A stretch of DNA of 64,000 bases from NCBI RefSeq assembly GCF_016861655.1, contig NZ_BOLN01000008.1, positions 1 through 64,000 on the forward strand, in the 5' to 3' direction. How positions within the stretch are numbered: the first letter of the stretch is position 1; each line of letters starts with the position of its first letter. The DNA comes from Levilactobacillus lanxiensis. GTDB lineage: Bacteria; Bacillota; Bacilli; Lactobacillales; Lactobacillaceae. Under the pieces are notes generated by a model. The model ran no database searches. It was given only the letters and a program-made list of their open reading frames with translations, and was not told where the DNA came from. Below, piece after piece: positions 1 through 64,000 of the stretch. A program made the translations under genes and the position numbers.

Positions 1-23
1 GGTTTGATACCAAGTATCAAACC
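1..23. other. perfect hairpin at the left edge, in the rRNA leader
   Basis: Ten-base arms GGTTTGATAC / GTATCAAACC flank a three-base loop. It lies downstream (leftwards) of the tandem rRNA-type promoters, so it probably forms a processing or leader stem of the rRNA precursor. There is no T-run in view. Confidence 0.5.
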
Positions 24-116
24 GCCCTACACATATTTGGTTTGTCGAAACAATGTTCAGTTTTCAAAGGTCTACCAAGTTGCCATAAGAAGCAATCGCT
101 CCGTGACAACTTTTAA
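24..116 (-). other. probable 16S rRNA leader (rrn operon lies left of the window)
   Basis: Read on the minus strand this stretch contains TTTGAAAACTGAACA followed by TTTCGACAAACC. This resembles the leader found between the rrn promoters and the 16S gene in Bacillus and lactobacilli (TTTGAAAACT-type anti-termination/processing box). With two strong promoters just upstream, the inference is that a 16S gene begins a short distance beyond the left edge. The rRNA itself is not in the window. Confidence 0.65.
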
Positions 117-145
117 AGTATATCATGTCGTTTAAATCGTGTCAA
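117..145 (-). promoter_or_regulatory. rRNA-type promoter P2
   Basis: On the minus strand a perfect -35 TTGACA (140-145) is separated by 17 bp from the -10 TATACT (117-122). Strong sigma-A promoter directed to the left. Confidence 0.75.
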
Positions 146-229
146 CATCTTTTTTCAACTCTTTGAATATTTATTCAACATCCAAAGAAATGAATTCGAC
201 GTGATTGACACGCCTTGACAACATAAAGC

Positions 230-258
230 ATTGTATCAGTTACGATTTAACTCGTCAA
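230..258 (-). promoter_or_regulatory. rRNA-type promoter P1
   Basis: Minus-strand -35 TTGACG (253-258), 17-bp spacer, -10 TACAAT (230-235). It sits 113 bp upstream of P2; tandem P1/P2 spacing like this is typical of rrn operons. Confidence 0.65.
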
Positions 259-381
259 GCACAAATTTCAAATTTTGATTAACTATTCAAGAACCTGTTA
301 TTTATGCATTGCTCGTCTCAAATCAGCAACAGGTAATATCTTACCAATCATCTTTAAGTAGGTCAAGCACTAATTGCAAAT

Positions 382-412
382 AAAATAAAAAGCCTCCCCC
401 TAAGAGGAAGCT
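382..412 (-). terminator. terminator of the S1-domain gene
   Basis: AAGCTTCCTC / GGGGAGGCTT stem with two G-U pairs, then a T-rich tail on the minus strand. The TAG stop codon of the gene (400-402) lies in the loop. Confidence 0.7.
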
Positions 413-789
413 TGTTCTTGATCTAAGCGCTGTGAGGCCTCGGACTTCCAGCCTTCTAGCCGATCCGCAATTGGTTTAAACCCAATGTTGATGCGATGAT
501 TCGTCCAGTAATGTCGGTGCTGATGCTCCAGGGGCTCTGGACTATACGCCACGTGCTCAAGACACCGCAGCGACAAGCTGATTTTTCCCGTGAACTCATC
601 AATGTCCAGGATAACAACGTTCACTTCCTGATTGACCTTTAAATAGTCGTGAATGTCCTTCACGTACCCACAATGGCATTCAGAAATATGAATGAGGCCC
701 TGACGATGACCGCCCAAACTGACAAACGCCCCGTAAGGCTGAATGCCCGTAATGTGGCCGGTCACCCGTTGACCAATTTGAAACGGCAT
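400..789 (-). CDS. S1 RNA-binding domain protein (GSP13/CvfD-like)
   Basis: A 129-residue protein made almost entirely of one S1 domain. Residues about 4-75 read IGQRVTGHITGIQPYGAFVSL...GLIHISE and end in the usual GKISLSLR strand. The family (general stress protein 13/YugI/CvfD) binds RNA or ribosomes and acts in translation and stress adaptation; the specific role here is inferred from the domain. I chose the ATG at 789 because GAGGAGGG lies seven bases before it; an upstream in-frame ATG at 813 would place that ribosome site inside the coding region. The basic/acidic C-tail after residue 80 is not conserved in a way I recognise. Its neighbour on the same strand is the cyclophilin, 35 bp upstream, so the two may be co-transcribed. 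Confidence 0.85.
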   Translation of the reverse strand: MPFQIGQRVTGHITGIQPYGAFVSLGGHRQGLIHISECHCGYVKDIHDYLKVNQEVNVVILDIDEFTGKISLSLRCLEHVAYSPEPLEHQHRHYWTNHRINIGFKPIADRLEGWKSEASQRLDQEQASS

Positions 790-824
790 AGTCGTGCCCT
801 CCTCACTAATCATCTGGTGCTAGC

Positions 825-1418
825 CTATTTGGCTTCTGTGACCGTGACTTTGTCCATGGTGACAGGCGTTGCTGGTTGATCACTAGCATCCGTCTTGACC
901 TTGGCAATGGCGTCAACAACGTCCATCCCCGCGATAACTTGACCAAAGACCGTGTGACGGAAGTCCAACCAAGGGGTCCCGCCGTCTTTATAAGCATCGA
1001 CGATTTCTTCTGGGAAACCGGCATCCTTCATCTGAGCCTGCATCTGTTCCGTCATATCCTTATCTTGCACGATAAAGAATTGGCTACCGTTGGTGTTAGG
1101 ACCAGCATTCGCCATCGAGACGGCCCCACGCAAGTTGTATAACTCTTGTGAGAATTCATCTTCGAAGGGTTGACCCCAGATGCTTTCGCCACCCATACCA
1201 GTACCGGTTGGATCGCCACCTTGAATCATAAAGTTAGGAATGACCCGGTGGAACGTCAAGCCATCATAGTAACCGGCCTTGGCATGGGTCACAAAGTTTT
1301 CAACTGTCTTTGGTGCTTGTTCGGGGAAGAGTTGCAGCTGAATGGTCCCCATGGACGTTTCAATCGTTACTTGTGGACCCCTGGCGTTAGCCAAATCAAT
1401 TTGTGGAAACTTTGTCAT
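825..1418 (-). CDS. peptidyl-prolyl cis-trans isomerase, cyclophilin type
   Basis: A 197-residue single-domain cyclophilin that catalyses cis-trans isomerisation of prolyl bonds. Visible signatures are [19 protein letters not shown] (catalytic Arg in FHRVI, residues about 55-75), [19 protein letters not shown] (about 98-116) and the [13 protein letters not shown] block (about 148-160, with the Trp that binds cyclosporin in the family). There is no signal peptide, so it should be cytoplasmic. GGAGGATAATT precedes the ATG. Length is normal for the bacterial cytosolic form. It is followed by the S1-domain gene on the same strand. Confidence 0.92.
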
Positions 1419-1546
1419 AATTATCCTCCATATCTTTTCAAAACACTATCTGCTTATCTATTATCACCGCCAACCGTCAAAAATGCAACTGACAGCCACG
1501 GTGTTATACTAAGAGAACACAATTTAATTCGAAGGAGTCTGATTAA

Positions 1547-2056
1547 ATGACAAAACCAACAACGGCTTTAAAGCAACGGACGATTGACTTACTTAACGAA
1601 CGCGGTGTCGAGCTTGAGGCCATCGCCGACCTGGTTATCTTCCTCCAAAAAGATTACATCGCCGGTCTCACCACCGAGGAAGCTCTCGCCAGTGTGCAAA
1701 CCGTTCTTAGCAAACGAGAAGTCCAAAATGCCATCCTCACCGGGATTCAACTCGACATTGCCGCGGAACACCACACTCTATTGGAACCTCTACAGACAAT
1801 TGTCGAACGGGACGAGGGGCTTTACGGCGTGGACGAAACCATGGCGCTCTCTATAGTAGATATTTACGGTTCGATTGGCTTTACCAACTACGGGTACATC
1901 GACCGGGTCAAGCCTGGTATCCTGGCCAAGCTCAACGCGCACGAACCTGGGATCATCCACACCTTCCTCGATGATCTCGTTGGGGCGATTGCGGCGGCTG
2001 CGGCTGCGCGGTTAGCTCATGACGACACTGGCGAGCAGGATACCCCGTTTAAATAA
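1547..2056 (+). CDS. pgpA: phosphatidylglycerophosphatase A family protein (YutG-like)
   Basis: A 169-residue protein with the Firmicute PgpA/YutG pattern: LLNERGVELEAIADLVIFLQKDYI at the N-terminus, VLSKREVQNAILTGIQLD (about 50-68) and DEGLYGVDETMALSIVDIYGSIGFTNYGYIDRVKPG (about 88-124). The family removes phosphate from phosphatidylglycerophosphate to make phosphatidylglycerol at the membrane. AAGGAG lies nine bases before the ATG and a TATACT -10-like box is at 1506-1511. It is transcribed on its own, divergent from the cyclophilin. The Ala-rich stretch near residue 150 is a local peculiarity. Confidence 0.85.
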   Translation: MTKPTTALKQRTIDLLNERGVELEAIADLVIFLQKDYIAGLTTEEALASVQTVLSKREVQNAILTGIQLDIAAEHHTLLEPLQTIVERDEGLYGVDETMALSIVDIYGSIGFTNYGYIDRVKPGILAKLNAHEPGIIHTFLDDLVGAIAAAAAARLAHDDTGEQDTPFK

Positions 2057-2182
2057 GCGTCGCACGAGCTTAGCATCAAATATCATAATTTCGTTAAGGT
2101 TCACCGGCTCTGCTGACAGTGGGGTCAAAACCTTCTACAATGTAGGCATAACAAATTTCACACTAGCATAAGGAGACCCTTA

Positions 2183-2848
2183 ATGGGATATTTAATTGAT
2201 TTCGTCTTACACATCGACGACCACTTGGTGAACATCGTCAACACCTTTGGCGGATCCACCTACTTCATTCTTTTCGCCATCGTTTTCGTGGAGACCGGTG
2301 CGGTGATTCTGCCCTTTCTTCCCGGCGACTCCCTGTTGTTCGCCGCAGCGGCCCTCGCTGCCAACCCCGCCTACAAGCTGAACATCTGGTTCTTCGTGGC
2401 ACTCTTCCTATTAGCTGCCATCGGCGGGGACTCGCTCAACTTCTACCTAGGGGGCAAGGCCGGTGCCGCATTGTCCAGTCACTCGTGGTTCGGTCGCCTG
2501 ATCAACAAGGATAAGCTCGCGCAGTCGGAGAAGTTCTTCCGTAAACACGGACCGTTGGCCATCTTCTTGGGACGGTTCATGCCCATCATTCGGACGTTCG
2601 TGCCCTTCACGGCTGCGGGTTCCCAATTCCCTTACCGGCGTTTTCTCAAATACAACGTTAGCGCCGCCCTTACCTGGGTAGCCATCTGCTGTGGCGGTGG
2701 GTATTTCTTCGGAAACATCCCCTTCGTCAAGGCGCACTTCTCTGCCGTCGTCTTAGGCATCATCGTGATTTCCCTGATTCCCGCCGTCGTCGGCTGGTTA
2801 AAGGGGCGTCACCCATCAACTCCGAGTAGCCTCCCGGAAGACGACTAA
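2183..2848 (+). CDS. DedA family membrane protein (VTT domain)
   Basis: A 221-residue polytopic membrane protein of the DedA/VTT (SNARE-associated) family, whose members flip or scramble lipid carriers such as undecaprenyl phosphate or phosphatidylethanolamine. Family signatures are visible: FVETGAVILPFLPGDSLLFAA (about 36-56), GDSLNFYLGGKAG (about 88-100) and FLGRFMPIIRTFVPFTAAGSQFPYRRFLKYN (about 129-159). Hydrophobic segments lie near residues 25-45, 70-92, 155-175 and 185-207. AAGGAGACC precedes the ATG. The substrate cannot be told from the sequence. The terminator at 2873-2911 follows directly. Confidence 0.88.
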   Translation: MGYLIDFVLHIDDHLVNIVNTFGGSTYFILFAIVFVETGAVILPFLPGDSLLFAAAALAANPAYKLNIWFFVALFLLAAIGGDSLNFYLGGKAGAALSSHSWFGRLINKDKLAQSEKFFRKHGPLAIFLGRFMPIIRTFVPFTAAGSQFPYRRFLKYNVSAALTWVAICCGGGYFFGNIPFVKAHFSAVVLGIIVISLIPAVVGWLKGRHPSTPSSLPEDD

Positions 2849-2872
2849 AAAATAAGTTCTTGTCACACAAAT

Positions 2873-2911
2873 AAAGCAGGACCTGAGAATTTTCTCAAGT
2901 CCTGCTTTTTA
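2873..2911. terminator. bidirectional terminator between dedA and the TIGR01906 gene
   Basis: AAAGCAGGACcTGAG / CTCAaGTCCTGCTTTTT hairpin. T-rich on both strands, so it can end both convergent genes. Confidence 0.85.
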
Positions 2912-2920
2912 GTTTGCCAA

Positions 2921-3550
2921 TTAGGCGCGTTTAATGGCGACACGACCCCGCCAGTATAACCAGCCGAGTCCAGCCTCGAACAGCACGAACGCCAGCACGA
3001 AGCAGTGCAGGAAGAACGTATCCGGTAGCGCATTGATGATGGGATCAAGGTCCGGGTCAAAGAGCCAGTCGTTGTTACGAAAGAGCACCTCGTGAAAAGC
3101 AATGAAGAAGCCGTTAAAGTTCACGGCTAGCATCGCCCCCAGCACCAGGGGCACAATCGCCGCAATCTGGACCGGCCGCAAGAGACGCCACTGTTCAGCC
3201 CGTTGCTTGAGCTGGTGCAAGTACCACCCCGCAGGTCCCACACTGAGCACGAGAACCACGTTATTGAGCAAAAAGAGGTTCTTCACGTCATGAAAATGGA
3301 CCATCCCCGTAAATGACGTGGGAAAATCGGTCATGTTTAAATCGGTCACCCACGGCAGTTCCAGGTACGCCAGCATTTGCAGATAATTGTGCATGATTTT
3401 ATTTGCAGACATCTGGACCGTTTGGCTGATGGCCAACCAGTGAATGTCTAGGCGATACAGCCACACGGCGTTGATCGTTAAGAAGATACTTAACGTGATC
3501 AGCGCTAAAAAGAGGGCGGTTAACCCACCCCAGCGTGCTAACCTAGTCAA
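2921..3550 (-). CDS. TIGR01906 (DUF1461) family integral membrane protein
   Basis: A 209-residue membrane protein with a predicted N-terminal helix (about 8-30), a hydrophilic outer loop carrying WVTDLNMTDFP and FTGMVHFHDVKNLF (about 68-95), then three further hydrophobic segments (about 95-115, 130-150, 185-205). The family is uncharacterised. In lactobacilli it regularly follows a HAD phosphatase and YutD, as it does here. Its start overlaps the end of the HAD gene by eight bases, so the two are probably translationally coupled. Function unknown. Confidence 0.8.
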   Translation of the reverse strand: MTRLARWGGLTALFLALITLSIFLTINAVWLYRLDIHWLAISQTVQMSANKIMHNYLQMLAYLELPWVTDLNMTDFPTSFTGMVHFHDVKNLFLLNNVVLVLSVGPAGWYLHQLKQRAEQWRLLRPVQIAAIVPLVLGAMLAVNFNGFFIAFHEVLFRNNDWLFDPDLDPIINALPDTFFLHCFVLAFVLFEAGLGWLYWRGRVAIKRA

Positions 3551-4337
3551 TCGGCCCCGCCTCCAGATCCCAGTGAGCCAGGTCCGGCACGGTATAGGTC
3601 GGTTGGATGGCCTGTTGCGTCACTTGTGCCGGTGTCGACACACCCGTATAGGTCAACAGGGTGTCCACCCCAGCGTGAATGCCGGCCAGGATGTCCGTCT
3701 GGTAGTTATCGCCTACCATCAGTGCCTGATCAGCCGCAATCCCCAGCTGTGCCAGGGAATTATTTAAGATAATCGGTTCCGGCTTACCCACAAAAATCGG
3801 GTCCTGTTGCGTGGCGTAGCGCACCATGTCGACCAGCGCCCCGGCACCGGGCATCAAGCCCCGGGCCTTGGGAATATTGGAGTCCGAATTGGTCCCGATA
3901 AACGTCGAGCCACTGCGAATCGCCAGAATGGCCTTCGCAAATTTTTCGTAGGTCACGTCACTGTCTAGCCCCACGACCACGTACTCGGGATGGTCCTCAT
4001 CGACCGTAAACCCCTTTGCAGCCAAAGCCTGTTTGAGCCCAATCTCGCCCACCACGTAAACGGTTCGTTTGCCCGTCTGACCGGCACGGTGGTCTAAAAA
4101 GTCCGCCGTTGCCAGGCCGGCCGTGTATACGTTATCCGTGGTGACGTGAATATCGTGGTTATCGGCCAGATTGGCCACCACGTCGACCGGGAGTTTGGTC
4201 GTGTTATTCGTCACAAATTTAAAGGGCACGTGCGCCGCCTGAAGCCGCTCCACGAACGCCTTTGCTTTGGGATAGCGCTTGCTACCCGCGTAGATGGTCC
4301 CATCAAGGTCGATTAAATAAGCCTGATACTTTTTCAC
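3543..4337 (-). CDS. TIGR01457 family HAD-type sugar-phosphate phosphatase (NagD-like)
   Basis: A 264-residue HAD hydrolase of subclass IIA. The nucleophile motif YLIDLDGTIYAG is at about residues 6-17, motif II FVTNNTTK near 55, and motif IV GKPEPIILNN...MVGDNYQTDILAG around 180-225. The family dephosphorylates small phosphorylated metabolites such as sugar or nucleoside monophosphates; the true substrate is not visible. I chose the GTG at 4337 rather than the TTG six bases upstream because AGGGAGAG then has a normal six-base spacing. It lies between yutD (12 bp gap) and the TIGR01906 gene (overlap), one operon. Confidence 0.87.
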   Translation of the reverse strand: MKKYQAYLIDLDGTIYAGSKRYPKAKAFVERLQAAHVPFKFVTNNTTKLPVDVVANLADNHDIHVTTDNVYTAGLATADFLDHRAGQTGKRTVYVVGEIGLKQALAAKGFTVDEDHPEYVVVGLDSDVTYEKFAKAILAIRSGSTFIGTNSDSNIPKARGLMPGAGALVDMVRYATQQDPIFVGKPEPIILNNSLAQLGIAADQALMVGDNYQTDILAGIHAGVDTLLTYTGVSTPAQVTQQAIQPTYTVPDLAHWDLEAGPID

Positions 4338-4349
4338 TGCCAACTCTCC

Positions 4350-5066
4350 CTAATCTTCTTTTTTACGAATGGTAAAGTGCCGCCGTCCCTGACCGCCAGA
4401 AGCCACGGTAACCGTCTTCTTGTCGTTGCCCGTAGTGGGCTTGGCGACTGGTCGCCGTTCTTCCGTGTAGGGATGCGACGTGTTACGGTGACGGCGGTGT
4501 GACCGTCGCCGATGCGTGTTGTGTGCGCCATTGCCGTTGCCGTTAACAGTAGCATGGCTTTCAGCCGTGGCCGATTTCTTAGCTGGTGCAGCTTCGCGCT
4601 TAGCCGACTGGTTCGTTGGCTTTTCTGCCGCGGCTTTCGTCTGATTGCTGGAACTGGTCGGCCGTGCGTTTCGACGCCGTCTCGGCCGCCGTGGTTTGGG
4701 TGCCGATTTCACATCCAAATTGTGCAGAATAAAGTAGGCACAGCCAAAATTACAGGATTCATAGAGATAGTCCTGTACGGCATCAATCTGATTTTGCTTG
4801 GCGCCCGCACGGTCTTCGGCGTAAAAGCCCTTCAACCGGAGCTGTTCGAAGCCCCAGTCGCCGACAATGTAGTCGAATTTGCTCAAGATGGTGCTGAAGC
4901 GTTGGGAGAATTCCGTGAAATCAAATCCATCCCGGACGTCGGCAACCACTTCGTAGGGATGGCCATTGATGTTTAAATGCGTCTCATCGACCCGGACCAC
5001 TTCGGCGGCTGGCTCCCGGGTTTCTTTTTGTTCGGCAACAAGTGCCTCTAAATCTTTGCGATCCAC
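4350..5066 (-). CDS. yutD: YutD family protein with a long basic C-terminal tail
   Basis: About 238 residues. Residues about 25-125 form the YutD (DUF1027) domain with DETHLNINGHPYEVV, GFDFTEFSQRFS, FDYIVGDWGFEQLRLKGFY and LYESCNFGCAYFILHN. The last 110 residues are a low-complexity tail rich in Arg, His, Asn, Thr and Ala (for example RRPRRRRNARP, THRRRSHRRHR). Known YutD proteins are close to 100 residues, so the tail more than doubles the length; its charge suggests nucleic-acid or ribosome binding, which is inference. Start: AGAGAGG directly abuts the ATG at 5075, whereas the GTG at 5066 has a nine-base spacing, so GTG is preferred. Function of the family is unknown. Confidence 0.83.
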   Translation of the reverse strand: MDRKDLEALVAEQKETREPAAEVVRVDETHLNINGHPYEVVADVRDGFDFTEFSQRFSTILSKFDYIVGDWGFEQLRLKGFYAEDRAGAKQNQIDAVQDYLYESCNFGCAYFILHNLDVKSAPKPRRPRRRRNARPTSSSNQTKAAAEKPTNQSAKREAAPAKKSATAESHATVNGNGNGAHNTHRRRSHRRHRNTSHPYTEERRPVAKPTTGNDKKTVTVASGGQGRRHFTIRKKED

Positions 5067-5086
5067 CGTCGTCATCCTCTCTGTTT

Positions 5087-6466
5087 CTAAGTTAAGGGGT
5101 AGTGCTTCGCCAGATATTTGGCAAAGACTTCCCGTAATAAGTCTTCATATAAGATTTGATTCTGGCCCACGATTGAGATCGTTGGGAAAAATGGGATGAA
5201 CAAATAGTGATCCAATCCCGCAATCGTATACTGCTTAGTTGGTGATAGCGGTTCGCCCCGCCAGGTGACCTCGTGGGTCTTGGCGTCATAGGCGATACCC
5301 AAATAATTGATCTCTCCAAAGATTTTACCACGAAATCCCATGCCTTTTTGCGGAAAGTACCGTAAAAATAGTCGGGCGAGCTCAAATTCCTGAATCAACC
5401 GCCACAAGTCGTAGCCACTTAACGTGATCTTCATCACGTGCATGTTGTGGGGTAAGAGCTCGTGGAGTTGATTCTGGTTGACCACACCACTAGGTAAATC
5501 GTGGAGAAAGAGCCCGGCATTTAAAATGGCTGCCTGGGTGCCGGCGTACTCTGCCACCGCGTGCAAGCCTTCTTGGACTAGCCGGGGATGACCAGCCGGA
5601 TCAGCCTCCATGGCAACCGGCAAGTTGGCGACCCGTTGTTCGGACAAAATGGACTTGCCCAGGTCATCGAGTGCGCCAATTTCAGCAGCATCCCCGCTCT
5701 GTTCGGGTAAGGTCGCCGTTTCCACGACGCCAGCCTGGCCCCGCTTCAGCTGATGATCCTCGAGGTCCAACGTGATACGACCCACGTAACGCCCCCATTT
5801 GCCAGCCGCGGCCAACAGGCTATGGTTATCCTGCTCGCCGTGCTTGAGCAAGTGGTGCGTGTGACTGCCGATGATGACCGTCACCTCAGGAAAGCGCTTG
5901 GCAATCTGCCGGTCGACGTCTAATCCCAAATGTGACAGCAAGACGCACACGTCAAATTGCCCGGCATAGGTCTGTAAGAGCTGCGTTAAGGCTGGATTGA
6001 CGGCAATCGGGTACCAACCGGCCAAAGGATACGTCAGATGGTACGGCGCCGTTAGCCCTAACACCAGCATTCGGGTCCCTGCCGGCGTCGTGAAAACCTG
6101 ATGGTCGATGGCCCAATCCGGTTGCTTGTGCGTGTCCCCAGTCAGGATGTTGCCCAGAATCACGGGGAAATTTGCATGGTCGTAGAGATGGTCCAACTGC
6201 GCGCGCATGAACCCCAGGCCCTCGTTGTTGCCAATCGTGGCCGCATCGTAGCCAATCTGATTCATCAGTTCAATGTTTTTCTGACCGACCGTCGCCTCAC
6301 TCACGGGGTGGACCCGGTCAATGTTATCACCCAAATCAAAGGTGTAGACGGTGTCCCCCGCTTGTTCGGCCTGTTGCCGGGTGTTCGCCAGGTACCGGCG
6401 AATCCGCGGCCAGTTCTCAAAGTGTGAATGCAGGTCGTTGGTATGCAAAATGGTAATCCGTTCCAT
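5087..6466 (-). CDS. bifunctional metallophosphatase/5'-nucleotidase (YunD-like)
   Basis: A 459-residue enzyme of the UshA/CpdB class. The N-terminal calcineurin-like domain has ILHTNDLHSHFENW (about 5-18), FDLGDNIDR (about 43-51), IGNNEGLG (about 76-83), LLSHLGLDVDR (about 152-162) and IIGSHTHHLL (about 173-182). The C-terminal 5'-nucleotidase domain (from about 265) has the conserved NAGLFLHDLPSG and a late hydrophobic pocket. There is no signal peptide or anchor, unlike secreted 5'-nucleotidases, so it is probably intracellular as YunD is. ATG at 6466 is chosen because AGGAGAG is correctly spaced. It sits 20 bp upstream of yutD in the same operon. Confidence 0.88.
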   Translation of the reverse strand: MERITILHTNDLHSHFENWPRIRRYLANTRQQAEQAGDTVYTFDLGDNIDRVHPVSEATVGQKNIELMNQIGYDAATIGNNEGLGFMRAQLDHLYDHANFPVILGNILTGDTHKQPDWAIDHQVFTTPAGTRMLVLGLTAPYHLTYPLAGWYPIAVNPALTQLLQTYAGQFDVCVLLSHLGLDVDRQIAKRFPEVTVIIGSHTHHLLKHGEQDNHSLLAAAGKWGRYVGRITLDLEDHQLKRGQAGVVETATLPEQSGDAAEIGALDDLGKSILSEQRVANLPVAMEADPAGHPRLVQEGLHAVAEYAGTQAAILNAGLFLHDLPSGVVNQNQLHELLPHNMHVMKITLSGYDLWRLIQEFELARLFLRYFPQKGMGFRGKIFGEINYLGIAYDAKTHEVTWRGEPLSPTKQYTIAGLDHYLFIPFFPTISIVGQNQILYEDLLREVFAKYLAKHYPLT

Positions 6467-6580
6467 CAATTCTCTCTCCTCTTAACACTGATTTCAATCG
6501 TACGGCATCGGAGAGAAACGGTCAAGCATGGGCCGCATCACCTGACCGGCCTGATAACCGTGACCATCCTAAACGACCAT

Positions 6581-7189
6581 TTATTGCTTTTCCTGGAACT
6601 CCTGGGCCTTGCCAGCGACCATTTCTTCAATCTCACTGGTTGAAAATGGCGTTCCAAATGGCACTTGTTCGGTGAGATAGCGGGTTTCTGGCGTATCCAC
6701 GCCAACGTTGATATTCTCTTTGACCGGCACCGCGTAATGGTGAATATGCCCGTGCAAATTAATAATCTGGTTCACGATTCCCAGCATCATTGGATAATGG
6801 GTCATGTAATACTGCCGGTGATCATATTTGATCAGTACGCCGACGTCGTGAAAGGCAAATTTAGACTGACCGTTTTCAATGGGATTGTGCGCCGCCAGGT
6901 ACTTGAACAGGGCGCGGCTGTCATGATTTCCCTTGATCAGTTCCAAATGGCCGTTCAGTTGCGATAAGACGTTGCAGACGGCCTCATCCGACTTCACGGC
7001 TGGCTTGGTAAAGTATAGGGCAATGTCGCCCAGATGATAGACCGTGTCGGTCGGCGCCACCCGCTTGTTCCAATTATCAATGATGGTTTGATTCATTTCG
7101 TCCACGCTGGCAAAGGGCCGTGGGGCAAAATCGCTGTCCCCCAACAGATCTTCGTGAAAGAAATGGGTATCTGACGTAAAAAATTCCAT
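6581..7189 (-). CDS. metallophosphoesterase, calcineurin-like
   Basis: A 202-residue single-domain phosphoesterase. Metal-binding motifs appear in order: FTSDTHFFHED (residues 4-14), YHLGDIAL (about 51-58), IKGNHDSR (about 83-90), MTHYPMM (about 122-128) and LHGHIHHYA (about 140-148). This order is that of small stand-alone calcineurin-like proteins; the substrate is unknown. GGGGGAGCACTC precedes the ATG. The aldo/keto reductase ends 14 bp upstream, so this gene may depend on its transcript. Confidence 0.87.
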   Translation of the reverse strand: MEFFTSDTHFFHEDLLGDSDFAPRPFASVDEMNQTIIDNWNKRVAPTDTVYHLGDIALYFTKPAVKSDEAVCNVLSQLNGHLELIKGNHDSRALFKYLAAHNPIENGQSKFAFHDVGVLIKYDHRQYYMTHYPMMLGIVNQIINLHGHIHHYAVPVKENINVGVDTPETRYLTEQVPFGTPFSTSEIEEMVAGKAQEFQEKQ

Positions 7190-7203
7190 GAGTGCTCCCC
7201 CTT

Positions 7204-8062
7204 TTATAAGATATCTAATGGTTGCTTCGTCGTTGGTGCTGGAAAGGCTTGGTCCAGCTGCGTTAATTCAGCCGGTGACAGCGTCAGGTCGGCCGCGGCC
7301 ACATTTTGTGTCATATGCGCCACGGAACTGGTCTGCGGAATCGCCAGGACTTGCGGTTGGTGAATGACCCACGCCAAGAGGACTTGATAGATTGACACGT
7401 GGTGTTGAGCCGCGATGGCCTTGACCGTCTCGTTTGTGGTCAAATGGTGGCCCCAAGCATCCCCCTGAGCAATTGGTGAATAGGCAATCAGCGGCAGCTG
7501 GTGTTCTCGTTGCCAGGGCAAGACGGCGTAGTCCAAGCCTCGACTCCCCAGGTGGTACAGGTCTTCGTTGGCGACGGCTTGATCACCGCCGGGGAGCTGC
7601 CAGAGTTCCTTTAAGTCGTCAATATCAAAGTTAGACACGCCCCACGACCGGATTTTCCCGGTCTGTTGCAGGCGTTGGAGCTCCGCCACCGTTTCGGCTA
7701 ACGGTACGTTGCCCCGCCAATGGTAGAGGTAAAGATCCAGATAATCCGTCCGTAACCGCCGCAGACTGGCATCCAAGCTGACGGCCATGCGTTGCCGGGA
7801 CGCATTTTCCGGTAACACCTTGGAGATCAGATAGATCTGTTGCCGGTCGATGGGGGCCAACGCCTCCCCGACCAGGTCCTCGGCCCGACCGGAACCATAC
7901 ATTTCGGCCGTATCGATGACCCGGGCTCCCGCAGCGATGCCCGCGCGGATGGCCGCAATCTCAGTTTCCCGTTGGTCTGGACGGTCGCCCATGTGCCAAG
8001 TGCCAAGTGCCAATACCAATTGTGGGCACTGTCTGTCCGGCAATCGTGACTTGTTTCATCAT
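7204..8062 (-). pseudogene. aldo/keto reductase, disrupted by a 7-bp tandem-repeat expansion
   Basis: The body (about 265 residues) is a clear aldo/keto reductase: ARVIDTAEMYGSGRAEDLVGEAL with the catalytic Asp and Tyr, ISKVLPENASR (catalytic Lys), YLDLYLYHWRG (catalytic His), WGVSNFD and AYSPIAQG. The natural start is the ATG at 8062 (or 8059) after GGGGTG, giving MKQVTIAGQTVPTIGIGTWH, but that frame stops after about 33 codons. Three direct copies of GTGCCAA (plus strand, 7993-8013) lie at the break. With two copies the N-terminus would read directly into WHMGDRPDQRETEI, so one extra heptamer shifts the frame. A TTG at 8043 would enter the body frame, but it has no ribosome site. It may be a dead gene or a reversible slipped-strand switch. 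NADPH-dependent carbonyl reduction is the family activity. Confidence 0.8.
7993..8013. repeat. three tandem copies of GTGCCAA
   Basis: Perfect 3 x 7-bp tandem repeat inside the 5' part of the aldo/keto reductase. Two copies restore the reading frame; three break it. Confidence 0.9.
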
Positions 8063-8256
8063 TAAACACCCCTATTAGCTTAGTCACCAACTTAGCTGAT
8101 TGTCCGATCATTTAGACGACTAATAACTTGGCAATTTGCCCAAGTCTGTGCCCCCAAATATCAGATATCCTCACCAAAGCGGCAACCGTTATATTACTCC
8201 TATCGTAGCACTTTCAGCGTTTTTTCGCTGACTCTGGCCCGCGGATGCGCCCAATT

Positions 8257-8286
8257 AAAAAGAGCCTGGAATTTTATCCCAGGCTC
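8257..8286 (-). terminator. terminator of the amino-acid permease gene
   Basis: GAGCCTGGG / CCAGGCTC stem with a seven-base loop followed by TTTTTAA on the minus strand. Confidence 0.85.
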
Positions 8287-8307
8287 ACGTATTTCGTTTG
8301 ACATTAT

Positions 8308-9732
8308 TTAGATTTCTTTGGTGTCGTCGGTCGTGCCATCATCCACAACGGGATGACTAGCTGTCCGCCGATCCTTCAGGTATTTGCCGACACTCAACGC
8401 TGCGAGCCAGAAGATGGACCCAATCAACGCAATCAGCGTGTCCACCCGGAACAGGAGGACGATTCCGACCATGGCCAGAAACGCCAGAATAAAGTAATCG
8501 CTCCACGGGAAGAATGGCATCTTAAAGCTGGACTTGGTGGTGACGCCGGCCGCTAACTGTTGTTTCTTGTATTTGATATGTGCCACAACGATTGCGCCCC
8601 AGATGAACAGGAAACAAGTTGTCGCCACACTGGAAACAAACGCGAAGACGTGACCCGGAATCAGGAAGTTCAGGAAGACTGACACAGCAATCACAACGGT
8701 TGAGAACCGCAGCGCCCGGACTGGGACCTGCGCACGTGAGAGAACACCCATGTGCTTGGCGAACTTCCCCTCACCCCGGTAGGTCAGGGAGAACAGCATC
8801 CGCCCGGTCGTAAACAACGAACTGTTGCAGGCCGAAGCCGCCGCCGTCAAGACCACGAAGTTGATCACGGCCGCAGCGGATTGAATCCCCACGTTCTTGA
8901 ACACTTGAACGAAGGGACTGCTGGTTGGGGAAACGGCTTGCCATGGGTAGATGGACATCAGTGCTAACAGAGAGCCCAGGTAGAACAGGATGATTCGCAG
9001 CGGAATCTCGTTGATGGCCTTAGGCAAGACCTTCTTCGGGTTGGCCGTTTCGGACGCGGTCATCCCCACCATTTCGATGCCGACGAAACTGAAGAGCACC
9101 ATCTGGAAGGAAAGGAAAAAGCCTTTGGCCCCGTTGGCAAAGAAGCCGCCGGAAACCAAGTTTGTGACGCTGGCGTGACCAGCCGGTGTCGGGTAGTGCA
9201 CGGCAACCATGTACGCCCCGGCAAGAATCAAGGCAATGATGGCCACAATTTTAATGATGGCAAACCAGAATTCCGTTTCACCAAAGGCACTGACCGTGAC
9301 CGAGTTTAAGGTCAACAGGATACCCAGTAAGACCAGTCCCGTGACCCACTGTGGCAGGTGTGGGAACCAGAATTGCATGTATTGCCCCGCGGCGGTAATT
9401 TCTGCCATGGCAATCGTGATCCAGCAGACCCAGTAGGTCCACCCGGCCACGAAGCTCATATTGTCACCCAGGTACCGCTGAATAAAATCAATGTACGAGT
9501 GTGCATTTAAATCTGAGAGTAAGAGTTCACCTAATGCCCGCATTAACAGGAAACACATGATTCCCGTTATCAGGTAGGCCAACACAATGGATGGTCCGGC
9601 AAGGTGAATCGATTGGCCGGCCCCCAAGAATAGCCCCGTCCCGATTGTGCCCCCCAGCGCAATCAGTTGGACGTGACGACTCTGAAGGCCCCGTGAAAAT
9701 TCTTGGTTTTCATTCACTTGACTTTTTTTCAT
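8308..9732 (-). CDS. amino-acid permease (APC superfamily, AAT family)
   Basis: A 474-residue, 12-helix amino-acid:proton symporter. The N-terminal signature RGLQSRHVQLIALGGTIGTGLFLGAG is that of the AroP/LysP/ProY type (AAT) family, and SFVGIEMVGMTASETANPKKVLPKAI is the conserved TM6-loop motif. The ATG at 9732 follows AAAGGGGCGATTAAG; longer readings include an upstream Met run that overlaps the -10 box (9758-9763) and are unlikely. Substrate cannot be assigned; aromatic, basic amino acids, histidine or proline are possible. It is monocistronic, with terminators on both sides. Confidence 0.87.
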   Translation of the reverse strand: MKKSQVNENQEFSRGLQSRHVQLIALGGTIGTGLFLGAGQSIHLAGPSIVLAYLITGIMCFLLMRALGELLLSDLNAHSYIDFIQRYLGDNMSFVAGWTYWVCWITIAMAEITAAGQYMQFWFPHLPQWVTGLVLLGILLTLNSVTVSAFGETEFWFAIIKIVAIIALILAGAYMVAVHYPTPAGHASVTNLVSGGFFANGAKGFFLSFQMVLFSFVGIEMVGMTASETANPKKVLPKAINEIPLRIILFYLGSLLALMSIYPWQAVSPTSSPFVQVFKNVGIQSAAAVINFVVLTAAASACNSSLFTTGRMLFSLTYRGEGKFAKHMGVLSRAQVPVRALRFSTVVIAVSVFLNFLIPGHVFAFVSSVATTCFLFIWGAIVVAHIKYKKQQLAAGVTTKSSFKMPFFPWSDYFILAFLAMVGIVLLFRVDTLIALIGSIFWLAALSVGKYLKDRRTASHPVVDDGTTDDTKEI

Positions 9733-9757
9733 CTTAATCGCCCCTTTGTTGAAATTC

Positions 9758-9763
9758 ATTATA
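9758..9763 (-). promoter_or_regulatory. -10 box of the permease promoter
   Basis: TATAAT on the minus strand, 26 bp before the start codon. No good -35 is visible at 17 bp (CTAGTA), so strength is uncertain. Confidence 0.45.
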
Positions 9764-9934
9764 CACGTCCAAGGGGGCAATACTAGTAGCGACACTGGTT
9801 GGTTTGGTAAATTAAAAAGCGTTGCCAGCCCAGTGTAATCCAGTTTACGTCACTTTCGTGGATTTTAGATGAAATATATTCAACTGTTGTTGCAAGATTC
9901 CGTCCGGTTATGAAACCGTGAGAAAAGATGGCAC

Positions 9935-9976
9935 AAAAAAGCGACCCCACCGGCGCAAAATGCCAGTGAAGTCGCT
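9935..9976 (-). terminator. terminator of ackA
   Basis: AGCGAC..CAC.GGC / GCC..GTG..GTCGCT stem followed by six T on the minus strand. Confidence 0.85.
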
Positions 9977-10011
9977 GTCGTGAGTGGCGCAAGGCCCTCA
10001 CTTTTTAAAGC

Positions 10012-11202
10012 TTATTTCCGTAACCGTTCGATGTCCCGAACGATCATTAATTCTTCATCGGTTGGAATCAAGAGGGTCTTGATCTTAGAACCGGCAACAC
10101 TTAAGTCGCGTTCAACGCCACGAATGTTGTTCTTTTCTGGGTCAACGCCAATGCCGAAGTAGCTTAACTTGTCGGCAACTTCTTGACGAATCATGATGTC
10201 GTTTTCACCCACACCGGCCGTGAAGACGATGGCGTCAGCGCCACCCAATTCAGCCAGGTAAGATCCAACGTAGCGAATGATCCGGTTGATGAACATGTCA
10301 CGGGCTAACTTCGCACGTGGGTTCTTAGCTTGAACCTTTTCCAGGTCACGCATATCAGCGGAAACACCAGAAACCCCGATCAAGCCAGACTTCTTGTTCA
10401 AGATGTTGATCATGTCATTAGGCTTGTCGATGTTCAGTTTTTCCATCAGGTAAGCCACTAAGGAAGCATCGATATCCCCAGAACGGGTGGCCATTTCGAT
10501 ACCGGCCAGTGGCGTGAAGCCCATGGACGTGTCAAATGACTTGCCATCCTTGATGGCAGTGATGGAACCACCGGCACCCAGGTGCATGGTGATCAGCTTC
10601 AAGTCCTTCAACGGCTTGCCTAACATGGCAGCGGCCCGGCCAGCAACGTAACGGTGGCTAGTCCCGTGGGCACCATACTTACGGGCACCATACTTTTCGT
10701 AGTATTCGTAAGGGATGGCGTACATGTAGTTTTCTTGGGGCATAGAGGTGTGGAAGGACGTATCAAAGACGGCCACACTCAAGACGTTAGGCAAAATCTT
10801 CTTGAAAGCTTCGATGCCTAAAGCAGCGGCTGGGTTGTGCAATGGAGCATATTCGGACAAGTCCTTGATCTTTTGTAAGACCTCGTCATCAATAATGGCA
10901 GAGTCCTTGAATTCTTGACCCCCGGCAACAACCCGGTGACCGATACCCGTGATTTCGTTGAAGTCGGTGATAATCTTCAAGTCAGTCAATTGGTTCAGCA
11001 TCAATTGGATAGCGGCACTGTGGTCGTCCACGTCTTCATGCGTTTCGTACTTTTGGCCGTCGCCGTACTTGATTTCAACTAACGAGTTGCCCAAACCAAT
11101 TCGTTCAATGGCCCCTTCAGCGATAACTGATTCTGCAGGCATTTCGAACAGTTTGAACTTTAAAGTTGAACTGCCGGCGTTAATTGCTAATGATTTTCCC
11201 AT
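10012..11202 (-). CDS. ackA: acetate kinase
   Basis: A 396-residue acetate kinase, the normal family length, forming ATP and acetate from acetyl phosphate in the phosphoketolase/Pta-AckA route. Seen in order: LAINAGSSTLKFKLF (about 4-18), GHRVVAGGQEF with the catalytic Arg (near 90), VFDTSFHTSMP with the catalytic Asp (near 148), YGAHGTSHRYV with the active-site His (near 180), THLGAGGSITAI (phosphate loop) and FTAGVGENDIMIRQEV near the C-terminus. AAAAGGAG precedes the ATG. It lies 15 bp behind ytxK, downstream of the comG operon, an order widely kept in lactobacilli. Confidence 0.95.
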   Translation of the reverse strand: MGKSLAINAGSSTLKFKLFEMPAESVIAEGAIERIGLGNSLVEIKYGDGQKYETHEDVDDHSAAIQLMLNQLTDLKIITDFNEITGIGHRVVAGGQEFKDSAIIDDEVLQKIKDLSEYAPLHNPAAALGIEAFKKILPNVLSVAVFDTSFHTSMPQENYMYAIPYEYYEKYGARKYGAHGTSHRYVAGRAAAMLGKPLKDLKLITMHLGAGGSITAIKDGKSFDTSMGFTPLAGIEMATRSGDIDASLVAYLMEKLNIDKPNDMINILNKKSGLIGVSGVSADMRDLEKVQAKNPRAKLARDMFINRIIRYVGSYLAELGGADAIVFTAGVGENDIMIRQEVADKLSYFGIGVDPEKNNIRGVERDLSVAGSKIKTLLIPTDEELMIVRDIERLRK

Positions 11203-11217
11203 GTGGTATTTCTCCTT

Positions 11218-12240
11218 TTATTTGCGATCGGTCAGTAGGTTTTGTTCTTCCCACTGCACAATCTCTGCAACAAACTTTTGGAACGCTGATTGATTCTTAA
11301 ATGAAGGGAATTCCCCCAACATGACTTGTTCAACTTGCTTGGCGCCCGCACCCGGCTTCTGTAAGATCAAAATGGCCTTTTGTGCGTTGGCATTCGCAAA
11401 TAACTCACTTGGCAGATTCAACAATCCCTGCAAATAAGCGTTGTTTGGCAACCACTTCAACAGGTTCTCTGCCTGTTCACTCTGGAAGAGTTGTGAGGGC
11501 ACCAGAAAGACACCGATACCGCCAGGCGTCAACTGATTCATGGCTTGCTCCAACAACAAATGATGCACATAAGTGTGCCCTTTTTGCGCCGCTGTCTTGA
11601 AGTTGACTGCATTGTCATCAACTGGGTAATACCCAATTGGTAAGTCAGCCACAATCAAGTCACTAGCTGGCACCAATAACCGTTCCAAGGCATCCTGGTG
11701 AACCAGTTCCACCGGAATGCGTTGCAGGTCACTGGATGTTTGGGCAATCGCTAACATGGTGTCATCGTTATCGATTCCGTACGCATCAATCTTACCAGCA
11801 ACGACCGCTTTTAGCTGTGAAATCACAGCAGTTAACAAGTTCCCTGTCCCTACTGTTAGGTCCAGCAATGACAGGTGGGTCTTCCCCTTCTCTAACCGGG
11901 TAACCAAATAGCCCATGATGTAGGCAATGGTATCAGGCGTTAACTGATGATTGGCTTGGATTTCATCGATACGAATGGCTTTCAGCATTGCTAATTGCAC
12001 TGCTCGCCGCACCGTTTCCGAATCAAAGCTTTGCCAATCGGCCTGCTGGTACAAGTCAGTTAATTGGGCGACGGTTTTTTGATCTGGCCGATCGTCTTCA
12101 ACTTGAACTTGTCCGTTGAGGAGGTTATCCCCCGTCTCAACGAACGCATCTAAATAAGATGTGCTTAGTGCTGCTTGTAAGGTCGTCGTGGACTCGTCCA
12201 GGACCTTAAAGAGCGCTTCAGTCTGTTCTTGTGACAGCAC
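11218..12240 (-). CDS. class I SAM-dependent methyltransferase (YtxK-like)
   Basis: A 340-residue N6-adenine-type methyltransferase. The SAM motif I LLDLTVGTGNLLTAVI lies near residues 108-123, the acidic motif II YGIDNDD near 140, and motif IV is VADLPIGYYP (about 186), which departs from DPPY/NPPY. The N-terminal 100 residues are helical, as in YtxK. The target is unknown; DNA, RNA or protein are all possible for this family. The GTG at 12240 is selected because AAGGAGG is six bases away. It lies between comGG and ackA. Confidence 0.82.
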   Translation of the reverse strand: MLSQEQTEALFKVLDESTTTLQAALSTSYLDAFVETGDNLLNGQVQVEDDRPDQKTVAQLTDLYQQADWQSFDSETVRRAVQLAMLKAIRIDEIQANHQLTPDTIAYIMGYLVTRLEKGKTHLSLLDLTVGTGNLLTAVISQLKAVVAGKIDAYGIDNDDTMLAIAQTSSDLQRIPVELVHQDALERLLVPASDLIVADLPIGYYPVDDNAVNFKTAAQKGHTYVHHLLLEQAMNQLTPGGIGVFLVPSQLFQSEQAENLLKWLPNNAYLQGLLNLPSELFANANAQKAILILQKPGAGAKQVEQVMLGEFPSFKNQSAFQKFVAEIVQWEEQNLLTDRK

Positions 12241-12308
12241 GCTTCGCCTCCTTGTGAATTTTCCATGACACATTGTATCCGCTATCTATACTACCGATTT
12301 TTTACCCT

Positions 12309-12575
12309 TTATTCAAGCAATCTTTGCGGCGAATCCGCTTTGGTCGGCTGGTGACGTCGGGGTGTCGCCCCCTTTTTCACGAGCTGTCGGGTCTGGTGCA
12401 CAATCTTTTGCGTCGATTGCTGATAGTCGCGAACCAGCTGATTGGTTGTCTCTCGACGCGCAGCTAGCCCGACCCCAACGACGCTCAAAAGTAGGCTGAC
12501 ACTGGCTAAGAAAAAGAGCGCCCAGAGTGTCAGGAACCCGTGATGCCGCGTAAATCGACGAGTGTGGTCTGCCAA
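12309..12575 (-). CDS. comGG: competence pseudopilus minor protein ComGG
   Basis: An 88-residue protein with one N-terminal hydrophobic helix (about 14-38) and a basic C-terminal tail, in the position of ComGG at the end of the comG operon. Sequence similarity in this family is low, so the call rests on context and topology. The start is a TTG preceded by GGAGGGATTACC and lies 46 bp inside comGF. There is no prepilin peptidase motif, as usual for ComGG. Confidence 0.65.
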   Translation of the reverse strand: MADHTRRFTRHHGFLTLWALFFLASVSLLLSVVGVGLAARRETTNQLVRDYQQSTQKIVHQTRQLVKKGATPRRHQPTKADSPQRLLE

Positions 12576-12961
12576 GGTAATCCCTCCTGTTTGAGTCGTA
12601 GCCGCACCACCCCTTTGCCCAAATCCTGCCAGTGAATGGCCGTGACCTGGCGGAGCAAGGGGTCGTATCCCCGAAACCGAGCGTTGGTCAGCTTCAACAC
12701 TTGCTTACGGTCAATTGACAGTCTCACTGGTTTATTTGCCTGCTGCTGGTCGTAAACGGTGAGGACGTCATCGTCAGCCGCTGCGAGACGGTAACGGCCC
12801 GGCTGTTCAAGAAGCTGAACCACCTGATACCAAGCAACCGGGTCATGCCGAAGTGGCCGCAGAAATGTTTGCTCCGTGCCGGTTGCCAGGACAAACATCC
12901 CCGCCGCAATCGCTAACGCCACGACAGTTTCAATTAGGGTGAATCCCGCGCGGCGCCTCAT
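12530..12961 (-). CDS. comGF: competence type IV pseudopilus protein ComGF
   Basis: A 143-residue minor pseudopilin with the prepilin motif AGFTLIETVVALAIAAGMF at residues about 5-23, cut before the Phe by ComC in the family. The rest is a beta-rich globular part with LRLKQEG near the end, typical of ComGF. Its ATG overlaps the comGE stop by four bases. It should act with ComGC in the pseudopilus that draws DNA across the cell wall. Confidence 0.78.
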   Translation of the reverse strand: MRRRAGFTLIETVVALAIAAGMFVLATGTEQTFLRPLRHDPVAWYQVVQLLEQPGRYRLAAADDDVLTVYDQQQANKPVRLSIDRKQVLKLTNARFRGYDPLLRQVTAIHWQDLGKGVVRLRLKQEGLPWQTTLVDLRGITGS

Positions 12962-13164
12962 TGCTGGTCCAACCAGTGCTGTAAGGCCCGGTCGTGGGCC
13001 TGACGCGCCGTCTCTAATCTAACCTGTCGCTGCCGCTCTAAATGATGGGTGGCCTGTAAGAAATCCGTGGTCAGGGTCACTGCCAGACACACAACCGCGA
13101 GCGCCAACAAGGCATCAGGTAGCACCCACCCGTGGCGGTCGTCGTGTTGACGTGGTTTCCACAT
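12958..13164 (-). CDS. comGE: competence type IV pseudopilus protein ComGE
   Basis: A 68-residue minor pseudopilin. After a basic start (MWKPRQHDDRHG) there is a hydrophobic helix WVLPDALLALAVVCLAVTL (about 13-31) and a coiled, Gln/Arg-rich tail. The first residues after the Gly depart from FTLxE. The ATG at 13164 is chosen because GGGAGGAG precedes it; the longer reading has no ribosome site. It overlaps comGD by 50 bp. Confidence 0.7.
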   Translation of the reverse strand: MWKPRQHDDRHGWVLPDALLALAVVCLAVTLTTDFLQATHHLERQRQVRLETARQAHDRALQHWLDQQ

Positions 13165-13582
13165 AAAAAATCGCTCCTCCCAATTGAAACGTTTGATAAA
13201 TCCAGTTATGGCTGGCCGTGCTGTACCATTCCATTCGTAACGCTGTCGAGGCACCGGAAGGCCGAATGGTCCAAGCCGTGTCCGGATCGCGCAGTTGTAG
13301 GGTTGGCGGAATCCTTAACTGCCCCAGAACCTGGTGACCCTTGATGGTGCTAAGCGTGACTACGTGTTGCGCTGAAATCACCCGAATGCCTACCACTTCG
13401 CGGCGACGGATGGCGGCTTGCCGACCCGCCGTCCACATCCGTTGCCAAGAGGGCCAGAAAGCCCGTTCCGCTAAAAGCTGTTGGTGCCGCTGCCCCTGAA
13501 ACGTGACCAATACTGTGAGTCCCGACACGATGACCAGAACAATCAGCATTTCGTATAGGGTAAAGCCCCTACTTCTGGGCAA
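13115..13582 (-). CDS. comGD: competence type IV pseudopilus protein ComGD
   Basis: A 155-residue minor pseudopilin with the class III signal RSRGFTLYEMLIVLVIVSGLTVLV at residues about 3-26. The C-terminal region is beta-rich with RMEWYSTASHNW. The TTG at 13582 is preferred (GGGGACC upstream); it lies 14 bp inside comGC. An alternative start farther upstream would give a 16-residue leader extension without a clear ribosome site. Confidence 0.75.
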   Translation of the reverse strand: MPRSRGFTLYEMLIVLVIVSGLTVLVTFQGQRHQQLLAERAFWPSWQRMWTAGRQAAIRRREVVGIRVISAQHVVTLSTIKGHQVLGQLRIPPTLQLRDPDTAWTIRPSGASTALRMEWYSTASHNWIYQTFQLGGAIFYVETTSTRRPPRVGAT

Positions 13583-13889
13583 TGGCCTGGTCCCCTTTAA
13601 TTTGAATGCGTTCCTGCTCGGCACGTTCAACCTGTTGGGCGGTCAGGTATTTGCCGCTCTGTAACATCTCATAGGTCACATGCGGTTCCCGAGCATCCTT
13701 GACCGGGTGATCATCCAGATAGGCCGTGACCTGACCCTGAACGACCGTCGTCATGGCATTCCCATGAATCTGGTTGGCGCGCTGCCGCTGATTATTCAGG
13801 TTGGGCAGGATAATTAAGATCAATAAGGAAATAATAAAGAGCACGATGGTCATTTCCACCAGCGTAAAGCCGTGCCGCACGTTAGTCAT
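13569..13889 (-). CDS. comGC: competence type IV pseudopilus major pilin ComGC
   Basis: A 106-residue major pseudopilin. The processing site HGFTLVEMTIVLFIISLLILIILPNL (residues about 6-31) carries the Glu5 needed for assembly. The C-terminal part ERAEQERIQIKGDQAIAQK is the conserved lactobacillus ComGC ending. ATG overlaps the comGB stop by eight bases, giving tight coupling. It should form the thread that binds and pulls in transforming DNA. Confidence 0.88.
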   Translation of the reverse strand: MTNVRHGFTLVEMTIVLFIISLLILIILPNLNNQRQRANQIHGNAMTTVVQGQVTAYLDDHPVKDAREPHVTYEMLQSGKYLTAQQVERAEQERIQIKGDQAIAQK

Positions 13890-14937
13890 TGTAGACCCCC
13901 TGTAAGTTTTGATACATCGGTAACAAGAGACTCAGATAGGCGCCGACAATCAGCAGGGCGACGACGCCCAGCAGAATCGGTTGGACCAAAGCTAACCCCC
14001 GTTCCGTCCGGCGCACCAGCTCCCGATACTGGAGCGTACTGAACGCCCGGAGTTCCCGAGCCAATTGGGCACTGGTGCTCCCCTTTTGTAGAAAGACCAA
14101 CACCTGTGCCGGAATAAACGCCTGCTCCCTTAACCAGCCAACGGGCGACTGACCACCGGCTAGCTGGCGTTCCAGCCGATAAGCCAGTTGGTGAAGCAAG
14201 GCGCGTTCCGGCAAGTGCTGGAGCACCGCTATCATCTGTTTAACACTCAGGCCGCTCTGCACCAGCTGACCGAGGTTTGCCGTCAGGTAGTACGCATAGT
14301 AGGTCTGACAGATGCGGCCGATAAAGGGGACCCGCAAGTACAGGCTCGCCAAACGCAGACTGGGTTGGCGCATCCACCACCGCGCGGCACTGACTAAGAC
14401 CAGCACCAAGATGAGACCACCGCCCAGCCAGCTGTACTGTTGCCAGCCAATCGGGAGTGTTTGGGTCGGCGCTACCTCATGCTGAAGCTGAGGGAGAATC
14501 CCCACCTGTAGTGTCAGAAACAACCCGGCCATACTGACAAATAGGCCCAGCGGATACGCTAACAATTGCCGCAACCGTTGCCGCTGGGTCGCCATCAGCC
14601 GTAAAAGTTCGGCCGCCTCCCGTAATGCTGGTGCCAGCTCGCCATAGGTCGTGGTGACCTGCAGTTGAAAATAAATATTGGGCTGCAGGTATGGCGCTAG
14701 CAAGGGGACCAGGTCGGCCCCACCTAACAGTGCTTGCTCAAGTGTTGCCAAGCCGGCCGGAAACTCGCCGCCGACCGTACGCAGGAAGGTCACGGCCTGC
14801 TTCAGTGAAAAGCCACTCGCAAGTTGGTCGGCCAGTAATTGGCAGAACCGGGCCTGAGTCGTCAATGGCCACCTAGCCCGCCCGAAATTTTGCCGCCGTA
14901 GCCGCGCTAATAATCTGGGTTGCTGCTGCGTTTTCAA
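13882..14937 (-). CDS. comGB: competence type II/IV secretion membrane protein ComGB
   Basis: A 351-residue polytopic inner-membrane platform protein with two T2SSF (GspF) domains. The first begins at TQARFCQLLADQLASGFSLKQAV (about 25-48), the second near YAYYLTANLGQLVQSGLSVKQMIAVL (about 215-240). Three hydrophobic segments are at about 125-150, 168-190 and 322-345. The TTG at 14937 follows AAAGGTGG with a ten-base spacing and lies 65 bp inside comGA. A second candidate TTG at 14865, right after the comGA stop, cannot be excluded. Confidence 0.85.
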   Translation of the reverse strand: MKTQQQPRLLARLRRQNFGRARWPLTTQARFCQLLADQLASGFSLKQAVTFLRTVGGEFPAGLATLEQALLGGADLVPLLAPYLQPNIYFQLQVTTTYGELAPALREAAELLRLMATQRQRLRQLLAYPLGLFVSMAGLFLTLQVGILPQLQHEVAPTQTLPIGWQQYSWLGGGLILVLVLVSAARWWMRQPSLRLASLYLRVPFIGRICQTYYAYYLTANLGQLVQSGLSVKQMIAVLQHLPERALLHQLAYRLERQLAGGQSPVGWLREQAFIPAQVLVFLQKGSTSAQLARELRAFSTLQYRELVRRTERGLALVQPILLGVVALLIVGAYLSLLLPMYQNLQGVYND

Positions 14938-15838
14938 GGGTTTCTCGCCACCTTTCTGTCGGAGTCACGGTTGCCTGCCACAGGGAAGAATCCGTCACAA
15001 TATCCAGGAGCACGGCCGGTGTGCCGTCTTGCTTAGGAATCAATCGCTGATAGCACGCCGCCGTCAACACCTGACGAAGCTGGCTCGGGGCAACCCCCAA
15101 GTCCGCCAACCGACTCACGGTCCCGACCGCCGTTTGAGCGTGCACCGTGCTCATGACCAGATGGCCACTCAGCGCCGCCCGGACCGCCGCCTGGGCCGTC
15201 TGTTGGTCGCGAATCTCCCCAATAATAAAGGCGTCAGGTCGATGCCGTAAGCCCACCTTGATCAGTGCATCGTAACTCATCCCCGCCGGTTCATTGACCT
15301 GTAGCTGAATAAACCGCGACTCTTTGATTTCCACCGGGTCCTCCACGGTCAGCACCACGGCAGACTGGGCTAAGCCGCTCGCCGTCGTGTACATGGTCGT
15401 GGTCTTCCCCGCCCCGGTTGGCCCGGCAAATAGCATCAGTCCCCGTCGCTGGGCCAAAGACACGAGTTGTCCCTGTTGTGGCGGCACTAAATAGGCCGCC
15501 CGGGTAGCTGCATAAGGGTAGATGACGCGAATCACCAGGGATTCCTGGTTGGCGTAGTCCCCCACGGTCGAGAAACGTAGCTCGACCGGCACGGGTCCCG
15601 ACCAGGTCAGTGCCCCGACTTGAGGCCGCCGCCGTTCACTAACGGCCATGTTGGCGTGAAATTTAAAATACGTCATGATCTGCATCCCCACTGCCAGCGT
15701 CACCGTTTGCCAAATGACGAGTGCCAATGCTGTTCGCAAGCGAATCTGATACCCCGTTTCGTGGGGTAAGACGTAAATATCGCTAGCGTGTTGCGTTACC
15801 GCTGCGGCAATCAGTTTTTGAATCAGGTCCTCAATCAA
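14873..15838 (-). CDS. comGA: competence traffic ATPase ComGA
   Basis: A 321-residue GspE/PilB-type ATPase that powers pseudopilus assembly at the membrane. Walker A GPTGAGKTTT lies near residues 137-146, the Asp box TVEDPVE near 165, Walker B AFIIGEIRDQQT near 203-214 and the His box GHLVMSTVHAQT near 226-237. The short N-terminal domain is usual for the competence version. The start is a TTG with GGAGGTGG six bases upstream. It is the first gene of the seven-gene comG operon. No ComK or sigma-X type box was recognised upstream. Confidence 0.9.
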   Translation of the reverse strand: MIEDLIQKLIAAAVTQHASDIYVLPHETGYQIRLRTALALVIWQTVTLAVGMQIMTYFKFHANMAVSERRRPQVGALTWSGPVPVELRFSTVGDYANQESLVIRVIYPYAATRAAYLVPPQQGQLVSLAQRRGLMLFAGPTGAGKTTTMYTTASGLAQSAVVLTVEDPVEIKESRFIQLQVNEPAGMSYDALIKVGLRHRPDAFIIGEIRDQQTAQAAVRAALSGHLVMSTVHAQTAVGTVSRLADLGVAPSQLRQVLTAACYQRLIPKQDGTPAVLLDIVTDSSLWQATVTPTERWRETLENAAATQIISAATAAKFRAG

Positions 15839-15914
15839 GTTGTGCCACCTCCAAGTCCTTTTAAGTTAACTCCGTAATCAATCGCCAAATGTTTTTTATT
15901 TTTGAAAAAAAGGC

Positions 15915-15949
15915 AAAAAAAATAACGCCCACCGAAGTGAACGTTATTT
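15915..15949 (-). terminator. terminator of yebC
   Basis: AATAACG..CAC / GTG..CGTTATT stem followed by eight T on the minus strand, 10 bp behind the yebC stop. Confidence 0.85.
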
Positions 15950-15958
15950 CGAAAAAAT

Positions 15959-16696
15959 CTATTCAACACTTTCAGGCAAAACGGCTGCTTCATAAATATC
16001 AGAAACATCGTCGTTGTCTTCGAGTTCTTCAATCAAACCTTGGTATTGCGGAGCCTTAGCTTCTGGTACTTCGGTCGTGTTTTGTGGGAACATCCGCACT
16101 TCAGCGGTGTCCAGCTTGTAACCCTTGGCCTGTAATGCATCACGGGCACTGATTTCACTCTGTGGATCCGTGAAGATCTTGAACTCGTCGTCCGTGGTCT
16201 GCATGTCATCTGCCCCGGCGTCTAAAGCATCCATCAACATCGTGTCTTCATCCGTATCCAAGCCATCACGTAAGATGACAATGTAACCCTTACGATCAAA
16301 CATGTATGAAACGGAACCGGCTGCACCCAATGCACCACCATGGTGCGTGAAGGCAGAACGAACAGCCGCAGCCGTCCGGTTCTTGTTATCCGTTAAGGCA
16401 GCAACCATGATTGCTGTCCCGGCTGGACCGTAGCCTTCGTAGGTGATTTCTTCGAACTTAGCGCCACCAACACCAGAGGCCTTATCTAAAGCCCGCTTGA
16501 TGTTGTCCTTAGGCATGTTAGCTGCCCGCGCTTTGTCCATTTCCAAACGAAGTTGAGGGTTACCGTCGGGATCAGGACCACCTGCTTTTGCAGCTTGGTA
16601 CAAATCACGTGAGATTTTTTGGAAGATTTTTCCACGTTTTGCATCCTGAGCATTTTTCCGGCCCTGGATGTTATGCCATTTAGAATGTCCTGACAT
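15959..16696 (-). CDS. YebC/PmpR family regulator or ribosome-rescue factor
   Basis: A 245-residue YebC family protein: [23 protein letters not shown] at the start, [14 protein letters not shown] (about 80-93), the glycine-rich [33 protein letters not shown] (about 103-136) and the acidic C-terminal lobe. The family was described as a DNA-binding regulator; more recent work assigns YebC-type proteins a role in translation through difficult stretches such as polyproline. Which applies here is not visible. It lies just upstream of the comG operon with a terminator between. Confidence 0.88.
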
Positions 16697-16908
16697 CGTA
16701 ACTCCTCTTTTCTAAAGTTTTATATATCCGTATAAAACAGACACTGTTCATATTAGCACTTACTCCGCTTTCATTCAATTGGCAAGCTCACTATTTATCT
16801 ATACAACAAAAAATGTATAAACGTTATCACCCTTCCCCTTTAAAACAGTGTTTTCACGAATTTCAAAAGAATAGATTATGTATAAAACCACCTTTTTCAA
16901 AATAATTC

Positions 16909-16937
16909 TTGTATAAATAATCGAGTCCTGCTATACT
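16909..16937 (+). promoter_or_regulatory. promoter of the amino-acid ABC transporter
   Basis: TTGTAT, 17-bp spacer, TATACT, 36 bp before the start codon. The AT-rich region before it (16740-16908) repeats TGTATAAA-type words but shows no structured leader. Confidence 0.6.
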
Positions 16938-16973
16938 CGTTAGCAACATCAAAAAATATTGAGGAGCTTTTAT

Positions 16974-18449
16974 ATGAAGAAGAGATTGATATTATTCTTT
17001 GCTCTGCTGTTGGCGCTGGTCACCGGCTTCACCGCCCTAACCACGACGGCGAACGCTGCCACCGACAACTCACTGACAAAGATTGAGAAAAAGGGGACGC
17101 TGGTCATGGGGACCTCGCCCGATTATCCACCTTATGAATTCCAGGCAACCGTTCACGGCAAGACCAAGATTGTCGGGATGGACGTTGCCGTCGGCCAAAA
17201 GATTGCCAAGGACATGGGCGTCAAGCTCGTCGTGAAGTCGATGTCGTTTGATTCCTTGTTAGTTGCTTTACAAACGGGGAAAGTCGACATGGTTATCTCC
17301 GGGATGAACCCCACGCCCGCTCGGCGGAAAAACGTGGCCTTCACCCACACCTACTACCAAGGTGGGTACAGCATCGTCATCAACAAGAGTGACAAGGGTA
17401 TTTATAAGAACAAAGATTCCTTCGTTGGCAAGACCATTGGGGCGCAAACCGGGTCGACCATGTACAACGAATCCAAGAAGCAAACCAGTGGTACGACCGT
17501 TAAAGGAATGACCTCCGTGTCCGACCTGATCTTGGCGCTGCAAAGCCACAAGATCCAAGGGGTCGCGATGGAAAAGCCTTCTGCGCAAGCCTACGTGGCC
17601 AACAACAAGGAACTTGCCGCTATTCCCAGTGACTTTAATTTAAGCGCTTCGGATACCAGTGCTTCCGTTGCCTTCGCTAAGGGCTCCACGGCCTTAGTCA
17701 ACAAGGCCAACAAGTCCGTTGACCAGATTAAGCAACAGAACCTCGTCAACAAGGCTTACCTGCCCGCTGCTGGGAAATACTTAAAGACCAACACGGTTAA
17801 CACCAGCATGTTCCACTACTGGAAAGCCTTCCTGACTGGGATCGAATACACCTTAATCATCACCGTCTGCTCCGTCTTCTTCGGGTTTATCTTAGGGGTG
17901 CTCTTATCCCTGGCACGGATGGCCCGCGGCGGCGTCTTCAAAACGGCCCTACGGTGGTTGGCAACGGCCTACGTTGAATTTATCCGGGGCACGCCAATGA
18001 TGGTCCAAGTCATGTTCGTTTACTTTGGCCTAGGACTCATCGTTAACCTCCCCGCCTTAACTTCCGGGATCATCGCCATTTCCTTGAACTCTGGGGCTTA
18101 CGTGGCCGAATACATCCGTGGAGGAATCAACTCCGTGGACAACGGTCAAACGGAAGCTGCCCGGAGCCTGGGGATGTCCAGCGGTGCCACCTTACGCTAC
18201 GTCGTCTTACCACAAGCCCTAAAGAACATCTGGCCATCACTCGGAAACGAATTTATCACCCTGATCAAGGACAGTTCCATCGTCTCCATCATTGGGGTCT
18301 CCGAACTGATCTTCCAAAGCAACATTGTGCGTTCTGACACTTACCGGGGGGTTGCCCCAATCGCCGTCATCATGGTGCTCTACTTCATCTTGACGTTCAC
18401 GGCTTCTCGGATTCTGAACTACTTCGAAAGGAGAATGCAACATGACTAA
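16974..18449 (+). CDS. amino-acid ABC transporter, fused substrate-binding protein and permease
   Basis: A 491-residue fusion. Residues 1-27 are a signal sequence ending near TTTANAA. Residues about 35-260 are a family 3 solute-binding domain ([57 protein letters not shown]). Residues about 275-490 are a permease domain with five hydrophobic segments and the EAA loop [35 protein letters not shown]. This GlnP-like design tethers the receptor to the channel. Polar or basic amino acids are likely; glutamine is a guess. ATG at 16974 follows GAGGAGC. The ATPase gene overlaps its end by eight bases. Confidence 0.9.
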
Positions 18450-19182
18450 ACCAATTATTGAGGTTAAAGATCTCGCCAAAAACTTTGGCAAAAACCAAGT
18501 CTTAAAAGATATTACGGAACAAGTCACCCCTGGCCAAGTCATCGTCGTTATTGGTCCTTCAGGTAGTGGGAAATCAACCTTCCTGCGGTGCTTGAACTTA
18601 CTGGAAACGCCCACCTCTGGAGAGGTCGACTTCGCCGGTGAAAATCTGACGACCCTGGATACCAAGCGTGTCAACGAGTTGCGGGAACAAATGGGGATGG
18701 TTTTCCAGAGCTTCAACCTCTTCCCGAACATGACTGTGCTCGAAAACATCAAGCTGGCGCCCATGAAGGTCAAGCACGTGGATGACGCCACAGCAACTAA
18801 GCGGGCCCATGAACTTCTCAAGCAGGTCAACTTAGACGACCACGCCGACGCCTTCCCTGCCAGCCTCTCCGGTGGTCAAGCACAACGGGTTGCCATCGCG
18901 CGGTCCCTGGCCATGGATCCCAAGGTCATGCTGTTCGATGAACCAACCTCTGCCCTGGACCCCGAAATGGTCGGTGAAGTGCTGAGCGTTATGCAACAAT
19001 TGGCCGAACAAGGCATGACGATGGTCGTAGTCACCCACGAAATGGGCTTTGCCAAGTCCGTGGCCGACCGCGTCTGGTTCATGGCCGATGGCTACATTCA
19101 AGAAAACAGTACCCCGGACGACTTCTTCAGTAATCCCCAAACGGAACGGGCACAAGACTTCTTATCTAAGATTCTGATGTAA
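18442..19182 (+). CDS. amino-acid ABC transporter ATP-binding protein
   Basis: A 246-residue ATPase partner of the preceding fusion. Walker [16 protein letters not shown] is at about residues 34-48, the Q-loop [16 protein letters not shown] near 85-100, the signature [17 protein letters not shown] near 140-156, Walker [21 protein letters not shown] near 160-180 and the switch His VVTHEMGFA near 195. It is of the polar amino-acid (GlnQ/HisP) subfamily. Its ATG lies inside the end of the fusion gene, so the pair is translationally coupled. Confidence 0.93.
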
Positions 19183-19192
19183 ATAACTGCTT

Positions 19193-19230
19193 AAAAATGC
19201 TCGTCGACCTTGCGCCGGCGAGCATTTTTT
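19193..19230 (+). terminator. terminator of the amino-acid ABC transporter operon
   Basis: AAAAATGCTCG / CGAGCATTTTTT hairpin just behind the ATPase stop. Confidence 0.9.
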
Positions 19231-19264
19231 CTATCTGATTCTCGTTCTCACAAGGGCAAGTCAA

Positions 19265-19308
19265 AGAGGACCGTTCACGATTTTGTCTCGTGAACGGTCC
19301 TCTTTTTT
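19265..19308. terminator. terminator-like hairpin between converging genes
   Basis: AGAGGACCGTTCACGA / TCGTGAACGGTCCTCTTTTTT, 16-bp perfect stem. The T-run is on the plus strand; on the minus strand it follows the LRR gene and could also help end it. Confidence 0.75.
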
Positions 19309-19329
19309 CGTGATAACGACTAACTTAAT

Positions 19330-22300
19330 TTATTCATGACGACGTTTCTTCAATCCTGCAAGACCGAGGGCGCCTAGCAAAACGCCTAAGGCTGCCCACC
19401 AGGTTGTCGGAGCCTCGTTAGTCTGTGGCAACGTTGTCTTCGTGACAGGTGCGACAACTGGCTGTGCGGCCGACTTATTAGCAGTTGTGGTGGTTGGCGT
19501 AATCAACGCGCCATCCCCACCGTGGTGCAGGGTCCCCGTTGCTGGGTCACCCGTAATCGCGGCACCAATGCCGCCATTGTAACGTTCAAGCGTCTTCTGG
19601 GCACTCTTTTTGGCCTGCACGTTGATGGTTGCTCCGGCCCCCTTCTTATGAACACCCTGGTCGCTAATGACCTTGTGCACATCGTCGGGATCTGTCGGTT
19701 TGGCTGGATCAACGGGCTTAACGGGATCGGTTGGGTCGGTCGGGTCGGTTGGATCCGTGATATCTGGGTCGCCCCCGTTACCAGGATTCGTGGTGCCGCC
19801 TCCGCCGCCCGTGGTTGGGGCAACCACGTGAAGCGTCACCGTCTTGGTCAAGTTACCGTAATGGAGTGTCACGGTGTAATCACCGGCCTTAGTCGTGTCC
19901 GCATCCCCCATATCCAGGGTCAGCTCGCTGTCGGCAACCGGTAACGCATTGGTATCCGTTGCCGCGGCCTTAAAATCAGCAAGTGTTGGCGCAGTGCCAT
20001 TCACCTGCATGGTGTAGTCACTCCCGGTCAACGTTGCCGCAACCGGATTGATGGTCAATTTGCCAAGGGCGACGTTAGCTGCCATGTAGTTTGCGTCCAA
20101 CTGGCTGGTATCCAGCAGATAAGCGTAGTCGCCAGCTGTTTCGCCAGGCACCCGCGTCACTTGCAGGCCAGAAGTCGTCATCGCGTCGCCCTTGCTATCG
20201 GTCACCGTAAAGACAGGCGTTGGATCAGCGGTACCGGCATCCTTGGTAGCACTGGCAACGTTGACCGTCAGTGGTGCCGCCACAATGGTCAGCGTCGCGT
20301 CGGTCCCATTATCGGTCCAGTCGTAGTAATCGCTGGCGGGCGCTTCCGCTTGAACCCGGGCAATGGCGTCTGGGTCGAGGCTGACCTGGTACGTCCCCAC
20401 GTTTGGCAGAGAGGCCGCCGTCAAGGCTGAGGTCTTGCCGTTAAATTTAGACGTGCTCGTTTCGCCAGACGGTGTGACGATTAAATCCCCGCTCTTCAGG
20501 GTGTACACGAACCCATCGGACAACGTCAACGTGTACTGCGATGCGTCAAAGACCGGCGCTTGGCCAGTATACGTAACGGTGGCGTTGCCGGACAGGCTGT
20601 AGCTAGCTTCCCGCTTGATAACGGTCACCTGAGCCGTCGAGGAATCAACGCCTTCGTAGCTGTAAGTCACGTTGTAAACGCCCGCGTTCTGCGTCACCTG
20701 ATTAGCATCAACGCTAGCTCCCTTGGCATCGGTAATCGTGACCACCAGATGGTCTAAAGGAATGTTTTCACCGTTAGTCATCACGGCGCTAACCACGTTG
20801 TCCGTTGGTTGCCAGCCATCGCCATACCAAACCGTTGAGTTGGCCACTTGAATCTTCGGGTCATTCAAGACGACTTGGTAGTTTCCTGTGTAAGTAGCGC
20901 CGGTGCTGTCGGTCAGTGTCCAGGCAAACGTGAAGTTCTCCACGCTATCCGGAATGGTAAATTTGCCATTGCTGTAGGTCACGCCGTTAGACAACTTGGT
21001 CAAGGTTAAATCAGTGTTTTTGAGGTCACCAACAGCAACGTCAAACAGATCATCGATTGAATTTAATTTAGCCTTACTCGTGAAGATGGTGGCCGTCTGG
21101 TTTTGGGCCAGAATCGCCATGTCACCCGCTGCAGTCAGGCTGGTCAACCGGTTATAGTCAAACGCATTGGCACCGACCTTTGTCGACGTTGCAACCTGAA
21201 CACCCGCCAGTTGATTGCCGAAGAACGCCTGCTTGCCAATCGTGGTGAGCGCCGGGTTACTGAGGTCCAGCTGACCGCCCAGGGCGTTGTAGGTGAAGGC
21301 GCTCGTGCCAATCGTCGTGAGATTCGCATTGACCGTCAATGATTCCAAACGGTTCCCGGCAAAGGCCAGGTCGCCGATGGTCGTTAAGGCTGGTGGCAAG
21401 GTTAAGCTCCCTGTCAGACCAGCGTATTCAAACGCCCCACTCTTAATCGTGGTGAGTGCCGTGGCTTCACTGGTGTCCACGGACGTTAATTTAGAATCGT
21501 AGGTAAAGGCATTAGCCCCAATCGTAACCAGGCTGGCCGGTAATTTGATACTTTTCAGCGAGGAATTCGCCAGAAAGGCTTGGTCGCCAATGCTCACTAA
21601 GCTGGCGGGTAAGGTGATGTTGGCCAGCATGGTGTCATAGATGAACGCCGAGTTGCCAATCGTGGTCAACCGGCTGCCATCGGCAAAGTTGACCGTGGTC
21701 AAACCGCCGGCCGTGGTGCCCGTAGCGTCCTTGGTCGTCATGGCACCGAACGCGTAGTCACCGATGCTGGTCAGACTGGCTGGTAGGTTCAGCGTGGTGA
21801 TGCCGCCATCGTACGTGAAGGCGTAGTTGCCAATCGTCTGTAAGCCGTTGCCAAAATCGACCGAAGTCAGGGCCGTGTCGGGGTCAAAACTGACATCCCC
21901 ACTTTGGTAACTTGAAAAGGCGTTATCCCCAATCTGAAGGACCCCGTCGCCTAATGTCAGGCTCTTAAGACTCGTTGTGCCGGCAAAGGCCGCCGTTCCC
22001 ATGGTCGTCAACGTTGGGATATTTAAGCTCGTCAAGGACTCATCCCCGGCAAAAGCGAGGTCGCCAATGCTTTCTAACTGGGTCGCCTGACTGAAGTCGA
22101 CGTTGGCCAGTTGCGTGTTGTATTCAAAGGCACTAGCCCCAATCGTTTTCACGGTCGCCGGTAAGACCAGGTCGGTAATACTACTACTGAGAAAGGCTCC
22201 TTCGCCAATGTTCGTTAACGTATGATTCTCACTTAAATCAACGACCTTAATACTGTTCAGATACCCGAACGCATAGTCACCAATTGACGTGATGCCGTCC

Positions 22301-23205
22301 CCAATCACCAGACCCGTGATGTTTTCTGTTAGGTCTGGTTGGTTGTAGAACGCCCCGTCCCCGATTGCCGTCACGTTGTAGGTTTTACCACCATTGGTCA
22401 CAGTCGTTGGAATCACAACGGTCCCCGACAAAGCCTGGTTATTCAGCGTCAGCAGTGTCGCCGTCCCAGTGGCATCATCATAGTCAAACTGGAAATTGCT
22501 TTGGTCCGTCACAGGTAGGGCGACTCGGGCCATTTTCGGTGCTGAAAAGCTGACCGCGGATACTGATTGAACTGGTGTGTCGCCGGACTGATCAGATTTT
22601 TGATCATGATTCGTGGCATCGTTGTCTGACCCAGTCCCTGAAGCTGACTGATCATTCGATTTTTCTTGATTGTCTGTATCGGAAGCTGGTGACTCCGTTT
22701 TCACGCCGCCAGTCGAGCCATCACCGGTTTTCTCCTGTGACTGTTCCTCATTTTCCGTATTAGTGGGTGCGGCTTCTTCACCCGCAGCCGACTGATGATC
22801 ATCCTGGCTACCAGATTCGACGTTTTCTTGACCAGCACCACTTACCGATTCACTGCCAGTAGTGGTGTCGCCATCGTCCACTGGTGTCCCAGCTTCAGTC
22901 CCGGTTCCGGCACCCGCTTCTGAGCCATTTCCAGTCGTGTCATTGTTCTTTGTAACCGTACCCGCCACGGCAGCGCTTGCATTTTCAGCGTCGCTCGTTG
23001 GGTTGGCAATTGGCACGACTTTCTCCGTCAATTTGTCCGACCCCGAACTCTGCTGGCTCACGTTGTCATTGCTGGCTGGCGCCGTATCCGCTTGGGCCGT
23101 CTCTTGCCCAACCAGCGTTCCCAAGCCAACCGCAACGACCGTAATCGCTGCGAAGACCCAGTGCTTGCCATCCTTATACATCTTGTAGTGTTGTTTTGTT
23201 TGCAT
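19330..23205 (-). CDS. leucine-rich-repeat (BspA-type) cell-wall-anchored surface protein 1
   Basis: A 1291-residue secreted protein. Residues 1-40 hold a KxYKxGKxW-type signal peptide (KMYKDGKHWVFAAITV, probable cut near AQA-DTA). Residues about 40-225 are a Ser/Asp/Glu/Thr-rich stalk. Residues about 240-690 carry around 17-20 BspA-type LRR_5 units (pattern LT.IG..AF.....L..L.LP..L..IG). Residues about 700-1120 contain Ig-like/MBG-type repeats (TVTYTGQAPVFDASQYTLTL and relatives). A Pro/Thr/Asp region with DPTDPTDPTDP follows, then the sorting signal LPQTNEAPTTWW, a hydrophobic segment and KKRRHE. LPQTNE fits the lactobacillus LPQTxE sortase motif. Likely role is adhesion. Paralogue of the next gene upstream. 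Confidence 0.9.
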   Translation of the reverse strand: MQTKQHYKMYKDGKHWVFAAITVVAVGLGTLVGQETAQADTAPASNDNVSQQSSGSDKLTEKVVPIANPTSDAENASAAVAGTVTKNNDTTGNGSEAGAGTGTEAGTPVDDGDTTTGSESVSGAGQENVESGSQDDHQSAAGEEAAPTNTENEEQSQEKTGDGSTGGVKTESPASDTDNQEKSNDQSASGTGSDNDATNHDQKSDQSGDTPVQSVSAVSFSAPKMARVALPVTDQSNFQFDYDDATGTATLLTLNNQALSGTVVIPTTVTNGGKTYNVTAIGDGAFYNQPDLTENITGLVIGDGITSIGDYAFGYLNSIKVVDLSENHTLTNIGEGAFLSSSITDLVLPATVKTIGASAFEYNTQLANVDFSQATQLESIGDLAFAGDESLTSLNIPTLTTMGTAAFAGTTSLKSLTLGDGVLQIGDNAFSSYQSGDVSFDPDTALTSVDFGNGLQTIGNYAFTYDGGITTLNLPASLTSIGDYAFGAMTTKDATGTTAGGLTTVNFADGSRLTTIGNSAFIYDTMLANITLPASLVSIGDQAFLANSSLKSIKLPASLVTIGANAFTYDSKLTSVDTSEATALTTIKSGAFEYAGLTGSLTLPPALTTIGDLAFAGNRLESLTVNANLTTIGTSAFTYNALGGQLDLSNPALTTIGKQAFFGNQLAGVQVATSTKVGANAFDYNRLTSLTAAGDMAILAQNQTATIFTSKAKLNSIDDLFDVAVGDLKNTDLTLTKLSNGVTYSNGKFTIPDSVENFTFAWTLTDSTGATYTGNYQVVLNDPKIQVANSTVWYGDGWQPTDNVVSAVMTNGENIPLDHLVVTITDAKGASVDANQVTQNAGVYNVTYSYEGVDSSTAQVTVIKREASYSLSGNATVTYTGQAPVFDASQYTLTLSDGFVYTLKSGDLIVTPSGETSTSKFNGKTSALTAASLPNVGTYQVSLDPDAIARVQAEAPASDYYDWTDNGTDATLTIVAAPLTVNVASATKDAGTADPTPVFTVTDSKGDAMTTSGLQVTRVPGETAGDYAYLLDTSQLDANYMAANVALGKLTINPVAATLTGSDYTMQVNGTAPTLADFKAAATDTNALPVADSELTLDMGDADTTKAGDYTVTLHYGNLTKTVTLHVVAPTTGGGGGTTNPGNGGDPDITDPTDPTDPTDPVKPVDPAKPTDPDDVHKVISDQGVHKKGAGATINVQAKKSAQKTLERYNGGIGAAITGDPATGTLHHGGDGALITPTTTTANKSAAQPVVAPVTKTTLPQTNEAPTTWWAALGVLLGALGLAGLKKRRHE

Positions 23206-23524
23206 CGTTGTTTGCCCCTCTCACCATTGGAGTCTCATGTCCCCCAAAGCCTGTCTATCAACAACTAAATGACCGGCTGGCTCAATCCTTTACTGAGCAT
23301 TTTAGCGCCTCAACCAATGAGTGCAACTAAACCCAACTTATGCCATCAAGTTGGGCTCTAAGCCTTACCAAGTCACTAATCATTTTCCTCAACTTTATAA
23401 ATCCCTATCTACTGTTCATTTGAAAATTATTTCAACACAATAGTCCCCAATCCCATGATTTAAAGGTCGCACTCACGATGAAGCAAGCCGCCACTTAGGC
23501 TCCTAGTTAGCACTCTTGGCTCGC

Positions 23525-23554
23525 AATCAATCGGCGTTTAAACGCCGATTGATT
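23525..23554. repeat. perfect 30-bp palindrome in the surface-protein leader
   Basis: AATCAATCGGCG TTTAAA CGCCGATTGATT, all 15 pairs matched, 320 bp before the start of surface protein 1. It could be an operator or an RNA hairpin in the leader; no T-run follows it on the minus strand. Confidence 0.8.
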
Positions 23555-23595
23555 TTAGGACATTGTGTCTACTTTTTGCTTTGTTATATGGCGTT

Positions 23596-23604
23596 ACTAT
23601 AGCA
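23596..23604 (-). promoter_or_regulatory. candidate extended -10 for surface protein 1
   Basis: TGCTATAGT on the minus strand; the -35 region is AT-rich but not consensus. Confidence 0.4.
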
Positions 23605-23995
23605 TATTATCAAATGAAATAATAGTCTGAAGTCGCTTTGTAACGGTATTTTTGTTGACTATTAAAATTCAATTAATCTAGTTTTTTGACAAAATATAAA
23701 TTGCACATTGTTCTCTCTCTGGCCAGCTATTTCATTTCAAGATGACCTTTAGTTCATGTCTAAAACGGTTTCTGTGCAAACTATCGGCTATCCCTTGATA
23801 AATCAATCTTTAGATTTCTAGTCATCGAAATCATCGACCGTCTCAGTCCTTTATCCACCTAAATTTTCCGACTCGCTTGCTCAAAATGACAAATTAATGT
23901 GAACGCCCCAACAAGATTAGAAAATCAGGAGGCATCAATGGAGCCTGTCACTTTTTTCAATCAAGAAGAGGCGCCAATTTGCCTGACAGTGAACG

Positions 23996-24057
23996 CAAAA
24001 ACGCCCCATCAGAGAAGTCAGCGGTTAATCTGGCTGAGTTTCTCTGATGAGGCGTTG
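23996..24057 (-). terminator. terminator of surface protein 2
   Basis: Long stem AACGCC.CATCAGAGAA / TTCTCTGATG.GGCGTT with a further internal AGC/GCT pair, followed by TTTTT on the minus strand. Confidence 0.85.
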
Positions 24058-24085
24058 CTTTAAATTTAATCACTTTTAACGCGGT

Positions 24086-27000
24086 TTATTCATGACGCTT
24101 CCGTTGCCAACCGACCAGGCTCAATCCGCCCAGTAAGGTGCCCAACATAGCCCACCATGGGGTTTGCGCGTCGCCCGTTTGGGGGAGCTCAGCAGTTGCT
24201 GGTTGGTCCGTGTCCGTGGTTGACGTTGCGGTCGTGCCTTGGTTTCGCTTGGTAGTGACTGGTGCGGTTGCCGTGGTTGCCTTAGCTAACCGTGTCGGCG
24301 CAGTCTGGTGACTGGTCGTTGGCGTGTCGTCAACCACTTGAACCATGGCGGCCGCCCAACCGGACTTCACCAAGAACTGTTGCACATCGTGTTCACCGGA
24401 TGTCCCAGCGGAGACATTTTCATGTGTCCCCGTCTCGCTAACGATGTACTGATCACCACTCTGACCAGGGGTCGGCTTAGCTGGTGTCACAGGCTTCGTT
24501 GGCGTTACTGGCTTCGTCGGCTTGACCGGTGTGGTTGGTTTAACCGGCTTCGTCGGTGCGGTTGGCTCAGTCGTCGTGCCACCACCGTTGCCCGTGTCCG
24601 GGTCGGTCTGATTGCCAGAATTGCCGTTATCGCCGCCGGTTGTGGCCGCTTTAACGTGTAAAGTGACTGGGAATGTCTTTTCACCATAGCTGAGTGTGAC
24701 TTGATAATCGCCGGCCTTGGTCAGGTCAGCCTTGCTCAAATCTACGGCAATCTTATCAGCTGACACAGCTTGGGCATTTTCATCCGTCCCCGTGGCGCCG
24801 AAGTCTGCGGCCGTTGGCGTCGCATCCCCCACCGTCATGGTGTGATCCTTACCAGACACCGTTACTTGCGCCGGCGTGATGGTTAACTTTGCCGGTAGGT
24901 AGGTGACGTCAAAGTTAGACGCAGGTACCGCGTCAGTGCCGTGAATCAGTGGCGTGTAATTATACGCTCCAACATATTCACCCTTTTCCCGAGTATAGTC
25001 AATGGTTAAGGGGAAGTTAGTCAGTGGCGTTTGCGTTTCATCATCGTCGGCCGTCACCACAAACGTTGGTGTTGGATCTTGGGTTCCGGCAACCTTAGTT
25101 AACTGCGTAGTGCCGTCAATCTGATCACCTTTAACAGCTACGGTTACCTTGGCTGGCGTGATGGTCAACGTTGCCGTTGAATTCTTATCCGTCCATTCAA
25201 AAAGCTCCGCAGAGGCTGCTTCACCCATCGCCCGATCAATCGCTGATTTTTTCAGTTGCACCCGGTAGGTCCCCACATTTGGCAGGTTGCTGGTTGCTGT
25301 ACGAGTGGCTGTATCATCAGTTGGGACAACCTCTAAATCGTCATCCTTGACCGTGTACACAAACCCATCGGACATCGCAACTTGATAGTTACCATCTGCC
25401 ACAACCAGATTTGGCGTGGTTCCTGTATACTGAACCGTTTGATTGCCCGTCAACGTGTAGGTTCCTTGTCGCTTAGAAACAGTCAAAGTAATTGTTTGCG
25501 CATCGTCACCCTTATAACTATAGGTGATAAGATAAGTCCCTGGCGTTTGTGTTACCTGATCAACCGGAACAGAGTCTCCTGTTACTTTCGCAGCTGTCAC
25601 AGTTAAGTCACTAAGATCTATAACTTTACCATCTAGTGTTTTAGCACTAATAAAGTTATCCGCAGGGGTCCAATTATCCTTGTACCATGCTTGCCCATCT
25701 ACGACCTTAATCACTGGATCATTCAAGACAACTTGGTAGGACCCACCATAGAGGTTAGTGCCATCTGTACCTGGCAGAGACCAATTGAATTTAAAGCCAG
25801 CTGTCCCTGCCGGAATACTGAAAGTGCCATCCGCCTGATTGTATGTCACGCCATTGGTCAGGGAAGTAGCATCAACGACCAGGTTCTTATTGGTTAAATC
25901 GCCAACTTGCGTATCAAATAACGTATCAATCGTCACATTCTTAGAATTACCAAAATAAGCCGCAAATTGGTTCAAAGCAACTGCCCCGTTATCTGCACTC
26001 GTTGACAGCTGGACAATCCGGTTATAATCAAAGGCACTTTCCCCAACATTCGCTGCCGATGGGACTGTGACCCCCTTGATTTGATTCCCATAGAAGGCTT
26101 TCGTCCCGACAGTTGTCACTGAATCTGGCAAATCGAGACTGCCATCCAGTTCATTGTAGGTAAAGGCGCCTTCACCAATCGACTGAAGGCCATCATTAAA
26201 GGTCACTTGCTTTAATTGACTCCCAGCAAACGCATAGTTCCCAATTGTCTGGGTGTTGGTTGGCATCACAAAAATTGGATTACCATCGGCATCCGTTTGA
26301 CCAGACCCCGTGACCCCAGAATATTCAAAGGCCCCGTTACCAATTTTTTCAAGCTGATTTGCCTTGCTAGTGTCCACCGTCTTGAGCCCATCATCATAGG
26401 TAAAAGCGTTATTACCAATACTTTGGAGGCTCGCTGGCAAGGTGAAACTCTTCAGCGCTGAATTAGCTAAAAAGGCTTGCGTGCCAATCGCCGTCACGCT
26501 ATCTGGCAAAGTAATATCTTCCAAAACCGTGTCATAAACAAACGCGCTGTCGCCCACAGTTGTCAGTCGACTGCCATCGGCAAAGGTCACCGTTTTCAGC
26601 CCACCAATTGTATTCCCAGCGGCATCCTTTAAATTATCTGCGGCAAAAACTTCCTTGCCAATCGTCACCAGGTTCGCTGGCAAAGTCAGGTTCACAATAT
26701 GCCCGTCATAAGCAAACGCGTCTTCCCCAATGGTGAGGTCGTCGTTCGCCGCCTGACCAGCAAACGTGACATCGGCCAAATCGGTGTTCGATTCAAAGGC
26801 TGCGGTCCCGATTGAAGTCAAGGTAGCTGGGAAGTGCACAGCCGTTAAACCGGTCCCATAAAAGGCACTGGCATCAATGGTGGTTAATTGACTGTCACTC
26901 GGAACGTTCAGCGTCGTTAAATTCTTATCGCCATTAAATGCTGACTCCCCAATTTCTTTCACGTTAGAGCCCAAGGTTACCGTGGTCAAATCCTGGTTAT

Positions 27001-28510
27001 CCTTAAAGGCCCCCGCCCCAATTGACGTCACGCCGCTGAGGTTAAGACTGGTAATCTTAGCGCCGGCAAAAGCGTTTTGCCCAATGCTAGCCAAATTTGG
27101 CGCCACGGAAAGGTCCACATCCGCAAGCTGATTATCATTGGCAAAGGCAGAATCCCCAATCTTGGTCAAACTTTGCGAGAGCTTTACATTTGTCAGATTG
27201 CTGTTGAACTGAAAGGCCTGATCACCAATAGTCGTGACACTGTCAGGCAAGACTAAGGAATCAAATTTGCTGCCCAAGAAGGCTTCGTTGCCAATCGTTT
27301 GTAGCTGCGTGGCTTGGCTTAAATCAAGTGTGGTTAAGTTATCATACAGAAAGGCCTGATCATCAATACTAGTGACCGTTTCCGGTAACGTTAAGGACGT
27401 CACCCCCGTACTAACAAACGCCTGCTTGCCGATTGTTTCCAACGTGTGATTCTCACTAAGATCGACCACCTGCAGATTTTTCAGGTAAGCAAAGGCATCG
27501 TCACCAATGCTCTTGATGCCGTCACCAATCACAACGGTCGTCACATTATCTGTCTTAGACGTACTGCTGGCAAAGGCCCCACTCGAAATAGCTGTCACCG
27601 TATAAGTCTGGTTATTTTTCTGGTTGACCGCCGTCCCCGGGATTGTCAGCGTGGTCGAGTCCACCGTATTGATGACCCCATTAACCGTCGCCGTGCCATC
27701 ATCATTGAAGGTATACGAAAAATTACTGTCAGTCGTTGGTACATCAGCCGAAAGGGCCATGGCTTTCATCATGCCCAACTTACCAGCTGACATTTGCAGT
27801 AATGAACCTGCTAAGTCGGACACTTTGACGTCTTCTAAACTGTTGACATCCAAACCGTCTTGGTTGATTTGATTGACGTCAGTCCCATTTTTGTCTAAAT
27901 CAGATGCTGTGTCGTCAGCCAGTTGGTCCGATGGCGTGTTGTTCACAGCGTTCTCGTCAGCTTTTTCACTATCATTATTCTGAGCTGATTCGTCCACAAC
28001 GACCTTGGTGTCAGACGTTTCCTTAGCCGCTACCTGCGAATCGGTATCGGTCGTTTGCTTATCTGTATCTGAGTTTGTATCTGTATTTGTTTCCGTATTT
28101 GAATTTACGTTTTTATCTGAATTTACGTCTTTACCCGTATCTGAGTCCACTCCTGAACCGGCATCTGAGCCTGACGCAGCTTCAGTATCGTTCGTCACTT
28201 CTTTAATCCCTTGATTCAGACCACTCGTTTCAGTATCTTTCTCACCAGTCGTCTCAGTTCCCGGCTGCGACTCTTTTTCTGCTGAGGTCTCTTCAGCCGC
28301 CCCAGTAGTTTTCAAAGTTGCGGTCGAACCCGTCGTCGTTTGCGTCCCGGTCGCTGGTTGACTACTGTCCGTCCCTGCCGATGCCGTCTCGGCGTGGGCA
28401 ACGGTGCCTTGGCCAATCATGGTTCCTAGTCCCATGGCGGCAACGGTCACAGCTGCGACAACCCAATGTTTCCCATCCTTGTACATCTTATAATGTTTTT
28501 TCTCTTGCAC
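24086..28510 (-). CDS. leucine-rich-repeat (BspA-type) cell-wall-anchored surface protein 2
   Basis: A 1474-residue paralogue of surface protein 1. The start is GTG after GAGGAG. Residues 1-41 are the same KxYKxGKxW signal (HYKMYKDGKHWVVAAVTV). Residues about 42-245 are a Ser/Thr/Asp/Asn-rich stalk with many short NSDT-type repeats. Residues about 265-850 carry roughly 22-25 LRR_5 units (for example LTTIDASAFYGTGLTAVHFPATLTSIG). Residues about 860-1290 hold Ig-like/MBG-type repeats. A KPVKPTTPVKPTKP-type stretch precedes the sorting signal LPQTGDAQTPWW, hydrophobic segment and QRKRHE. The extra 180 residues against its neighbour lie mainly in the LRR region, suggesting repeat expansion. Role by inference: adhesion or biofilm. 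Confidence 0.9.
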   Translation of the reverse strand: MQEKKHYKMYKDGKHWVVAAVTVAAMGLGTMIGQGTVAHAETASAGTDSSQPATGTQTTTGSTATLKTTGAAEETSAEKESQPGTETTGEKDTETSGLNQGIKEVTNDTEAASGSDAGSGVDSDTGKDVNSDKNVNSNTETNTDTNSDTDKQTTDTDSQVAAKETSDTKVVVDESAQNNDSEKADENAVNNTPSDQLADDTASDLDKNGTDVNQINQDGLDVNSLEDVKVSDLAGSLLQMSAGKLGMMKAMALSADVPTTDSNFSYTFNDDGTATVNGVINTVDSTTLTIPGTAVNQKNNQTYTVTAISSGAFASSTSKTDNVTTVVIGDGIKSIGDDAFAYLKNLQVVDLSENHTLETIGKQAFVSTGVTSLTLPETVTSIDDQAFLYDNLTTLDLSQATQLQTIGNEAFLGSKFDSLVLPDSVTTIGDQAFQFNSNLTNVKLSQSLTKIGDSAFANDNQLADVDLSVAPNLASIGQNAFAGAKITSLNLSGVTSIGAGAFKDNQDLTTVTLGSNVKEIGESAFNGDKNLTTLNVPSDSQLTTIDASAFYGTGLTAVHFPATLTSIGTAAFESNTDLADVTFAGQAANDDLTIGEDAFAYDGHIVNLTLPANLVTIGKEVFAADNLKDAAGNTIGGLKTVTFADGSRLTTVGDSAFVYDTVLEDITLPDSVTAIGTQAFLANSALKSFTLPASLQSIGNNAFTYDDGLKTVDTSKANQLEKIGNGAFEYSGVTGSGQTDADGNPIFVMPTNTQTIGNYAFAGSQLKQVTFNDGLQSIGEGAFTYNELDGSLDLPDSVTTVGTKAFYGNQIKGVTVPSAANVGESAFDYNRIVQLSTSADNGAVALNQFAAYFGNSKNVTIDTLFDTQVGDLTNKNLVVDATSLTNGVTYNQADGTFSIPAGTAGFKFNWSLPGTDGTNLYGGSYQVVLNDPVIKVVDGQAWYKDNWTPADNFISAKTLDGKVIDLSDLTVTAAKVTGDSVPVDQVTQTPGTYLITYSYKGDDAQTITLTVSKRQGTYTLTGNQTVQYTGTTPNLVVADGNYQVAMSDGFVYTVKDDDLEVVPTDDTATRTATSNLPNVGTYRVQLKKSAIDRAMGEAASAELFEWTDKNSTATLTITPAKVTVAVKGDQIDGTTQLTKVAGTQDPTPTFVVTADDDETQTPLTNFPLTIDYTREKGEYVGAYNYTPLIHGTDAVPASNFDVTYLPAKLTITPAQVTVSGKDHTMTVGDATPTAADFGATGTDENAQAVSADKIAVDLSKADLTKAGDYQVTLSYGEKTFPVTLHVKAATTGGDNGNSGNQTDPDTGNGGGTTTEPTAPTKPVKPTTPVKPTKPVTPTKPVTPAKPTPGQSGDQYIVSETGTHENVSAGTSGEHDVQQFLVKSGWAAAMVQVVDDTPTTSHQTAPTRLAKATTATAPVTTKRNQGTTATSTTDTDQPATAELPQTGDAQTPWWAMLGTLLGGLSLVGWQRKRHE

Positions 28511-28941
28511 GATTTCTTACTCCTCTTAAGGCGGGGATGGCCACTCCCACTGAACATCTACCCAATTTCTCGGTCCGCATGCTGCCCTGATATTTTAACG
28601 CCCAAATCAATCAATACTACTAATCTTAATTTGTGGCGCCAAATCGTTTTTTAAACGCTGTTAGATAGCCATTTGTTCGGTGGTTCTTTCCATTTATACA
28701 TTAAAGTTATCCATATTTTATCCCCAAGAATTGCGCCCGTCAACAAATAATTTAAATAAAAGTCAATCTAATAAAAAGAATTACCACTTAACCAATTCGA
28801 CATGGGGTACATCGTTTTCAGTAAAAAATTTGCAAATGAAAAGACATTCAGCGATGTGCCCAGCTTACAGACCATCACTAAATGCCTATTTGACAAAAAT
28901 TAAAAGGAGCCGCGGTTTTCACCCAGCTCCTCGACTAACAC
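28511..28941. other. 430-bp gap upstream of surface protein 2
   Basis: AT-rich, with the promoter at 28715-28743 (minus) and a leader of about 200 nt. Short inverted words occur but no convincing structure. The rest (28760-28930) shows nothing I can assign. Confidence 0.5.
28715..28743 (-). promoter_or_regulatory. promoter of surface protein 2
   Basis: Minus-strand TTGACG (28738-28743), 17-bp spacer, TAAAAT (28715-28720). Confidence 0.6.
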
Positions 28942-29772
28942 CTATTCTTTTCGGAATGTTCGGTGACCCAGCATGATGACCAGGCCAATCACGATTTCCG
29001 CCATGCCGGCGAAAATAACGACGCCGAGACCGCTACGACCAATTGTGGTCAACAAACTGGCTGCACTTTTACTAGCACTCGTCACCACGTACGGCAAGAA
29101 GAAGTAACCGCCGACGCCGACCAGACCAGTCAGTAAGCCACCCACCGTCATGCCGGAACCCAGGCTCGCAAACACGTGATGCACACTGAAGGCATAGAAG
29201 AACGTGACAATCAGCAGCAGGATGCTCCCCAGGAGGACCGCAAAATTAATCTTCTTGGCCCGTTGCACCTGAATAGCAGCCCGGGACATGGCAGACGTGC
29301 TAAACGCCGCCTGGGCCCGTTTTTTCGCCTGCTTAGCGATGGCCGCGGTCATCCCCGCCGTCGCGGTTACCCCCATGGTTTGAGCCTGCGTGCTAATGGC
29401 GGCAGACAGGTCCGTGGTGTCAACCGGCGTATCGACCGTTTCCCCGTAGAGCTTGGCAACGCCCATGGCCAAATACGGTTGCATCAGACTAGACGTGACC
29501 GGCGCCCCGGAGACCCCCAGGTTTTGCAGATCATCATTGACGTGATTGATGACTTTTTCACCAACCGACGACCGTGACACCACGCCCGCCGTATAGTTGG
29601 CGTTAAACACGGTGAGTTTCAGGCCCGCACTGACCGTCAATAATAAGATTAGAAAAGCCACCCACCGGGCCAAGGCTGGGCGCCGTTGATACGTTTCAGT
29701 TGTTTGTGGTGCTTGTTGTGGTTCCGGTTCTTCATCTGAGTGGTAGCGCGCCATGCGACTATTTTCACTCAT
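28942..29772 (-). CDS. unrecognised four-helix membrane protein
   Basis: A 276-residue protein I cannot assign to a family. A polar N-terminus (ARYHSDEEPEPQQAP) precedes a membrane helix near residues 34-55, a polar domain of about 100 residues follows (with GVSGAPVTSSLMQPYLAMGVAKLYGETVDTPVDTTDLS), then three helices near 168-190, 205-225 and 240-262, and a basic end RTFRKE. The arrangement suggests an extracytoplasmic domain between helices 1 and 2. ATG at 29772 is chosen because GGGAGGTGG is well spaced; a GTG nine bases upstream overlaps that site. Element R1 lies 121 bp upstream. Confidence 0.75.
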   Translation of the reverse strand: MSENSRMARYHSDEEPEPQQAPQTTETYQRRPALARWVAFLILLLTVSAGLKLTVFNANYTAGVVSRSSVGEKVINHVNDDLQNLGVSGAPVTSSLMQPYLAMGVAKLYGETVDTPVDTTDLSAAISTQAQTMGVTATAGMTAAIAKQAKKRAQAAFSTSAMSRAAIQVQRAKKINFAVLLGSILLLIVTFFYAFSVHHVFASLGSGMTVGGLLTGLVGVGGYFFLPYVVTSASKSAASLLTTIGRSGLGVVIFAGMAEIVIGLVIMLGHRTFRKE

Positions 29773-29892
29773 AAGAACCACCTCCCGTTACCCAATATGA
29801 TTTGCTTATCATTGTAGCACATCTAAATTTCAGATTGGTTAAGAGCAGCTTAATTGGGCAAAATCTTACACAATTGTTCCCCACTGTACCAT

Positions 29893-30103
29893 GGATGGGG
29901 CTGTCCGCCTCCGGCTTCCAGGGACTCCGCCTGCTGTGGGGAACGACTGCGGCCTGAGAACCGGTCCTCCGTCTCGCTTTAAAGCCGTGTAAACCACACG
30001 TCTTCAAAGTCGTCCCATGCTGTAAGCTGGAAAAATCACCAGCTAACACCATCGACACAGCTGGCTACGTTCCTGGCTTCCTACGGCTAACATAGCCCCA
30101 TCG
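29893..30103 (+). repeat. structured repeat R1 (type I, degenerate)
   Basis: Terminal arms GATGGGGCT (29894-29902) and AGCCCCATC (30094-30102) are complementary. The inner closing stem pairs GCTGTGGGG (29933-29941) with CGACACAGC (30053-30061). P4 is AGCTGG / CCAGCT (30025-30030 / 30039-30044). The end motifs GCCTCCGG and CCTACGGC are present. Plus orientation; its 5' end faces the membrane-protein start. Forms a convergent pair with R2. Confidence 0.75.
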
Positions 30104-30252
30104 ATAGACACTCAGCAACATGCTACAGTTTGACTTTATCCATATCACAAGCTGTCTCAGCAACTTGAGTCCAATCAGTAACTGGCCTCAGCCAACAATG
30201 ATATTGCTATAAAACCGTTCTCTACCACAAAGCTAGTGAAACTGCGCCAACA

Positions 30253-30445
30253 CGGCTAGTGTCAGTGACCAGAGGCGGATCAAAATGACCAGCTGTGTCG
30301 GTGGTCTTAACTGAGCGCTTTTCTCAGTTTAGAGCACGGGACGACCTTTGAGACCGCTCTATGGCTCAAAGTCGAGGTTCCAGACCGCACTTCGGCTGGA
30401 ACCGGTCCCCACAGCAGGGCTTTTTGAATCCGCCGCCGGGAACGA
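30253..30445 (-). repeat. structured repeat R2 (type I)
   Basis: Reads in the minus orientation. Closing stem GCGGATTCAAAAAGCCCTGC pairs with a right arm ending TGATCCGCC. P3 is CTTTGAG...CTCAAAG around 30346-30371 with the GCC..AGAGCGGTC loop. P4 is AACTGAG / CTCAGTT (30309-30315 / 30323-30329) extended by TCT/AGA. It begins 100 bp behind the ccpA stop, in the transcript-sense direction. Confidence 0.8.
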
Positions 30446-30544
30446 ACAACACACGCAACCGCGTACCAACACAGTTTTCACTAAAACAAAAATTATGTAT
30501 ATGAAAAGGTTCTGGAAACGGGTTCCGGAACCTTTTCATGACGC

Positions 30545-31546
30545 TTATTTAGTCGAACTCCGCTTCATTAACCCGTAAGGCAAGATAACGGTGTTCTCTT
30601 CAACTGTTTCGTTGTTCATCAGCTTCGTCAGTAGACGCATGGCAACGGCACCAATATCATACAAAGGTTGTGTGATAGAACTCATCTTAGGCCGAACCAA
30701 TTCAGTCAGCTTCGTATCGTTGCTGGTGATGACTTCAAATTCGCCAGGAACGTCGATGCCGGCATCCGTTAAGCCGTTCATCACGCCAGCAGCCAGTTCG
30801 TCGTCGCCGACAAAGGCAGCCGTGGCACCCACTGCGCTCAAGGCTGGTTCCAATGATTGGCCCGCCTTGTACGTGTAGTCCGTTTCAAAGACCAATTTGT
30901 CATCGTAAGCAATCCCTGCGTCCTTCAAGGCCTTCTTGTAGCCTTTCAACCGGTAATCGTGGTTGATGGCTTGGTCCATGGAGCCGGAAACGAAGGCAAT
31001 CTTTTCATTGCCGTGATCAATCAAATTCTTAACGGCTTCCGCCACAGCGGCTACATAGTCGATGTTGACACTAGGTTGCGCCTTTTCAGAATCCACGGAA
31101 CCAGCCAAGACAACGGGTGCCTTAGAACGCTTGAATTCTTCGCGAAGCTCATCGGTCACCTGATTACCCATGAAAATGATGCCATCAACTTGCTTAGCCA
31201 TCAAGGTGTTCAGCACTTGAACTTCCTTGCCGCCGTTTTCATCGGAGTTGGTCAAGATAATGTTGTACTTGTACATCATGGCAATATCATCGATGCCTCG
31301 CGCCAGTGATGAGAAGTAGATGTTGGTGACGTCTGGGATGATGACCCCAACCGTCGTGGTCTTCTTACTTGCTAAGCCTCGTGCAACGGCGTTTGGCCGG
31401 TAGTCAAGACGGTCAATGACCTCAAGCACTTTCTTTCGTGTAGCTGGCTTGACGTTGGGATTTCCATTGACGACCCGCGAGACGGTGGCCATGGAGACCG
31501 CCGCTTCCCGTGCCACATCGTAAATTGTAACTGTTTGTTTTTCCAT
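30545..31546 (-). CDS. ccpA: catabolite control protein A
   Basis: A 333-residue LacI/GalR regulator. The helix-turn-helix and hinge are VTIYDVAREAAVSMATVSRVVNGNPNVKPATRKKV (about 4-38) and YRPNAVARGLASKKTTTVG (about 47-65). The periplasmic-binding-like core (about 65-330) has IIPDVTNIYFSSLARGIDDIA. In Firmicutes CcpA binds cre sites with HPr(Ser-P) to repress or activate carbon catabolite genes. ATG at 31546 follows AAGAAAGGGC; longer readings run into the leader. Divergent from pepQ, the normal lactobacillus arrangement, with a cre site and promoter at 31607-31652 for autoregulation. Confidence 0.93.
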   Translation of the reverse strand: MEKQTVTIYDVAREAAVSMATVSRVVNGNPNVKPATRKKVLEVIDRLDYRPNAVARGLASKKTTTVGVIIPDVTNIYFSSLARGIDDIAMMYKYNIILTNSDENGGKEVQVLNTLMAKQVDGIIFMGNQVTDELREEFKRSKAPVVLAGSVDSEKAQPSVNIDYVAAVAEAVKNLIDHGNEKIAFVSGSMDQAINHDYRLKGYKKALKDAGIAYDDKLVFETDYTYKAGQSLEPALSAVGATAAFVGDDELAAGVMNGLTDAGIDVPGEFEVITSNDTKLTELVRPKMSSITQPLYDIGAVAMRLLTKLMNNETVEENTVILPYGLMKRSSTK

Positions 31547-31606
31547 AGCGATAGCCCTTTCTTCCTTGTTTTGGTTTGTTTTCATTCGTTTTCAAGCAAC
31601 TTGACC

Positions 31607-31635
31607 AGTATACAGAAAGTCAATCAGGGACGCAA
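31607..31635 (-). promoter_or_regulatory. ccpA promoter
   Basis: Minus-strand TTGCGT (31630-31635), 17-bp spacer, TATACT (31607-31612). Confidence 0.65.
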
Positions 31636-31638
31636 CAT

Positions 31639-31652
31639 TGAAAACGCTTTCA
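31639..31652. promoter_or_regulatory. cre site in the ccpA/pepQ intergenic region
   Basis: TGAAAACGCTTTCA matches the cre consensus TGWAANCGNTNNCA and is nearly palindromic. It lies 3 bp upstream of the ccpA -35 box, so CcpA should affect its own promoter there. The pepQ promoter is 345 bp away. Confidence 0.85.
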
Positions 31653-31994
31653 TATCAAAGAATACCTTAATTTCATCGAATTTTCAAGGCACATCTCCCC
31701 ATACGGTAGAATCTTTGGCCCTGATATTGTTTACTATAGGTCACTTTAACCGCGTTGTTAAGCCGTTTACAGAAAACAAAATCAATTAGCGGGTGATAAA
31801 AAATTAATCCGACCTTATTCGCTTGAATTATGAGAGATAGCTAATTTATATTTTTCATTATATAATTTCAATTATGCCAACATCAGCCTGCCCTGATATC
31901 CCAGCACTTTACGCCCGCGACCGGCCCGATTTCCGCGCGACATTTTGCGGGACGCGGCAGTCCTTTTCACGAGTGCAACTAGTCTCTGGCTTAT

Positions 31995-32002
31995 GCTATA
32001 AT
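31995..32002 (+). promoter_or_regulatory. extended -10 of pepQ
   Basis: TGCTATAAT, 27 bp before the pepQ start; no good -35 at the usual distance. Confidence 0.55.
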
Positions 32003-32029
32003 TAACACATCTTTTAAAGGGGTGATTGA

Positions 32030-33127
32030 ATGACTAAACTCGAACAAATTCAGCAATGGACCGCAGAACAACACGCTAGTATGACCTACCTCAGCAATCC
32101 CAAAACTATCCAGTATCTCACTGGCTTTGGGAGTGACCCGATCGAACGGGTATTAGCCCTGGTCATTTTCCCAGACCAAGACCCATTCATCTTCGCACCA
32201 GCCTTAGAGGTCGAAGTGATTAAGGCAACCGGCTGGCAGTTCCCCGTCGTTGGTTACTTGGACCACGAGAACCCCTGGGCAATGATTGCCGCTCAAGTCA
32301 AGCAACGCCACGTCAACCCCGACCACATCGCGTTGGAAAAGGGCCAACTTCAGGTTGCCCGGATGGAAGCCTTGGCTGCCCAATTCGACAATCCTAAATT
32401 TGATTTGGATATCACCAGCTTCATCGAACGCATGCGTTTGATCAAGTCGGCCGAAGAAATCAAGAAGTTGGAAATCGCCGGTAAGTGGGACGACTTCGCC
32501 TTTGAACACGGCTTTGCCGCAGTTAAGGCCGGTAAGACGGAACAATCCGCCGTTGCCGAACTCCAATACGCCTTGATGCAAGAAGGCATTATGGAAATGT
32601 CCTTCGGTAGCCTGGTTCAAGCCGGCGCCCATGCCGCAGAACCCCATGGTGCCACCAACGACACCAAGTTCCAGAACAACGAACTGGTGCTGTTTGACCT
32701 GGGAACGGTCTACGATGGCTACATTTCCGATGCGTCCCGGACGGTTGCTTTAGGCACCCCAACGGCCAAAGAGTTGGAAATCTACGACGTTTGTTTGGAA
32801 GCCCAATTGACTGCCCAAGCCGCCGTTAAGCCTGGCATGACCGCCGCTGAACTCGACAAGATTGCCCGCGACATCATCACCAAGGCCGGCTACGGCGAAT
32901 ACTTCATTCACCGGTTGGGCCACGGGATGGGCATGAGCGATCATGAATTCCCATCCATCATGGAAGGCAACGACCTGGTTCTCGAACCCGGCATGTGCTT
33001 CTCCATCGAACCTGGGATCTACATCCCAGGTGTCGCCGGCGTCCGGATCGAAGACTGTGTCCACGTCACGGCCGATGGCAGCTTACCATTCACCCACACC
33101 TCTAAGGAATTAACTTACGTTGGGTAA
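32030..33127 (+). CDS. pepQ: Xaa-Pro dipeptidase
   Basis: A 365-residue M24B metallopeptidase that cleaves Xaa-Pro dipeptides from casein-type peptides in the cytoplasm. An N-terminal creatinase-like domain (about 1-125) is followed by the pita-bread domain. Metal ligands are seen in LVLFDLGTVYDGYISDASRTVALG (two Asp), HRLGHGMGMSDHEFP (His), MCFSIEPGIYIPG (Glu) and GVRIEDCVHVT (Glu). AAAGGGGTGATTGA precedes the ATG. It is divergent from ccpA, as pepQ is in most lactobacilli, and has its own terminator. Confidence 0.93.
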   Translation: MTKLEQIQQWTAEQHASMTYLSNPKTIQYLTGFGSDPIERVLALVIFPDQDPFIFAPALEVEVIKATGWQFPVVGYLDHENPWAMIAAQVKQRHVNPDHIALEKGQLQVARMEALAAQFDNPKFDLDITSFIERMRLIKSAEEIKKLEIAGKWDDFAFEHGFAAVKAGKTEQSAVAELQYALMQEGIMEMSFGSLVQAGAHAAEPHGATNDTKFQNNELVLFDLGTVYDGYISDASRTVALGTPTAKELEIYDVCLEAQLTAQAAVKPGMTAAELDKIARDIITKAGYGEYFIHRLGHGMGMSDHEFPSIMEGNDLVLEPGMCFSIEPGIYIPGVAGVRIEDCVHVTADGSLPFTHTSKELTYVG

Positions 33128-33143
33128 TTAAATGATCAACAAA

Positions 33144-33186
33144 TAAGTTCTCGCCTTTCACGTTGAAAGTTGCGGGAACTTTTTCT
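33144..33186 (+). terminator. terminator of pepQ
   Basis: AAGTTCTCGC / GCGGGAACTTTTTC stem with a T-run on the plus strand. Confidence 0.8.
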
Positions 33187-33201
33187 TTTCACCGGCAAAA
33201 T

Positions 33202-33230
33202 AAAAAGAGCCACGACCGCAGTCGCAACTC
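33202..33230 (-). terminator. terminator of the YtxH-like gene
   Basis: GAGTTGCGAC / GTCGTGGCTC (three G-U pairs) followed by TTTTTATT on the minus strand. Confidence 0.75.
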
Positions 33231-33250
33231 CTAACTAGTCTTTGTTTAAA

Positions 33251-33646
33251 TTAAACAGGCTTGTCCGCCGTTGGTTCGTCGCTAGCGGGCGTTTCGTCGT
33301 TGTCGGCTTCATCAGCGGCATCGGCGTCTTCACTAGGTAAATCAGGAACCTGGTCGCTGCTCAAGACGATATCGTCGTCTTCATCTTCGGCCGTTTCATC
33401 GGCATCCGTGTTCCGCCAAGCTGGCGCATCGTTCTTACCGGCCAACCGGTCGTCTAAGGCTTCCTTGAAGTCGTCGGCGGCATCGGCTGCGTAAAATGCG
33501 TAGTCGACAGCGCGGTCCTTGAAGGCGTTGTACCGGTCACGAGCGGCATCCTTTAAGGCTTCGCGTTGTTCCAAGTCGAGGGCGTGGTAAGCCGCATAGG
33601 CTGCGCCACCCAGTACTAATCCTGCTAATAACTTGTGTTTTGCCAT
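33251..33646 (-). CDS. YtxH domain-containing protein
   Basis: A 131-residue protein. A short hydrophobic N-terminal segment (KLLAGLVLGGAAYAAYHAL, about 4-22) is followed by an amphipathic helical part with ALKDAARDRYNAFKDRAVDYAFYAADAADDFKEAL, then an acidic low-complexity tail rich in Asp, Glu and Ala. This matches YtxH-type envelope or stress proteins, often paired with a DUF948 partner, as here (26 bp upstream). ATG at 33646 is chosen because AAAGGGAG is eight bases away. Function unknown. Confidence 0.78.
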   Translation of the reverse strand: MAKHKLLAGLVLGGAAYAAYHALDLEQREALKDAARDRYNAFKDRAVDYAFYAADAADDFKEALDDRLAGKNDAPAWRNTDADETAEDEDDDIVLSSDQVPDLPSEDADAADEADNDETPASDEPTADKPV

Positions 33647-33672
33647 CTTCATGACTCCCTTTCCGTAAGCAA

Positions 33673-34077
33673 CTATTCTTTGTTTCTGCGGTTCTTGTAT
33701 AAATCAAACACGGTCTTGCCAGCGCGGGCAGCCAGTGATGTCTTAGCCGTCGTTTTGGCGGTCTCACTTACCCGGTCGGTTAAATTACGAGTGGCGGTGT
33801 TTAAATCAGAAACACTTTCACCCAAATCAGCGGCAGCTTGGAAAACGGGATCAATGGTCGCAACCTTCTTGTTCACGTCTTCCAACAGTTCGTTGGCATT
33901 TGCCATAATGTCCTCGGCTTGGTGGCTGATTACGTCCACGTCCGAAGTCATCGTCTTCATTGAGCGATTCACCTCACCCAATGTTTTATTCATCTTTACT
34001 AAGAACATGCCAATGAAGAGAACCAAAATCAAAAACGCAATCGCCGCGATTAGGCCCGCTACTTGTCCACCGGTCAT
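33673..34077 (-). CDS. DUF948 domain-containing membrane protein
   Basis: A 134-residue protein with one N-terminal membrane helix (AGLIAAIAFLILVLFIGMFLV, about 7-27) and a long coiled region (about 28-110) containing TLGEVNRSMKTMTSDVDVISHQAEDIMANANELLEDVNKKV, typical of DUF948. AAGGAGGGG precedes the ATG. Predicted to sit in the membrane with the helical part inside the cell, next to the YtxH-like protein. No enzyme motif. Element R3 begins 142 bp upstream. Confidence 0.82.
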   Translation of the reverse strand: MTGGQVAGLIAAIAFLILVLFIGMFLVKMNKTLGEVNRSMKTMTSDVDVISHQAEDIMANANELLEDVNKKVATIDPVFQAAADLGESVSDLNTATRNLTDRVSETAKTTAKTSLAARAGKTVFDLYKNRRNKE

Positions 34078-34218
34078 GACAACCCCTCCTTGTGCTCGTT
34101 ACTTACCAATAGAATAGCATTCTCAGCGCTTACACGCAATTAAAACCCCGAATTCGATTGGTTTTATTCAACAAGACTAGTAAAATATGGGATAGCGCTA
34201 ATTCTTAGGTCTCTGTCA

Positions 34219-34492
34219 TTCGCCTCCGGGAGGTTGAAAATTGAGCCGTGACGCTGTGGCGGGTCTGTCCGTTCCCGGCGGCGGGTTCAAAACGCCCTGC
34301 TATGGGGCCGGTTCCAGCCTAAAAGCGGGCTTTCACCTCAACTTTGCGCCTGAAGAGCGGTCGCAAAGGTTGTCCCGTGGGCTAGGCTGGGAAATAACCC
34401 CAGCCAAGACCACCGACACAGCTGGGCATTTTGACCCGCCTCTGGTCACTAACACTGACCGGTCTGGCTCATTTTCACCTACTCCGGGCGAT
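34219..34492 (+). repeat. structured repeat R3 (composite: type I inside type II ends)
   Basis: Outer arms of type II (GCCTCCGG...AGGTTGAAAATTGAGCC, 34222-34248; GGCTCATTTTCACCT, 34466-34480) enclose a type I unit that begins with GTTCCCGGCGGCGGG (34274 on) and ends with CCGCCTCTGGTCAC. Type I closing stem, P3 (CTTTGCG / CGCAAAG) and P4 (GGCTGGG / CCCAGCC, 34385-34391 / 34399-34405) are all paired. Convergent with R4. Confidence 0.8.
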
Positions 34493-34743
34493 GGACATTG
34501 CATTAACGACTATTAATTGAGTCACTAACTCGTCAGCCCTGTTTCAGTTGCTGTCACCAATCAATGGCTGGTCAATCAAATCGGACAACTAATCAGTTTC
34601 TTTTACATTATGTAAACCGGTATTTACTCAAGACTCCTCACTAATGAGTATCCTGTGTGTTCAACCTTGCTAACGAACATCTTGTTCAACCACAAACAGT
34701 TGCCAACCAACACTTTAAGAAATTTATTGACGGGCTAAATCCG

Positions 34744-34926
34744 TGTCAGCCGCAGGGCTGGTGAAAATAGGCTCAGCCGTGGGAGTTGCCTTAGCGGTTT
34801 ACCGCTTAGGCAACTGATATCTTTGAGACGTGATCTTCGGCTCAAAGTAAGCGCGGAGACCGCCCTTTGGCTCCGGGCGTGCGCCCACAGCGTCACGGCC
34901 TATTTTCACCAGCCCGGAGGCGATGT
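34744..34926 (-). repeat. structured repeat R4 (type II)
   Basis: Minus orientation. Arms CTGGTGAAAATAGG and CCTATTTTCACCAG pair perfectly. P3 is CTTTGAG / CTCAAAG. P4 is a 15-bp stem with one mismatch (34784-34798 / 34801-34815). The end motifs GCCTCCGG and CCTGCGGC are present. Its 5' end faces the mscS start, 52 bp away. Confidence 0.82.
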
Positions 34927-34977
34927 CAAAAACGTATTTAACCCGTAAAATCAAAAAAGAAAAGGAGGGCTCGTCTC

Positions 34978-35847
34978 GTGACGGACCTAGTAACCACCAC
35001 AGCCACCTCTTCCAAGTGGCTGCAACATTATTTAAATACCTTTGACTGGGAAAAGGTGCTGCACCTGATTACCAGCCGCTTTCTGAGTCTCCTCTTCCTC
35101 ACCCTGTTGTTCTTCGTGATCAACGTGGTGGGTCGGTGGATTCTCAACCGGAGTTTCAAACGCTACCTGGTACCTAAAGACGGCCCCACCAACCGCCTAC
35201 AGACCATCAGCATGCTGACGATGAATCTGTTCCACTACACGATTATCTTCTTCTGGGCCTACGCCATGCTCTCCACTTTGGGTGTGCCGGTCGGGACGTT
35301 GGTCGCTGGTGCCGGGATCTTCAGTTTGGCTTTAGGCCTGGGTGCCCAGGGTTTTGTCAGCGACTTGGTCACCGGGATTTCCATCCTGATGGAACAACAA
35401 TTTGACGTGGGCGACACGGTTAAAATTGGGCTGATCACCGGGACCGTTTCAGCCATGGGCTTGCGCACCACGCAGGTTACCGAGGCGGATGGGACCGTCA
35501 ACTTCATCCCCAACCGCAACATCACCATCGTGGCCAACCGCTCGCGTAACGACATGCACGCCACCATCAATATTCCCATCGCGCCAACGACGCCGGTCGA
35601 AAAGTTACCCGCCATTATTCATGCCACAAACGACCGCCTGCTGCCGGAACATCCCAGCGTGGTCGGCGAACCCGTCATCACCGGTGTGGTCACGTTACCA
35701 ACCGGCGAACTGGTTTATCAGGTCAACCTGGTTGCCAAGAGTGGTAGCCAATTTGGCTTACAGGCCGCTTTCCTAACCGCCTATCTCAAGGCGATTCGTG
35801 AGGCTGGCATTCTCCTGCCCACGCACAACACGCTCCAGAATAAATAA
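34978..35847 (+). CDS. small-conductance mechanosensitive channel (MscS family)
   Basis: A 289-residue MscS-type channel that opens on membrane tension to release osmolytes. Helices near residues 25-48, 75-97 and 105-130; the pore helix and start of the beta domain are GAGIFSLALGLGAQGFVSDLVTGISILMEQQFDVGDTVKIG (about 113-153), with the conserved Gly/Ala packing and the GAQ-FVSD motif. The C-terminal alpha/beta domain ends ILLPTHNTLQ. The start is GTG after AAAAGGAGGGC. Monocistronic with its own terminator. Divergent from the DUF948 gene. Confidence 0.9.
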   Translation: MTDLVTTTATSSKWLQHYLNTFDWEKVLHLITSRFLSLLFLTLLFFVINVVGRWILNRSFKRYLVPKDGPTNRLQTISMLTMNLFHYTIIFFWAYAMLSTLGVPVGTLVAGAGIFSLALGLGAQGFVSDLVTGISILMEQQFDVGDTVKIGLITGTVSAMGLRTTQVTEADGTVNFIPNRNITIVANRSRNDMHATINIPIAPTTPVEKLPAIIHATNDRLLPEHPSVVGEPVITGVVTLPTGELVYQVNLVAKSGSQFGLQAAFLTAYLKAIREAGILLPTHNTLQNK

Positions 35848-35851
35848 CACG

Positions 35852-35888
35852 AAGCTTGACTCGAGTCTTCTGGGGTCAAGCTTTTTTT
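35852..35888 (+). terminator. terminator of the mscS-like gene
   Basis: AAGCTTGAC / GTCAAGCTTTTTTT hairpin immediately behind the stop. Confidence 0.85.
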
Positions 35889-35893
35889 GCACG

Positions 35894-35930
35894 AAAAAAA
35901 CAGGTAACGACCGCGGCCATCACCTGTTTT
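35894..35930 (-). terminator. terminator of the small membrane-peptide gene
   Basis: AACAGGTG / ACCTGTTTTTTT with an inner GC-rich stem; T-run on the minus strand. Confidence 0.85.
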
Positions 35931-35952
35931 CCTAATTGCGATTTTCAGTTAC

Positions 35953-36111
35953 CTAGCGGTCCAGCCGCCACCAATCAATGGTGCTGATCAAGGCCAGGAC
36001 AAATAGGATCAAAAATGACCAGTAACTTCCGGCACCGGTAGCTGCCATGAAGGCTAGCCCAATCGCAAATAACCAGAGGATCCCAATCAGGATACCTAAA
36101 ACCAGTTTCAT
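35953..36111 (-). CDS. 52-residue hydrophobic membrane peptide
   Basis: A short ORF starting MKLVLGILIGILWLFAIGLAF and ending WWRLDR. Two hydrophobic segments (about 3-22 and 30-45) are separated by AATGAGSYW, so it should be a two-helix hairpin in the membrane. GAAGGGGGA lies before the ATG and a strong terminator follows directly, which supports real expression. It sits 42 bp downstream of the CBS-domain gene, in the same direction. I do not recognise the family. Confidence 0.7.
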   Translation of the reverse strand: MKLVLGILIGILWLFAIGLAFMAATGAGSYWSFLILFVLALISTIDWWRLDR

Positions 36112-36153
36112 CAGAAATTCCCCCTTCATTTAACGACGGCGAACCACCAATGC

Positions 36154-36645
36154 TTAGTGGTCGCCATTTTCAATCACTTTTTCCCGCGGGGTGACCAGGT
36201 AATGGTCATCTAAATTGTGGGCTAAGTAGTTTACGCGTTTTAAAATTTCACGGCGGGTAATGATACCCTGAAAAACATTATCTTGATTTAATAACGGGAT
36301 AAAGGGTTCATCCACCATATAGCTTAAGATTGTTTCTAATTTAGCTGGGTCATCTACCCAGTGCTCTACCGGTAACATGGCGTCGGCCACGGTGTAGTTG
36401 CTCAGCTGTTCCACCGCAGCGCCTGGCACATGCAACAATTTATCGGTAATTGCGGCTAGCGAAATCATCCCCTGCAGGTGATCATCGGGGTCGAGAACCG
36501 GAATCCGGCTGTACCCGACCTTAGAGAGCACCATCAAAGCATGCTCCAGCGTATTGGTCGCTGTCACGTTGGCAACGACCGCGGCTGGAATCACATAGCT
36601 CTTGGGGTCATTGCGCAATAGCTGCTCAACAGCAGGGTCAATCAT
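36154..36645 (-). CDS. CBS-domain protein, CbpB-like (cyclic-di-AMP binding protein)
   Basis: A 163-residue protein with two CBS domains (about 15-70 and 85-140): LSKVGYSRIPVLDPDDHLQGMISLAAI and YMVDEPFIPLLNQDNVFQGIITRREIL. Length and pattern fit CbpB/DarB, which binds cyclic-di-AMP and in Bacillus and Listeria relays it to Rel or pyruvate carboxylase. Ligand binding is inferred from the family. AAAGGATGAC precedes the ATG. It follows yfcE by 21 bp in the murI-XTPase-yfcE-cbpB run. Confidence 0.82.
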   Translation of the reverse strand: MIDPAVEQLLRNDPKSYVIPAAVVANVTATNTLEHALMVLSKVGYSRIPVLDPDDHLQGMISLAAITDKLLHVPGAAVEQLSNYTVADAMLPVEHWVDDPAKLETILSYMVDEPFIPLLNQDNVFQGIITRREILKRVNYLAHNLDDHYLVTPREKVIENGDH

Positions 36646-36666
36646 GGGTCATGTCATCCTTTCTAG

Positions 36667-37185
36667 TTACGAACGGTCAAAGGTAAATTTTAAATCGGGC
36701 ACGGGCTGGGCGTCACGGGTGTAATACTGGACGACCCATTGCGTCGGCGTCACGGTAATCATGGCACAGGTGCCTCCTAGCTGACGGAACTCGCCGCGCG
36801 GCTGACTGATACTCCCGGGATTCACGAAAACGTGGCCCCCGACCGCTTCGGCCGCCAGCTCATGGGTGTGGCCGTAAAAGACCAGGTCGGCCTGTTCCTG
36901 ATCCGCGTGCAATTTCAGCTTGGTCAGGTCCCAATGCACCTCATCGTAGTGGCCGTGCGTCAATAGCACCTTGCAGCCATCGACCGTGGGCGTTTGCACC
37001 AACGGTAACTGACTGTCAAAGTCCATGTTGCCCATCACCACGTACGCATCCTTAAACCAGGGATCATCGGCGTTCATTTCGGAATCGCCACAGTGAAAAA
37101 TGGTATCCGGTTGCAATGCCTGCTTGAGACTGACCAGGATGTCCCGGTCTCCATGATTATCACTGACTACCAGCCAACGTGTCAT
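36667..37185 (-). CDS. YfcE/MJ0936 family metallophosphoesterase
   Basis: A 172-residue calcineurin-like phosphodiesterase. Metal motifs: LVVSDNHGDRD (about 4-14), FHCGDSE (about 35-41), VMGNMD (about 52-57), LLTHGHYDEV (about 78-87) and FYGHTHELA (about 108-116). VNPGSISQPRG is the family ending. The ATG at 37185 shares its A with the TAA stop of the XTPase gene, and GGGAGG precedes it, so the two are coupled. Substrate in lactobacilli is not established. Confidence 0.88.
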   Translation of the reverse strand: MTRWLVVSDNHGDRDILVSLKQALQPDTIFHCGDSEMNADDPWFKDAYVVMGNMDFDSQLPLVQTPTVDGCKVLLTHGHYDEVHWDLTKLKLHADQEQADLVFYGHTHELAAEAVGGHVFVNPGSISQPRGEFRQLGGTCAMITVTPTQWVVQYYTRDAQPVPDLKFTFDRS

Positions 37186-37787
37186 TATTTTTCCTCCCAC
37201 CATTCATCGAATTGCGGTAACATTGCCGCCGTGGCCTTAGCCCGGTGACTGTGTTGATTCTTCTGGGCCAAGCTCATTTCGGCAAAGGTCGCGTGTTCTG
37301 CGGGCACATAAAATAAGGGATCGTACCCGAAACCGTCTTCGCCACGGGGCGCCGTTAAAATTTCACCGCGCACCTCACCCGTAGCCACGAGCTTCTTGCC
37401 ATTTGGCTTGATCAACACTAGCGACGTATGAAACCCAGCGCCCCGTTGTGCGGCGGGAACGCCTTGTAGATTCGCCAACAATTTGGCATTGTTCTTGGCA
37501 TCATCGTGATCACCGGCGTACCGCGCAGAATAAATGCCCGGTTCACCATTGAGGGCGTCGACCATCAGGCCGGAATCGTCCGCTAAAACGGGCAGCTGCG
37601 TCTGTTCAGCCACCGCGGTCGCCTTCAGCGTGGCATTTTCCGTGAAGGTCGTCCCCGTTTCCGCAACCTGTGTGAGATTGGGGAAATCTGCCAGCGTCTT
37701 CACCGTCAGGCCCTTGGGCTCAAAAATAGCGCGAAATTCACGGGCCTTCCCCGCGTTGTTCGTGGCGATTACCAATGTGTTGTCCAT
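37185..37787 (-). CDS. XTP/dITP diphosphatase (non-canonical purine NTP pyrophosphatase)
   Basis: A 200-residue HAM1/RdgB enzyme that removes ITP, dITP and XTP from the nucleotide pool. Motifs: VIATNNAGKAREF (about 5-17), VLADDSGLMVDALNGEPGIYSARYAG (about 65-90) and GFGYDPLFYVP (about 145-155), ending HRAKA. ATG at 37787 is chosen because GGAGGTAGAATAAGC precedes it; the longer reading runs into murI. The murI stop is two bases upstream, a conserved coupling in Firmicutes. Confidence 0.92.
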   Translation of the reverse strand: MDNTLVIATNNAGKAREFRAIFEPKGLTVKTLADFPNLTQVAETGTTFTENATLKATAVAEQTQLPVLADDSGLMVDALNGEPGIYSARYAGDHDDAKNNAKLLANLQGVPAAQRGAGFHTSLVLIKPNGKKLVATGEVRGEILTAPRGEDGFGYDPLFYVPAEHATFAEMSLAQKNQHSHRAKATAAMLPQFDEWWEEK

Positions 37788-37789
37788 GC

Positions 37790-38620
37790 TTATTCTACCT
37801 CCGCGGGAGTCGCTAACGTGCTGACATCTAAGTGGGTGACGTGCTTCGGTGCGATGTCTAACCACTCACTGGCCAATTGATTAAACTGGTCAACGTCACC
37901 GGTCGTGTAATACGTCGCCGTCACGGGTTGCCCCGTGGTATTCAGCTCATGCTTGTCTTTCAAAATGGCTGCCGTTTGTTCAGCAGCTGATACACCGGGA
38001 TCGACCAACGTGACGTCGGGCCCGATTGCCCGTTGAATGGCGTCCCGCAGCAGTGGAAAATGAGTGCAACCCATGACCAACGTATCAATGTCGGTGCCTT
38101 GGAAGGGTGCCAAGTTTTGGGCCACCACTTCTTGGGCGTGAGCCGAGGTCAAATCATTGTGTTCGGCCAACGTCACCAGTTGGGGACAGGCGACACTCAC
38201 AACCTGGTTCTGCGCATCGACGGCCAAAATATCCTGTTGATACTGGCCGCTCTTGACGGTGCCTTCCGTTGCAATGACACCAATCTTGTGGTTCTTGGTG
38301 ACCTTAGCCGCCGTCGTGGCCCCGGGAGCAATCACCCCAACCACGGGCACGGGTAGTTCCGACTGCATCTGCGTTAAGGCCGCTGCTGTCGCCGTGTTGC
38401 AAGCGATAACAAATATTTTAATGTTGGCATGTTGCCGTAAGTAAGTGGCAATCTGTCGCGTAAAGGTCGTGACCTCTTCAACCGTTCGGGGACCGTATGG
38501 CAAGCGCGCCTGGTCGCCCAAAAAGACCGTATTTTCAGCTGGTAATAACCGCTGAACTTCCTTTAAAACTGTTAAACCGCCGACTCCTGAATCCATGAGA
38601 CCAATCGGATCTGTTTGCAT
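37790..38620 (-). CDS. murI: glutamate racemase
   Basis: A 276-residue racemase that makes D-glutamate for peptidoglycan. The two catalytic cysteines are in IACNTATAA (about residues 72-80) and VMGCTHFPLL (about 183-192). The start GLMDSGVGGLTVLKEVQRLLP and LGDQARLPYGPR substrate loop are intact. GAAGGAGCG precedes the ATG. It is the first gene of the murI-XTPase-yfcE-cbpB run, divergent from yslB. Confidence 0.93.
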   Translation of the reverse strand: MQTDPIGLMDSGVGGLTVLKEVQRLLPAENTVFLGDQARLPYGPRTVEEVTTFTRQIATYLRQHANIKIFVIACNTATAAALTQMQSELPVPVVGVIAPGATTAAKVTKNHKIGVIATEGTVKSGQYQQDILAVDAQNQVVSVACPQLVTLAEHNDLTSAHAQEVVAQNLAPFQGTDIDTLVMGCTHFPLLRDAIQRAIGPDVTLVDPGVSAAEQTAAILKDKHELNTTGQPVTATYYTTGDVDQFNQLASEWLDIAPKHVTHLDVSTLATPAEVE

Positions 38621-38763
38621 GAATCAACGCTCCTTCTCGATGTTCTTGAATCTCCATTATCGCCTTTTTATTAACCGGTTTCAAGTTTCCTGCCAGGCAA
38701 AACGCCAATTCTCATAAATATACGTAAAATTCACCGGATAGTCATATTCCTGAAACAAATACG

Positions 38764-38769
38764 GTATAA
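38764..38769 (+). promoter_or_regulatory. -10 box of the yslB-like gene
   Basis: TATAAT, 39 bp before the GTG start; the -35 is poor. Confidence 0.4.
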
Positions 38770-38807
38770 TGAGTTCAGAAACTATCGGAATGAAGGAGTC
38801 CACCATC

Positions 38808-39326
38808 GTGAAAAACTTATATCAAACCGTCATGGCTGATGCCGACGGTGCCGCAAATCTGCCACAAATGTTACTCAGAGAAGCCTTACTCCCAGAATTG
38901 TTAGGCGATGACCAGGGCGATATCAACTACTGGGCGGGCAAATCACTGGCTCGCCGGTTCCCAATCGGCAATCCCAAGGACGCCGCTACCTTCTTTGAGC
39001 AAGTTGGGTTTGGCCACTTGTCCCTGATCAAACAGACGGCCCAAATGACCCGTTGGCAACTCAGCGGTACGCCCGTTAAGCTGCGGAAACAATTACAGGG
39101 CGATGACGACTTCACGTTGGAAGCGGGCTTCCTCGCAGAAATGATGGCCCAACAACTGGGTGTTTCCGCTGAAGCCGAGTTGACTGAAACTTCACGTAAG
39201 CTGCAGGCTACCACCGTCACCTTCGACGTCTACACCGATCCCGAAGATGTGATTCCGGACTACGACGCCCCCACCCCACTGGCGGTGGTTCGCGACGAAC
39301 CTGCCGAATCACCTGAAGAAAACTAG
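38808..39326 (+). CDS. YslB family protein (DUF2507)
   Basis: A 172-residue protein of the V4R-like YslB family: LYQTVMADADGAANLPQMLLREALLPELLG at the start, INYWAGKSLARRFP (about 38-51) and FTLEAGFLAEMMAQQLG (about 103-119). YslB is found near murI and rdgB in many Firmicutes. Function unknown. The GTG at 38808 is chosen because AAGGAGTCC is correctly spaced; the track's longer ORF overlaps the promoter. The last 20 residues are acidic. Confidence 0.82.
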   Translation: MKNLYQTVMADADGAANLPQMLLREALLPELLGDDQGDINYWAGKSLARRFPIGNPKDAATFFEQVGFGHLSLIKQTAQMTRWQLSGTPVKLRKQLQGDDDFTLEAGFLAEMMAQQLGVSAEAELTETSRKLQATTVTFDVYTDPEDVIPDYDAPTPLAVVRDEPAESPEEN

Positions 39327-39340
39327 CCAAGTTTCACGTA

Positions 39341-39378
39341 AGCACTGACCGCGCTATCACGAGGGTCAGTGCTTTTTT
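39341..39378 (+). terminator. terminator of the yslB-like gene
   Basis: AGCACTGACC / GGTCAGTGCTTTTTT. Confidence 0.9.
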
Positions 39379-39382
39379 CGTT

Positions 39383-39417
39383 AAAAAAAACGGCCGCCAC
39401 CGCAGTGACGACCGTTT
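39383..39417 (-). terminator. terminator of trxA
   Basis: AACGGTCG.C.C / G.G.CGGCCGTTTTTTTT on the minus strand. Confidence 0.9.
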
Positions 39418-39426
39418 GCCAACGCG

Positions 39427-39747
39427 TTAAGCTTCCACGTATTGGTCCAAAATCTTCTTTAATTGATCCTTGGAGTGGTAACCCACGATAGAATCGACCA
39501 CTTGGCCGTCTTTCTTCACGAGTAAGGTTGGGATACTCATGATCCCAAAGGATTGTGGCGTGTTAGGGTTGGCGTCAACGTCCATCTTGTTGAACGTGAC
39601 GTTGTCCATTTCCTCAGATAATTGTTCAACGACTGGTGATTGCATCCGACAAGGACCACACCAAGTTGCCCAAAAGTCCGTCAGGGTTACGCCCTTAGCG
39701 GTGTCCTGTTCAAAGGTCTTATCAGTTGTTTCTGCTACTGCTGCCAT
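39427..39747 (-). CDS. trxA: thioredoxin
   Basis: A 106-residue classical thioredoxin. The redox site ATWCGPCRM lies near residues 28-36 and the cis-Pro in FGIMSIPTLLV near 70-80. Cytoplasmic disulfide reductant for ribonucleotide reductase, peroxidases and others. The ATG is close to GGAGGC. In lactobacilli trxA follows mutS2, as here, but the two are 840 bp apart and separated by R5, R6 and a terminator, so it must have its own promoter. Confidence 0.94.
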   Translation of the reverse strand: MAAVAETTDKTFEQDTAKGVTLTDFWATWCGPCRMQSPVVEQLSEEMDNVTFNKMDVDANPNTPQSFGIMSIPTLLVKKDGQVVDSIVGYHSKDQLKKILDQYVEA

Positions 39748-39878
39748 TCAGAATTGCCTCCTTATCAAATTTAATCACGACTTCATATCTTTCAGTCTAC
39801 CAGAATTTTTTGAAATCACAACTAAGTTGCTTACAATTTATTAGCATTCGCATTTGATCCGGGGGTACGTCGTTGTCT

Positions 39879-40152
39879 TCGCCTCCGGGCCGGTGAAAAC
39901 TGAGCCGTGACGCTGTGTCAGCTGTCCGTTCCCGCCGGCGGGTTCAAAACGCCCTGCTATGGGGCCGGTTCCAGCCTGAGAACCGGGCTTCCACCTCAAC
40001 CTTGCGCCTGAAACCCGGTCGCAAAGGTTGTCCCGTGGGCTAGGCTGAGCAAAAACCTCAGCCAAGACCACCGACACAGCTGGGCATTTTGCCCCGCCTC
40101 TGGTCACTTATACTGGCCAGCTCGGCTCATTTTCACCAGTCCTGCGGCTGAC
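39879..40152 (+). repeat. structured repeat R5 (composite: type I inside type II ends)
   Basis: Type II outer arms CCGGTGAAAACTGAGCCG (39890 on) and CGGCTCATTTTCACCAG (40123 on) enclose a complete type I unit. Type I closing stem, P3 (CCTTGCG / CGCAAAGG) and P4 (GGCTGAG / CTCAGCC) are paired. GCCTCCGG opens and CCTGCGGC closes it. Near-copy of R3. Convergent with R6. Confidence 0.82.
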
Positions 40153-40282
40153 GCGGCATTACCCCGCATCAAACGGCTCATCAATCAATTTGGTCGCACT
40201 TAATTGTCTGACTAATTGGTTAGTTGGTACAGTTCCAATCACATGGTTACTATAACGCAGCTATGTTATAATCCGCCTAACC

Positions 40283-40319
40283 AAAAAGTCCCCCAGTAAG
40301 CAATTTACTGAGGGACTTT
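40283..40319 (-). terminator. terminator between R5 and R6, probably of mutS2
   Basis: AAAGTCCC.CAGTAA / TTACTG.GGGACTTTTT. T-run on the minus strand, 267 bp behind mutS2, so R6 would be in the mutS2 3' untranslated region. Confidence 0.75.
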
Positions 40320-40396
40320 GAACATGAGACAATTTAATACATACACAACTCCACACACGCCCCGGTGATGGCTCCACCGTTGGGCTCTCACGCCCT

Positions 40397-40575
40397 GTAA
40401 GCCGTGAGGGCGGGGAAAATACTCTCAGTTGGGGGATTTTCTAAGTGCTTCCCTTAGAAAATGGCGACTTTGAAACTCGTTTCTCAGAGGTTCAAAGCGA
40501 GGTTGAAGACCGCTTCTCAGGCTTCAGCCGTCCTCCCCCTAACGTTCCAGAGTATTTTCCCCGCCCGGTAAGGCG
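40397..40575 (-). repeat. structured repeat R6 (type II)
   Basis: Minus orientation. Arms GGGCGGGGAAAATACTCT and AGAGTATTTTCCCCGCCC pair perfectly over 18 bp. P2 is TGAAG..CTTCA with the GCCTGAGAAGCGGTC loop. P3 is CTTTGAA / TTCAAAG. P4 is ATTTTCTAAG / CTTAGAAAAT (40436-40445 / 40453-40462). It starts 10 bp behind the mutS2 stop. Confidence 0.85.
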
Positions 40576-40585
40576 CTGAAAAAGA

Positions 40586-42949
40586 CTACTTAAACCGTAC
40601 AACCGTAGACCCGTCACCACCGGCGTTGGCTGGGGAGAAGCCGAAGCTCTTGATGCGGTTATTCCGCTTCAAGTACTCGGTGACCCCTTTCCGCAATGCC
40701 CCGGTACCCTTCCCGTGAATAATCGTCACGGATGGGTAACCCGCTAGCAAGGCGGAATCAATGTACCGGTCGACTTCGGCCATCGCCTCTTCGTAGCGGT
40801 GACCCCGGAGATCTAAGGTTGGCGACATGCCGTTGGAGCCACTGCGTTTCACACTGGCTCGCGGTTGTTTAGCCGACTTGGCTGGATCCTTGGCCTTTTC
40901 CAGGTCGTTGGTGGCAATCTTCATTTTCAGGATTCCCAGTTGGACTTCCCAGTGGCCGTCATCCAGCTGCTGCATCAGGACCCCGATTTGGCCGTAGGAC
41001 TTGACCAGCACGCTGTCACCCTTATGGAAGTCGAGCTTGGCCTTTTCACGCCGCAGAACCCGGTTCTTCTTGAGCTTGGTATCCTGTTGCAGGGCGTTCA
41101 AAGCCCCTTGAGCCGCAATCAGTTCGTCTTCCTTAACAACGCTCTGACCGGCCGCCAACTGTTTCTTCCGCAAATCAGAAATGATTTGGTTGGCCCGTTT
41201 GCGAGACTCATCGACCAGCCGGTTGGCGTCGCGCTTAGCGTCCGTCATCAGCTGATCCTTTTGCTGTTGATAACTGTTAAATTGCTTTTGTAATTGATCG
41301 TGTAACTCATCGGCCTCAGCCAATTGGGTCCGCAAACTCTCGGCATCATCGTCGACCCGCCGCTTTTGTTCGGTCAGATCGGAAATCATGGCGTTCAAGT
41401 CTTGACTGTCTTGGTCGGTCAACCCCCGAGCCGCGTCGATCACCTGTGACGGCATCCCCAGCCGGGCCGCAATGTCTAAGGCATTACTCCGTCCAGGAAT
41501 CCCAATCAACAGCTTATACGTTGGTTGGAGCGTTTCGCCGTTGAACTCCATGCTGGCGTTAATCGTATCCGGCCGGTTGTACCCGTAAGCCTTCAGCTCA
41601 GGATAGTGGGTCGACGCCATGACATAGCTGCCCAGCGTTCCGATTTCATCCAAAATGGCAATGGCCAGTGCGGCCCCCTCTTGGGGATCGGTACCGGCAC
41701 CCAGTTCATCGACGACAATCAAGCTGTGGTCGTCGGCCTGTTTCAGGATAGACACGATATTTTCCATGTGCCCGGAGAACGTACTCAGGCTCTGCTCGAT
41801 GGATTGTTCATCCCCGATGTCCGCGAAAATATCGTTGAAGATACCAATCACACTGTTTTCATTGGCGGGAATAAATAGTCCCGACTGACCCATTAATTGG
41901 ACCAGCGCCAACGTCTTCAGCGTGATGGTCTTCCCACCCGTGTTGGGCCCGGTCACGATGATGGCCTTGTAGTCCTTACCGATGGTGATGTCGTTGGCCA
42001 CGACCTTCCGCTGATCAATCAGTGGATGACGGGCTTGCCGCAAGCTGACCTGATTATCCAGGGACAGTTTGGGTTCGGTGGCCTTCAAATGGTGGGCGTA
42101 CTTGGCCTTGGCGTTGATGAAATCAAAGTGCCCCAAAATTTCTGAGTTCCGTAAAATTTCATCCTGGTACGGGTCAAGTAAGGCCGTCAATTCGGCTAAG
42201 ATCCGTTGTTCCTCGTGACGTTCATCCATTTGATTTTGCCGTAACCGGTTGTTCAAGCCCACAACTGCTTGGGGTTCAATGAACAGCGTTTGGCCACTGG
42301 CACTTTGGTCATGCACGATGCCACCAAAGTGTTGCTTGTAAGCGGCCTGAACGGGAATCACGTAACGGTCATCCCGAATGGTCACGATGGTTTCACTCAG
42401 ATATTTGGCATCTTTACCCCGGGTGTATTGGTCCATGGTCCGGCGGATTTCAGCTTCGGTCTGGGTGATGTGCTGGCGAATCTGCTTCAAGGCGGGTGAG
42501 GCTTCATCCGTGATGCGACCGTCGCCCTCTAATGAGATTCGCAACCGCCGCGTCACATCGGGTAACGTGACCAATTCCTTCACGACCCGGTCCAGCCGGC
42601 GTAAATCAACTTCCTTTTCAGCGAGGTCGTGGAAAAATTTGACCACGGTTCCAGTCGTCCATAAGACCCGACTGATCTGGGCCAATTCCAACCCGTTCAG
42701 GGCAGCCTCCATGGCTAACCGATGTAAATGCGGCCGGATATCATCCAACTTGGGCAGTGGAATCCCACTCTCTAAGCGGTAGATGTCGGCACCGTCTCTG
42801 GTTTCATCCAACCAGGTCTGCAGTTGTTTGGCATCCGCGGTTGGGGCCAGCTGACTCAGCTCATGCTGACCAGCTGCCGAGACCAAGTAAGTGCGTAAGG
42901 CTTGCTTGATTCGGTCGTACTCCATAATTTTTAATGTTTTTTGATTCAT
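40586..42949 (-). CDS. mutS2: endonuclease MutS2
   Basis: A 787-residue MutS2. It lacks the mismatch-binding domain I and starts directly with the core domain (MNQKTLKIMEYDRIKQAL). Walker A IVTGPNTGGKTITLKTLAL lies near 328-346, Walker B SLIVVDELGAGTDPQEGAALA near 404-424, and the C-terminal Smr nuclease domain (about 705-787) has LDLRGHRYEEAM and IIHGKGTGALRKGV. A long coiled region (510-620) separates them. The family acts in recombination control or in splitting collided ribosomes. GAGAGGAG precedes the ATG. It follows cvpA and zapA in one operon. Confidence 0.95.
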   Translation of the reverse strand: MNQKTLKIMEYDRIKQALRTYLVSAAGQHELSQLAPTADAKQLQTWLDETRDGADIYRLESGIPLPKLDDIRPHLHRLAMEAALNGLELAQISRVLWTTGTVVKFFHDLAEKEVDLRRLDRVVKELVTLPDVTRRLRISLEGDGRITDEASPALKQIRQHITQTEAEIRRTMDQYTRGKDAKYLSETIVTIRDDRYVIPVQAAYKQHFGGIVHDQSASGQTLFIEPQAVVGLNNRLRQNQMDERHEEQRILAELTALLDPYQDEILRNSEILGHFDFINAKAKYAHHLKATEPKLSLDNQVSLRQARHPLIDQRKVVANDITIGKDYKAIIVTGPNTGGKTITLKTLALVQLMGQSGLFIPANENSVIGIFNDIFADIGDEQSIEQSLSTFSGHMENIVSILKQADDHSLIVVDELGAGTDPQEGAALAIAILDEIGTLGSYVMASTHYPELKAYGYNRPDTINASMEFNGETLQPTYKLLIGIPGRSNALDIAARLGMPSQVIDAARGLTDQDSQDLNAMISDLTEQKRRVDDDAESLRTQLAEADELHDQLQKQFNSYQQQKDQLMTDAKRDANRLVDESRKRANQIISDLRKKQLAAGQSVVKEDELIAAQGALNALQQDTKLKKNRVLRREKAKLDFHKGDSVLVKSYGQIGVLMQQLDDGHWEVQLGILKMKIATNDLEKAKDPAKSAKQPRASVKRSGSNGMSPTLDLRGHRYEEAMAEVDRYIDSALLAGYPSVTIIHGKGTGALRKGVTEYLKRNNRIKSFGFSPANAGGDGSTVVRFK

Positions 42950-42976
42950 CGGCGAACTCCTCTCTCCCGAATCAAT

Positions 42977-43516
42977 CTAATTCGATTCATGCTCCGTCAG
43001 CCACCAGGTGAACACCTGCTTTGACAGCACGGGTGTCTGTTTGACGATCCACTGGGCGACTGGAGAGGCTTGATAACTGTTTTGAAAACCCTGAATTGGT
43101 AACAGGATCAGTAAATTTAAGGTTAAAAAAATGACCACATAACGAATGACCAGATTAATCAGACCACCCGCTAAGGAATTAACTTGATGAATCACCGGCA
43201 ACCAGGTCACCTTGTTGATGCCATAAGCTAACTTGCGGACAATGAAAAAGCCCACGGTCAAAATGGCCGAAAATGCGAGACCATTTAAAAAGAAACTGCT
43301 ACTCTCAGCCGCGGTCACGGCACTAGCGGAACTGTTCAGGGAAAGATTTCCCACGAACTGGCCCACGCCGCTCGCCAGTGGTTTGGCACCCAACCGGGCG
43401 ATAATCCAAACAATCAAGTAGCCAATCGTGCTAATAATCTGTAATACCAGTCCCCGCCGGTAGCCCCGACGAAAACCAAAGATGAGAACTGCGAGAATAA
43501 TTAAGCTTAAAACCAA
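42977..43516 (-). CDS. CvpA family membrane protein
   Basis: A 179-residue polytopic protein of the CvpA/YshB family: ILAVLIFGFRRGYRRGLVLQIISTIGYLIVWIIARLGAKPLA at the start, then helices near 78-97, 110-135 and 138-158. Firmicute homologues sit between zapA and mutS2. The E. coli homologue is linked with colicin V release and envelope stress; the role here is unknown. It begins one base behind zapA and is part of that operon. Confidence 0.85.
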   Translation of the reverse strand: MVLSLIILAVLIFGFRRGYRRGLVLQIISTIGYLIVWIIARLGAKPLASGVGQFVGNLSLNSSASAVTAAESSSFFLNGLAFSAILTVGFFIVRKLAYGINKVTWLPVIHQVNSLAGGLINLVIRYVVIFLTLNLLILLPIQGFQNSYQASPVAQWIVKQTPVLSKQVFTWWLTEHESN

Positions 43517-43517
43517 A

Positions 43518-43781
43518 CTATTCCTCCGTTTCTGATGAGTCCTTAGCGGAATCCGCTTGGTCGTTGGCCGCTGCCATCTTTAATTGGTCCGAAACAGCGT
43601 TGAACGCCATCAAGATTGCCGCGTCTTCTTTACTAATATTGGGTGACAGCTCCTTGAGCTGGGTGAACTGTTCATTCAGCACCTCAGTCACCGCCCGCAT
43701 ATGTTCGTCCGTGGCTTGCCCGACAATCGTGTAACTCTTGCCGGCAATGACGGCTTTAAAGCGGTGTGTTTCTTCAGTCAT
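43518..43781 (-). CDS. zapA: cell division protein ZapA
   Basis: An 87-residue ZapA: RFKAVIAGKSYTIVGQATDEHMRAVTEVLNEQFTQL is the dimer head, and the following helix LSPNISKEDAAILMAFNAVSDQLKMA is the coiled stalk. It bundles FtsZ at the division ring. The C-terminus is acidic and non-conserved. First gene of the zapA-cvpA-mutS2 operon; R7 lies 99 bp upstream. Confidence 0.85.
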   Translation of the reverse strand: MTEETHRFKAVIAGKSYTIVGQATDEHMRAVTEVLNEQFTQLKELSPNISKEDAAILMAFNAVSDQLKMAAANDQADSAKDSSETEE

Positions 43782-43879
43782 TTTAAAATTCCCCCTGTTT
43801 TGCGCAACGTCTTATTTTACCATTAAACAGTGGTCGGGCGCACGTTTTGGCCTTTAAAATGGTTGTAAGATTGTCCGTT

Positions 43880-44060
43880 TCGCCTGCGGTAGACAGATAC
43901 ACCGACCGTGGGGGCCAATCAAAGCCTGTGAACCGGTCTTTGACTTCGACTTTGAGCTTCGAAAAATCCGAATCTCAAAGCTCGCCCGTGGTGTAATACC
44001 GGAAATTCACCGGCCTAACACCACCGACACAGGTCTACGTATCTGTCTACCTCCGGCTAC
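43880..44060 (+). repeat. structured repeat R7 (type I, variant stems)
   Basis: Terminal arms GTAGACAGATAC (43889-43900) and GTATCTGTCTAC (44039-44050) are perfectly complementary and unlike those of any other copy. Ends GCCTGCGG and CCTCCGGC. P2 has AAAGCC..CGGTCTTT; P3 is CTTTGAG / CTCAAAG; P4 is GTGGTGT / ACACCAC (43988-43994 / 44018-44024) plus CCGG / CCGG. The CCGACACAG motif is present. Confidence 0.83.
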
Positions 44061-44206
44061 ACTCACACTGGCTTTCAGCCATTTTAACTGCAACGTTTTC
44101 TGTCCGACAGTTTCATCATCCGCTAAATACACTTTAAACTGCCACTTCCACCCACTAGCAAGCCACCCATTTACCTGTTAATCCCACCAAATTTTCTCGT
44201 CATACA

Positions 44207-44236
44207 AAAAAGGACGGAAAAATTCCGTCCTTTCGT
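44207..44236 (-). terminator. terminator of the ireB-ruvX-yrzB operon
   Basis: AAAGGACGGAA / TTCCGTCCTTTTTTG on the minus strand. Confidence 0.9.
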
Positions 44237-44245
44237 TGAAACTGA

Positions 44246-44557
44246 CTAGTCTTTTTTACCAGCGTTAGGATCAATGGTCCCATCAGCCAGGAAAGTGTTC
44301 AGTACGGATTCAACCATGTCCCACTCTTCGTCGGACTCGATCAATTGCAAGTCGCCACCGGATGGGTTAGCTGGGTCATCGTCTGCAGGTAACGCGTAGG
44401 CTTGGATGTCAACTTCCTCGTCGTCGCTCTTGCCTGAAGGGTAAATCAAGATGTATGACTTACCAAAATCGTCAGATTCAAAGGTAAACAGGACATCGTA
44501 CAGTTCTTCGTTACCATTTTCGTCAACTAATGTAATTTGTTCTTGGTCTTCGTTCAT
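44246..44557 (-). CDS. DUF1292 family protein (YrzB-like)
   Basis: A 103-residue acidic protein: ITLVDENGNEELYDVLFTFESDDFGKSYILIYPSG (about 7-41), YALPADD and the acidic helical end SDEEWDMVESVLNTFL. This is the YrzB/DUF1292 pattern, always encoded with ruvX and ireB. Function unknown. ATG at 44557 follows GTGAGG. Its start lies eight bases behind the ruvX stop. Confidence 0.85.
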   Translation of the reverse strand: MNEDQEQITLVDENGNEELYDVLFTFESDDFGKSYILIYPSGKSDDEEVDIQAYALPADDDPANPSGGDLQLIESDEEWDMVESVLNTFLADGTIDPNAGKKD

Positions 44558-44565
44558 GGGAAACC

Positions 44566-45003
44566 TCACTTTTCTTGAGTTAACTTGCCGTGACGGTCCA
44601 AATAGTTTTGGAGAATCAGTCCGGCAGCTAATTTATCGATTACTTTTTTACGTTTGCGGCGCGAAGTGTCCGCTTGTTCCACTAACATACGCTCCGCCTC
44701 AACGGTTGTCAACCGCTCGTCTTCAAAATCGACGGGCAAATGGAACCGTTCAGTTAACATCTCGCCGTACCGCTTAGATGCCGCGGCCCGGGGACCTAAC
44801 GAATTGTTCATGTTCTTGGGGAGCCCGACCACAAAGCCTTGGACTTCGTGTGTCGCCACCAGTTCTGCGACCCGATCCAACCCGAAGACTTCTTCCTCTT
44901 CTTTGATTGGAATGATCTCAATCCCTTGGGCGGTCCACCCGAGAGCATCGCTGATTGCAATACCCACGGTACGGGAACCCACGTCTAAACCCATTAACTT
45001 CAT
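44566..45003 (-). CDS. ruvX: Holliday junction resolvase-like protein RuvX/YqgF
   Basis: A 145-residue RNase H-fold protein. [31 protein letters not shown] carries the first catalytic Asp, [18 protein letters not shown] the middle motif, and [17 protein letters not shown] the later acidic residues. Family roles are pre-16S rRNA 5' processing or junction resolution. Its ATG overlaps the ireB stop by four bases. Confidence 0.9.
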
Positions 45004-45272
45004 GAAGGCTTCACCGGTCCATTCTGGTTCAGATAAAAACGCACTAACTCTTCAATAATCTCGTCGCGCTCGTGCTTCCGAATCAAGTTCCGTGCATCAT
45101 TGATACGTGGAATATATGCAGGATCGCCCGATAGTAGGTAGCCGACAATCTGATTAATTGGATTATAACCCTTTTCCTCTAGTGCTTGATAGACCGTTAC
45201 CAGCGTATCATGAACGTCCTTTGGTTGGTTAGCCCCAAAGTCAAAATACATCGTTTTGTCTAATGAACTCAC
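45000..45272 (-). CDS. ireB: IreB family regulatory phosphoprotein
   Basis: A 90-residue protein, the usual IreB length. [80 protein letters not shown] covers the whole family pattern, including the N-terminal Thr region phosphorylated by the PASTA kinase in Enterococcus (cephalosporin tolerance). The GTG at 45272 is chosen because GGGGGTG precedes it. It heads the ireB-ruvX-yrzB operon downstream of alaS. Confidence 0.9.
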
Positions 45273-45555
45273 TATAAAACACCCCCGCACTTCCTCGCTT
45301 AGCCTCAATTTTACTCGATTACCGCCCAAACTACAACGCACTTCAGCAATGTAATCTATTCGTAATACTGTTGCTGGGAAGGGAGCCACTCAACTCGAGC
45401 CGCTCCCTTCTCTTGACCAAGCTTTTCGCTAATTTTTTACACAGCCGGGTCGCGCCACCACTGGCAAACTCCCCAGCACCGACGGCAACACCAACCTTAA
45501 ACATGATTAATAGTTTAACAGAATGACCACAGTTTTCAAGCAAAACGCCTCAGCG

Positions 45556-48195
45556 TTAGTCTTGATCAGCCAACCAATCGGCCGCAGCCGTCATGGCATC
45601 TGGCAAGCCCGCTGGGTTCTTCCCACCGGCTTGGGCCAGGTTAGGCCGACCGCCGCCACCACCGTTGATCTTTGGTGAAATGGCTTTGATCAAATCGCCA
45701 GCCTTGACCTGCTTTTGCTTGTCCGCGCTAACGGCCACAATCAGGTTCGCCTTACCATTGACTTCCGCACCCAATACTAACACATCGGAAAGGGCTTGGT
45801 CACGCCAAGTGTCGGCTAAGGCCCGCAACTGGTCCATCTTGGAAACTTGAACCGTCCCGCTGATCAACTTGTAGTTACCAGCCGTGACCACGTTATCAAA
45901 GACAGCACCGGCCTGTTGACTAGCTAACTTGCCTTCTAAGGCCGCTTGCTTTTGTTCTAAGCTCTTGACTTGAGCTTGCAGGGCATTGACCTTCTGGGCG
46001 ACTTCAGTGACCTGAGTCACCTTCAAATCGCTTGCAACGGCATGCAAGATGTCATCGTGTTCATGCAGGTACTTGTAAGCAGCCGCAGAAGTCACGGCTT
46101 CGATCCGCCGGACACCGGCACCGACACCGGATTCTGAGGTAATCTTGAACAGGCCAATTTCATTGGTGTTCTTGACGTGGTTCCCCCCACAGAATTCGGT
46201 GACGAAATCGCCAGCACTGACGACCCGAACGACCTTACCGTACTTTTCGCTGAACAAGGCAATGGCGCCCATTTGCTTAGCGGATTCGATATCGGTTTCA
46301 ACCGTCGTCACAGGTAATTCAGCGAAGATCTTTTCGTTCACAATGGCTTCGGCCTTGGCCAAATCGGCAGGATCAACCTGACCGAAGTGGGTGAAGTCAA
46401 ACCGCAAGTAGTCCCCTTCAACCAGTGAACCGGCCTGTTGGGTGTGTTCGCCAAAGACTTCACGCAACGCCTTGTCTAACAAGTGGGTTGCGGTATGGTT
46501 CTTTTCGACCTTGCTATGGAAGATAGCATCAACCTTGAGTTGGTAAGTGGCGCCCTTCTTCAATGGGGCAACAACCGTCAACGTGTGCAGGTTCTGGCCG
46601 TTAGGGGCGTGTTGCACGTCAGCAACGTGAGCAACCACGTGACCGGCTTCGTCCAAGATGTCCCCTTTGTCAGCGACCTGGCCACCCATTTCAGCGTAGA
46701 ATGGCGTGGTGTCAAACATCGCTTCAACGGTACCAGTCGTGGCTTCGTCAGCCAGTTGGTCATCAACCACGAGTTCGGTTAACTTGCTCGTCGTTTCAAG
46801 TTGGGTGTAACCCACGTATTGGCTAGGCGTCGTCACGTTGATCAAGAGGTCGTGTTGCAGGCCCATGGCCGTTTGCTTGCCACGCGCATTACGTGCCCGA
46901 TCCTTTTGCTTTTGCATTTCGGCCTTGAAGCCGTCAACGTCGACCGTGATGTCTTGGTCATCGGCGTATTCTTCGGTCAGTTCAACTGGGAAGCCGTACG
47001 TATCGTACAACTTGAAGGCGTCGGGACCGGCGATTTGGCTACCGCCTTGCTTCTTCAGGTCAGCAATCAAGCTGTTCAGCAAGGTTAACCCACCGTCCAG
47101 CGTTTCGCCAAAGCGGTCTTCTTCGGAACGAACGACCTTGGCAATGTAATCAGCCTGAGCCAAAACGTCTGGGTAGTAAGACTGCATGATGGTCCCAACG
47201 ACGGGAACCAATTGGTCTAAGAAGGCACCCTTGATGCCTAACTTTTGGCCATTCACAACAGCCCGCCGAATCAAACGACGGATGACATAGCCCCGGCCTT
47301 CGTTACCAGGCAGCGCACCGTCACCGATGGCAAATGTGATGGCCCGCGCGTGGTCCGCAATCACCTTGAAGGACACGTCGTCTTCCTTGTTAACACCATA
47401 CTTCTTGCCATCGCTGAGTTCAGCGGTCTTTTCAATGATTGGCATGAACAAGTCGGTTTCAAAGTTCGTCCGAGCGTTTTGGAAAATCGAAACGACCCGT
47501 TCGAGCCCCATCCCCGTATCAATGTTCTTCCGCGGCAATGGCTTGTAACTGCCATCGGGTTCGTGGTTGAACTGGGAGAACACGATGTTCCAAACTTCCA
47601 GGTAGCGTTCGTTTTCGCCACCAGGGTAGTTTTCAGGATCGTCATCGGCCAGATTGTTAAAGGCTTCACCACGGTCGTAGAAAATTTCGGAGTCAGGACC
47701 AGAAGGACCCTCACCAATATCCCAGAAGTTATCTTCGACAGCGATGATGTGATCAGGGGCGACACCAGCAGCCTCCCAATCAGTCTTGGCGTCGGTATCC
47801 TTTGGGTAAACGGTCATGTACAGTTTATCTGGATCCCAGCCGAACCAGTCTGGGGACGTTAAGAGTTCCCATGCCCAAGTGATGGCTTCTTTCTTAAAGT
47901 AATCACCCACTGAGAAGTTCCCGAGCATTTCAAATAACGTATGGTGCCGTGCGGTCTTCCCAACGTTTTCAATATCGTTTGTCCGAATACTCTTTTGAGA
48001 ACTGGTCAAACGGGGATTCTCTGGCACAACTTGGCCGGAGAAGTATTTCTTCATCGTGGCAACCCCGGAGTTGATCCACAGTAATGATGGATCATCCTTG
48101 GGAACCAGTGATGCACTAGGCTCAATCGTGTGGCCCTTCGACTTGAAAAAGTCGAGGTACATTTGCCGAATCTGACTACTAGTTAGCTCTTTCAT
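45556..48195 (-). CDS. alaS: alanyl-tRNA synthetase
   Basis: An 879-residue class II AlaRS. The catalytic core (about 1-450) has SSQIRQMYLDFFKSKGHTIEPSASLVPKDDPSLLWINSGVATMKKYFSG and GMGLERVVSIFQNA. The editing domain holds HTATHLLDKALREVFG (about 565-580) and CGGNHVKNTNEIGLF (about 663-677), which together give the zinc-binding His/Cys set that clears mischarged Ser/Gly. The DHHA1 end is INGGGGGRPNLAQAGGKNP. It charges tRNA-Ala and is controlled by the T-box leader upstream. Confidence 0.95.
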   Translation of the reverse strand: MKELTSSQIRQMYLDFFKSKGHTIEPSASLVPKDDPSLLWINSGVATMKKYFSGQVVPENPRLTSSQKSIRTNDIENVGKTARHHTLFEMLGNFSVGDYFKKEAITWAWELLTSPDWFGWDPDKLYMTVYPKDTDAKTDWEAAGVAPDHIIAVEDNFWDIGEGPSGPDSEIFYDRGEAFNNLADDDPENYPGGENERYLEVWNIVFSQFNHEPDGSYKPLPRKNIDTGMGLERVVSIFQNARTNFETDLFMPIIEKTAELSDGKKYGVNKEDDVSFKVIADHARAITFAIGDGALPGNEGRGYVIRRLIRRAVVNGQKLGIKGAFLDQLVPVVGTIMQSYYPDVLAQADYIAKVVRSEEDRFGETLDGGLTLLNSLIADLKKQGGSQIAGPDAFKLYDTYGFPVELTEEYADDQDITVDVDGFKAEMQKQKDRARNARGKQTAMGLQHDLLINVTTPSQYVGYTQLETTSKLTELVVDDQLADEATTGTVEAMFDTTPFYAEMGGQVADKGDILDEAGHVVAHVADVQHAPNGQNLHTLTVVAPLKKGATYQLKVDAIFHSKVEKNHTATHLLDKALREVFGEHTQQAGSLVEGDYLRFDFTHFGQVDPADLAKAEAIVNEKIFAELPVTTVETDIESAKQMGAIALFSEKYGKVVRVVSAGDFVTEFCGGNHVKNTNEIGLFKITSESGVGAGVRRIEAVTSAAAYKYLHEHDDILHAVASDLKVTQVTEVAQKVNALQAQVKSLEQKQAALEGKLASQQAGAVFDNVVTAGNYKLISGTVQVSKMDQLRALADTWRDQALSDVLVLGAEVNGKANLIVAVSADKQKQVKAGDLIKAISPKINGGGGGRPNLAQAGGKNPAGLPDAMTAAADWLADQD

Positions 48196-48430
48196 CTCTC
48201 AAATACCTCCAAAAATGTCAAAAACACCGTTGCCCGTAGAGACGCCGAAGCGCGGTACCACTCTACTTGCAACGATGTTTTAATCGTTAACCTCTTAAAC
48301 TCATAACGCTGAGTCGCGATGTTCCTGAGGGAGCGCCACTGAATCCATGAGTCGTTTTTCACAGCAACCAAAACGTTTCTGAAAGTCATGGGGTCAGGGT
48401 ATGTCCTCGATAGTATATTTAAATGTCCAC
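48196..48430 (-). promoter_or_regulatory. T-box riboswitch leader of alaS
   Basis: The minus-strand leader has the T-box AGAGTGGTACCGCG (48251-48264) and an overlapping terminator (48220-48274: CGTTGC..GTAGAG / CTCTAC..GCAACG then GTGTTTTT). Stem I pairs CCTGA with TCAGG and CCATGA with TCATGG; its internal loop contains GGCGCTCC, offering GCU (or GCG) as an Ala specifier. Uncharged tRNA-Ala should stabilise the antiterminator and turn alaS on. The exact specifier is my reading. Confidence 0.88.
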
Positions 48431-48435
48431 TTGAA

Positions 48436-48464
48436 ATTATAGGTGTGGCGCACTTTCTTGTCAA
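48436..48464 (-). promoter_or_regulatory. alaS promoter
   Basis: Perfect minus-strand TTGACA (48459-48464), 17-bp spacer, TATAAT (48436-48441). Confidence 0.85.
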
Positions 48465-48704
48465 CTAAACGTTCGGGAAAACTTTGGGGTGAACGCCAGC
48501 TGTCTGCATCGCCTGCCGGACGGCCAATCGGCTTAGACTGGTTTGGGGCGTTCCCGTCTGAACTTATTTGTCGTGTGTTTAAGCTTATTGACGGTTGTGT
48601 AGGACCTGGCTTCCCTTGATTGGCTGCATCTTTGCTGGCTGTGCTGGCTTACTGCGCTATTCTTGCTCTCGCCAGTCTATTCGGAAACTTGCGGCTTCTG
48701 AAAC

Positions 48705-48817
48705 GTGCTCCACAGGACAGGTCCCTGCGCTTAGCAAAAAGAGAGTCCCAAGCCGGCTTTGCCGACTTGAGACTCTCTTCTCGCTAATGCTCAGGACCTA
48801 ACCGCCCTGTTCCGCAC
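48705..48817 (-). terminator. helicase terminator inside a longer quasi-palindrome
   Basis: The core (48736-48779) is a GAGAGTC.CAAG.CGGC hairpin with TTTTT on the minus strand. Outside it GGTCC/GGACC, ACAGG/CCTGT and GTGC/GCAC continue the pairing to 113 bases in all. It begins four bases behind the helicase stop. Confidence 0.75.
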
Positions 48818-48821
48818 TCTT

Positions 48822-50180
48822 TTATTGATACCGATCCGACTCGCGCTTGCGCCGCTTGCGTTCATTTCTGGCGCTTTGGCGTTGGGCGATTCGCCGTTCT
48901 TGGTCTTTTCTACGGTGAATTTCTTGCTTGATTTGGTGCTTGTAGCCTGGCTTGATTTTCTTCTTCTTTTTCATAACGAAACCAATCAAACCTGGATCAA
49001 GCTTTTCGGTACTCTTGTTCCGTTGCGTCCGGCGGTTCCGGTCGTAGGAATCGATGATTTCACCGTTGCTGATTCGCTTAGGCTGGAACTTGATGCCCAT
49101 GGCTTCAATCTCAGCGACCTTGGCTTCTTCATCTGGTGAGTACAACGTGATGGCCGTTCCGTGCATCCCCTGACGACCCGTCCGGCCGACCCGGTGGACG
49201 AAGAAGTCTAAGTCTTCTGGAATGTCATCGTTGATCACGTGGGAGACCCCTTCAATATCAATTCCCCGGGCAGCCAAGTCGGTGGCCACAACGAATTGGA
49301 ATTGGAGGTTCTTGACTTCACGCATGACCCGCTTCCGTTCACGAGGCTTGATGCCCCCATGAATCATGGCGACCTTCATGCCCTGGGCCTGCAAGAAGTC
49401 GTGGATTTGTTCAACCCGCGTCTTGGTGTTGGCGAAGATCAGGACCAGGTAAGGCTCACCCATGGTAATCAATTGGTAGATCAATTGGTTACGGTTCTGA
49501 CCTTTGGTTGAAATCAACCAATTGTCGATCGTATCAGAAATAATCGTATCGGTAGGAATTTCTTCAACGACTGGATGGTTCATGTACTTCTTTAAGAAGG
49601 GATTCAATCGTTGCGGAATGGTGGCCGAGAAGACCATCATTTGTAAGTCTTTCGGCATCCGCCCAGCAATCCGGTCGACTTGGTCCAAGAACCCAAGGTC
49701 CAGGGTCATGTCGGCTTCATCCACGACAAATTGGCGTGCGGTATGCACATCCAAGGCGTCAGATTGGATCAAGTCCATGACCCGACCGGGCGTCCCGATA
49801 ACCAATTGGGGTTGGAAGTGCCGCAGTTTTTCAACTTGGCGCTTCTTGTCGGTCCCCCCGACGTAGTTCCCAATCCGAATTTCAAATGGGGATTCAGCAG
49901 CTAATTGTTCAGCGGCCGTGTGAATTTGGTAAGCCAGTTCCCGGCTAGGCGTGGTAATGACGGCCTGAACCTGGTTTTCTGACGTTAACTGGTTAAAGAT
50001 GGGCAGTAAGAACGTATGCGTCTTCCCGCTCCCAGTCTGGGATTGGCCCACGACATCTTTGCCCGAAGCAATCACGGGAATTAATTTTTCCTGGACCTTG
50101 GTCGGGGTCGCGAAACCAATCTTTTGCAAGGCCGTCATTAAGTACGGCTGCAAGTTGAATTGTTTAAAATCTGCGGTCAT
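48822..50180 (-). CDS. DEAD-box RNA helicase (CshB-like)
   Basis: A 452-residue RNA helicase. Q motif FNLQPYLMTALQKIGFATPTKVQEKLIP (about 8-35), Walker A SQTGSGKT (about 48-55), DEAD in VVDEADMTLDLGFLD (about 150-165), SAT in FSATIP (about 182) and HRVGRTGR (about 325). The last 70 residues are a Lys/Arg/Gln-rich tail that should bind RNA. Its length and tail fit CshB, a cold-shock and mRNA-turnover/ribosome helicase. Its ATG overlaps the nrnA stop (ATGA). Confidence 0.9.
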   Translation of the reverse strand: MTADFKQFNLQPYLMTALQKIGFATPTKVQEKLIPVIASGKDVVGQSQTGSGKTHTFLLPIFNQLTSENQVQAVITTPSRELAYQIHTAAEQLAAESPFEIRIGNYVGGTDKKRQVEKLRHFQPQLVIGTPGRVMDLIQSDALDVHTARQFVVDEADMTLDLGFLDQVDRIAGRMPKDLQMMVFSATIPQRLNPFLKKYMNHPVVEEIPTDTIISDTIDNWLISTKGQNRNQLIYQLITMGEPYLVLIFANTKTRVEQIHDFLQAQGMKVAMIHGGIKPRERKRVMREVKNLQFQFVVATDLAARGIDIEGVSHVINDDIPEDLDFFVHRVGRTGRQGMHGTAITLYSPDEEAKVAEIEAMGIKFQPKRISNGEIIDSYDRNRRTQRNKSTEKLDPGLIGFVMKKKKKIKPGYKHQIKQEIHRRKDQERRIAQRQSARNERKRRKRESDRYQ

Positions 50181-51142
50181 TCATTTTCTCCTTTAGTGTT
50201 AGCCACTAACTCATCGAGCTCGTGAATAACTTGGTCAATTTCTGCCTGATCGTGGGCTGTGGCACCACTGGCCAAGGCGTGACCGCCCCCACCGTGGTTC
50301 TTAGCCAATTCGTTGATGGAAGGTCCCTTTGAACGCAACCGAATGCGGAAGGTCTTGTCCTTGGCTTCAACGAAGATGGCCCAAGCCACAACGGAGGTGA
50401 TCTTACCGGGCAATGGCACGACGGCGGATGTGGAGTCACTGGCAGCGAGGCCAAAGGACTCCACGATTTCGTCGGTCAGCTTCAAATAAGCCGCCCCACT
50501 AGGCAAAATTTCTAAGTTCTGGTAAACGTAAGCGGACAACCGCGCCATTTCTGGGGAAATTTCATCCTCAGCCTGGTTGACGTCCGTCATTGAGAAGTTG
50601 TAAGTCAGTAACTTACTGGCAACGGCAAACGTGTTGGCTGACGTAGCCGGGTACATGAACCGCCCGGTGTCGCCAATGATGCCGGCATAAAGTAGTCGTG
50701 CCGCATCGTCAGGCATGGTGAGTGCCGCGGCATTCTTGGCATACCAATCATAAATGATTTCGGACGTGCTGGACGCTTGATCCAACACCCATTGAATGTC
50801 GCCAAAGGCATCGTCATTCGGATGATGGTCGATCTTGATGACCGCGGCCCCAGTGGACCACCGTTCATCATCGACTCGAGGCTGGTTAGCGGTGTCCACA
50901 ACAATCACTAACGCACCCTGATAAACGCCATCTTCCACGTCTTGGTCGGCTTGGCCCATCCAGTCGAAGCCAGGGTAATGCTTACCCACAGCCAGAACCT
51001 TTTTTTCTGGGAAGCTCGCTTGTAAAATGTCCCGTAAAGCCAGTTGAGCCCCGATACAATCGGGATCAGGCCGCTGGTGACGGTGAATAATAATTGTCTG
51101 ATACTTTTTGATTTCTTCTAAAATGGCAGCTTCAATAGCCAT
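50177..51142 (-). CDS. DHH/DHHA1 phosphoesterase, NrnA-like (oligoribonuclease/pAp phosphatase)
   Basis: A 321-residue two-domain phosphoesterase. The DHH domain shows HRHQRPDPDCIGAQLALRDIL (about 21-41), VIVDTANQPR (about 82-91) and VIKIDHHPNDDAFGD (about 106-120); the DHHA1 domain ends with NHGGGGHALASGATA (about 285-299). Family members degrade nano-RNA or pAp; some hydrolyse pApA from cyclic-di-AMP. It is co-transcribed with the helicase, consistent with RNA turnover. R8 lies 115 bp upstream. Confidence 0.9.
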   Translation of the reverse strand: MAIEAAILEEIKKYQTIIIHRHQRPDPDCIGAQLALRDILQASFPEKKVLAVGKHYPGFDWMGQADQDVEDGVYQGALVIVVDTANQPRVDDERWSTGAAVIKIDHHPNDDAFGDIQWVLDQASSTSEIIYDWYAKNAAALTMPDDAARLLYAGIIGDTGRFMYPATSANTFAVASKLLTYNFSMTDVNQAEDEISPEMARLSAYVYQNLEILPSGAAYLKLTDEIVESFGLAASDSTSAVVPLPGKITSVVAWAIFVEAKDKTFRIRLRSKGPSINELAKNHGGGGHALASGATAHDQAEIDQVIHELDELVANTKGENE

Positions 51143-51256
51143 AGGTTCACCCGTTTTCTATCCGATTTTTTCGACCAAGACGCGTCGATACCGCGTTTCA
51201 GTATACAAGTTTTAGCGCGCAATTTCAATAAAACTCGGCTGGTAGGGTTAAACCAT

Positions 51257-51434
51257 CGCCTCCGGGGTGAGAAAAATTGGACCGGAACGCGGTGGGCAGG
51301 ACGTCCAGAGCCAAAGAGCGGTCTCTGAACTCGCTTTGAACCTCTGAGAAACGAGTTTCAAAGTCGCCATTTCTTAAGGGTTCCCCTTAAGAAATCCCAC
51401 GGCTGAGTCCATTTTTCCCACCCCTGCGGCTGAC
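51257..51434 (+). repeat. structured repeat R8 (type II)
   Basis: Arms GGGGTGAGAAAAAT and ATTTTTCCCACCCC pair with one mismatch. Ends GCCTCCGG and CCTGCGGC. P2 pairs CAGAG with CTCTG around GCCAAAGAGCGGTC. P3 is CTTTGAA / TTCAAAG. P4 is ATTTCTTAAGGG / CCCTTAAGAAAT (51369-51380 / 51384-51395), 12 bp perfect and unlike other copies. Lies midway between nrnA and dinB. Confidence 0.85.
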
Positions 51435-51553
51435 ATTGGTTGAACCCACGCTGCCGCATTTCATTAATCTTGTCGCTAATTGTCATTAATCACTGTTCCT
51501 GTAAGCTTGCTTTAATTCCTAACTACCGATAGCCTGACCTCGTCCAACATTTT

Positions 51554-52660
51554 CTACTCATCGCCACTAAACAGTGGCAACTTGACGTTTTCAAAAGTTT
51601 GCGCGGCTAGTCCGGTTAGCGTGATGCCCAGCAAGCGGACCTGCTCGTCATCCCTGGCCACGCTGTGGTAGAGGTCCAGGGCTAAGTCGTAATAGATGTT
51701 GGCGTCGTTGGCAATGAAGTCCGTTTGGGTCACGCGCTTCGTGATGGTGTTAAACTCGCTGTCCCGTAGTTTGAGCACCAGCGTCTTACCGTGCCGTTGC
51801 TTTTGTTTGACCGTTGCCGCGACCATTTCTGCCAGTCGTTGCAATTGTGTTTCCACCTCACCGACCGACGACAAGGGTGGCCCATACGTGCGCTCCTTGC
51901 CAATCGACTTGCGTTCGCGCAGATACTCGACCGGCCGCTCATCAATACCGCGTACCCGTTGATACAAAATGTAACCGAACTTACCGAAGTCGTGGATCAA
52001 TTCCAATTGGGATTTTTGATACAGGTCCGCCCCGGTTTGAATGCCCAGCTCATGCATTTTAGGCACGGTCTTCTTGCCCACGCCCCGGTAACGTTCAATC
52101 GGCAACCCCATCAAAAAATCGTGTGCGTCCTCCGGTAGAATCACGCTCACGCCGACCGGCTTACGGAAGTCCGAGGCCTCCTTGGCCAGAAATTTACTAT
52201 AGGAAATGCCGGTCGAACAGGTCAAATGGGTCTTATCAAAAATCTCCACCTGAATCTCGTGAGCCACCTGAACCGCCGAGCGGATGTGTTTCTTATTCTC
52301 CGTGATGTCCAAGTAGGCTTCATCAAACGCCACGGTTTCAATTTTATCCGTGTACTCATGAAAAATTTCGTGAATCTGGTCGGAAATTTCGCGGTAATGG
52401 GGGAAGTCTGGGGTCTTATACGTCGCGTGCGGGGCCAGTTTAAACGCCTCGTTGGCATTCATGGCGGAATGCACGCCTAGCTGTCGCGCCACGTAATTGG
52501 CCGTGGTCACAACGCCGCGACCGCCAGTCGTTCGGGGATCTCTGGCAATGATCAGCGCGTGACCCTTGAACTCGGGGTGGTCCCGTTCTTCAATCGACGC
52601 GTAAAACGCATCCATGTCGACGTGAATGATTTTTCTTTGCGTGTATTTTTCTGGGACCAC
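51554..52660 (-). CDS. dinB: DNA polymerase IV
   Basis: A 368-residue Y-family translesion polymerase. [21 protein letters not shown] (about 10-30) holds the first catalytic Asp, [11 protein letters not shown] (about 106-116) the other acidic pair, [21 protein letters not shown] (about 142-162) the nucleotide-binding site; [18 protein letters not shown] is the helix-hairpin-helix. The C-terminal KLPLF resembles a beta-clamp-binding motif. The GTG at 52660 follows AAGGAGGGG. A LexA-type box lies in its promoter 420 bp upstream, so SOS induction is likely; R9 lies between promoter and start. Confidence 0.93.
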
Positions 52661-52708
52661 AGCCGTCCCCTCCTTTCCACGATGTAACAAAACGCTTGTC
52701 GAATCGGT

Positions 52709-52908
52709 ACGTTCCCGGCAGCGGATTCAAGGTGCCCTGCTGTGGGGAACGGTTCCAGCCTGAGGGGCGGTCTTCCACCTCGCCAGGAAACCTCGCAAAG
52801 ATTCGCGAGTTTCCCTGGTCGTCCCGTGCTCTAGGCTGTAAAACCACCAGCCAAGAGCACCGACACAGCTGATCACCTTGATCCGCCTCTGGTCACTTAG
52901 ACTAGCCA
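52709..52908 (+). repeat. structured repeat R9 (type I)
   Basis: Closing stem GCGGATTCAAGGTG.. pairs with ..CACCTTGATCCGC. P3 pairs CCAGG.AAC..CGC with GCG.GTTTCCCTGG. P4 is GTGCTCT / AGAGCAC (52826-52832 / 52854-52860) plus GGCTG / CAGCC; here a mismatch seen in most copies is a G-C pair. Plus orientation, 49 bp before dinB and inside its predicted leader. Confidence 0.85.
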
Positions 52909-53069
52909 TTTTTTACAACAACTTTTATTTAAGCTTTTAATTAACTGTATGAATATGGGCTGTCTGCGCGAACAACATGATGTTTCACCCCCAAAAGGCC
53001 TGAATTAACCGTTAACCCACCAGGTCTAACTGAGCATTCACCGAACTATTACTGTTTATTAGTATATAA

Positions 53070-53098
53070 ATTATACCCAAACAAACGTTTGTCTTCAA
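53070..53098 (-). promoter_or_regulatory. dinB promoter
   Basis: Minus-strand TTGAAG (53093-53098), 17-bp spacer, TATAAT (53070-53075). The spacer contains the LexA-type box. Confidence 0.75.
53078..53091. promoter_or_regulatory. LexA/DinR-type SOS box in the dinB promoter
   Basis: CAAACAAACGTTTG matches the Gram-positive box CGAACRNRYGTTYG at 13 of 14 positions and fills the -35/-10 spacer, a position suited to repression. Confidence 0.75.
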
Positions 53099-53165
53099 TC
53101 AAAAGCCGTTATCTTTTTCCCGTAATTCTTCGGCTTTTACTCACCGTTCACTCAAAATTTGGCCG

Positions 53166-53191
53166 AAAAAAAAACGGCCTCTAGGAGACCG
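53166..53191 (-). terminator. terminator of yajC
   Basis: CGGTCTC / GAGGCCG followed by nine T on the minus strand. Confidence 0.9.
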
Positions 53192-53205
53192 AACTTTTTG
53201 ATGTC

Positions 53206-53655
53206 TTATTTAGCTGAGTCATCGTCAGTTTTTTCAGCAGTTTCGTCACTTACAGCGGCGTCACTTGCTGGTTCTTCAGTGGCATCTTCAGCGGGTTGAT
53301 CCTCGCTGGCTGCTTCACTGGTTGCGTCGTTAGCGGCTGGGGCCGTAACGGCTTGTGGTGCTTGAGACGTTACTTGGGCAATGGCACGCAAGTCAAAGAC
53401 CAAGTAGATCCCGTCGCAATCCAAGGTAACCGTTTGGTCAGCTTGGTTGATTTCGTCGATCACACCGTGTAACCGGCCAATCGTGATGACGTGGTCGCCC
53501 TTTTTAAGTTCGCTCATCATGTCACGATGCTTCTTTTGTTGTTTTTGTTGTGGACGTAACATTAAGAAGTACATCAACCCCAAGAAGACAACTAAGATAA
53601 TCAACGTTGAGTAACCACCGGCAGCGCCAGCAGCAATATTTAAATTATCAAACAC
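53206..53655 (-). CDS. yajC: preprotein translocase subunit YajC
   Basis: A 149-residue YajC. The membrane helix is YSTLIILVVFLGLMYFLML (about 15-33), followed by RPQQKQQKKHRDMMSELKKGDHVITIGRLHGVIDEI (about 34-69), the conserved core. The last 50 residues are an Asp/Glu/Ala/Ser-rich tail, longer than in Bacillus. YajC joins SecDF at the Sec translocon. It has its own short upstream region of 154 bp behind ruvB and is followed by a strong terminator. Confidence 0.9.
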   Translation of the reverse strand: MFDNLNIAAGAAGGYSTLIILVVFLGLMYFLMLRPQQKQQKKHRDMMSELKKGDHVITIGRLHGVIDEINQADQTVTLDCDGIYLVFDLRAIAQVTSQAPQAVTAPAANDATSEAASEDQPAEDATEEPASDAAVSDETAEKTDDDSAK

Positions 53656-53809
53656 ATTTGTTCACCCCTTTATATTCTATCTATTGGACAACTTTACCAG
53701 AATACGGGGAATCCGTCCAATTATTTCTAGAAATTCTTTAGACGTTCGGCATTGCCGCGTACTTTCAGAAACGGCTTGTCACCGCGGACGGACGCTATCG
53801 ATCAGGCGC

Positions 53810-54832
53810 TTAACCATTTTCCTGTTGTGGGAATTGGCGGCCGAGATGTTCATACCCCGCCGGCGTGACGACCCGTCCCCGGGCTGTGCGTTTCAAATAC
53901 CCGCGCTGCAGGAGATAGGGCTCGTACATGGCCGCGACAGTTTCCGTTTCCTCACCGACATTGGCCGCCAAAGTATTCAACCCGACTGGTCCACCATTAT
54001 AGTAATCGATCATGGTTTCCAACAGCTTGATGTCAGTGGCGTCTAGCCCGGCCGAATCCACTCGCAGTAATTTCAGCGCATGGTTCACGATGGCTAGGTC
54101 AATCTCGGTATGATCAGGCGAGACTTCCGCAAAATCCCGAATCCGTTTCAACAAGCGGTTCGCAATTCGGGGCGTGCCCCGTGAGCGTAAGGCAATCTCG
54201 TGGGCCCCCTCAGTTGCGATGCGCGTGTTAAAAATGTCCGCCGACCGCGTCACAATTTCTTGGAGATCTTGCGTTTGGTAGTAAGCCATGTGTTCCACGA
54301 TGCCAAACCGGTCCCGCAACGGTGCGGACAACAAGCCGGCCCGGGTCGTGGCCCCAATCAGCGTGAATGGTGGCAACGGGAAGTGCACCGGATGGGCGGT
54401 TGGCCCCTGCCCCACCACGATATCAATGTAGAAATCTTCCATTGCGGAGTAGAGCATTTCCTCAACAATTTTCGGTAGCCGGTGAATTTCATCAATGAAG
54501 AGAATATCCCCCGGTTGCAGTTCGTTGAGTAAAGCCACCAGGTCGCCCGGCTTTTCAATCGCCGGACCACTGGTCGTGCGGATGTGTACGTCCATTTCGT
54601 TAGCAATCACCATCGCCAAGGTCGTCTTCCCTAAACCAGGTGGTCCATACAACAGCACGTGGTCCAAGGATTCTTCCCGTTGCTTGGCCGCCTGAATGTA
54701 GACGGACAATTCGTGTTTGATGGGGTCCTGACCGATATACTGGGCCAGGGTTTGCGGTCGCAATGATTTTTCAATCGAGTCTTCGTTATCATCCGCTGGT
54801 TCCGGTGACACGACACGTTCATCATCAGTCAT
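53810..54832 (-). CDS. ruvB: Holliday junction branch-migration ATPase RuvB
   Basis: A 340-residue AAA+ motor. Walker [19 protein letters not shown] (about 63-80), Walker [11 protein letters not shown] (about 111-120), sensor/arginine-finger segment [21 protein letters not shown] (about 155-175), and the winged-helix end [20 protein letters not shown]. Works as a hexamer with RuvA on Holliday junctions. RuvA ends 21 bp upstream, so the pair is one operon, probably SOS-regulated. Confidence 0.96.
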
Positions 54833-54853
54833 GGGTCAGCCTCCTTTCAAAAA

Positions 54854-55459
54854 CTAGTTTGTCAATAAACGTAAGCCTTCGCTCAGATAATCATTGGTCG
54901 AGTCGCCGGCAAATTTCCGCAACTGCGGCGTGATTTTTTTAACGGCAGCGGCCTTGTATCCCAGTGCTGTCAAAGCCGCAATCGCGTCATCCAATTTCGG
55001 ATTTCCCTCGCCAGTCGTGACGGCTTCGGGTGTGAACAAGGCCCCATCGTCGACTGGTGCCAGGTCATCCAACTTGTTCTGCAGGTCCAAGACAATCTGG
55101 CCAGCAGTCTTCTTCCCAATTCCGGGGAACTTCGTCAGGAAGCTGATATCGTTGGTCTTAATCGCCAACATCAGCCCTTGATGGTCCGGATTGGCCAGAA
55201 TCGCCAGTGCACTCTTGGGCCCAATACCGTTAACGTTGATTAATTTTAGGAACAATTGTTTTTCAGCAAAATCTGCGAAACCGTAAAGGGTCTGCGCCGT
55301 GTCACTCACCGCCTGATAGACGTAAATCGTGACTGGTGTGGTGCCAACGGCGTAGCGGTAAGGGTTAGCGGTATTGACCAGATAACCCACCCCGTTAACG
55401 TCAACGACCACGTGGTCCGGATAGACCGCCGCAATCGTGCCATGAAGGTATTCATACAT
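54854..55459 (-). CDS. ruvA: Holliday junction DNA-binding protein RuvA
   Basis: A 201-residue RuvA. The OB domain (MYEYLHGTIAAVYPDHVVVDVNGVGYLVN) is followed by two helix-hairpin-helix units (LINVNGIGPKSALAIL near 72-87 and FPGIGKKTAGQIVLDLQNKL near 107-126) and the RuvB-contacting domain III (ALTALGYKAAAVKKI). ATG at 55459 is chosen because AAAGGAGAC precedes it. Its transcript probably starts near 55835 and so reads through R10. Confidence 0.95.
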   Translation of the reverse strand: MYEYLHGTIAAVYPDHVVVDVNGVGYLVNTANPYRYAVGTTPVTIYVYQAVSDTAQTLYGFADFAEKQLFLKLINVNGIGPKSALAILANPDHQGLMLAIKTNDISFLTKFPGIGKKTAGQIVLDLQNKLDDLAPVDDGALFTPEAVTTGEGNPKLDDAIAALTALGYKAAAVKKITPQLRKFAGDSTNDYLSEGLRLLTN

Positions 55460-55509
55460 GCCAGTTAGTCTCCTTTGCGCTTGCATCCAGGTAAATGACC
55501 GGATCAGTT

Positions 55510-55760
55510 AGCTAGTAAAAACGAAGTCGGGCCGATGCTTTCGTTCCCGGCGGCGGGCTCAAACTGCCCTGCTGTGGGGAACGGCTCCAGCCTGAGAAGC
55601 GGTCTGGGGCCTCGTCTTGAAACCTCGCTAAGAATCACGAGTTTCCAAGGCCGTCCCGTGCTCTAGGCTGAGAAAAATCCCTCAGCCAAGACCACCGACA
55701 CAGCTGGTCAGTTTGGCCCGCCTCTGGTCACTTACATTGGCCGAGACATTTTTACTAGCT
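55510..55760 (+). repeat. structured repeat R10 (type I with extended outer stem)
   Basis: Outermost arms AGCTAGTAAAAA (55510-55521) and TTTTTACTAGCT (55749-55760) pair perfectly and are unique to this copy. Next come TCGG.CC.ATG / CATTGGCCGA and the type I closing stem GGCGGG.TCAAACTG / CAGTTTGGCCCGCC. P2 pairs GGCTCCAG with CTGGGGCC. P3 pairs CTTG.AAC..CG with CG.GTTTCCAAG. P4 is GGCTGAG / CTCAGCC (55666-55672 / 55681-55687). Confidence 0.87.
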
Positions 55761-55817
55761 CAAAACTGACTGATTGTTAGCCAGCCTCAAGCGTCTTATT
55801 CATCTATCTATCTTTAA

Positions 55818-55832
55818 GAAAACATATGTTTG
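55818..55832. promoter_or_regulatory. LexA/DinR-type box upstream of ruvA
   Basis: Minus-strand CAAACATATGTTTTC matches the SOS box at about 12 of 14 positions, just downstream of an extended -10 (TGGTACAAT, TACAAT at 55842-55847). Likely the SOS-controlled ruvAB promoter, 360 bp before ruvA. Confidence 0.6.
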
Positions 55833-55984
55833 CTTTTTTAAATTGTACCACACTTGGCTCAACTTAGACTATAGATTCTGTTCTGAGTTTTCTGACGCCA
55901 AAAAATAGAATCTAGCCCAGCAATAACTGAGCGGTTAGCCGGAGACAGTCAACTGGGACAAGCAAAGCAAAAACAAAAGCGAAC

Positions 55985-56191
55985 CGAATAGGTGGTCATT
56001 CTGGAGGCAGCTAAGGCCCACACCTGTGTCGGGGACCTTAGTCGGTGTTTTTCGCCGGCTTAGGTCCCGGGACGACTTTGAGATTGCGCTCTTGGCAAGC
56101 TCAAAGCGAGACTGAAGACCGCTCTTTGGCTTCAGTCGGTCCCCACAGGTGTGGGCCTTAGCTGCCGGAAGAATTTAAGACCACCTATTCG
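55985..56191 (-). repeat. structured repeat R11 (type I; outer arm contains the mutL stop)
   Basis: Arms CGAATAGGTGGTC (55985-55997) and GACCACCTATTCG (56179-56191) pair over 13 bp, then 22 bp of GCAGCTAAGGCC... pair again after an internal loop. The right arm includes the last codons and stop of mutL (56185-56187). P2 pairs ACTGAAG with CTTCAGT; P3 CTTTGAG with CTCAAAG; P4 GGGACCT with AGGTCCC (56032-56038 / 56062-56068). CCGACACAG is present. Confidence 0.87.
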
Positions 56192-58185
56192 CCCCAGTCG
56201 TCGCCGGAGTGGTGTGGATCCTGAATCCGTTTAAACAGCTTTTCCAAGTCCTGATCCGTGAAATGGACCAGCACTGGTCGGCCGTGAGGACAGTTGAACG
56301 GGTTCTCCGCTGTGGATAATTTCACCAGTAAAGCGCGAGCCTGCTGGTCGTCCAGGTGATGATTGGCCTTGATGGCGCGCTTACAGCTCATCATGATGGC
56401 CGTCTTTTCCCGGAAAGCCGCCACGGAAATCTTGCCGTCCTTTAAGACCCAGTCAATCATTTCTTTAATGGTATCGGTCTCCTGCCCGGCCTTGAACCAA
56501 GTTGGGTGTTCGTGCACGATGAAACTATTCGGGCCAAATGACTCGAGGTTGATGCCCACACTAGCTAACGTTTCCAAGTGATTGGTCAGTTCCAAGACGT
56601 CCGTCGTCGGGTAATCCAAGACGATGGGCACCAACAATTTCTGCTCGTCATCGCTGACCTCGCCGATTGCCTGGCGGTAGAACTCATAGTTCACCCGTTC
56701 CTGTGCGGCGTGTTGGTCGACTAAATATAGCCCATCATCGGCCTCGGCCAACAGGTACGTGCCGTGGACCTGCCCCAGGTAGCGTAACTGAGGGAAGCGT
56801 TGGGCTGGCGGTTCGGGCGCCGTCAATGAAACTTCGGCGACCGGTTCCTCAACGGGCGGCGTTGACCCACCCAGGGGTGCGGCAACCCGTTCCGTTTGAT
56901 ATTTCTCATCAAATTCCTGGACGGCTGGCAATTGGAAATCCTGCTTGTCATGCACGACCACAGGCTCAACCGGGACCTCTTCTGGCGTGCTCAACGGTTG
57001 CGGGCCAGCGGCCGGTGTTGCGGCTGGTTGCGCCGGTGTAGGCGTTGATGCCGCACTCTCGGCCGGTTGTGGCGCTGGCTGGGTGTGGCGCGCCGACATA
57101 TCATACTTGGCCGAGACGTCGTTTAACGCCATGGTCAGTTGATCCGTGGTGGCGGCTTCCCGCTTTTTCGTTGGCATTTCATCGAAGACATCCGGAATCA
57201 AATTCTCCCGGGAAAGCCGCTTGAACACGGTGTCCTGAATCAGCTGCGTCAGTTCCGGCTCTTCACTGATGCGGACCTCTTGCTTGGTTGGATGCACGTT
57301 CACGTCCACCAGTAAGGGGTCCATTTTAATATCCAGTACGGCCAGCGGGTAACGGCCGACCATCAGCTTGGACCCGTACCCGGCAATCAAAGCCTTGCTC
57401 AATTGAAAATTGTGAATGTACCGGCCATTTAGCAGTAACGAAATGTACTGCCGACTTGCCCGCGTCAACTCGGGCAAGCTCACGTAACCGCTCACCTGAA
57501 AATCTGGGTTCTTGCCATTGATGGCTACCATCTTCCGGGCGCTCTGGACGCCATAAATGCCGGCAATCACCTGTTGCAGGTCGCCCCGCCCGGCTGTCCG
57601 GGTAAGCTCACGACCGTTGTGGACCAGGGAAAACGCCACGTCGGGATAGCTTAAGGCCAGCCGGTTGACGATATCCGTGATCCGGGCTAGCTCGGTGGCT
57701 GGTGATTTCAAATACTTCAAGCGTGCCGGCACGTTGCCAAAGAGGTCCTTGACGGTAATCGTGGTCCCCTTGCGAGCGGCCGCGGCGGTGTGTTCCTTGA
57801 TGATGCCGCCCACGTTGTGAATCAACGTGCCAACACTCCCGGTCGAGGTCGTCATCGTGACGTCGGCCACGGAAGCGATACTAGGTAGGGCTTCACCCCG
57901 GAACCCCAGGGATTTGATACGAAAGAGGTCCCGCCGGTCGGTAATCTTACTGGTGGCGTGGCGTTTGAAGGCCATCTCGGTATCTTCATCCGCGATGCCG
58001 TCCCCGTCATCAACCACGGTAATCCGTTGTAACCCGGCCTCCTCGACCGTGATATCAATCTGTTTACTGTGGGCGTCGACTGCGTTTTCGACCAGTTCCT
58101 TGACCACGGATGCGGGCCGTTCAACCACTTCACCCGCGGCAATCTGGTCGGCTAAGACCGACGCTAATTCATGAATTTTGGCCAT
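56185..58185 (-). CDS. mutL: DNA mismatch repair protein MutL
   Basis: A 666-residue MutL with intact GHKL ATPase motifs: [16 protein letters not shown] (about 31-46), [12 protein letters not shown] (about 56-67), [14 protein letters not shown] (about 92-105). The C-terminal domain carries the endonuclease motif [12 protein letters not shown] (near 490-501), [12 protein letters not shown] and FNCPHGRPV, so it should nick DNA itself, as expected where MutH is absent. The linker (about 345-470) is Pro/Ala/Glu-rich and low complexity. ATG at 58185 follows GGAAGGG. Its stop lies in the arm of R11. Confidence 0.95.
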
Positions 58186-58214
58186 CAACGACCCTTCCTC
58201 TCATTGCGTAAATA

Positions 58215-58438
58215 AAAAATGGTGGATGCATCCGTTCCCGACGGTGGATTCAAGGTTCCCTGCTGTGGGGCCCGCTTCCAGCCTGAGAAACGGTCTTCCA
58301 GCTCGCCTTGAAGCCTGGAAAATCACCAGTCTCCAAGGTCGGCCCGTGCTCTAAGTTGAGAAACACACTCAACTAAGACCACCGACACAGCTGAGAACCT
58401 TGATCCACCTCTGGTCACTCACATCGACCACCATTTTT
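58215..58438 (+). repeat. structured repeat R12 (type I with extended outer stem)
   Basis: Outermost arms AAAAATGGTGG (58215 on) and CCACCATTTTT (to 58438) pair perfectly. Closing stem GGTGGATTCAAGGTT.. pairs with AACCTTGATCCACC. P3 pairs CCTTG..CTGG with CCAG..CAAGG. P4 is AGTTGAG / CTCAACT (58354-58360 / 58368-58374), a double-sided change from GGCTGAG / CTCAGCC. Its 5' end is 30 bp before the mutL start. Confidence 0.87.
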
Positions 58439-58583
58439 CATTGTCTTACTTTATTATCACGATAATTTGTTTTTAGTTAGCCTAGCGCCATTCGCAAACA
58501 ATTTTAGGTTATCTCTGCTAAATCTGCCACCCAAACGACTCGTAGTCCCTTTTGGCCAGCCAACTTAACATCATCAAAGCTGT

Positions 58584-61289
58584 TTACTTCTTCGCCAATT
58601 TCTGTTGCCATTGGTAAACCTGGTTCATGATGGCCATTGGGGTCATCCCCATCAGGTTCAGGTCGGAAATTTGTGCCAGCACCTTGGCCTGAGCCGGATT
58701 CAGCTCTGGCTCTTCCGTGAACAACGAGAGCTGTTGATCGGTAGCTGGTTCTGCCGGCTCGCTTGGTTCTGGGGTTGGTTCGCTGACAGCCGGTTCCGGC
58801 TTAACTGTCTCTGCCGGTTGCTCCTGCACGGGAGCCGTCGATTCTGATGCCGTTGGGGCCGTTTGAATAGGTGCCTGCGCCGTTTCTGGTGTGGACAGGG
58901 GTTGGTCCTCAGCTGACTGTTCCAGGTCCTCTAAGATGACCTCAGCACGGTCTAACAGCTTCGTTGGCATCCCGGCCAATTTGGCCACGTGAATCCCGTA
59001 AGACTTGTCCGCGGGACCCGGTTGCATTTGGTGTAAGAAGACCAGGTCGCCATCGCGTTCGACAGCGCCCACATGGACGTTGCGTAACTGCTTTAAGGAC
59101 TGGTCTAACGCCGTTAACTCGTGGTAGTGGGTTGAGAACAACGTCTTGGCGTGGACCCGGTTGTGAACGTATTCGATAATGGCCTGGGCCAGCGCCATCC
59201 CGTCATACGTGGCCGTGCCCCGCCCGATTTCATCGAATAAGATCAGGCTGTTGGCGGTAGCTTGACTCAACGCGTGGTTGGCCTCTTGCATTTCCACCAT
59301 GAAGGTACTTTGCCCAGAAATCAGGTCATCTGCGGCCCCGATTCGGGTGAAAATTTGGTCAAAGATGGGCATCTGGGCGGACTCTGCGGGCACGAAACAC
59401 CCCATCTGCGCCATAATTACGGTCAGGGCCAGTTGCCGCATGTAGGTACTCTTCCCGGACATGTTCGGCCCGGTAATCAGTAAGATGTTGGTTTGTTCAT
59501 CCATCATGACATCATTAGGGACGTATGATTGACGACCCAAAACCTTTTCGACCACGGGATGTCGGCCCTGTTTAATGGCTAAATTATGCCCTTCAATCAA
59601 CGTTGGCTTGATGAAGTGATAGTCCTCGCTGACGACGGCAAAACTTTGGAGCACGTCTAGACTGGCAATAGCGGCGGCTAATTTCTGTAGCCGGGTGATG
59701 GCCAGTTTAACCTGTTCACGCAGATCAACAAATAATTTATATTCCAGCGCAACGGATTTCTCCTCGGCCTCTAAGATCAAGCGTTCCTTATCCTTCAGCT
59801 CAGGCGTTGAGAACCGTTCGGCGTTAGCCAGCGTCTGCTTTCGTTCGTACCGGTCAGCCGGCAATTTGTCCAGGTTGACCTTGGTGACCTCGATGTAGTA
59901 CCCGAAGACGTGGTTGTAGCCAATCTTCAGGTTATTGATCCCGGTTACTTCACGTTCGTGGGCTTCCATTTCGGCCAGCCAGGTCTTCCCGTTACGCATG
60001 GCATCGCGGTACTCGTCCAATTGGGCGTTGAACCCATCACGAATCACCCCACCGTCGGAAACGGAGATTGGGGGTTCGGGCACAATGGCCTCCCGAATGG
60101 CCGCCGCGACATCTTCCACGGGGTCCAATCCGGCCAGCGTGTCATCAAAGACCGGTTCGTCCAGCTCTTCAATCGTGTGCTGGATTTGTGGTACCTGTTC
60201 CAAGGACGTTTGCAGCTGGATTAAGTCCCGGCCGTTTACGCTTCCGAAGGCTACGCGCCCGGCTAAGCGTTCCAGGTCATAGACCTTAACCAATTCTTCC
60301 TGCAAATTATTGCGTTCAAAATAGTGGTCGAGTAACGCGCCGACCTTGTCCTGCCGTTCTTCAATCTGTTGCCGGTCAATCAGCGGCCGATCTAACCATT
60401 GCTTCAGTAGCCGCCCCCCCATGGCCGTCTTGGTTTGGTCCAAGAGCCACAGTAAGGTCCCCGATTTTTTCTTGGTTCGTAAGTTCTGGGTGATTTCCAG
60501 GTTGCTTTGTGAGGAATGGTCCATCTTCAAAAAGGCGGTTGGTCGGTAAGCCACGGCCCGTTGTAAATGCGCCAGACTGCGTTTCTGCGTCACCGTCACG
60601 TAGGTCACCAGGACACCAACAACTTGCTTCAGCAAATCGGTCTGTAGGTCCTGCTCCACGTAACTGAGCTCGGAACTTGATTGAATCTCGTCTTGATTAG
60701 AAATCATCATGCCGAGCTGTTTCATCCGAGCCTTCAACTCATCGTCAATCGTGGTATCCACGACGACTTCCTTGGTCTGCAGGCTCATTAATTCATTCAT
60801 GACGGGGTCGTCACCACTGATTTCAGCGGCCTTGAGTTCCCCGGTCGACAAGTCGGTGTAGGCCAAGCCGTATTGTGACTTAGTGCTCATGGTTAGGGCG
60901 GTCAAGTAGTTGTTCCGCTTGGCGCCGGCAGCGCCGGTATCGGTCTGGGTCCCTGGGGTCACCAGTTGAATGACCTCTCGCTTAACCATTCCCTTGGCTA
61001 ACTTCGGGTCCTCCATTTGTTCACAAACGGCAACCTTGTAGCCCTGATCCACCAAAATGTCGATGTAGTTTTGCACGGCCTTGTGCGGCACCCCACACAT
61101 CGGAATCGGGTTCTTGGCACTGTGACTCCGGGTCGTCAACGTCAGCTCCAGCAATTGCGAACCCTTGACGGCGTCTTCATTGAACATTTCATAAAAGTCC
61201 CCGAGCCGGTAGAACAAGAACGCATCGGGATACTGATCTTTAATCTTTTGGTACTGCACCATCATGGGCGTCGTGTTCGTTTTCGTCAT
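58584..61289 (-). CDS. mutS: DNA mismatch repair protein MutS
   Basis: A 901-residue MutS. The mismatch-contact motif is [13 protein letters not shown] (about 22-34). Walker A is [31 protein letters not shown] (about 608-638), Walker [29 protein letters not shown] (about 683-710) with the dimer His in [10 protein letters not shown] Pro/Glu/Thr-rich low-complexity insert (about 800-855) precedes DQQLSLF, a canonical beta-clamp-binding motif, and a terminal dimer helix. It recognises mismatches and recruits MutL. AAGGATG is the likely ribosome site. It lies 28 bp behind ymdB. Confidence 0.95.
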
Positions 61290-61317
61290 GAAAAATGGTT
61301 CATCCTTCCGTTATCGT

Positions 61318-62112
61318 TTAGCTTTGGTACGGGTGTTGTGGGCTGATCAAGATTGGCTTGATGCTAGCCGCGTGCCCCGTTTTATCGTTTAAGTCAATGA
61401 CGGCACCGGAGAGAATTCCGGGACCGACTTCTTGGACCGTGTAGCGGGTTGGCCGTTGGTTTTCAAAGCGTTCGATGACGCTATCGGCCTGCATCCCCAA
61501 AACACTGTCGGCGGGACCGGTCATGCCGGCTTCGGTCATGAAGGCCGTGCCGCCACGCAGAACCTGCGCGTCACTGGTCTGCACGTGCGTATGGGTGCCA
61601 ACGACGGCGGAAACCTTACCGGCATAGCGCATCGCAAAGGCCCGTTTCTCACTGGTCGTTTCCGCATGGAAATCAACGAAGACAAAATCCGTGTCCAGTT
61701 CTGGCAGTAACTCCTTCATTTTCGCAAAGGGATCGTCCATGGGGTTCATGAAGACCCGGCCTTGCATGTTGACAACGGCCAACACTTGTTGGTTCACTTT
61801 GACCTTCGTCCAGCCCTGTCCCGGCGTATCACCAGGGAAGTTAGCGGGCCGAACTAGCCGGTTGGCGCCACCAATGAAATCATAGAGTTCGGCGTTGTCC
61901 CAGGTATGGTTTCCCATCGTGACCACATCGGCGCCATCTTTTAAGAGCTGCTTGTAAATACTTTGACTGATACCGCGACCAACGGGGGTTGAATTTTCCC
62001 CGTTGACGATGGTGACTTGGGGCTTTAAGTCCCGCTTTAATTGGGGGAGGTACTCATGAATCATATCCACACCAATATTTCCAACAACGTCACCAACAAA
62101 TAAAATACGCAT
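61318..62112 (-). CDS. YmdB family metallophosphoesterase
   Basis: A 264-residue TIGR00282/YmdB protein: ILFVGDVVGNIGVDMIHEYLPQLK (about 3-26), VNGENSTPVGRG (about 37-48), VVTMGNHTWDNAELYDFI (about 60-77), FVDFHAETTSEKRAF and VGTHTHVQTSDA (about 175-186). In Bacillus it hydrolyses 2',3'-cyclic nucleotides and influences biofilm and mRNA turnover. Placement beside rny is conserved. AGGGGAACGAAG precedes the ATG. Confidence 0.92.
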   Translation of the reverse strand: MRILFVGDVVGNIGVDMIHEYLPQLKRDLKPQVTIVNGENSTPVGRGISQSIYKQLLKDGADVVTMGNHTWDNAELYDFIGGANRLVRPANFPGDTPGQGWTKVKVNQQVLAVVNMQGRVFMNPMDDPFAKMKELLPELDTDFVFVDFHAETTSEKRAFAMRYAGKVSAVVGTHTHVQTSDAQVLRGGTAFMTEAGMTGPADSVLGMQADSVIERFENQRPTRYTVQEVGPGILSGAVIDLNDKTGHAASIKPILISPQHPYQS

Positions 62113-62232
62113 CTTCGTTCCCCTATCTAGACCGTTTTGGCCCGCCTGGCTCTTGTGACCAGTTCTCGTAAATAACCTCTATTTTACCATGGTTTTTCTA
62201 ATCCTGCGTGAGTTAAATCTGAGCTAATCCCC

Positions 62233-62423
62233 CGTTCACGCACCTCCGGACTGGTGAAAATGGGATTGGAACGCGGTGGGCGGACGTCTGAAGCCTGAGG
62301 AGCGGTCTTCAGACTTACTTTGAGCTGCTAAAAACGCATCTCAAAGATACCAATTGTCTAAACGGCCAGCCGTTTAGACAATTCCCACGGCTGAACCCAT
62401 TTGCACCAGCCCTGCGGTTAACG
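62233..62423 (+). repeat. structured repeat R13 (type II)
   Basis: Arms CTGGTGAAAATGGG and CCCATTTGCACCAG pair with one mismatch. P2 is TCTGAAG / CTTCAGA around GCCTGAGGAGCGGTC. P3 is CTTTGAG / CTCAAAG. P4 is ATTGTCTAAACGGC / GCCGTTTAGACAAT (62353-62366 / 62369-62382), 14 bp perfect. Ends ACCTCCGG and CCTGCGGT. Midway between rny and ymdB. Confidence 0.86.
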
Positions 62424-62506
62424 GCCGCTTAGCCCCTCTGTTTTCAATTTTGTTTAGTTCTCCTATAAGCCAGCTAGTCAATCCCGCTTTCTTTCTACAA
62501 AAACGT

Positions 62507-62535
62507 AAAAAAGCTAGGACCAAATGGCCTAGCTT
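62507..62535 (-). terminator. terminator of rny
   Basis: AAGCTAGG / CCTAGCTTTTTT hairpin, T-run on the minus strand. Confidence 0.88.
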
Positions 62536-62542
62536 CTCTGAC

Positions 62543-64000
62543 TTATTTCGCATATTCAACTGACCGGACTTCCCGGATGACGGAAACTTTGACGTGGCCT
62601 GGGTAATCCAGGTCGCCCTCAATTTGTTTCTTGATGTCGCGTGCCAAGACAACGGCATCCGTGTCGGAAATCTTCTCGGGCCGCACAATAACTCGAACCT
62701 CTCGTCCCGCCTGAATGGCAAAGCTGTGGTCGACGCCGTCAAATGCATTGGCAACGGTTTCCAGCTTGTCCAACCGGTGGATGTAACTTTCCAGAGAATC
62801 TGAGCGTGCGCCTGGCCGGGTGGCTGAAATAACATCAGCGGTCCCAACCAGTTCCGCAATAACGGATTGCGGTGCCGTTTGATCTGCTTGAGCTGCGATA
62901 GCGTTAACCACAACGGAACTTTCACGGTACTTCTTTGCGAGTTCCGTGCCCGTCGTGATGTACGAGCTATCGTCTTCATGCTCTGCAGCGCGGCCAATAT
63001 CATGTAATAATCCTGCACGTTTTGCTAACGTAACATCCTCACCTAATTCAGCAGCCAACACCCCAGTGATCTTGGCAACTTCGATTGAATGGGCCAACGC
63101 GTTTTGCCCATGAGAAATTCGGAAATTCATGCGACCAACCAGTTTGACCATTTCGGGATGCATGGAATGAATCCCCAAGTCAAAGGTTGCTTGCTCGCCA
63201 AGCTCCCGGACATGTTCGTCCAGTTCTTTTTTCGCCTTGGCTACCATTTCTTCAATCCGTGCCGGGTGAATTCGCCCGTCTTGGATTAACTTCTCGAGAG
63301 CAATCTTCGCAACTTCTCGCCGTAACGGGTCAAAGCCACTCAAAACGACGGCTTCTGGCGTATCATCAATGATCAGGTCAATCCCGGTCAGAGTCTCTAA
63401 CGTCCGAATATTCCGTCCTTCACGGCCGATGATTCGGCCCTTCATGTCGTCATTAGGCAACGTCACCACAGTAATTGTGGTTTCCGTAACCATGTCGGCG
63501 GCACTCCGTTGAATGGCGGAGACAATCAGGTCTTTGGCATTTGCCTGAGCTGTCTTCCGCGCCGTTTCTTCGCTTTCTTTAATCATCTTTGCCCGTTCGC
63601 CTGCCAAAGCCTTTTTGGCCTCGGAAATAATCAGGTCCCGTGCATCATCCTGGGATAAAGCAGCTACGTCTTCAACCGCAGCTTGGCGTTTTTCAATCAG
63701 TGAGTCTGCTTGCTGTTGCTTCTTTGCTAAATTCTGCTCTTCAGCACTTAGCTTCTTGTCCCGACGATTCAAAGAGTTTTCGCGTTTTTCCAGAGAATTA
63801 TCTTTCCGGTCTAACGTTTCTTCACGTTGAATCAAGCGATCTTCTTGCTTCTGAACTTCGGCACGACGTTCTTTCAGCTCGGTTTCGACCTCTGCGCGGT
63901 ACTTATGACTGTCTTCCTTGGCCTCTAATAAAGATTCCTTCGTGGCAGTCTCAGCTTGCTTCTTAGCTTCAGCCAGTACACCTTCAGCAGTGTACTTAGC
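62543..64000 (-). CDS. rny: ribonuclease Y, partial (N-terminus beyond the right edge), with altered HD domain
   Basis: At least 485 residues; the frame stays open to the window end ([22 protein letters not shown]), so the membrane anchor is outside. A long coiled coil is followed by the KH domain ([46 protein letters not shown]) and the HD domain ([15 protein letters not shown]). RNase Y starts mRNA decay at the membrane. Odd: the segment that reads SHVEIG...ASHHGD in Bacillus RNase Y is SYITTG...AAQADQ here, so His and Asp residues conserved around the metal site are missing, although HD itself is kept. The C-terminus [21 protein letters not shown] is normal. A strong terminator follows. 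Confidence 0.9.

Follow-up and report, generated by a model that had tools for sequence, protein, structure and literature searches.

A predicted folded core of intergenic repeats in Levilactobacillus, shared with gene-less mobile units of related genomes

Introduction

The stretch of DNA analysed here, a 64-kb window from a Levilactobacillus genome, raises the question of what a series of 13 structured repeats lying between its genes represents, and of what keeps their fold. The initial annotation described them as one family with a common plan, argued from matched changes for selection on a folded RNA or single-stranded DNA, and recognised no named RNA family in them. A Pfam scan of 20 neighbouring proteins returns mostly housekeeping functions, among them MutS2/Smr, RuvX, IreB, a DEAD-box helicase, DHH, an IMS polymerase, YajC, RuvB, RuvA, MutL, MutS, YmdB, RNase Y and others, and the 64-kb window holds no tRNA.

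Results and Discussion

The window samples a genome-wide family

We built a covariance model of the core, termed R2, and counted window matches at E ≤ 1e-9. The model finds exactly 13, between 29934 and 62390 (Table 1), so the structured family is real; one additional match, at 20370, has an E-value of 0.21 and falls outside the 13. Nine of the cores score 102-137 bits, and the other four, which we call type II, score 44-58 bits. Repeat searches also recover a repeat family in the gaps of 29.9-62.4 kb, and two junction words are more frequent in the window than expected, CGACACAG with 10 occurrences against 2.1 and GTCCCGTG with 8 against 2.6, some of them beyond the repeats. The first 29.9 kb (1-29900) contain no R2 match with E < 0.2, and the 13 fall in the next 32.5 kb.

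Table 1. Cores matched by R2 in the window; the strand given is the favoured folding strand in all rows.
Feature	Position	Strand	R2 score (bits)	Remarks
Core	29934..30060	-	122.7	
Core	30293..30414	+	121.8	Divergent pair with 29934-30060
Core	34300..34421	-	120.4	
Type II core	34777..34890	+	44.6	Divergent pair with 34300-34421
Core	39957..40079	-	122.8	Query of first genome search
Type II core	40431..40538	+	55.8	Divergent pair with 39957-40079
Core	43906..44032	-	102	43903-44064 absent from G012 (indel), one element end kept there
Type II core	51290..51402	-	44.1	
Core	52740..52868	-	125.6	
Core	55572..55703	-	131.1	ruvA side of ruvA-mutL gap
Core	56024..56148	+	113.4	ruvA-mutL gap, adjoins mutL stop; divergent pair with 55572-55703
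Core	58263..58390	-	136.9	mutS-mutL gap
Type II core	62274..62390	-	58.2	

The count of 13 therefore holds for the window and not for the family, of which the window is a local sample: R2 finds at least 150 copies in the genome, each with E ≤ 4.3e-26, which rules out a local 13-copy family. Scaling 13 per 64 kb to 3.03 Mb gives about 600, an extrapolation and not a count, and a 681-base query matches 65 places in the same genome. That the element belongs to no named RNA family was borne out for Rfam 15, which has no match at gathering scores across the window; at a loose threshold, positions 52600-58500 give five matches (best E 0.4), all under gathering scores. No known Rfam or MITE family was matched.

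The core covaries and favours one folding strand

From 55 diverse cores cut from the window and from relatives, 45 were chosen and aligned on the strand opposite to that written in the initial annotation. The plan given there, a closing stem and three hairpins with compensatory changes, stands up well: 95.3% of 1748 cells are paired in the proposed structure, and two-sided change is seen in 28 of the 39 pairs, a level reached in none of 500 shuffles. Cells with two-sided change number 248, against 70 in shuffles, and all five measures lie above every one of 500 shuffles; when partner columns are slid by one to three positions the paired share falls to 28-50%. Covariation was judged here by shuffles and by the comparison of orthologs described below.

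On the favoured strand the predicted anatomy runs, in its 5' part, CTGTG-TCG-(long hairpin P4)-GGGACGA-(hairpin P3), and continues in its 3' part as CGAG-(hairpin P2)-CG-NN-CCCC-ACAG-3', the fold being closed by arms of variable length. Of the 45 copies, 42 retain a U-U mismatch within P4. Hairpin P2 has either a 3x3 GGA/GGA loop or, replacing that whole block, three Watson-Crick pairs.

The choice of strand comes from the wobble pairs. Across the 45 cores, G-U outnumbers A-C by 89 cells to 14 with helix P1b excluded, two inner P1b positions (24 A-C against 1 G-U) having been omitted from the structure. When the model itself is used to align 150 copies, which biases the alignment toward the structure, the counts are 162 and 14; three columns give most of the G-U, and without them the counts are 41 and 14, with 20 columns leaning to G-U and 4 to A-C. 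The strand as originally written is also the less stable in 12 of 14 copies by fold energy. In three window cores, however, each of the two strands outperforms shuffles in folding (z -3.2 to -5.1 for one and -3.3 to -4.1 for the other), so that energy alone leaves the strand unsettled. The favoured folding strand is thus the reverse complement of the one first written, the strand on which G-U is kept over the A-C mismatch, and the original strand is disfavoured by both the pair counts and the energies.

Pairing is kept at orthologous sites

We compared 79 pairs of orthologous copies, each flanked on either side by 250 bp or more of alignment, some places being repeated through three-way comparison. 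Two-sided changes that keep a pair number 100, where random placement of the changes gives 14.8 (sd 3.5), and one-sided breaks number 45 against 161 expected; one-sided changes that keep the pair (49 against 98) and two-sided broken pairs (9 against 11.6) complete the comparison. Kept two-sided changes occur in both gene contexts, with 54 in 29 sense pairs and 31 in 20 antisense pairs. Divergence averages 0.094 in the cores and 0.078 in the flanks, and this slight excess, together with the clustering of the changes, suggests that gene conversion may contribute to core divergence.

These features bear on an account in which nothing functional is selected: template switching would copy one arm onto the other, copies would convert each other, and paired changes would be mutational in origin. 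The unevenness of the changes speaks for it, in that 46 of the 79 pairs have no two-sided change and some have up to six, while in 18 of the 79 the divergence of the core is over twice that of the flanks. We nevertheless regard it as quite improbable. Copying of arms would erase the U-U mismatch that nearly all copies retain, and the excess of G-U over A-C exists on one strand only. Moreover, when fast cores and helices with more than two two-sided changes are removed, the remaining strict subset of 57 pairs keeps the excess, with 27 kept two-sided changes against 2.9 and 13 one-sided breaks against 53.7.

Covariation beyond relatedness, as expected of a functional RNA, is therefore found in the shuffles, the ortholog pairs and the strict subset alike. 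Because matched changes keep the pairs at the same sites, the predicted fold probably has a function, whether in RNA or in single-stranded DNA. The covariation, the strand asymmetry and the compensatory changes at orthologous sites support the selection on a folded strand that was first proposed.

The core is carried by mobile units in related genomes

In two further genomes of the genus, G033 and G030, the end sequence CTGAAGGTTGAAA occurs 109 and 112 times, and in G003 10 times; the reversed pattern occurs 2, 5 and 4 times, respectively. We read 20 G033 copies and 20 further stretches of G030 and G033, and delimited units with such ends, allowing at most one mismatch, in the loci examined. 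Of the 29 units obtained, 22 abut a duplication of 7-8 bp, compared with 1.1 on shuffling (maximum 5 in 500); the core motif is present in 21, of which 17 have the duplication, and unit length is 220-741 bp. The unit L349, sequenced through here from end to end in the reading, consists of an inverted type II fold, then a spacer, then the core, and the alignment of the G033 copies contains several units like it and others with a different 5' part.

Units with other ends occur in G365, a genome of another genus assembled as one 2.71-Mb contig, where 20 copies align past the core. Both ends are present in 19 units, GTGGTGCTAGTTGATTTTT with at most five mismatches and TTTAACTAGCACCAC with at most four; these units are 251-361 bp long with duplications of about 9 bp, and 13 of the 19 have a common flank repeat with a score of at least 6, against 1.94 after partners are shuffled. 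The element common to these lineages is the folded core, whereas ends and duplication length vary by lineage. The 5' part of the G365 unit was examined in 30 copies, five of which (L285, L319, L321, L335 and L338) are without the core, and one of these, L285:1501-1687, is a 187-bp unit with both ends present and the core cut out.

By their ends, their duplications and the absence of genes, the units of G030, G033 and G365 are miniature inverted-repeat transposable elements (MITEs): all three genomes have units with terminal inverted repeats, short and without a transposase of their own, and target-site duplications are found in both sets, in the numbers given above. Ends and duplications in the relatives make the core a structured module of MITE-type units. 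No transposase or autonomous element lies between matching ends in the stretches examined, and the mover of these units is probably a transposase acting in trans. In one G030 stretch, L391:906-2967, two matching ends stand 2062 bp apart without a target duplication; the reading frames between them resemble genes for a methyltransferase and for a phosphatase of the PAP2 type, which we take to be ordinary genes.

The window copies are different in this respect. They have no matching ends, the other two end types are absent around them, and none of 59 candidate end pairs of window type has a duplication. A further sequence, GGGTTAAAC, is weakly enriched around the copies, and was rejected as the end of window units on account of this weak enrichment and the lack of duplications. 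The window copies thus fall outside MITEs as defined by ends and duplications and are tied to the units by core homology alone; they may descend from such units.

The same features could be read to mean that, in the species group of the window, the copies have become settled host boundary elements that serve local gene expression and no longer move. Besides the missing ends, the avoidance of genes fits this, just 4 of 268 distinct copies touching an open reading frame of at least 200 aa, as does the fact that, in comparison with the closest genomes, some differences are deletions with element ends left in place. We consider such a role highly improbable, given that orientation shows no transcription bias and that the same core sits in target-duplicating units of the same genus. 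As to orientation, the best 150 matches give 148 distinct cores from the named loci and the window; the 133 of these with a neighbour on each side divide into 45 sense, 40 antisense and 48 other, which likewise rules out a transcription-driven orientation.

Filled gaps and paired copies

The surroundings of mutL were compared in 30 of 35 genomes of the genus. The mutS-mutL gap measures 17-87 bp in 22 of them and 389-619 bp in 8, and the filled gaps hold one strong core (G000, G012, G026), a strong and a weak match (G003, G030, G033) or weak matches only (G015, G018). Since the eight filled gaps differ, elements entered or replaced one another there more than once. In the ruvA-mutL gap of the window, conserved ruvA-upstream sequence sits between the two copies, so not every pair need be a single insertion. 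The corresponding gap of G020 (L059) contains four cores, three on the same strand and two nearly identical, and represents a tandem duplication of local origin, while the adjacent mutS-mutL gap is empty.

Twenty-four indels were compared among loci, 16 once repeats were removed; several are deletions or replaced stretches, four show an alignment overlap of 3 to 30 bases, and no clean empty site with a clear target duplication is among them. Between the window and G012 (L051, L052), one genome lacks the element interior with the element ends kept, G012 having the loss at 43903 and the window at 48527; these are deletions at the foot of the inverted repeat.

Neighbouring copies are arranged with marked regularity. 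In a set of 277 of 282 matches (268 distinct), 232 cores lie in 146 gaps; the 45 two-core gaps comprise 35 divergent, 10 tandem and no convergent pairs, and where a gap holds a single core, the 3' side points toward the nearer gene in 70 of 82 cases. The latter also holds in 56 of 68 cases in G365, and in G003 all 15 neighbouring copies less than 700 bp apart diverge. If the rest of the unit lies on the 5' side of the core, the rule of the 3' side would follow from unit anatomy, and we do not take it as a sign of function. Divergent pairs within one gap fit compound units, and several young Levilactobacillus units hold two folds back to back, which would explain both the divergent pairs and the 3' side facing the nearer gene.

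RNA or single-stranded DNA

Taken together, the best explanation, to which we would give about an even chance, is a core on gene-less mobile units that acts as a folded RNA from one defined strand. The 13 repeats of the window would be copies of one core with a predicted fold, which in relatives is carried by short gene-less units, and the acting form would be RNA read from that strand of the core, in preference to single-stranded DNA. Fixed G-U positions, purine-rich loops, U-U mismatches and GGA/GGA loops are typical of RNA, and dozens of copies of the core have G-U at the same fixed places; RNA is preferred for the fixed G-U positions and the purine-rich loops, and as the acting form we put it at even odds.

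The main rival supposes the same mobile units with a strand that folds when exposed, in replication, uptake or transposition, and a protein that reads the fold. We hold this to be possible but on the whole doubtful. The strand preference is unchanged by the direction of neighbouring genes (G-U against A-C 56:3 in sense and 38:3 in antisense copies); host-mRNA read-through is thus not its cause, and this speaks for single-stranded DNA. Nor is a promoter of the core's own seen: promoter scans leave one unsupported. For copies at gene 3' ends the best upstream promoter score is not higher in sense than in antisense (n=96, p 0.49), with strong promoters in 10 sense and 17 antisense cases (n=96); at gene 5' ends there are 19 sense and 8 antisense (n=93, p 0.03), a slight excess such as ordinary gene promoters would give. 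Scores in young units are not above shuffles, and a weak TTGAC-16-CACA.T at 51-52 nt is common to 8 of 36 of them.

Replication gives a divided picture for single-stranded DNA. In G365, 57 of the 79 copies listed have the folding strand directed against the replication fork (Fisher p 1e-4), fork direction being assigned on the assumption that the origin is at the contig start, the site of DnaA- and DnaN-like reading frames; gene context there has no bias matching that of the replication halves. G003, however, has no replication bias (p 0.29, 90 strong matches). It also counts against this rival that a folded single strand is not required by units whose target duplications are DDE-like, and we know of no fold-reading protein here.

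A bolder possibility, which we offer only tentatively, is that the core is an independent folded module captured by different transposon frames across the Lactobacillaceae and multiplied by them, here to at least 150 copies. It would then be a bacterial counterpart of SINEs, a mobile structured RNA with its own partner protein, whose fold is kept in place because it is useful at each site.

Relation to known systems

REP and REPIN sequences have hundreds of intergenic copies, and their inverted pairs form larger units; the element resembles them in its many intergenic copies and inverted pairs. REPs are palindromes of 20-40 bp (PMC3733652), whereas the core has three hairpins and a length of about 125 nt. 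Among MITEs, folding transcripts are reported for Correia/NEMIS, ERIC and others (PMC10969869), and the element resembles these in being short, gene-less, intergenic and present in many copies, and in the terminal inverted repeats and target duplications of the relatives' units. It is unlike them in that the core is multi-branched and strongly covarying, with pairing held at orthologous sites, and in that one core is common to units with different ends and duplication lengths across genera. No parent insertion sequence was found for the units in the stretches examined. With Rfam structured RNAs the core shares a covarying multi-helix consensus, unlike them in having no Rfam match. The element is undescribed in the open-licence literature searched, including PMC2267715 and PMC10969869, and may be described elsewhere.

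What is new, then, is a fold kept in place and common to units with different ends. The initial interpretation is supported as to selection on a folded strand, described the disfavoured strand, and missed both the mobile units in relatives and the fit of divergent pairs to compound units. The element occupies at least 150 places in the genome, also inside operon gaps such as mutS-mutL, and its fold is kept where it is sited. If it acts as RNA, it would rank with the structured RNAs of highest copy number so far known from bacteria; if as single-stranded DNA, it would point to an unknown fold-reading protein. The presence of the same fold in units with different ends makes the question of its reader testable.

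Distribution across genomes

R2 matches occur in 34 of 35 Levilactobacillus genomes, G021 being the sole exception, and at least 98 copies are present in 16 of these. With a query of 296 bases, matches are found in 24 of 58 genomes, its own included, all of the same genus, and all 80 hits of an exact-pattern scan among the matches listed are Levilactobacillus, the species among them being L. mulengensis, L. wangkuiensis, L. cerevisiae and L. suantsaiihabitans. One blastn query each gave no match in plasmid and phage records. Across the Lactobacillaceae, 110 of 397 genomes have R2 matches, representing 11 of 40 genera, and across the order they occur in 21 of 395 sampled genomes, all 21 of them Lactobacillaceae. 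Sixteen chosen genomes from seven other genera have from 4 to at least 150 copies each. Five genomes (G016, G094, G105, G135 and G153) contain many matches of about 95 nt that span the whole model, perhaps a subtype with a shortened hairpin.
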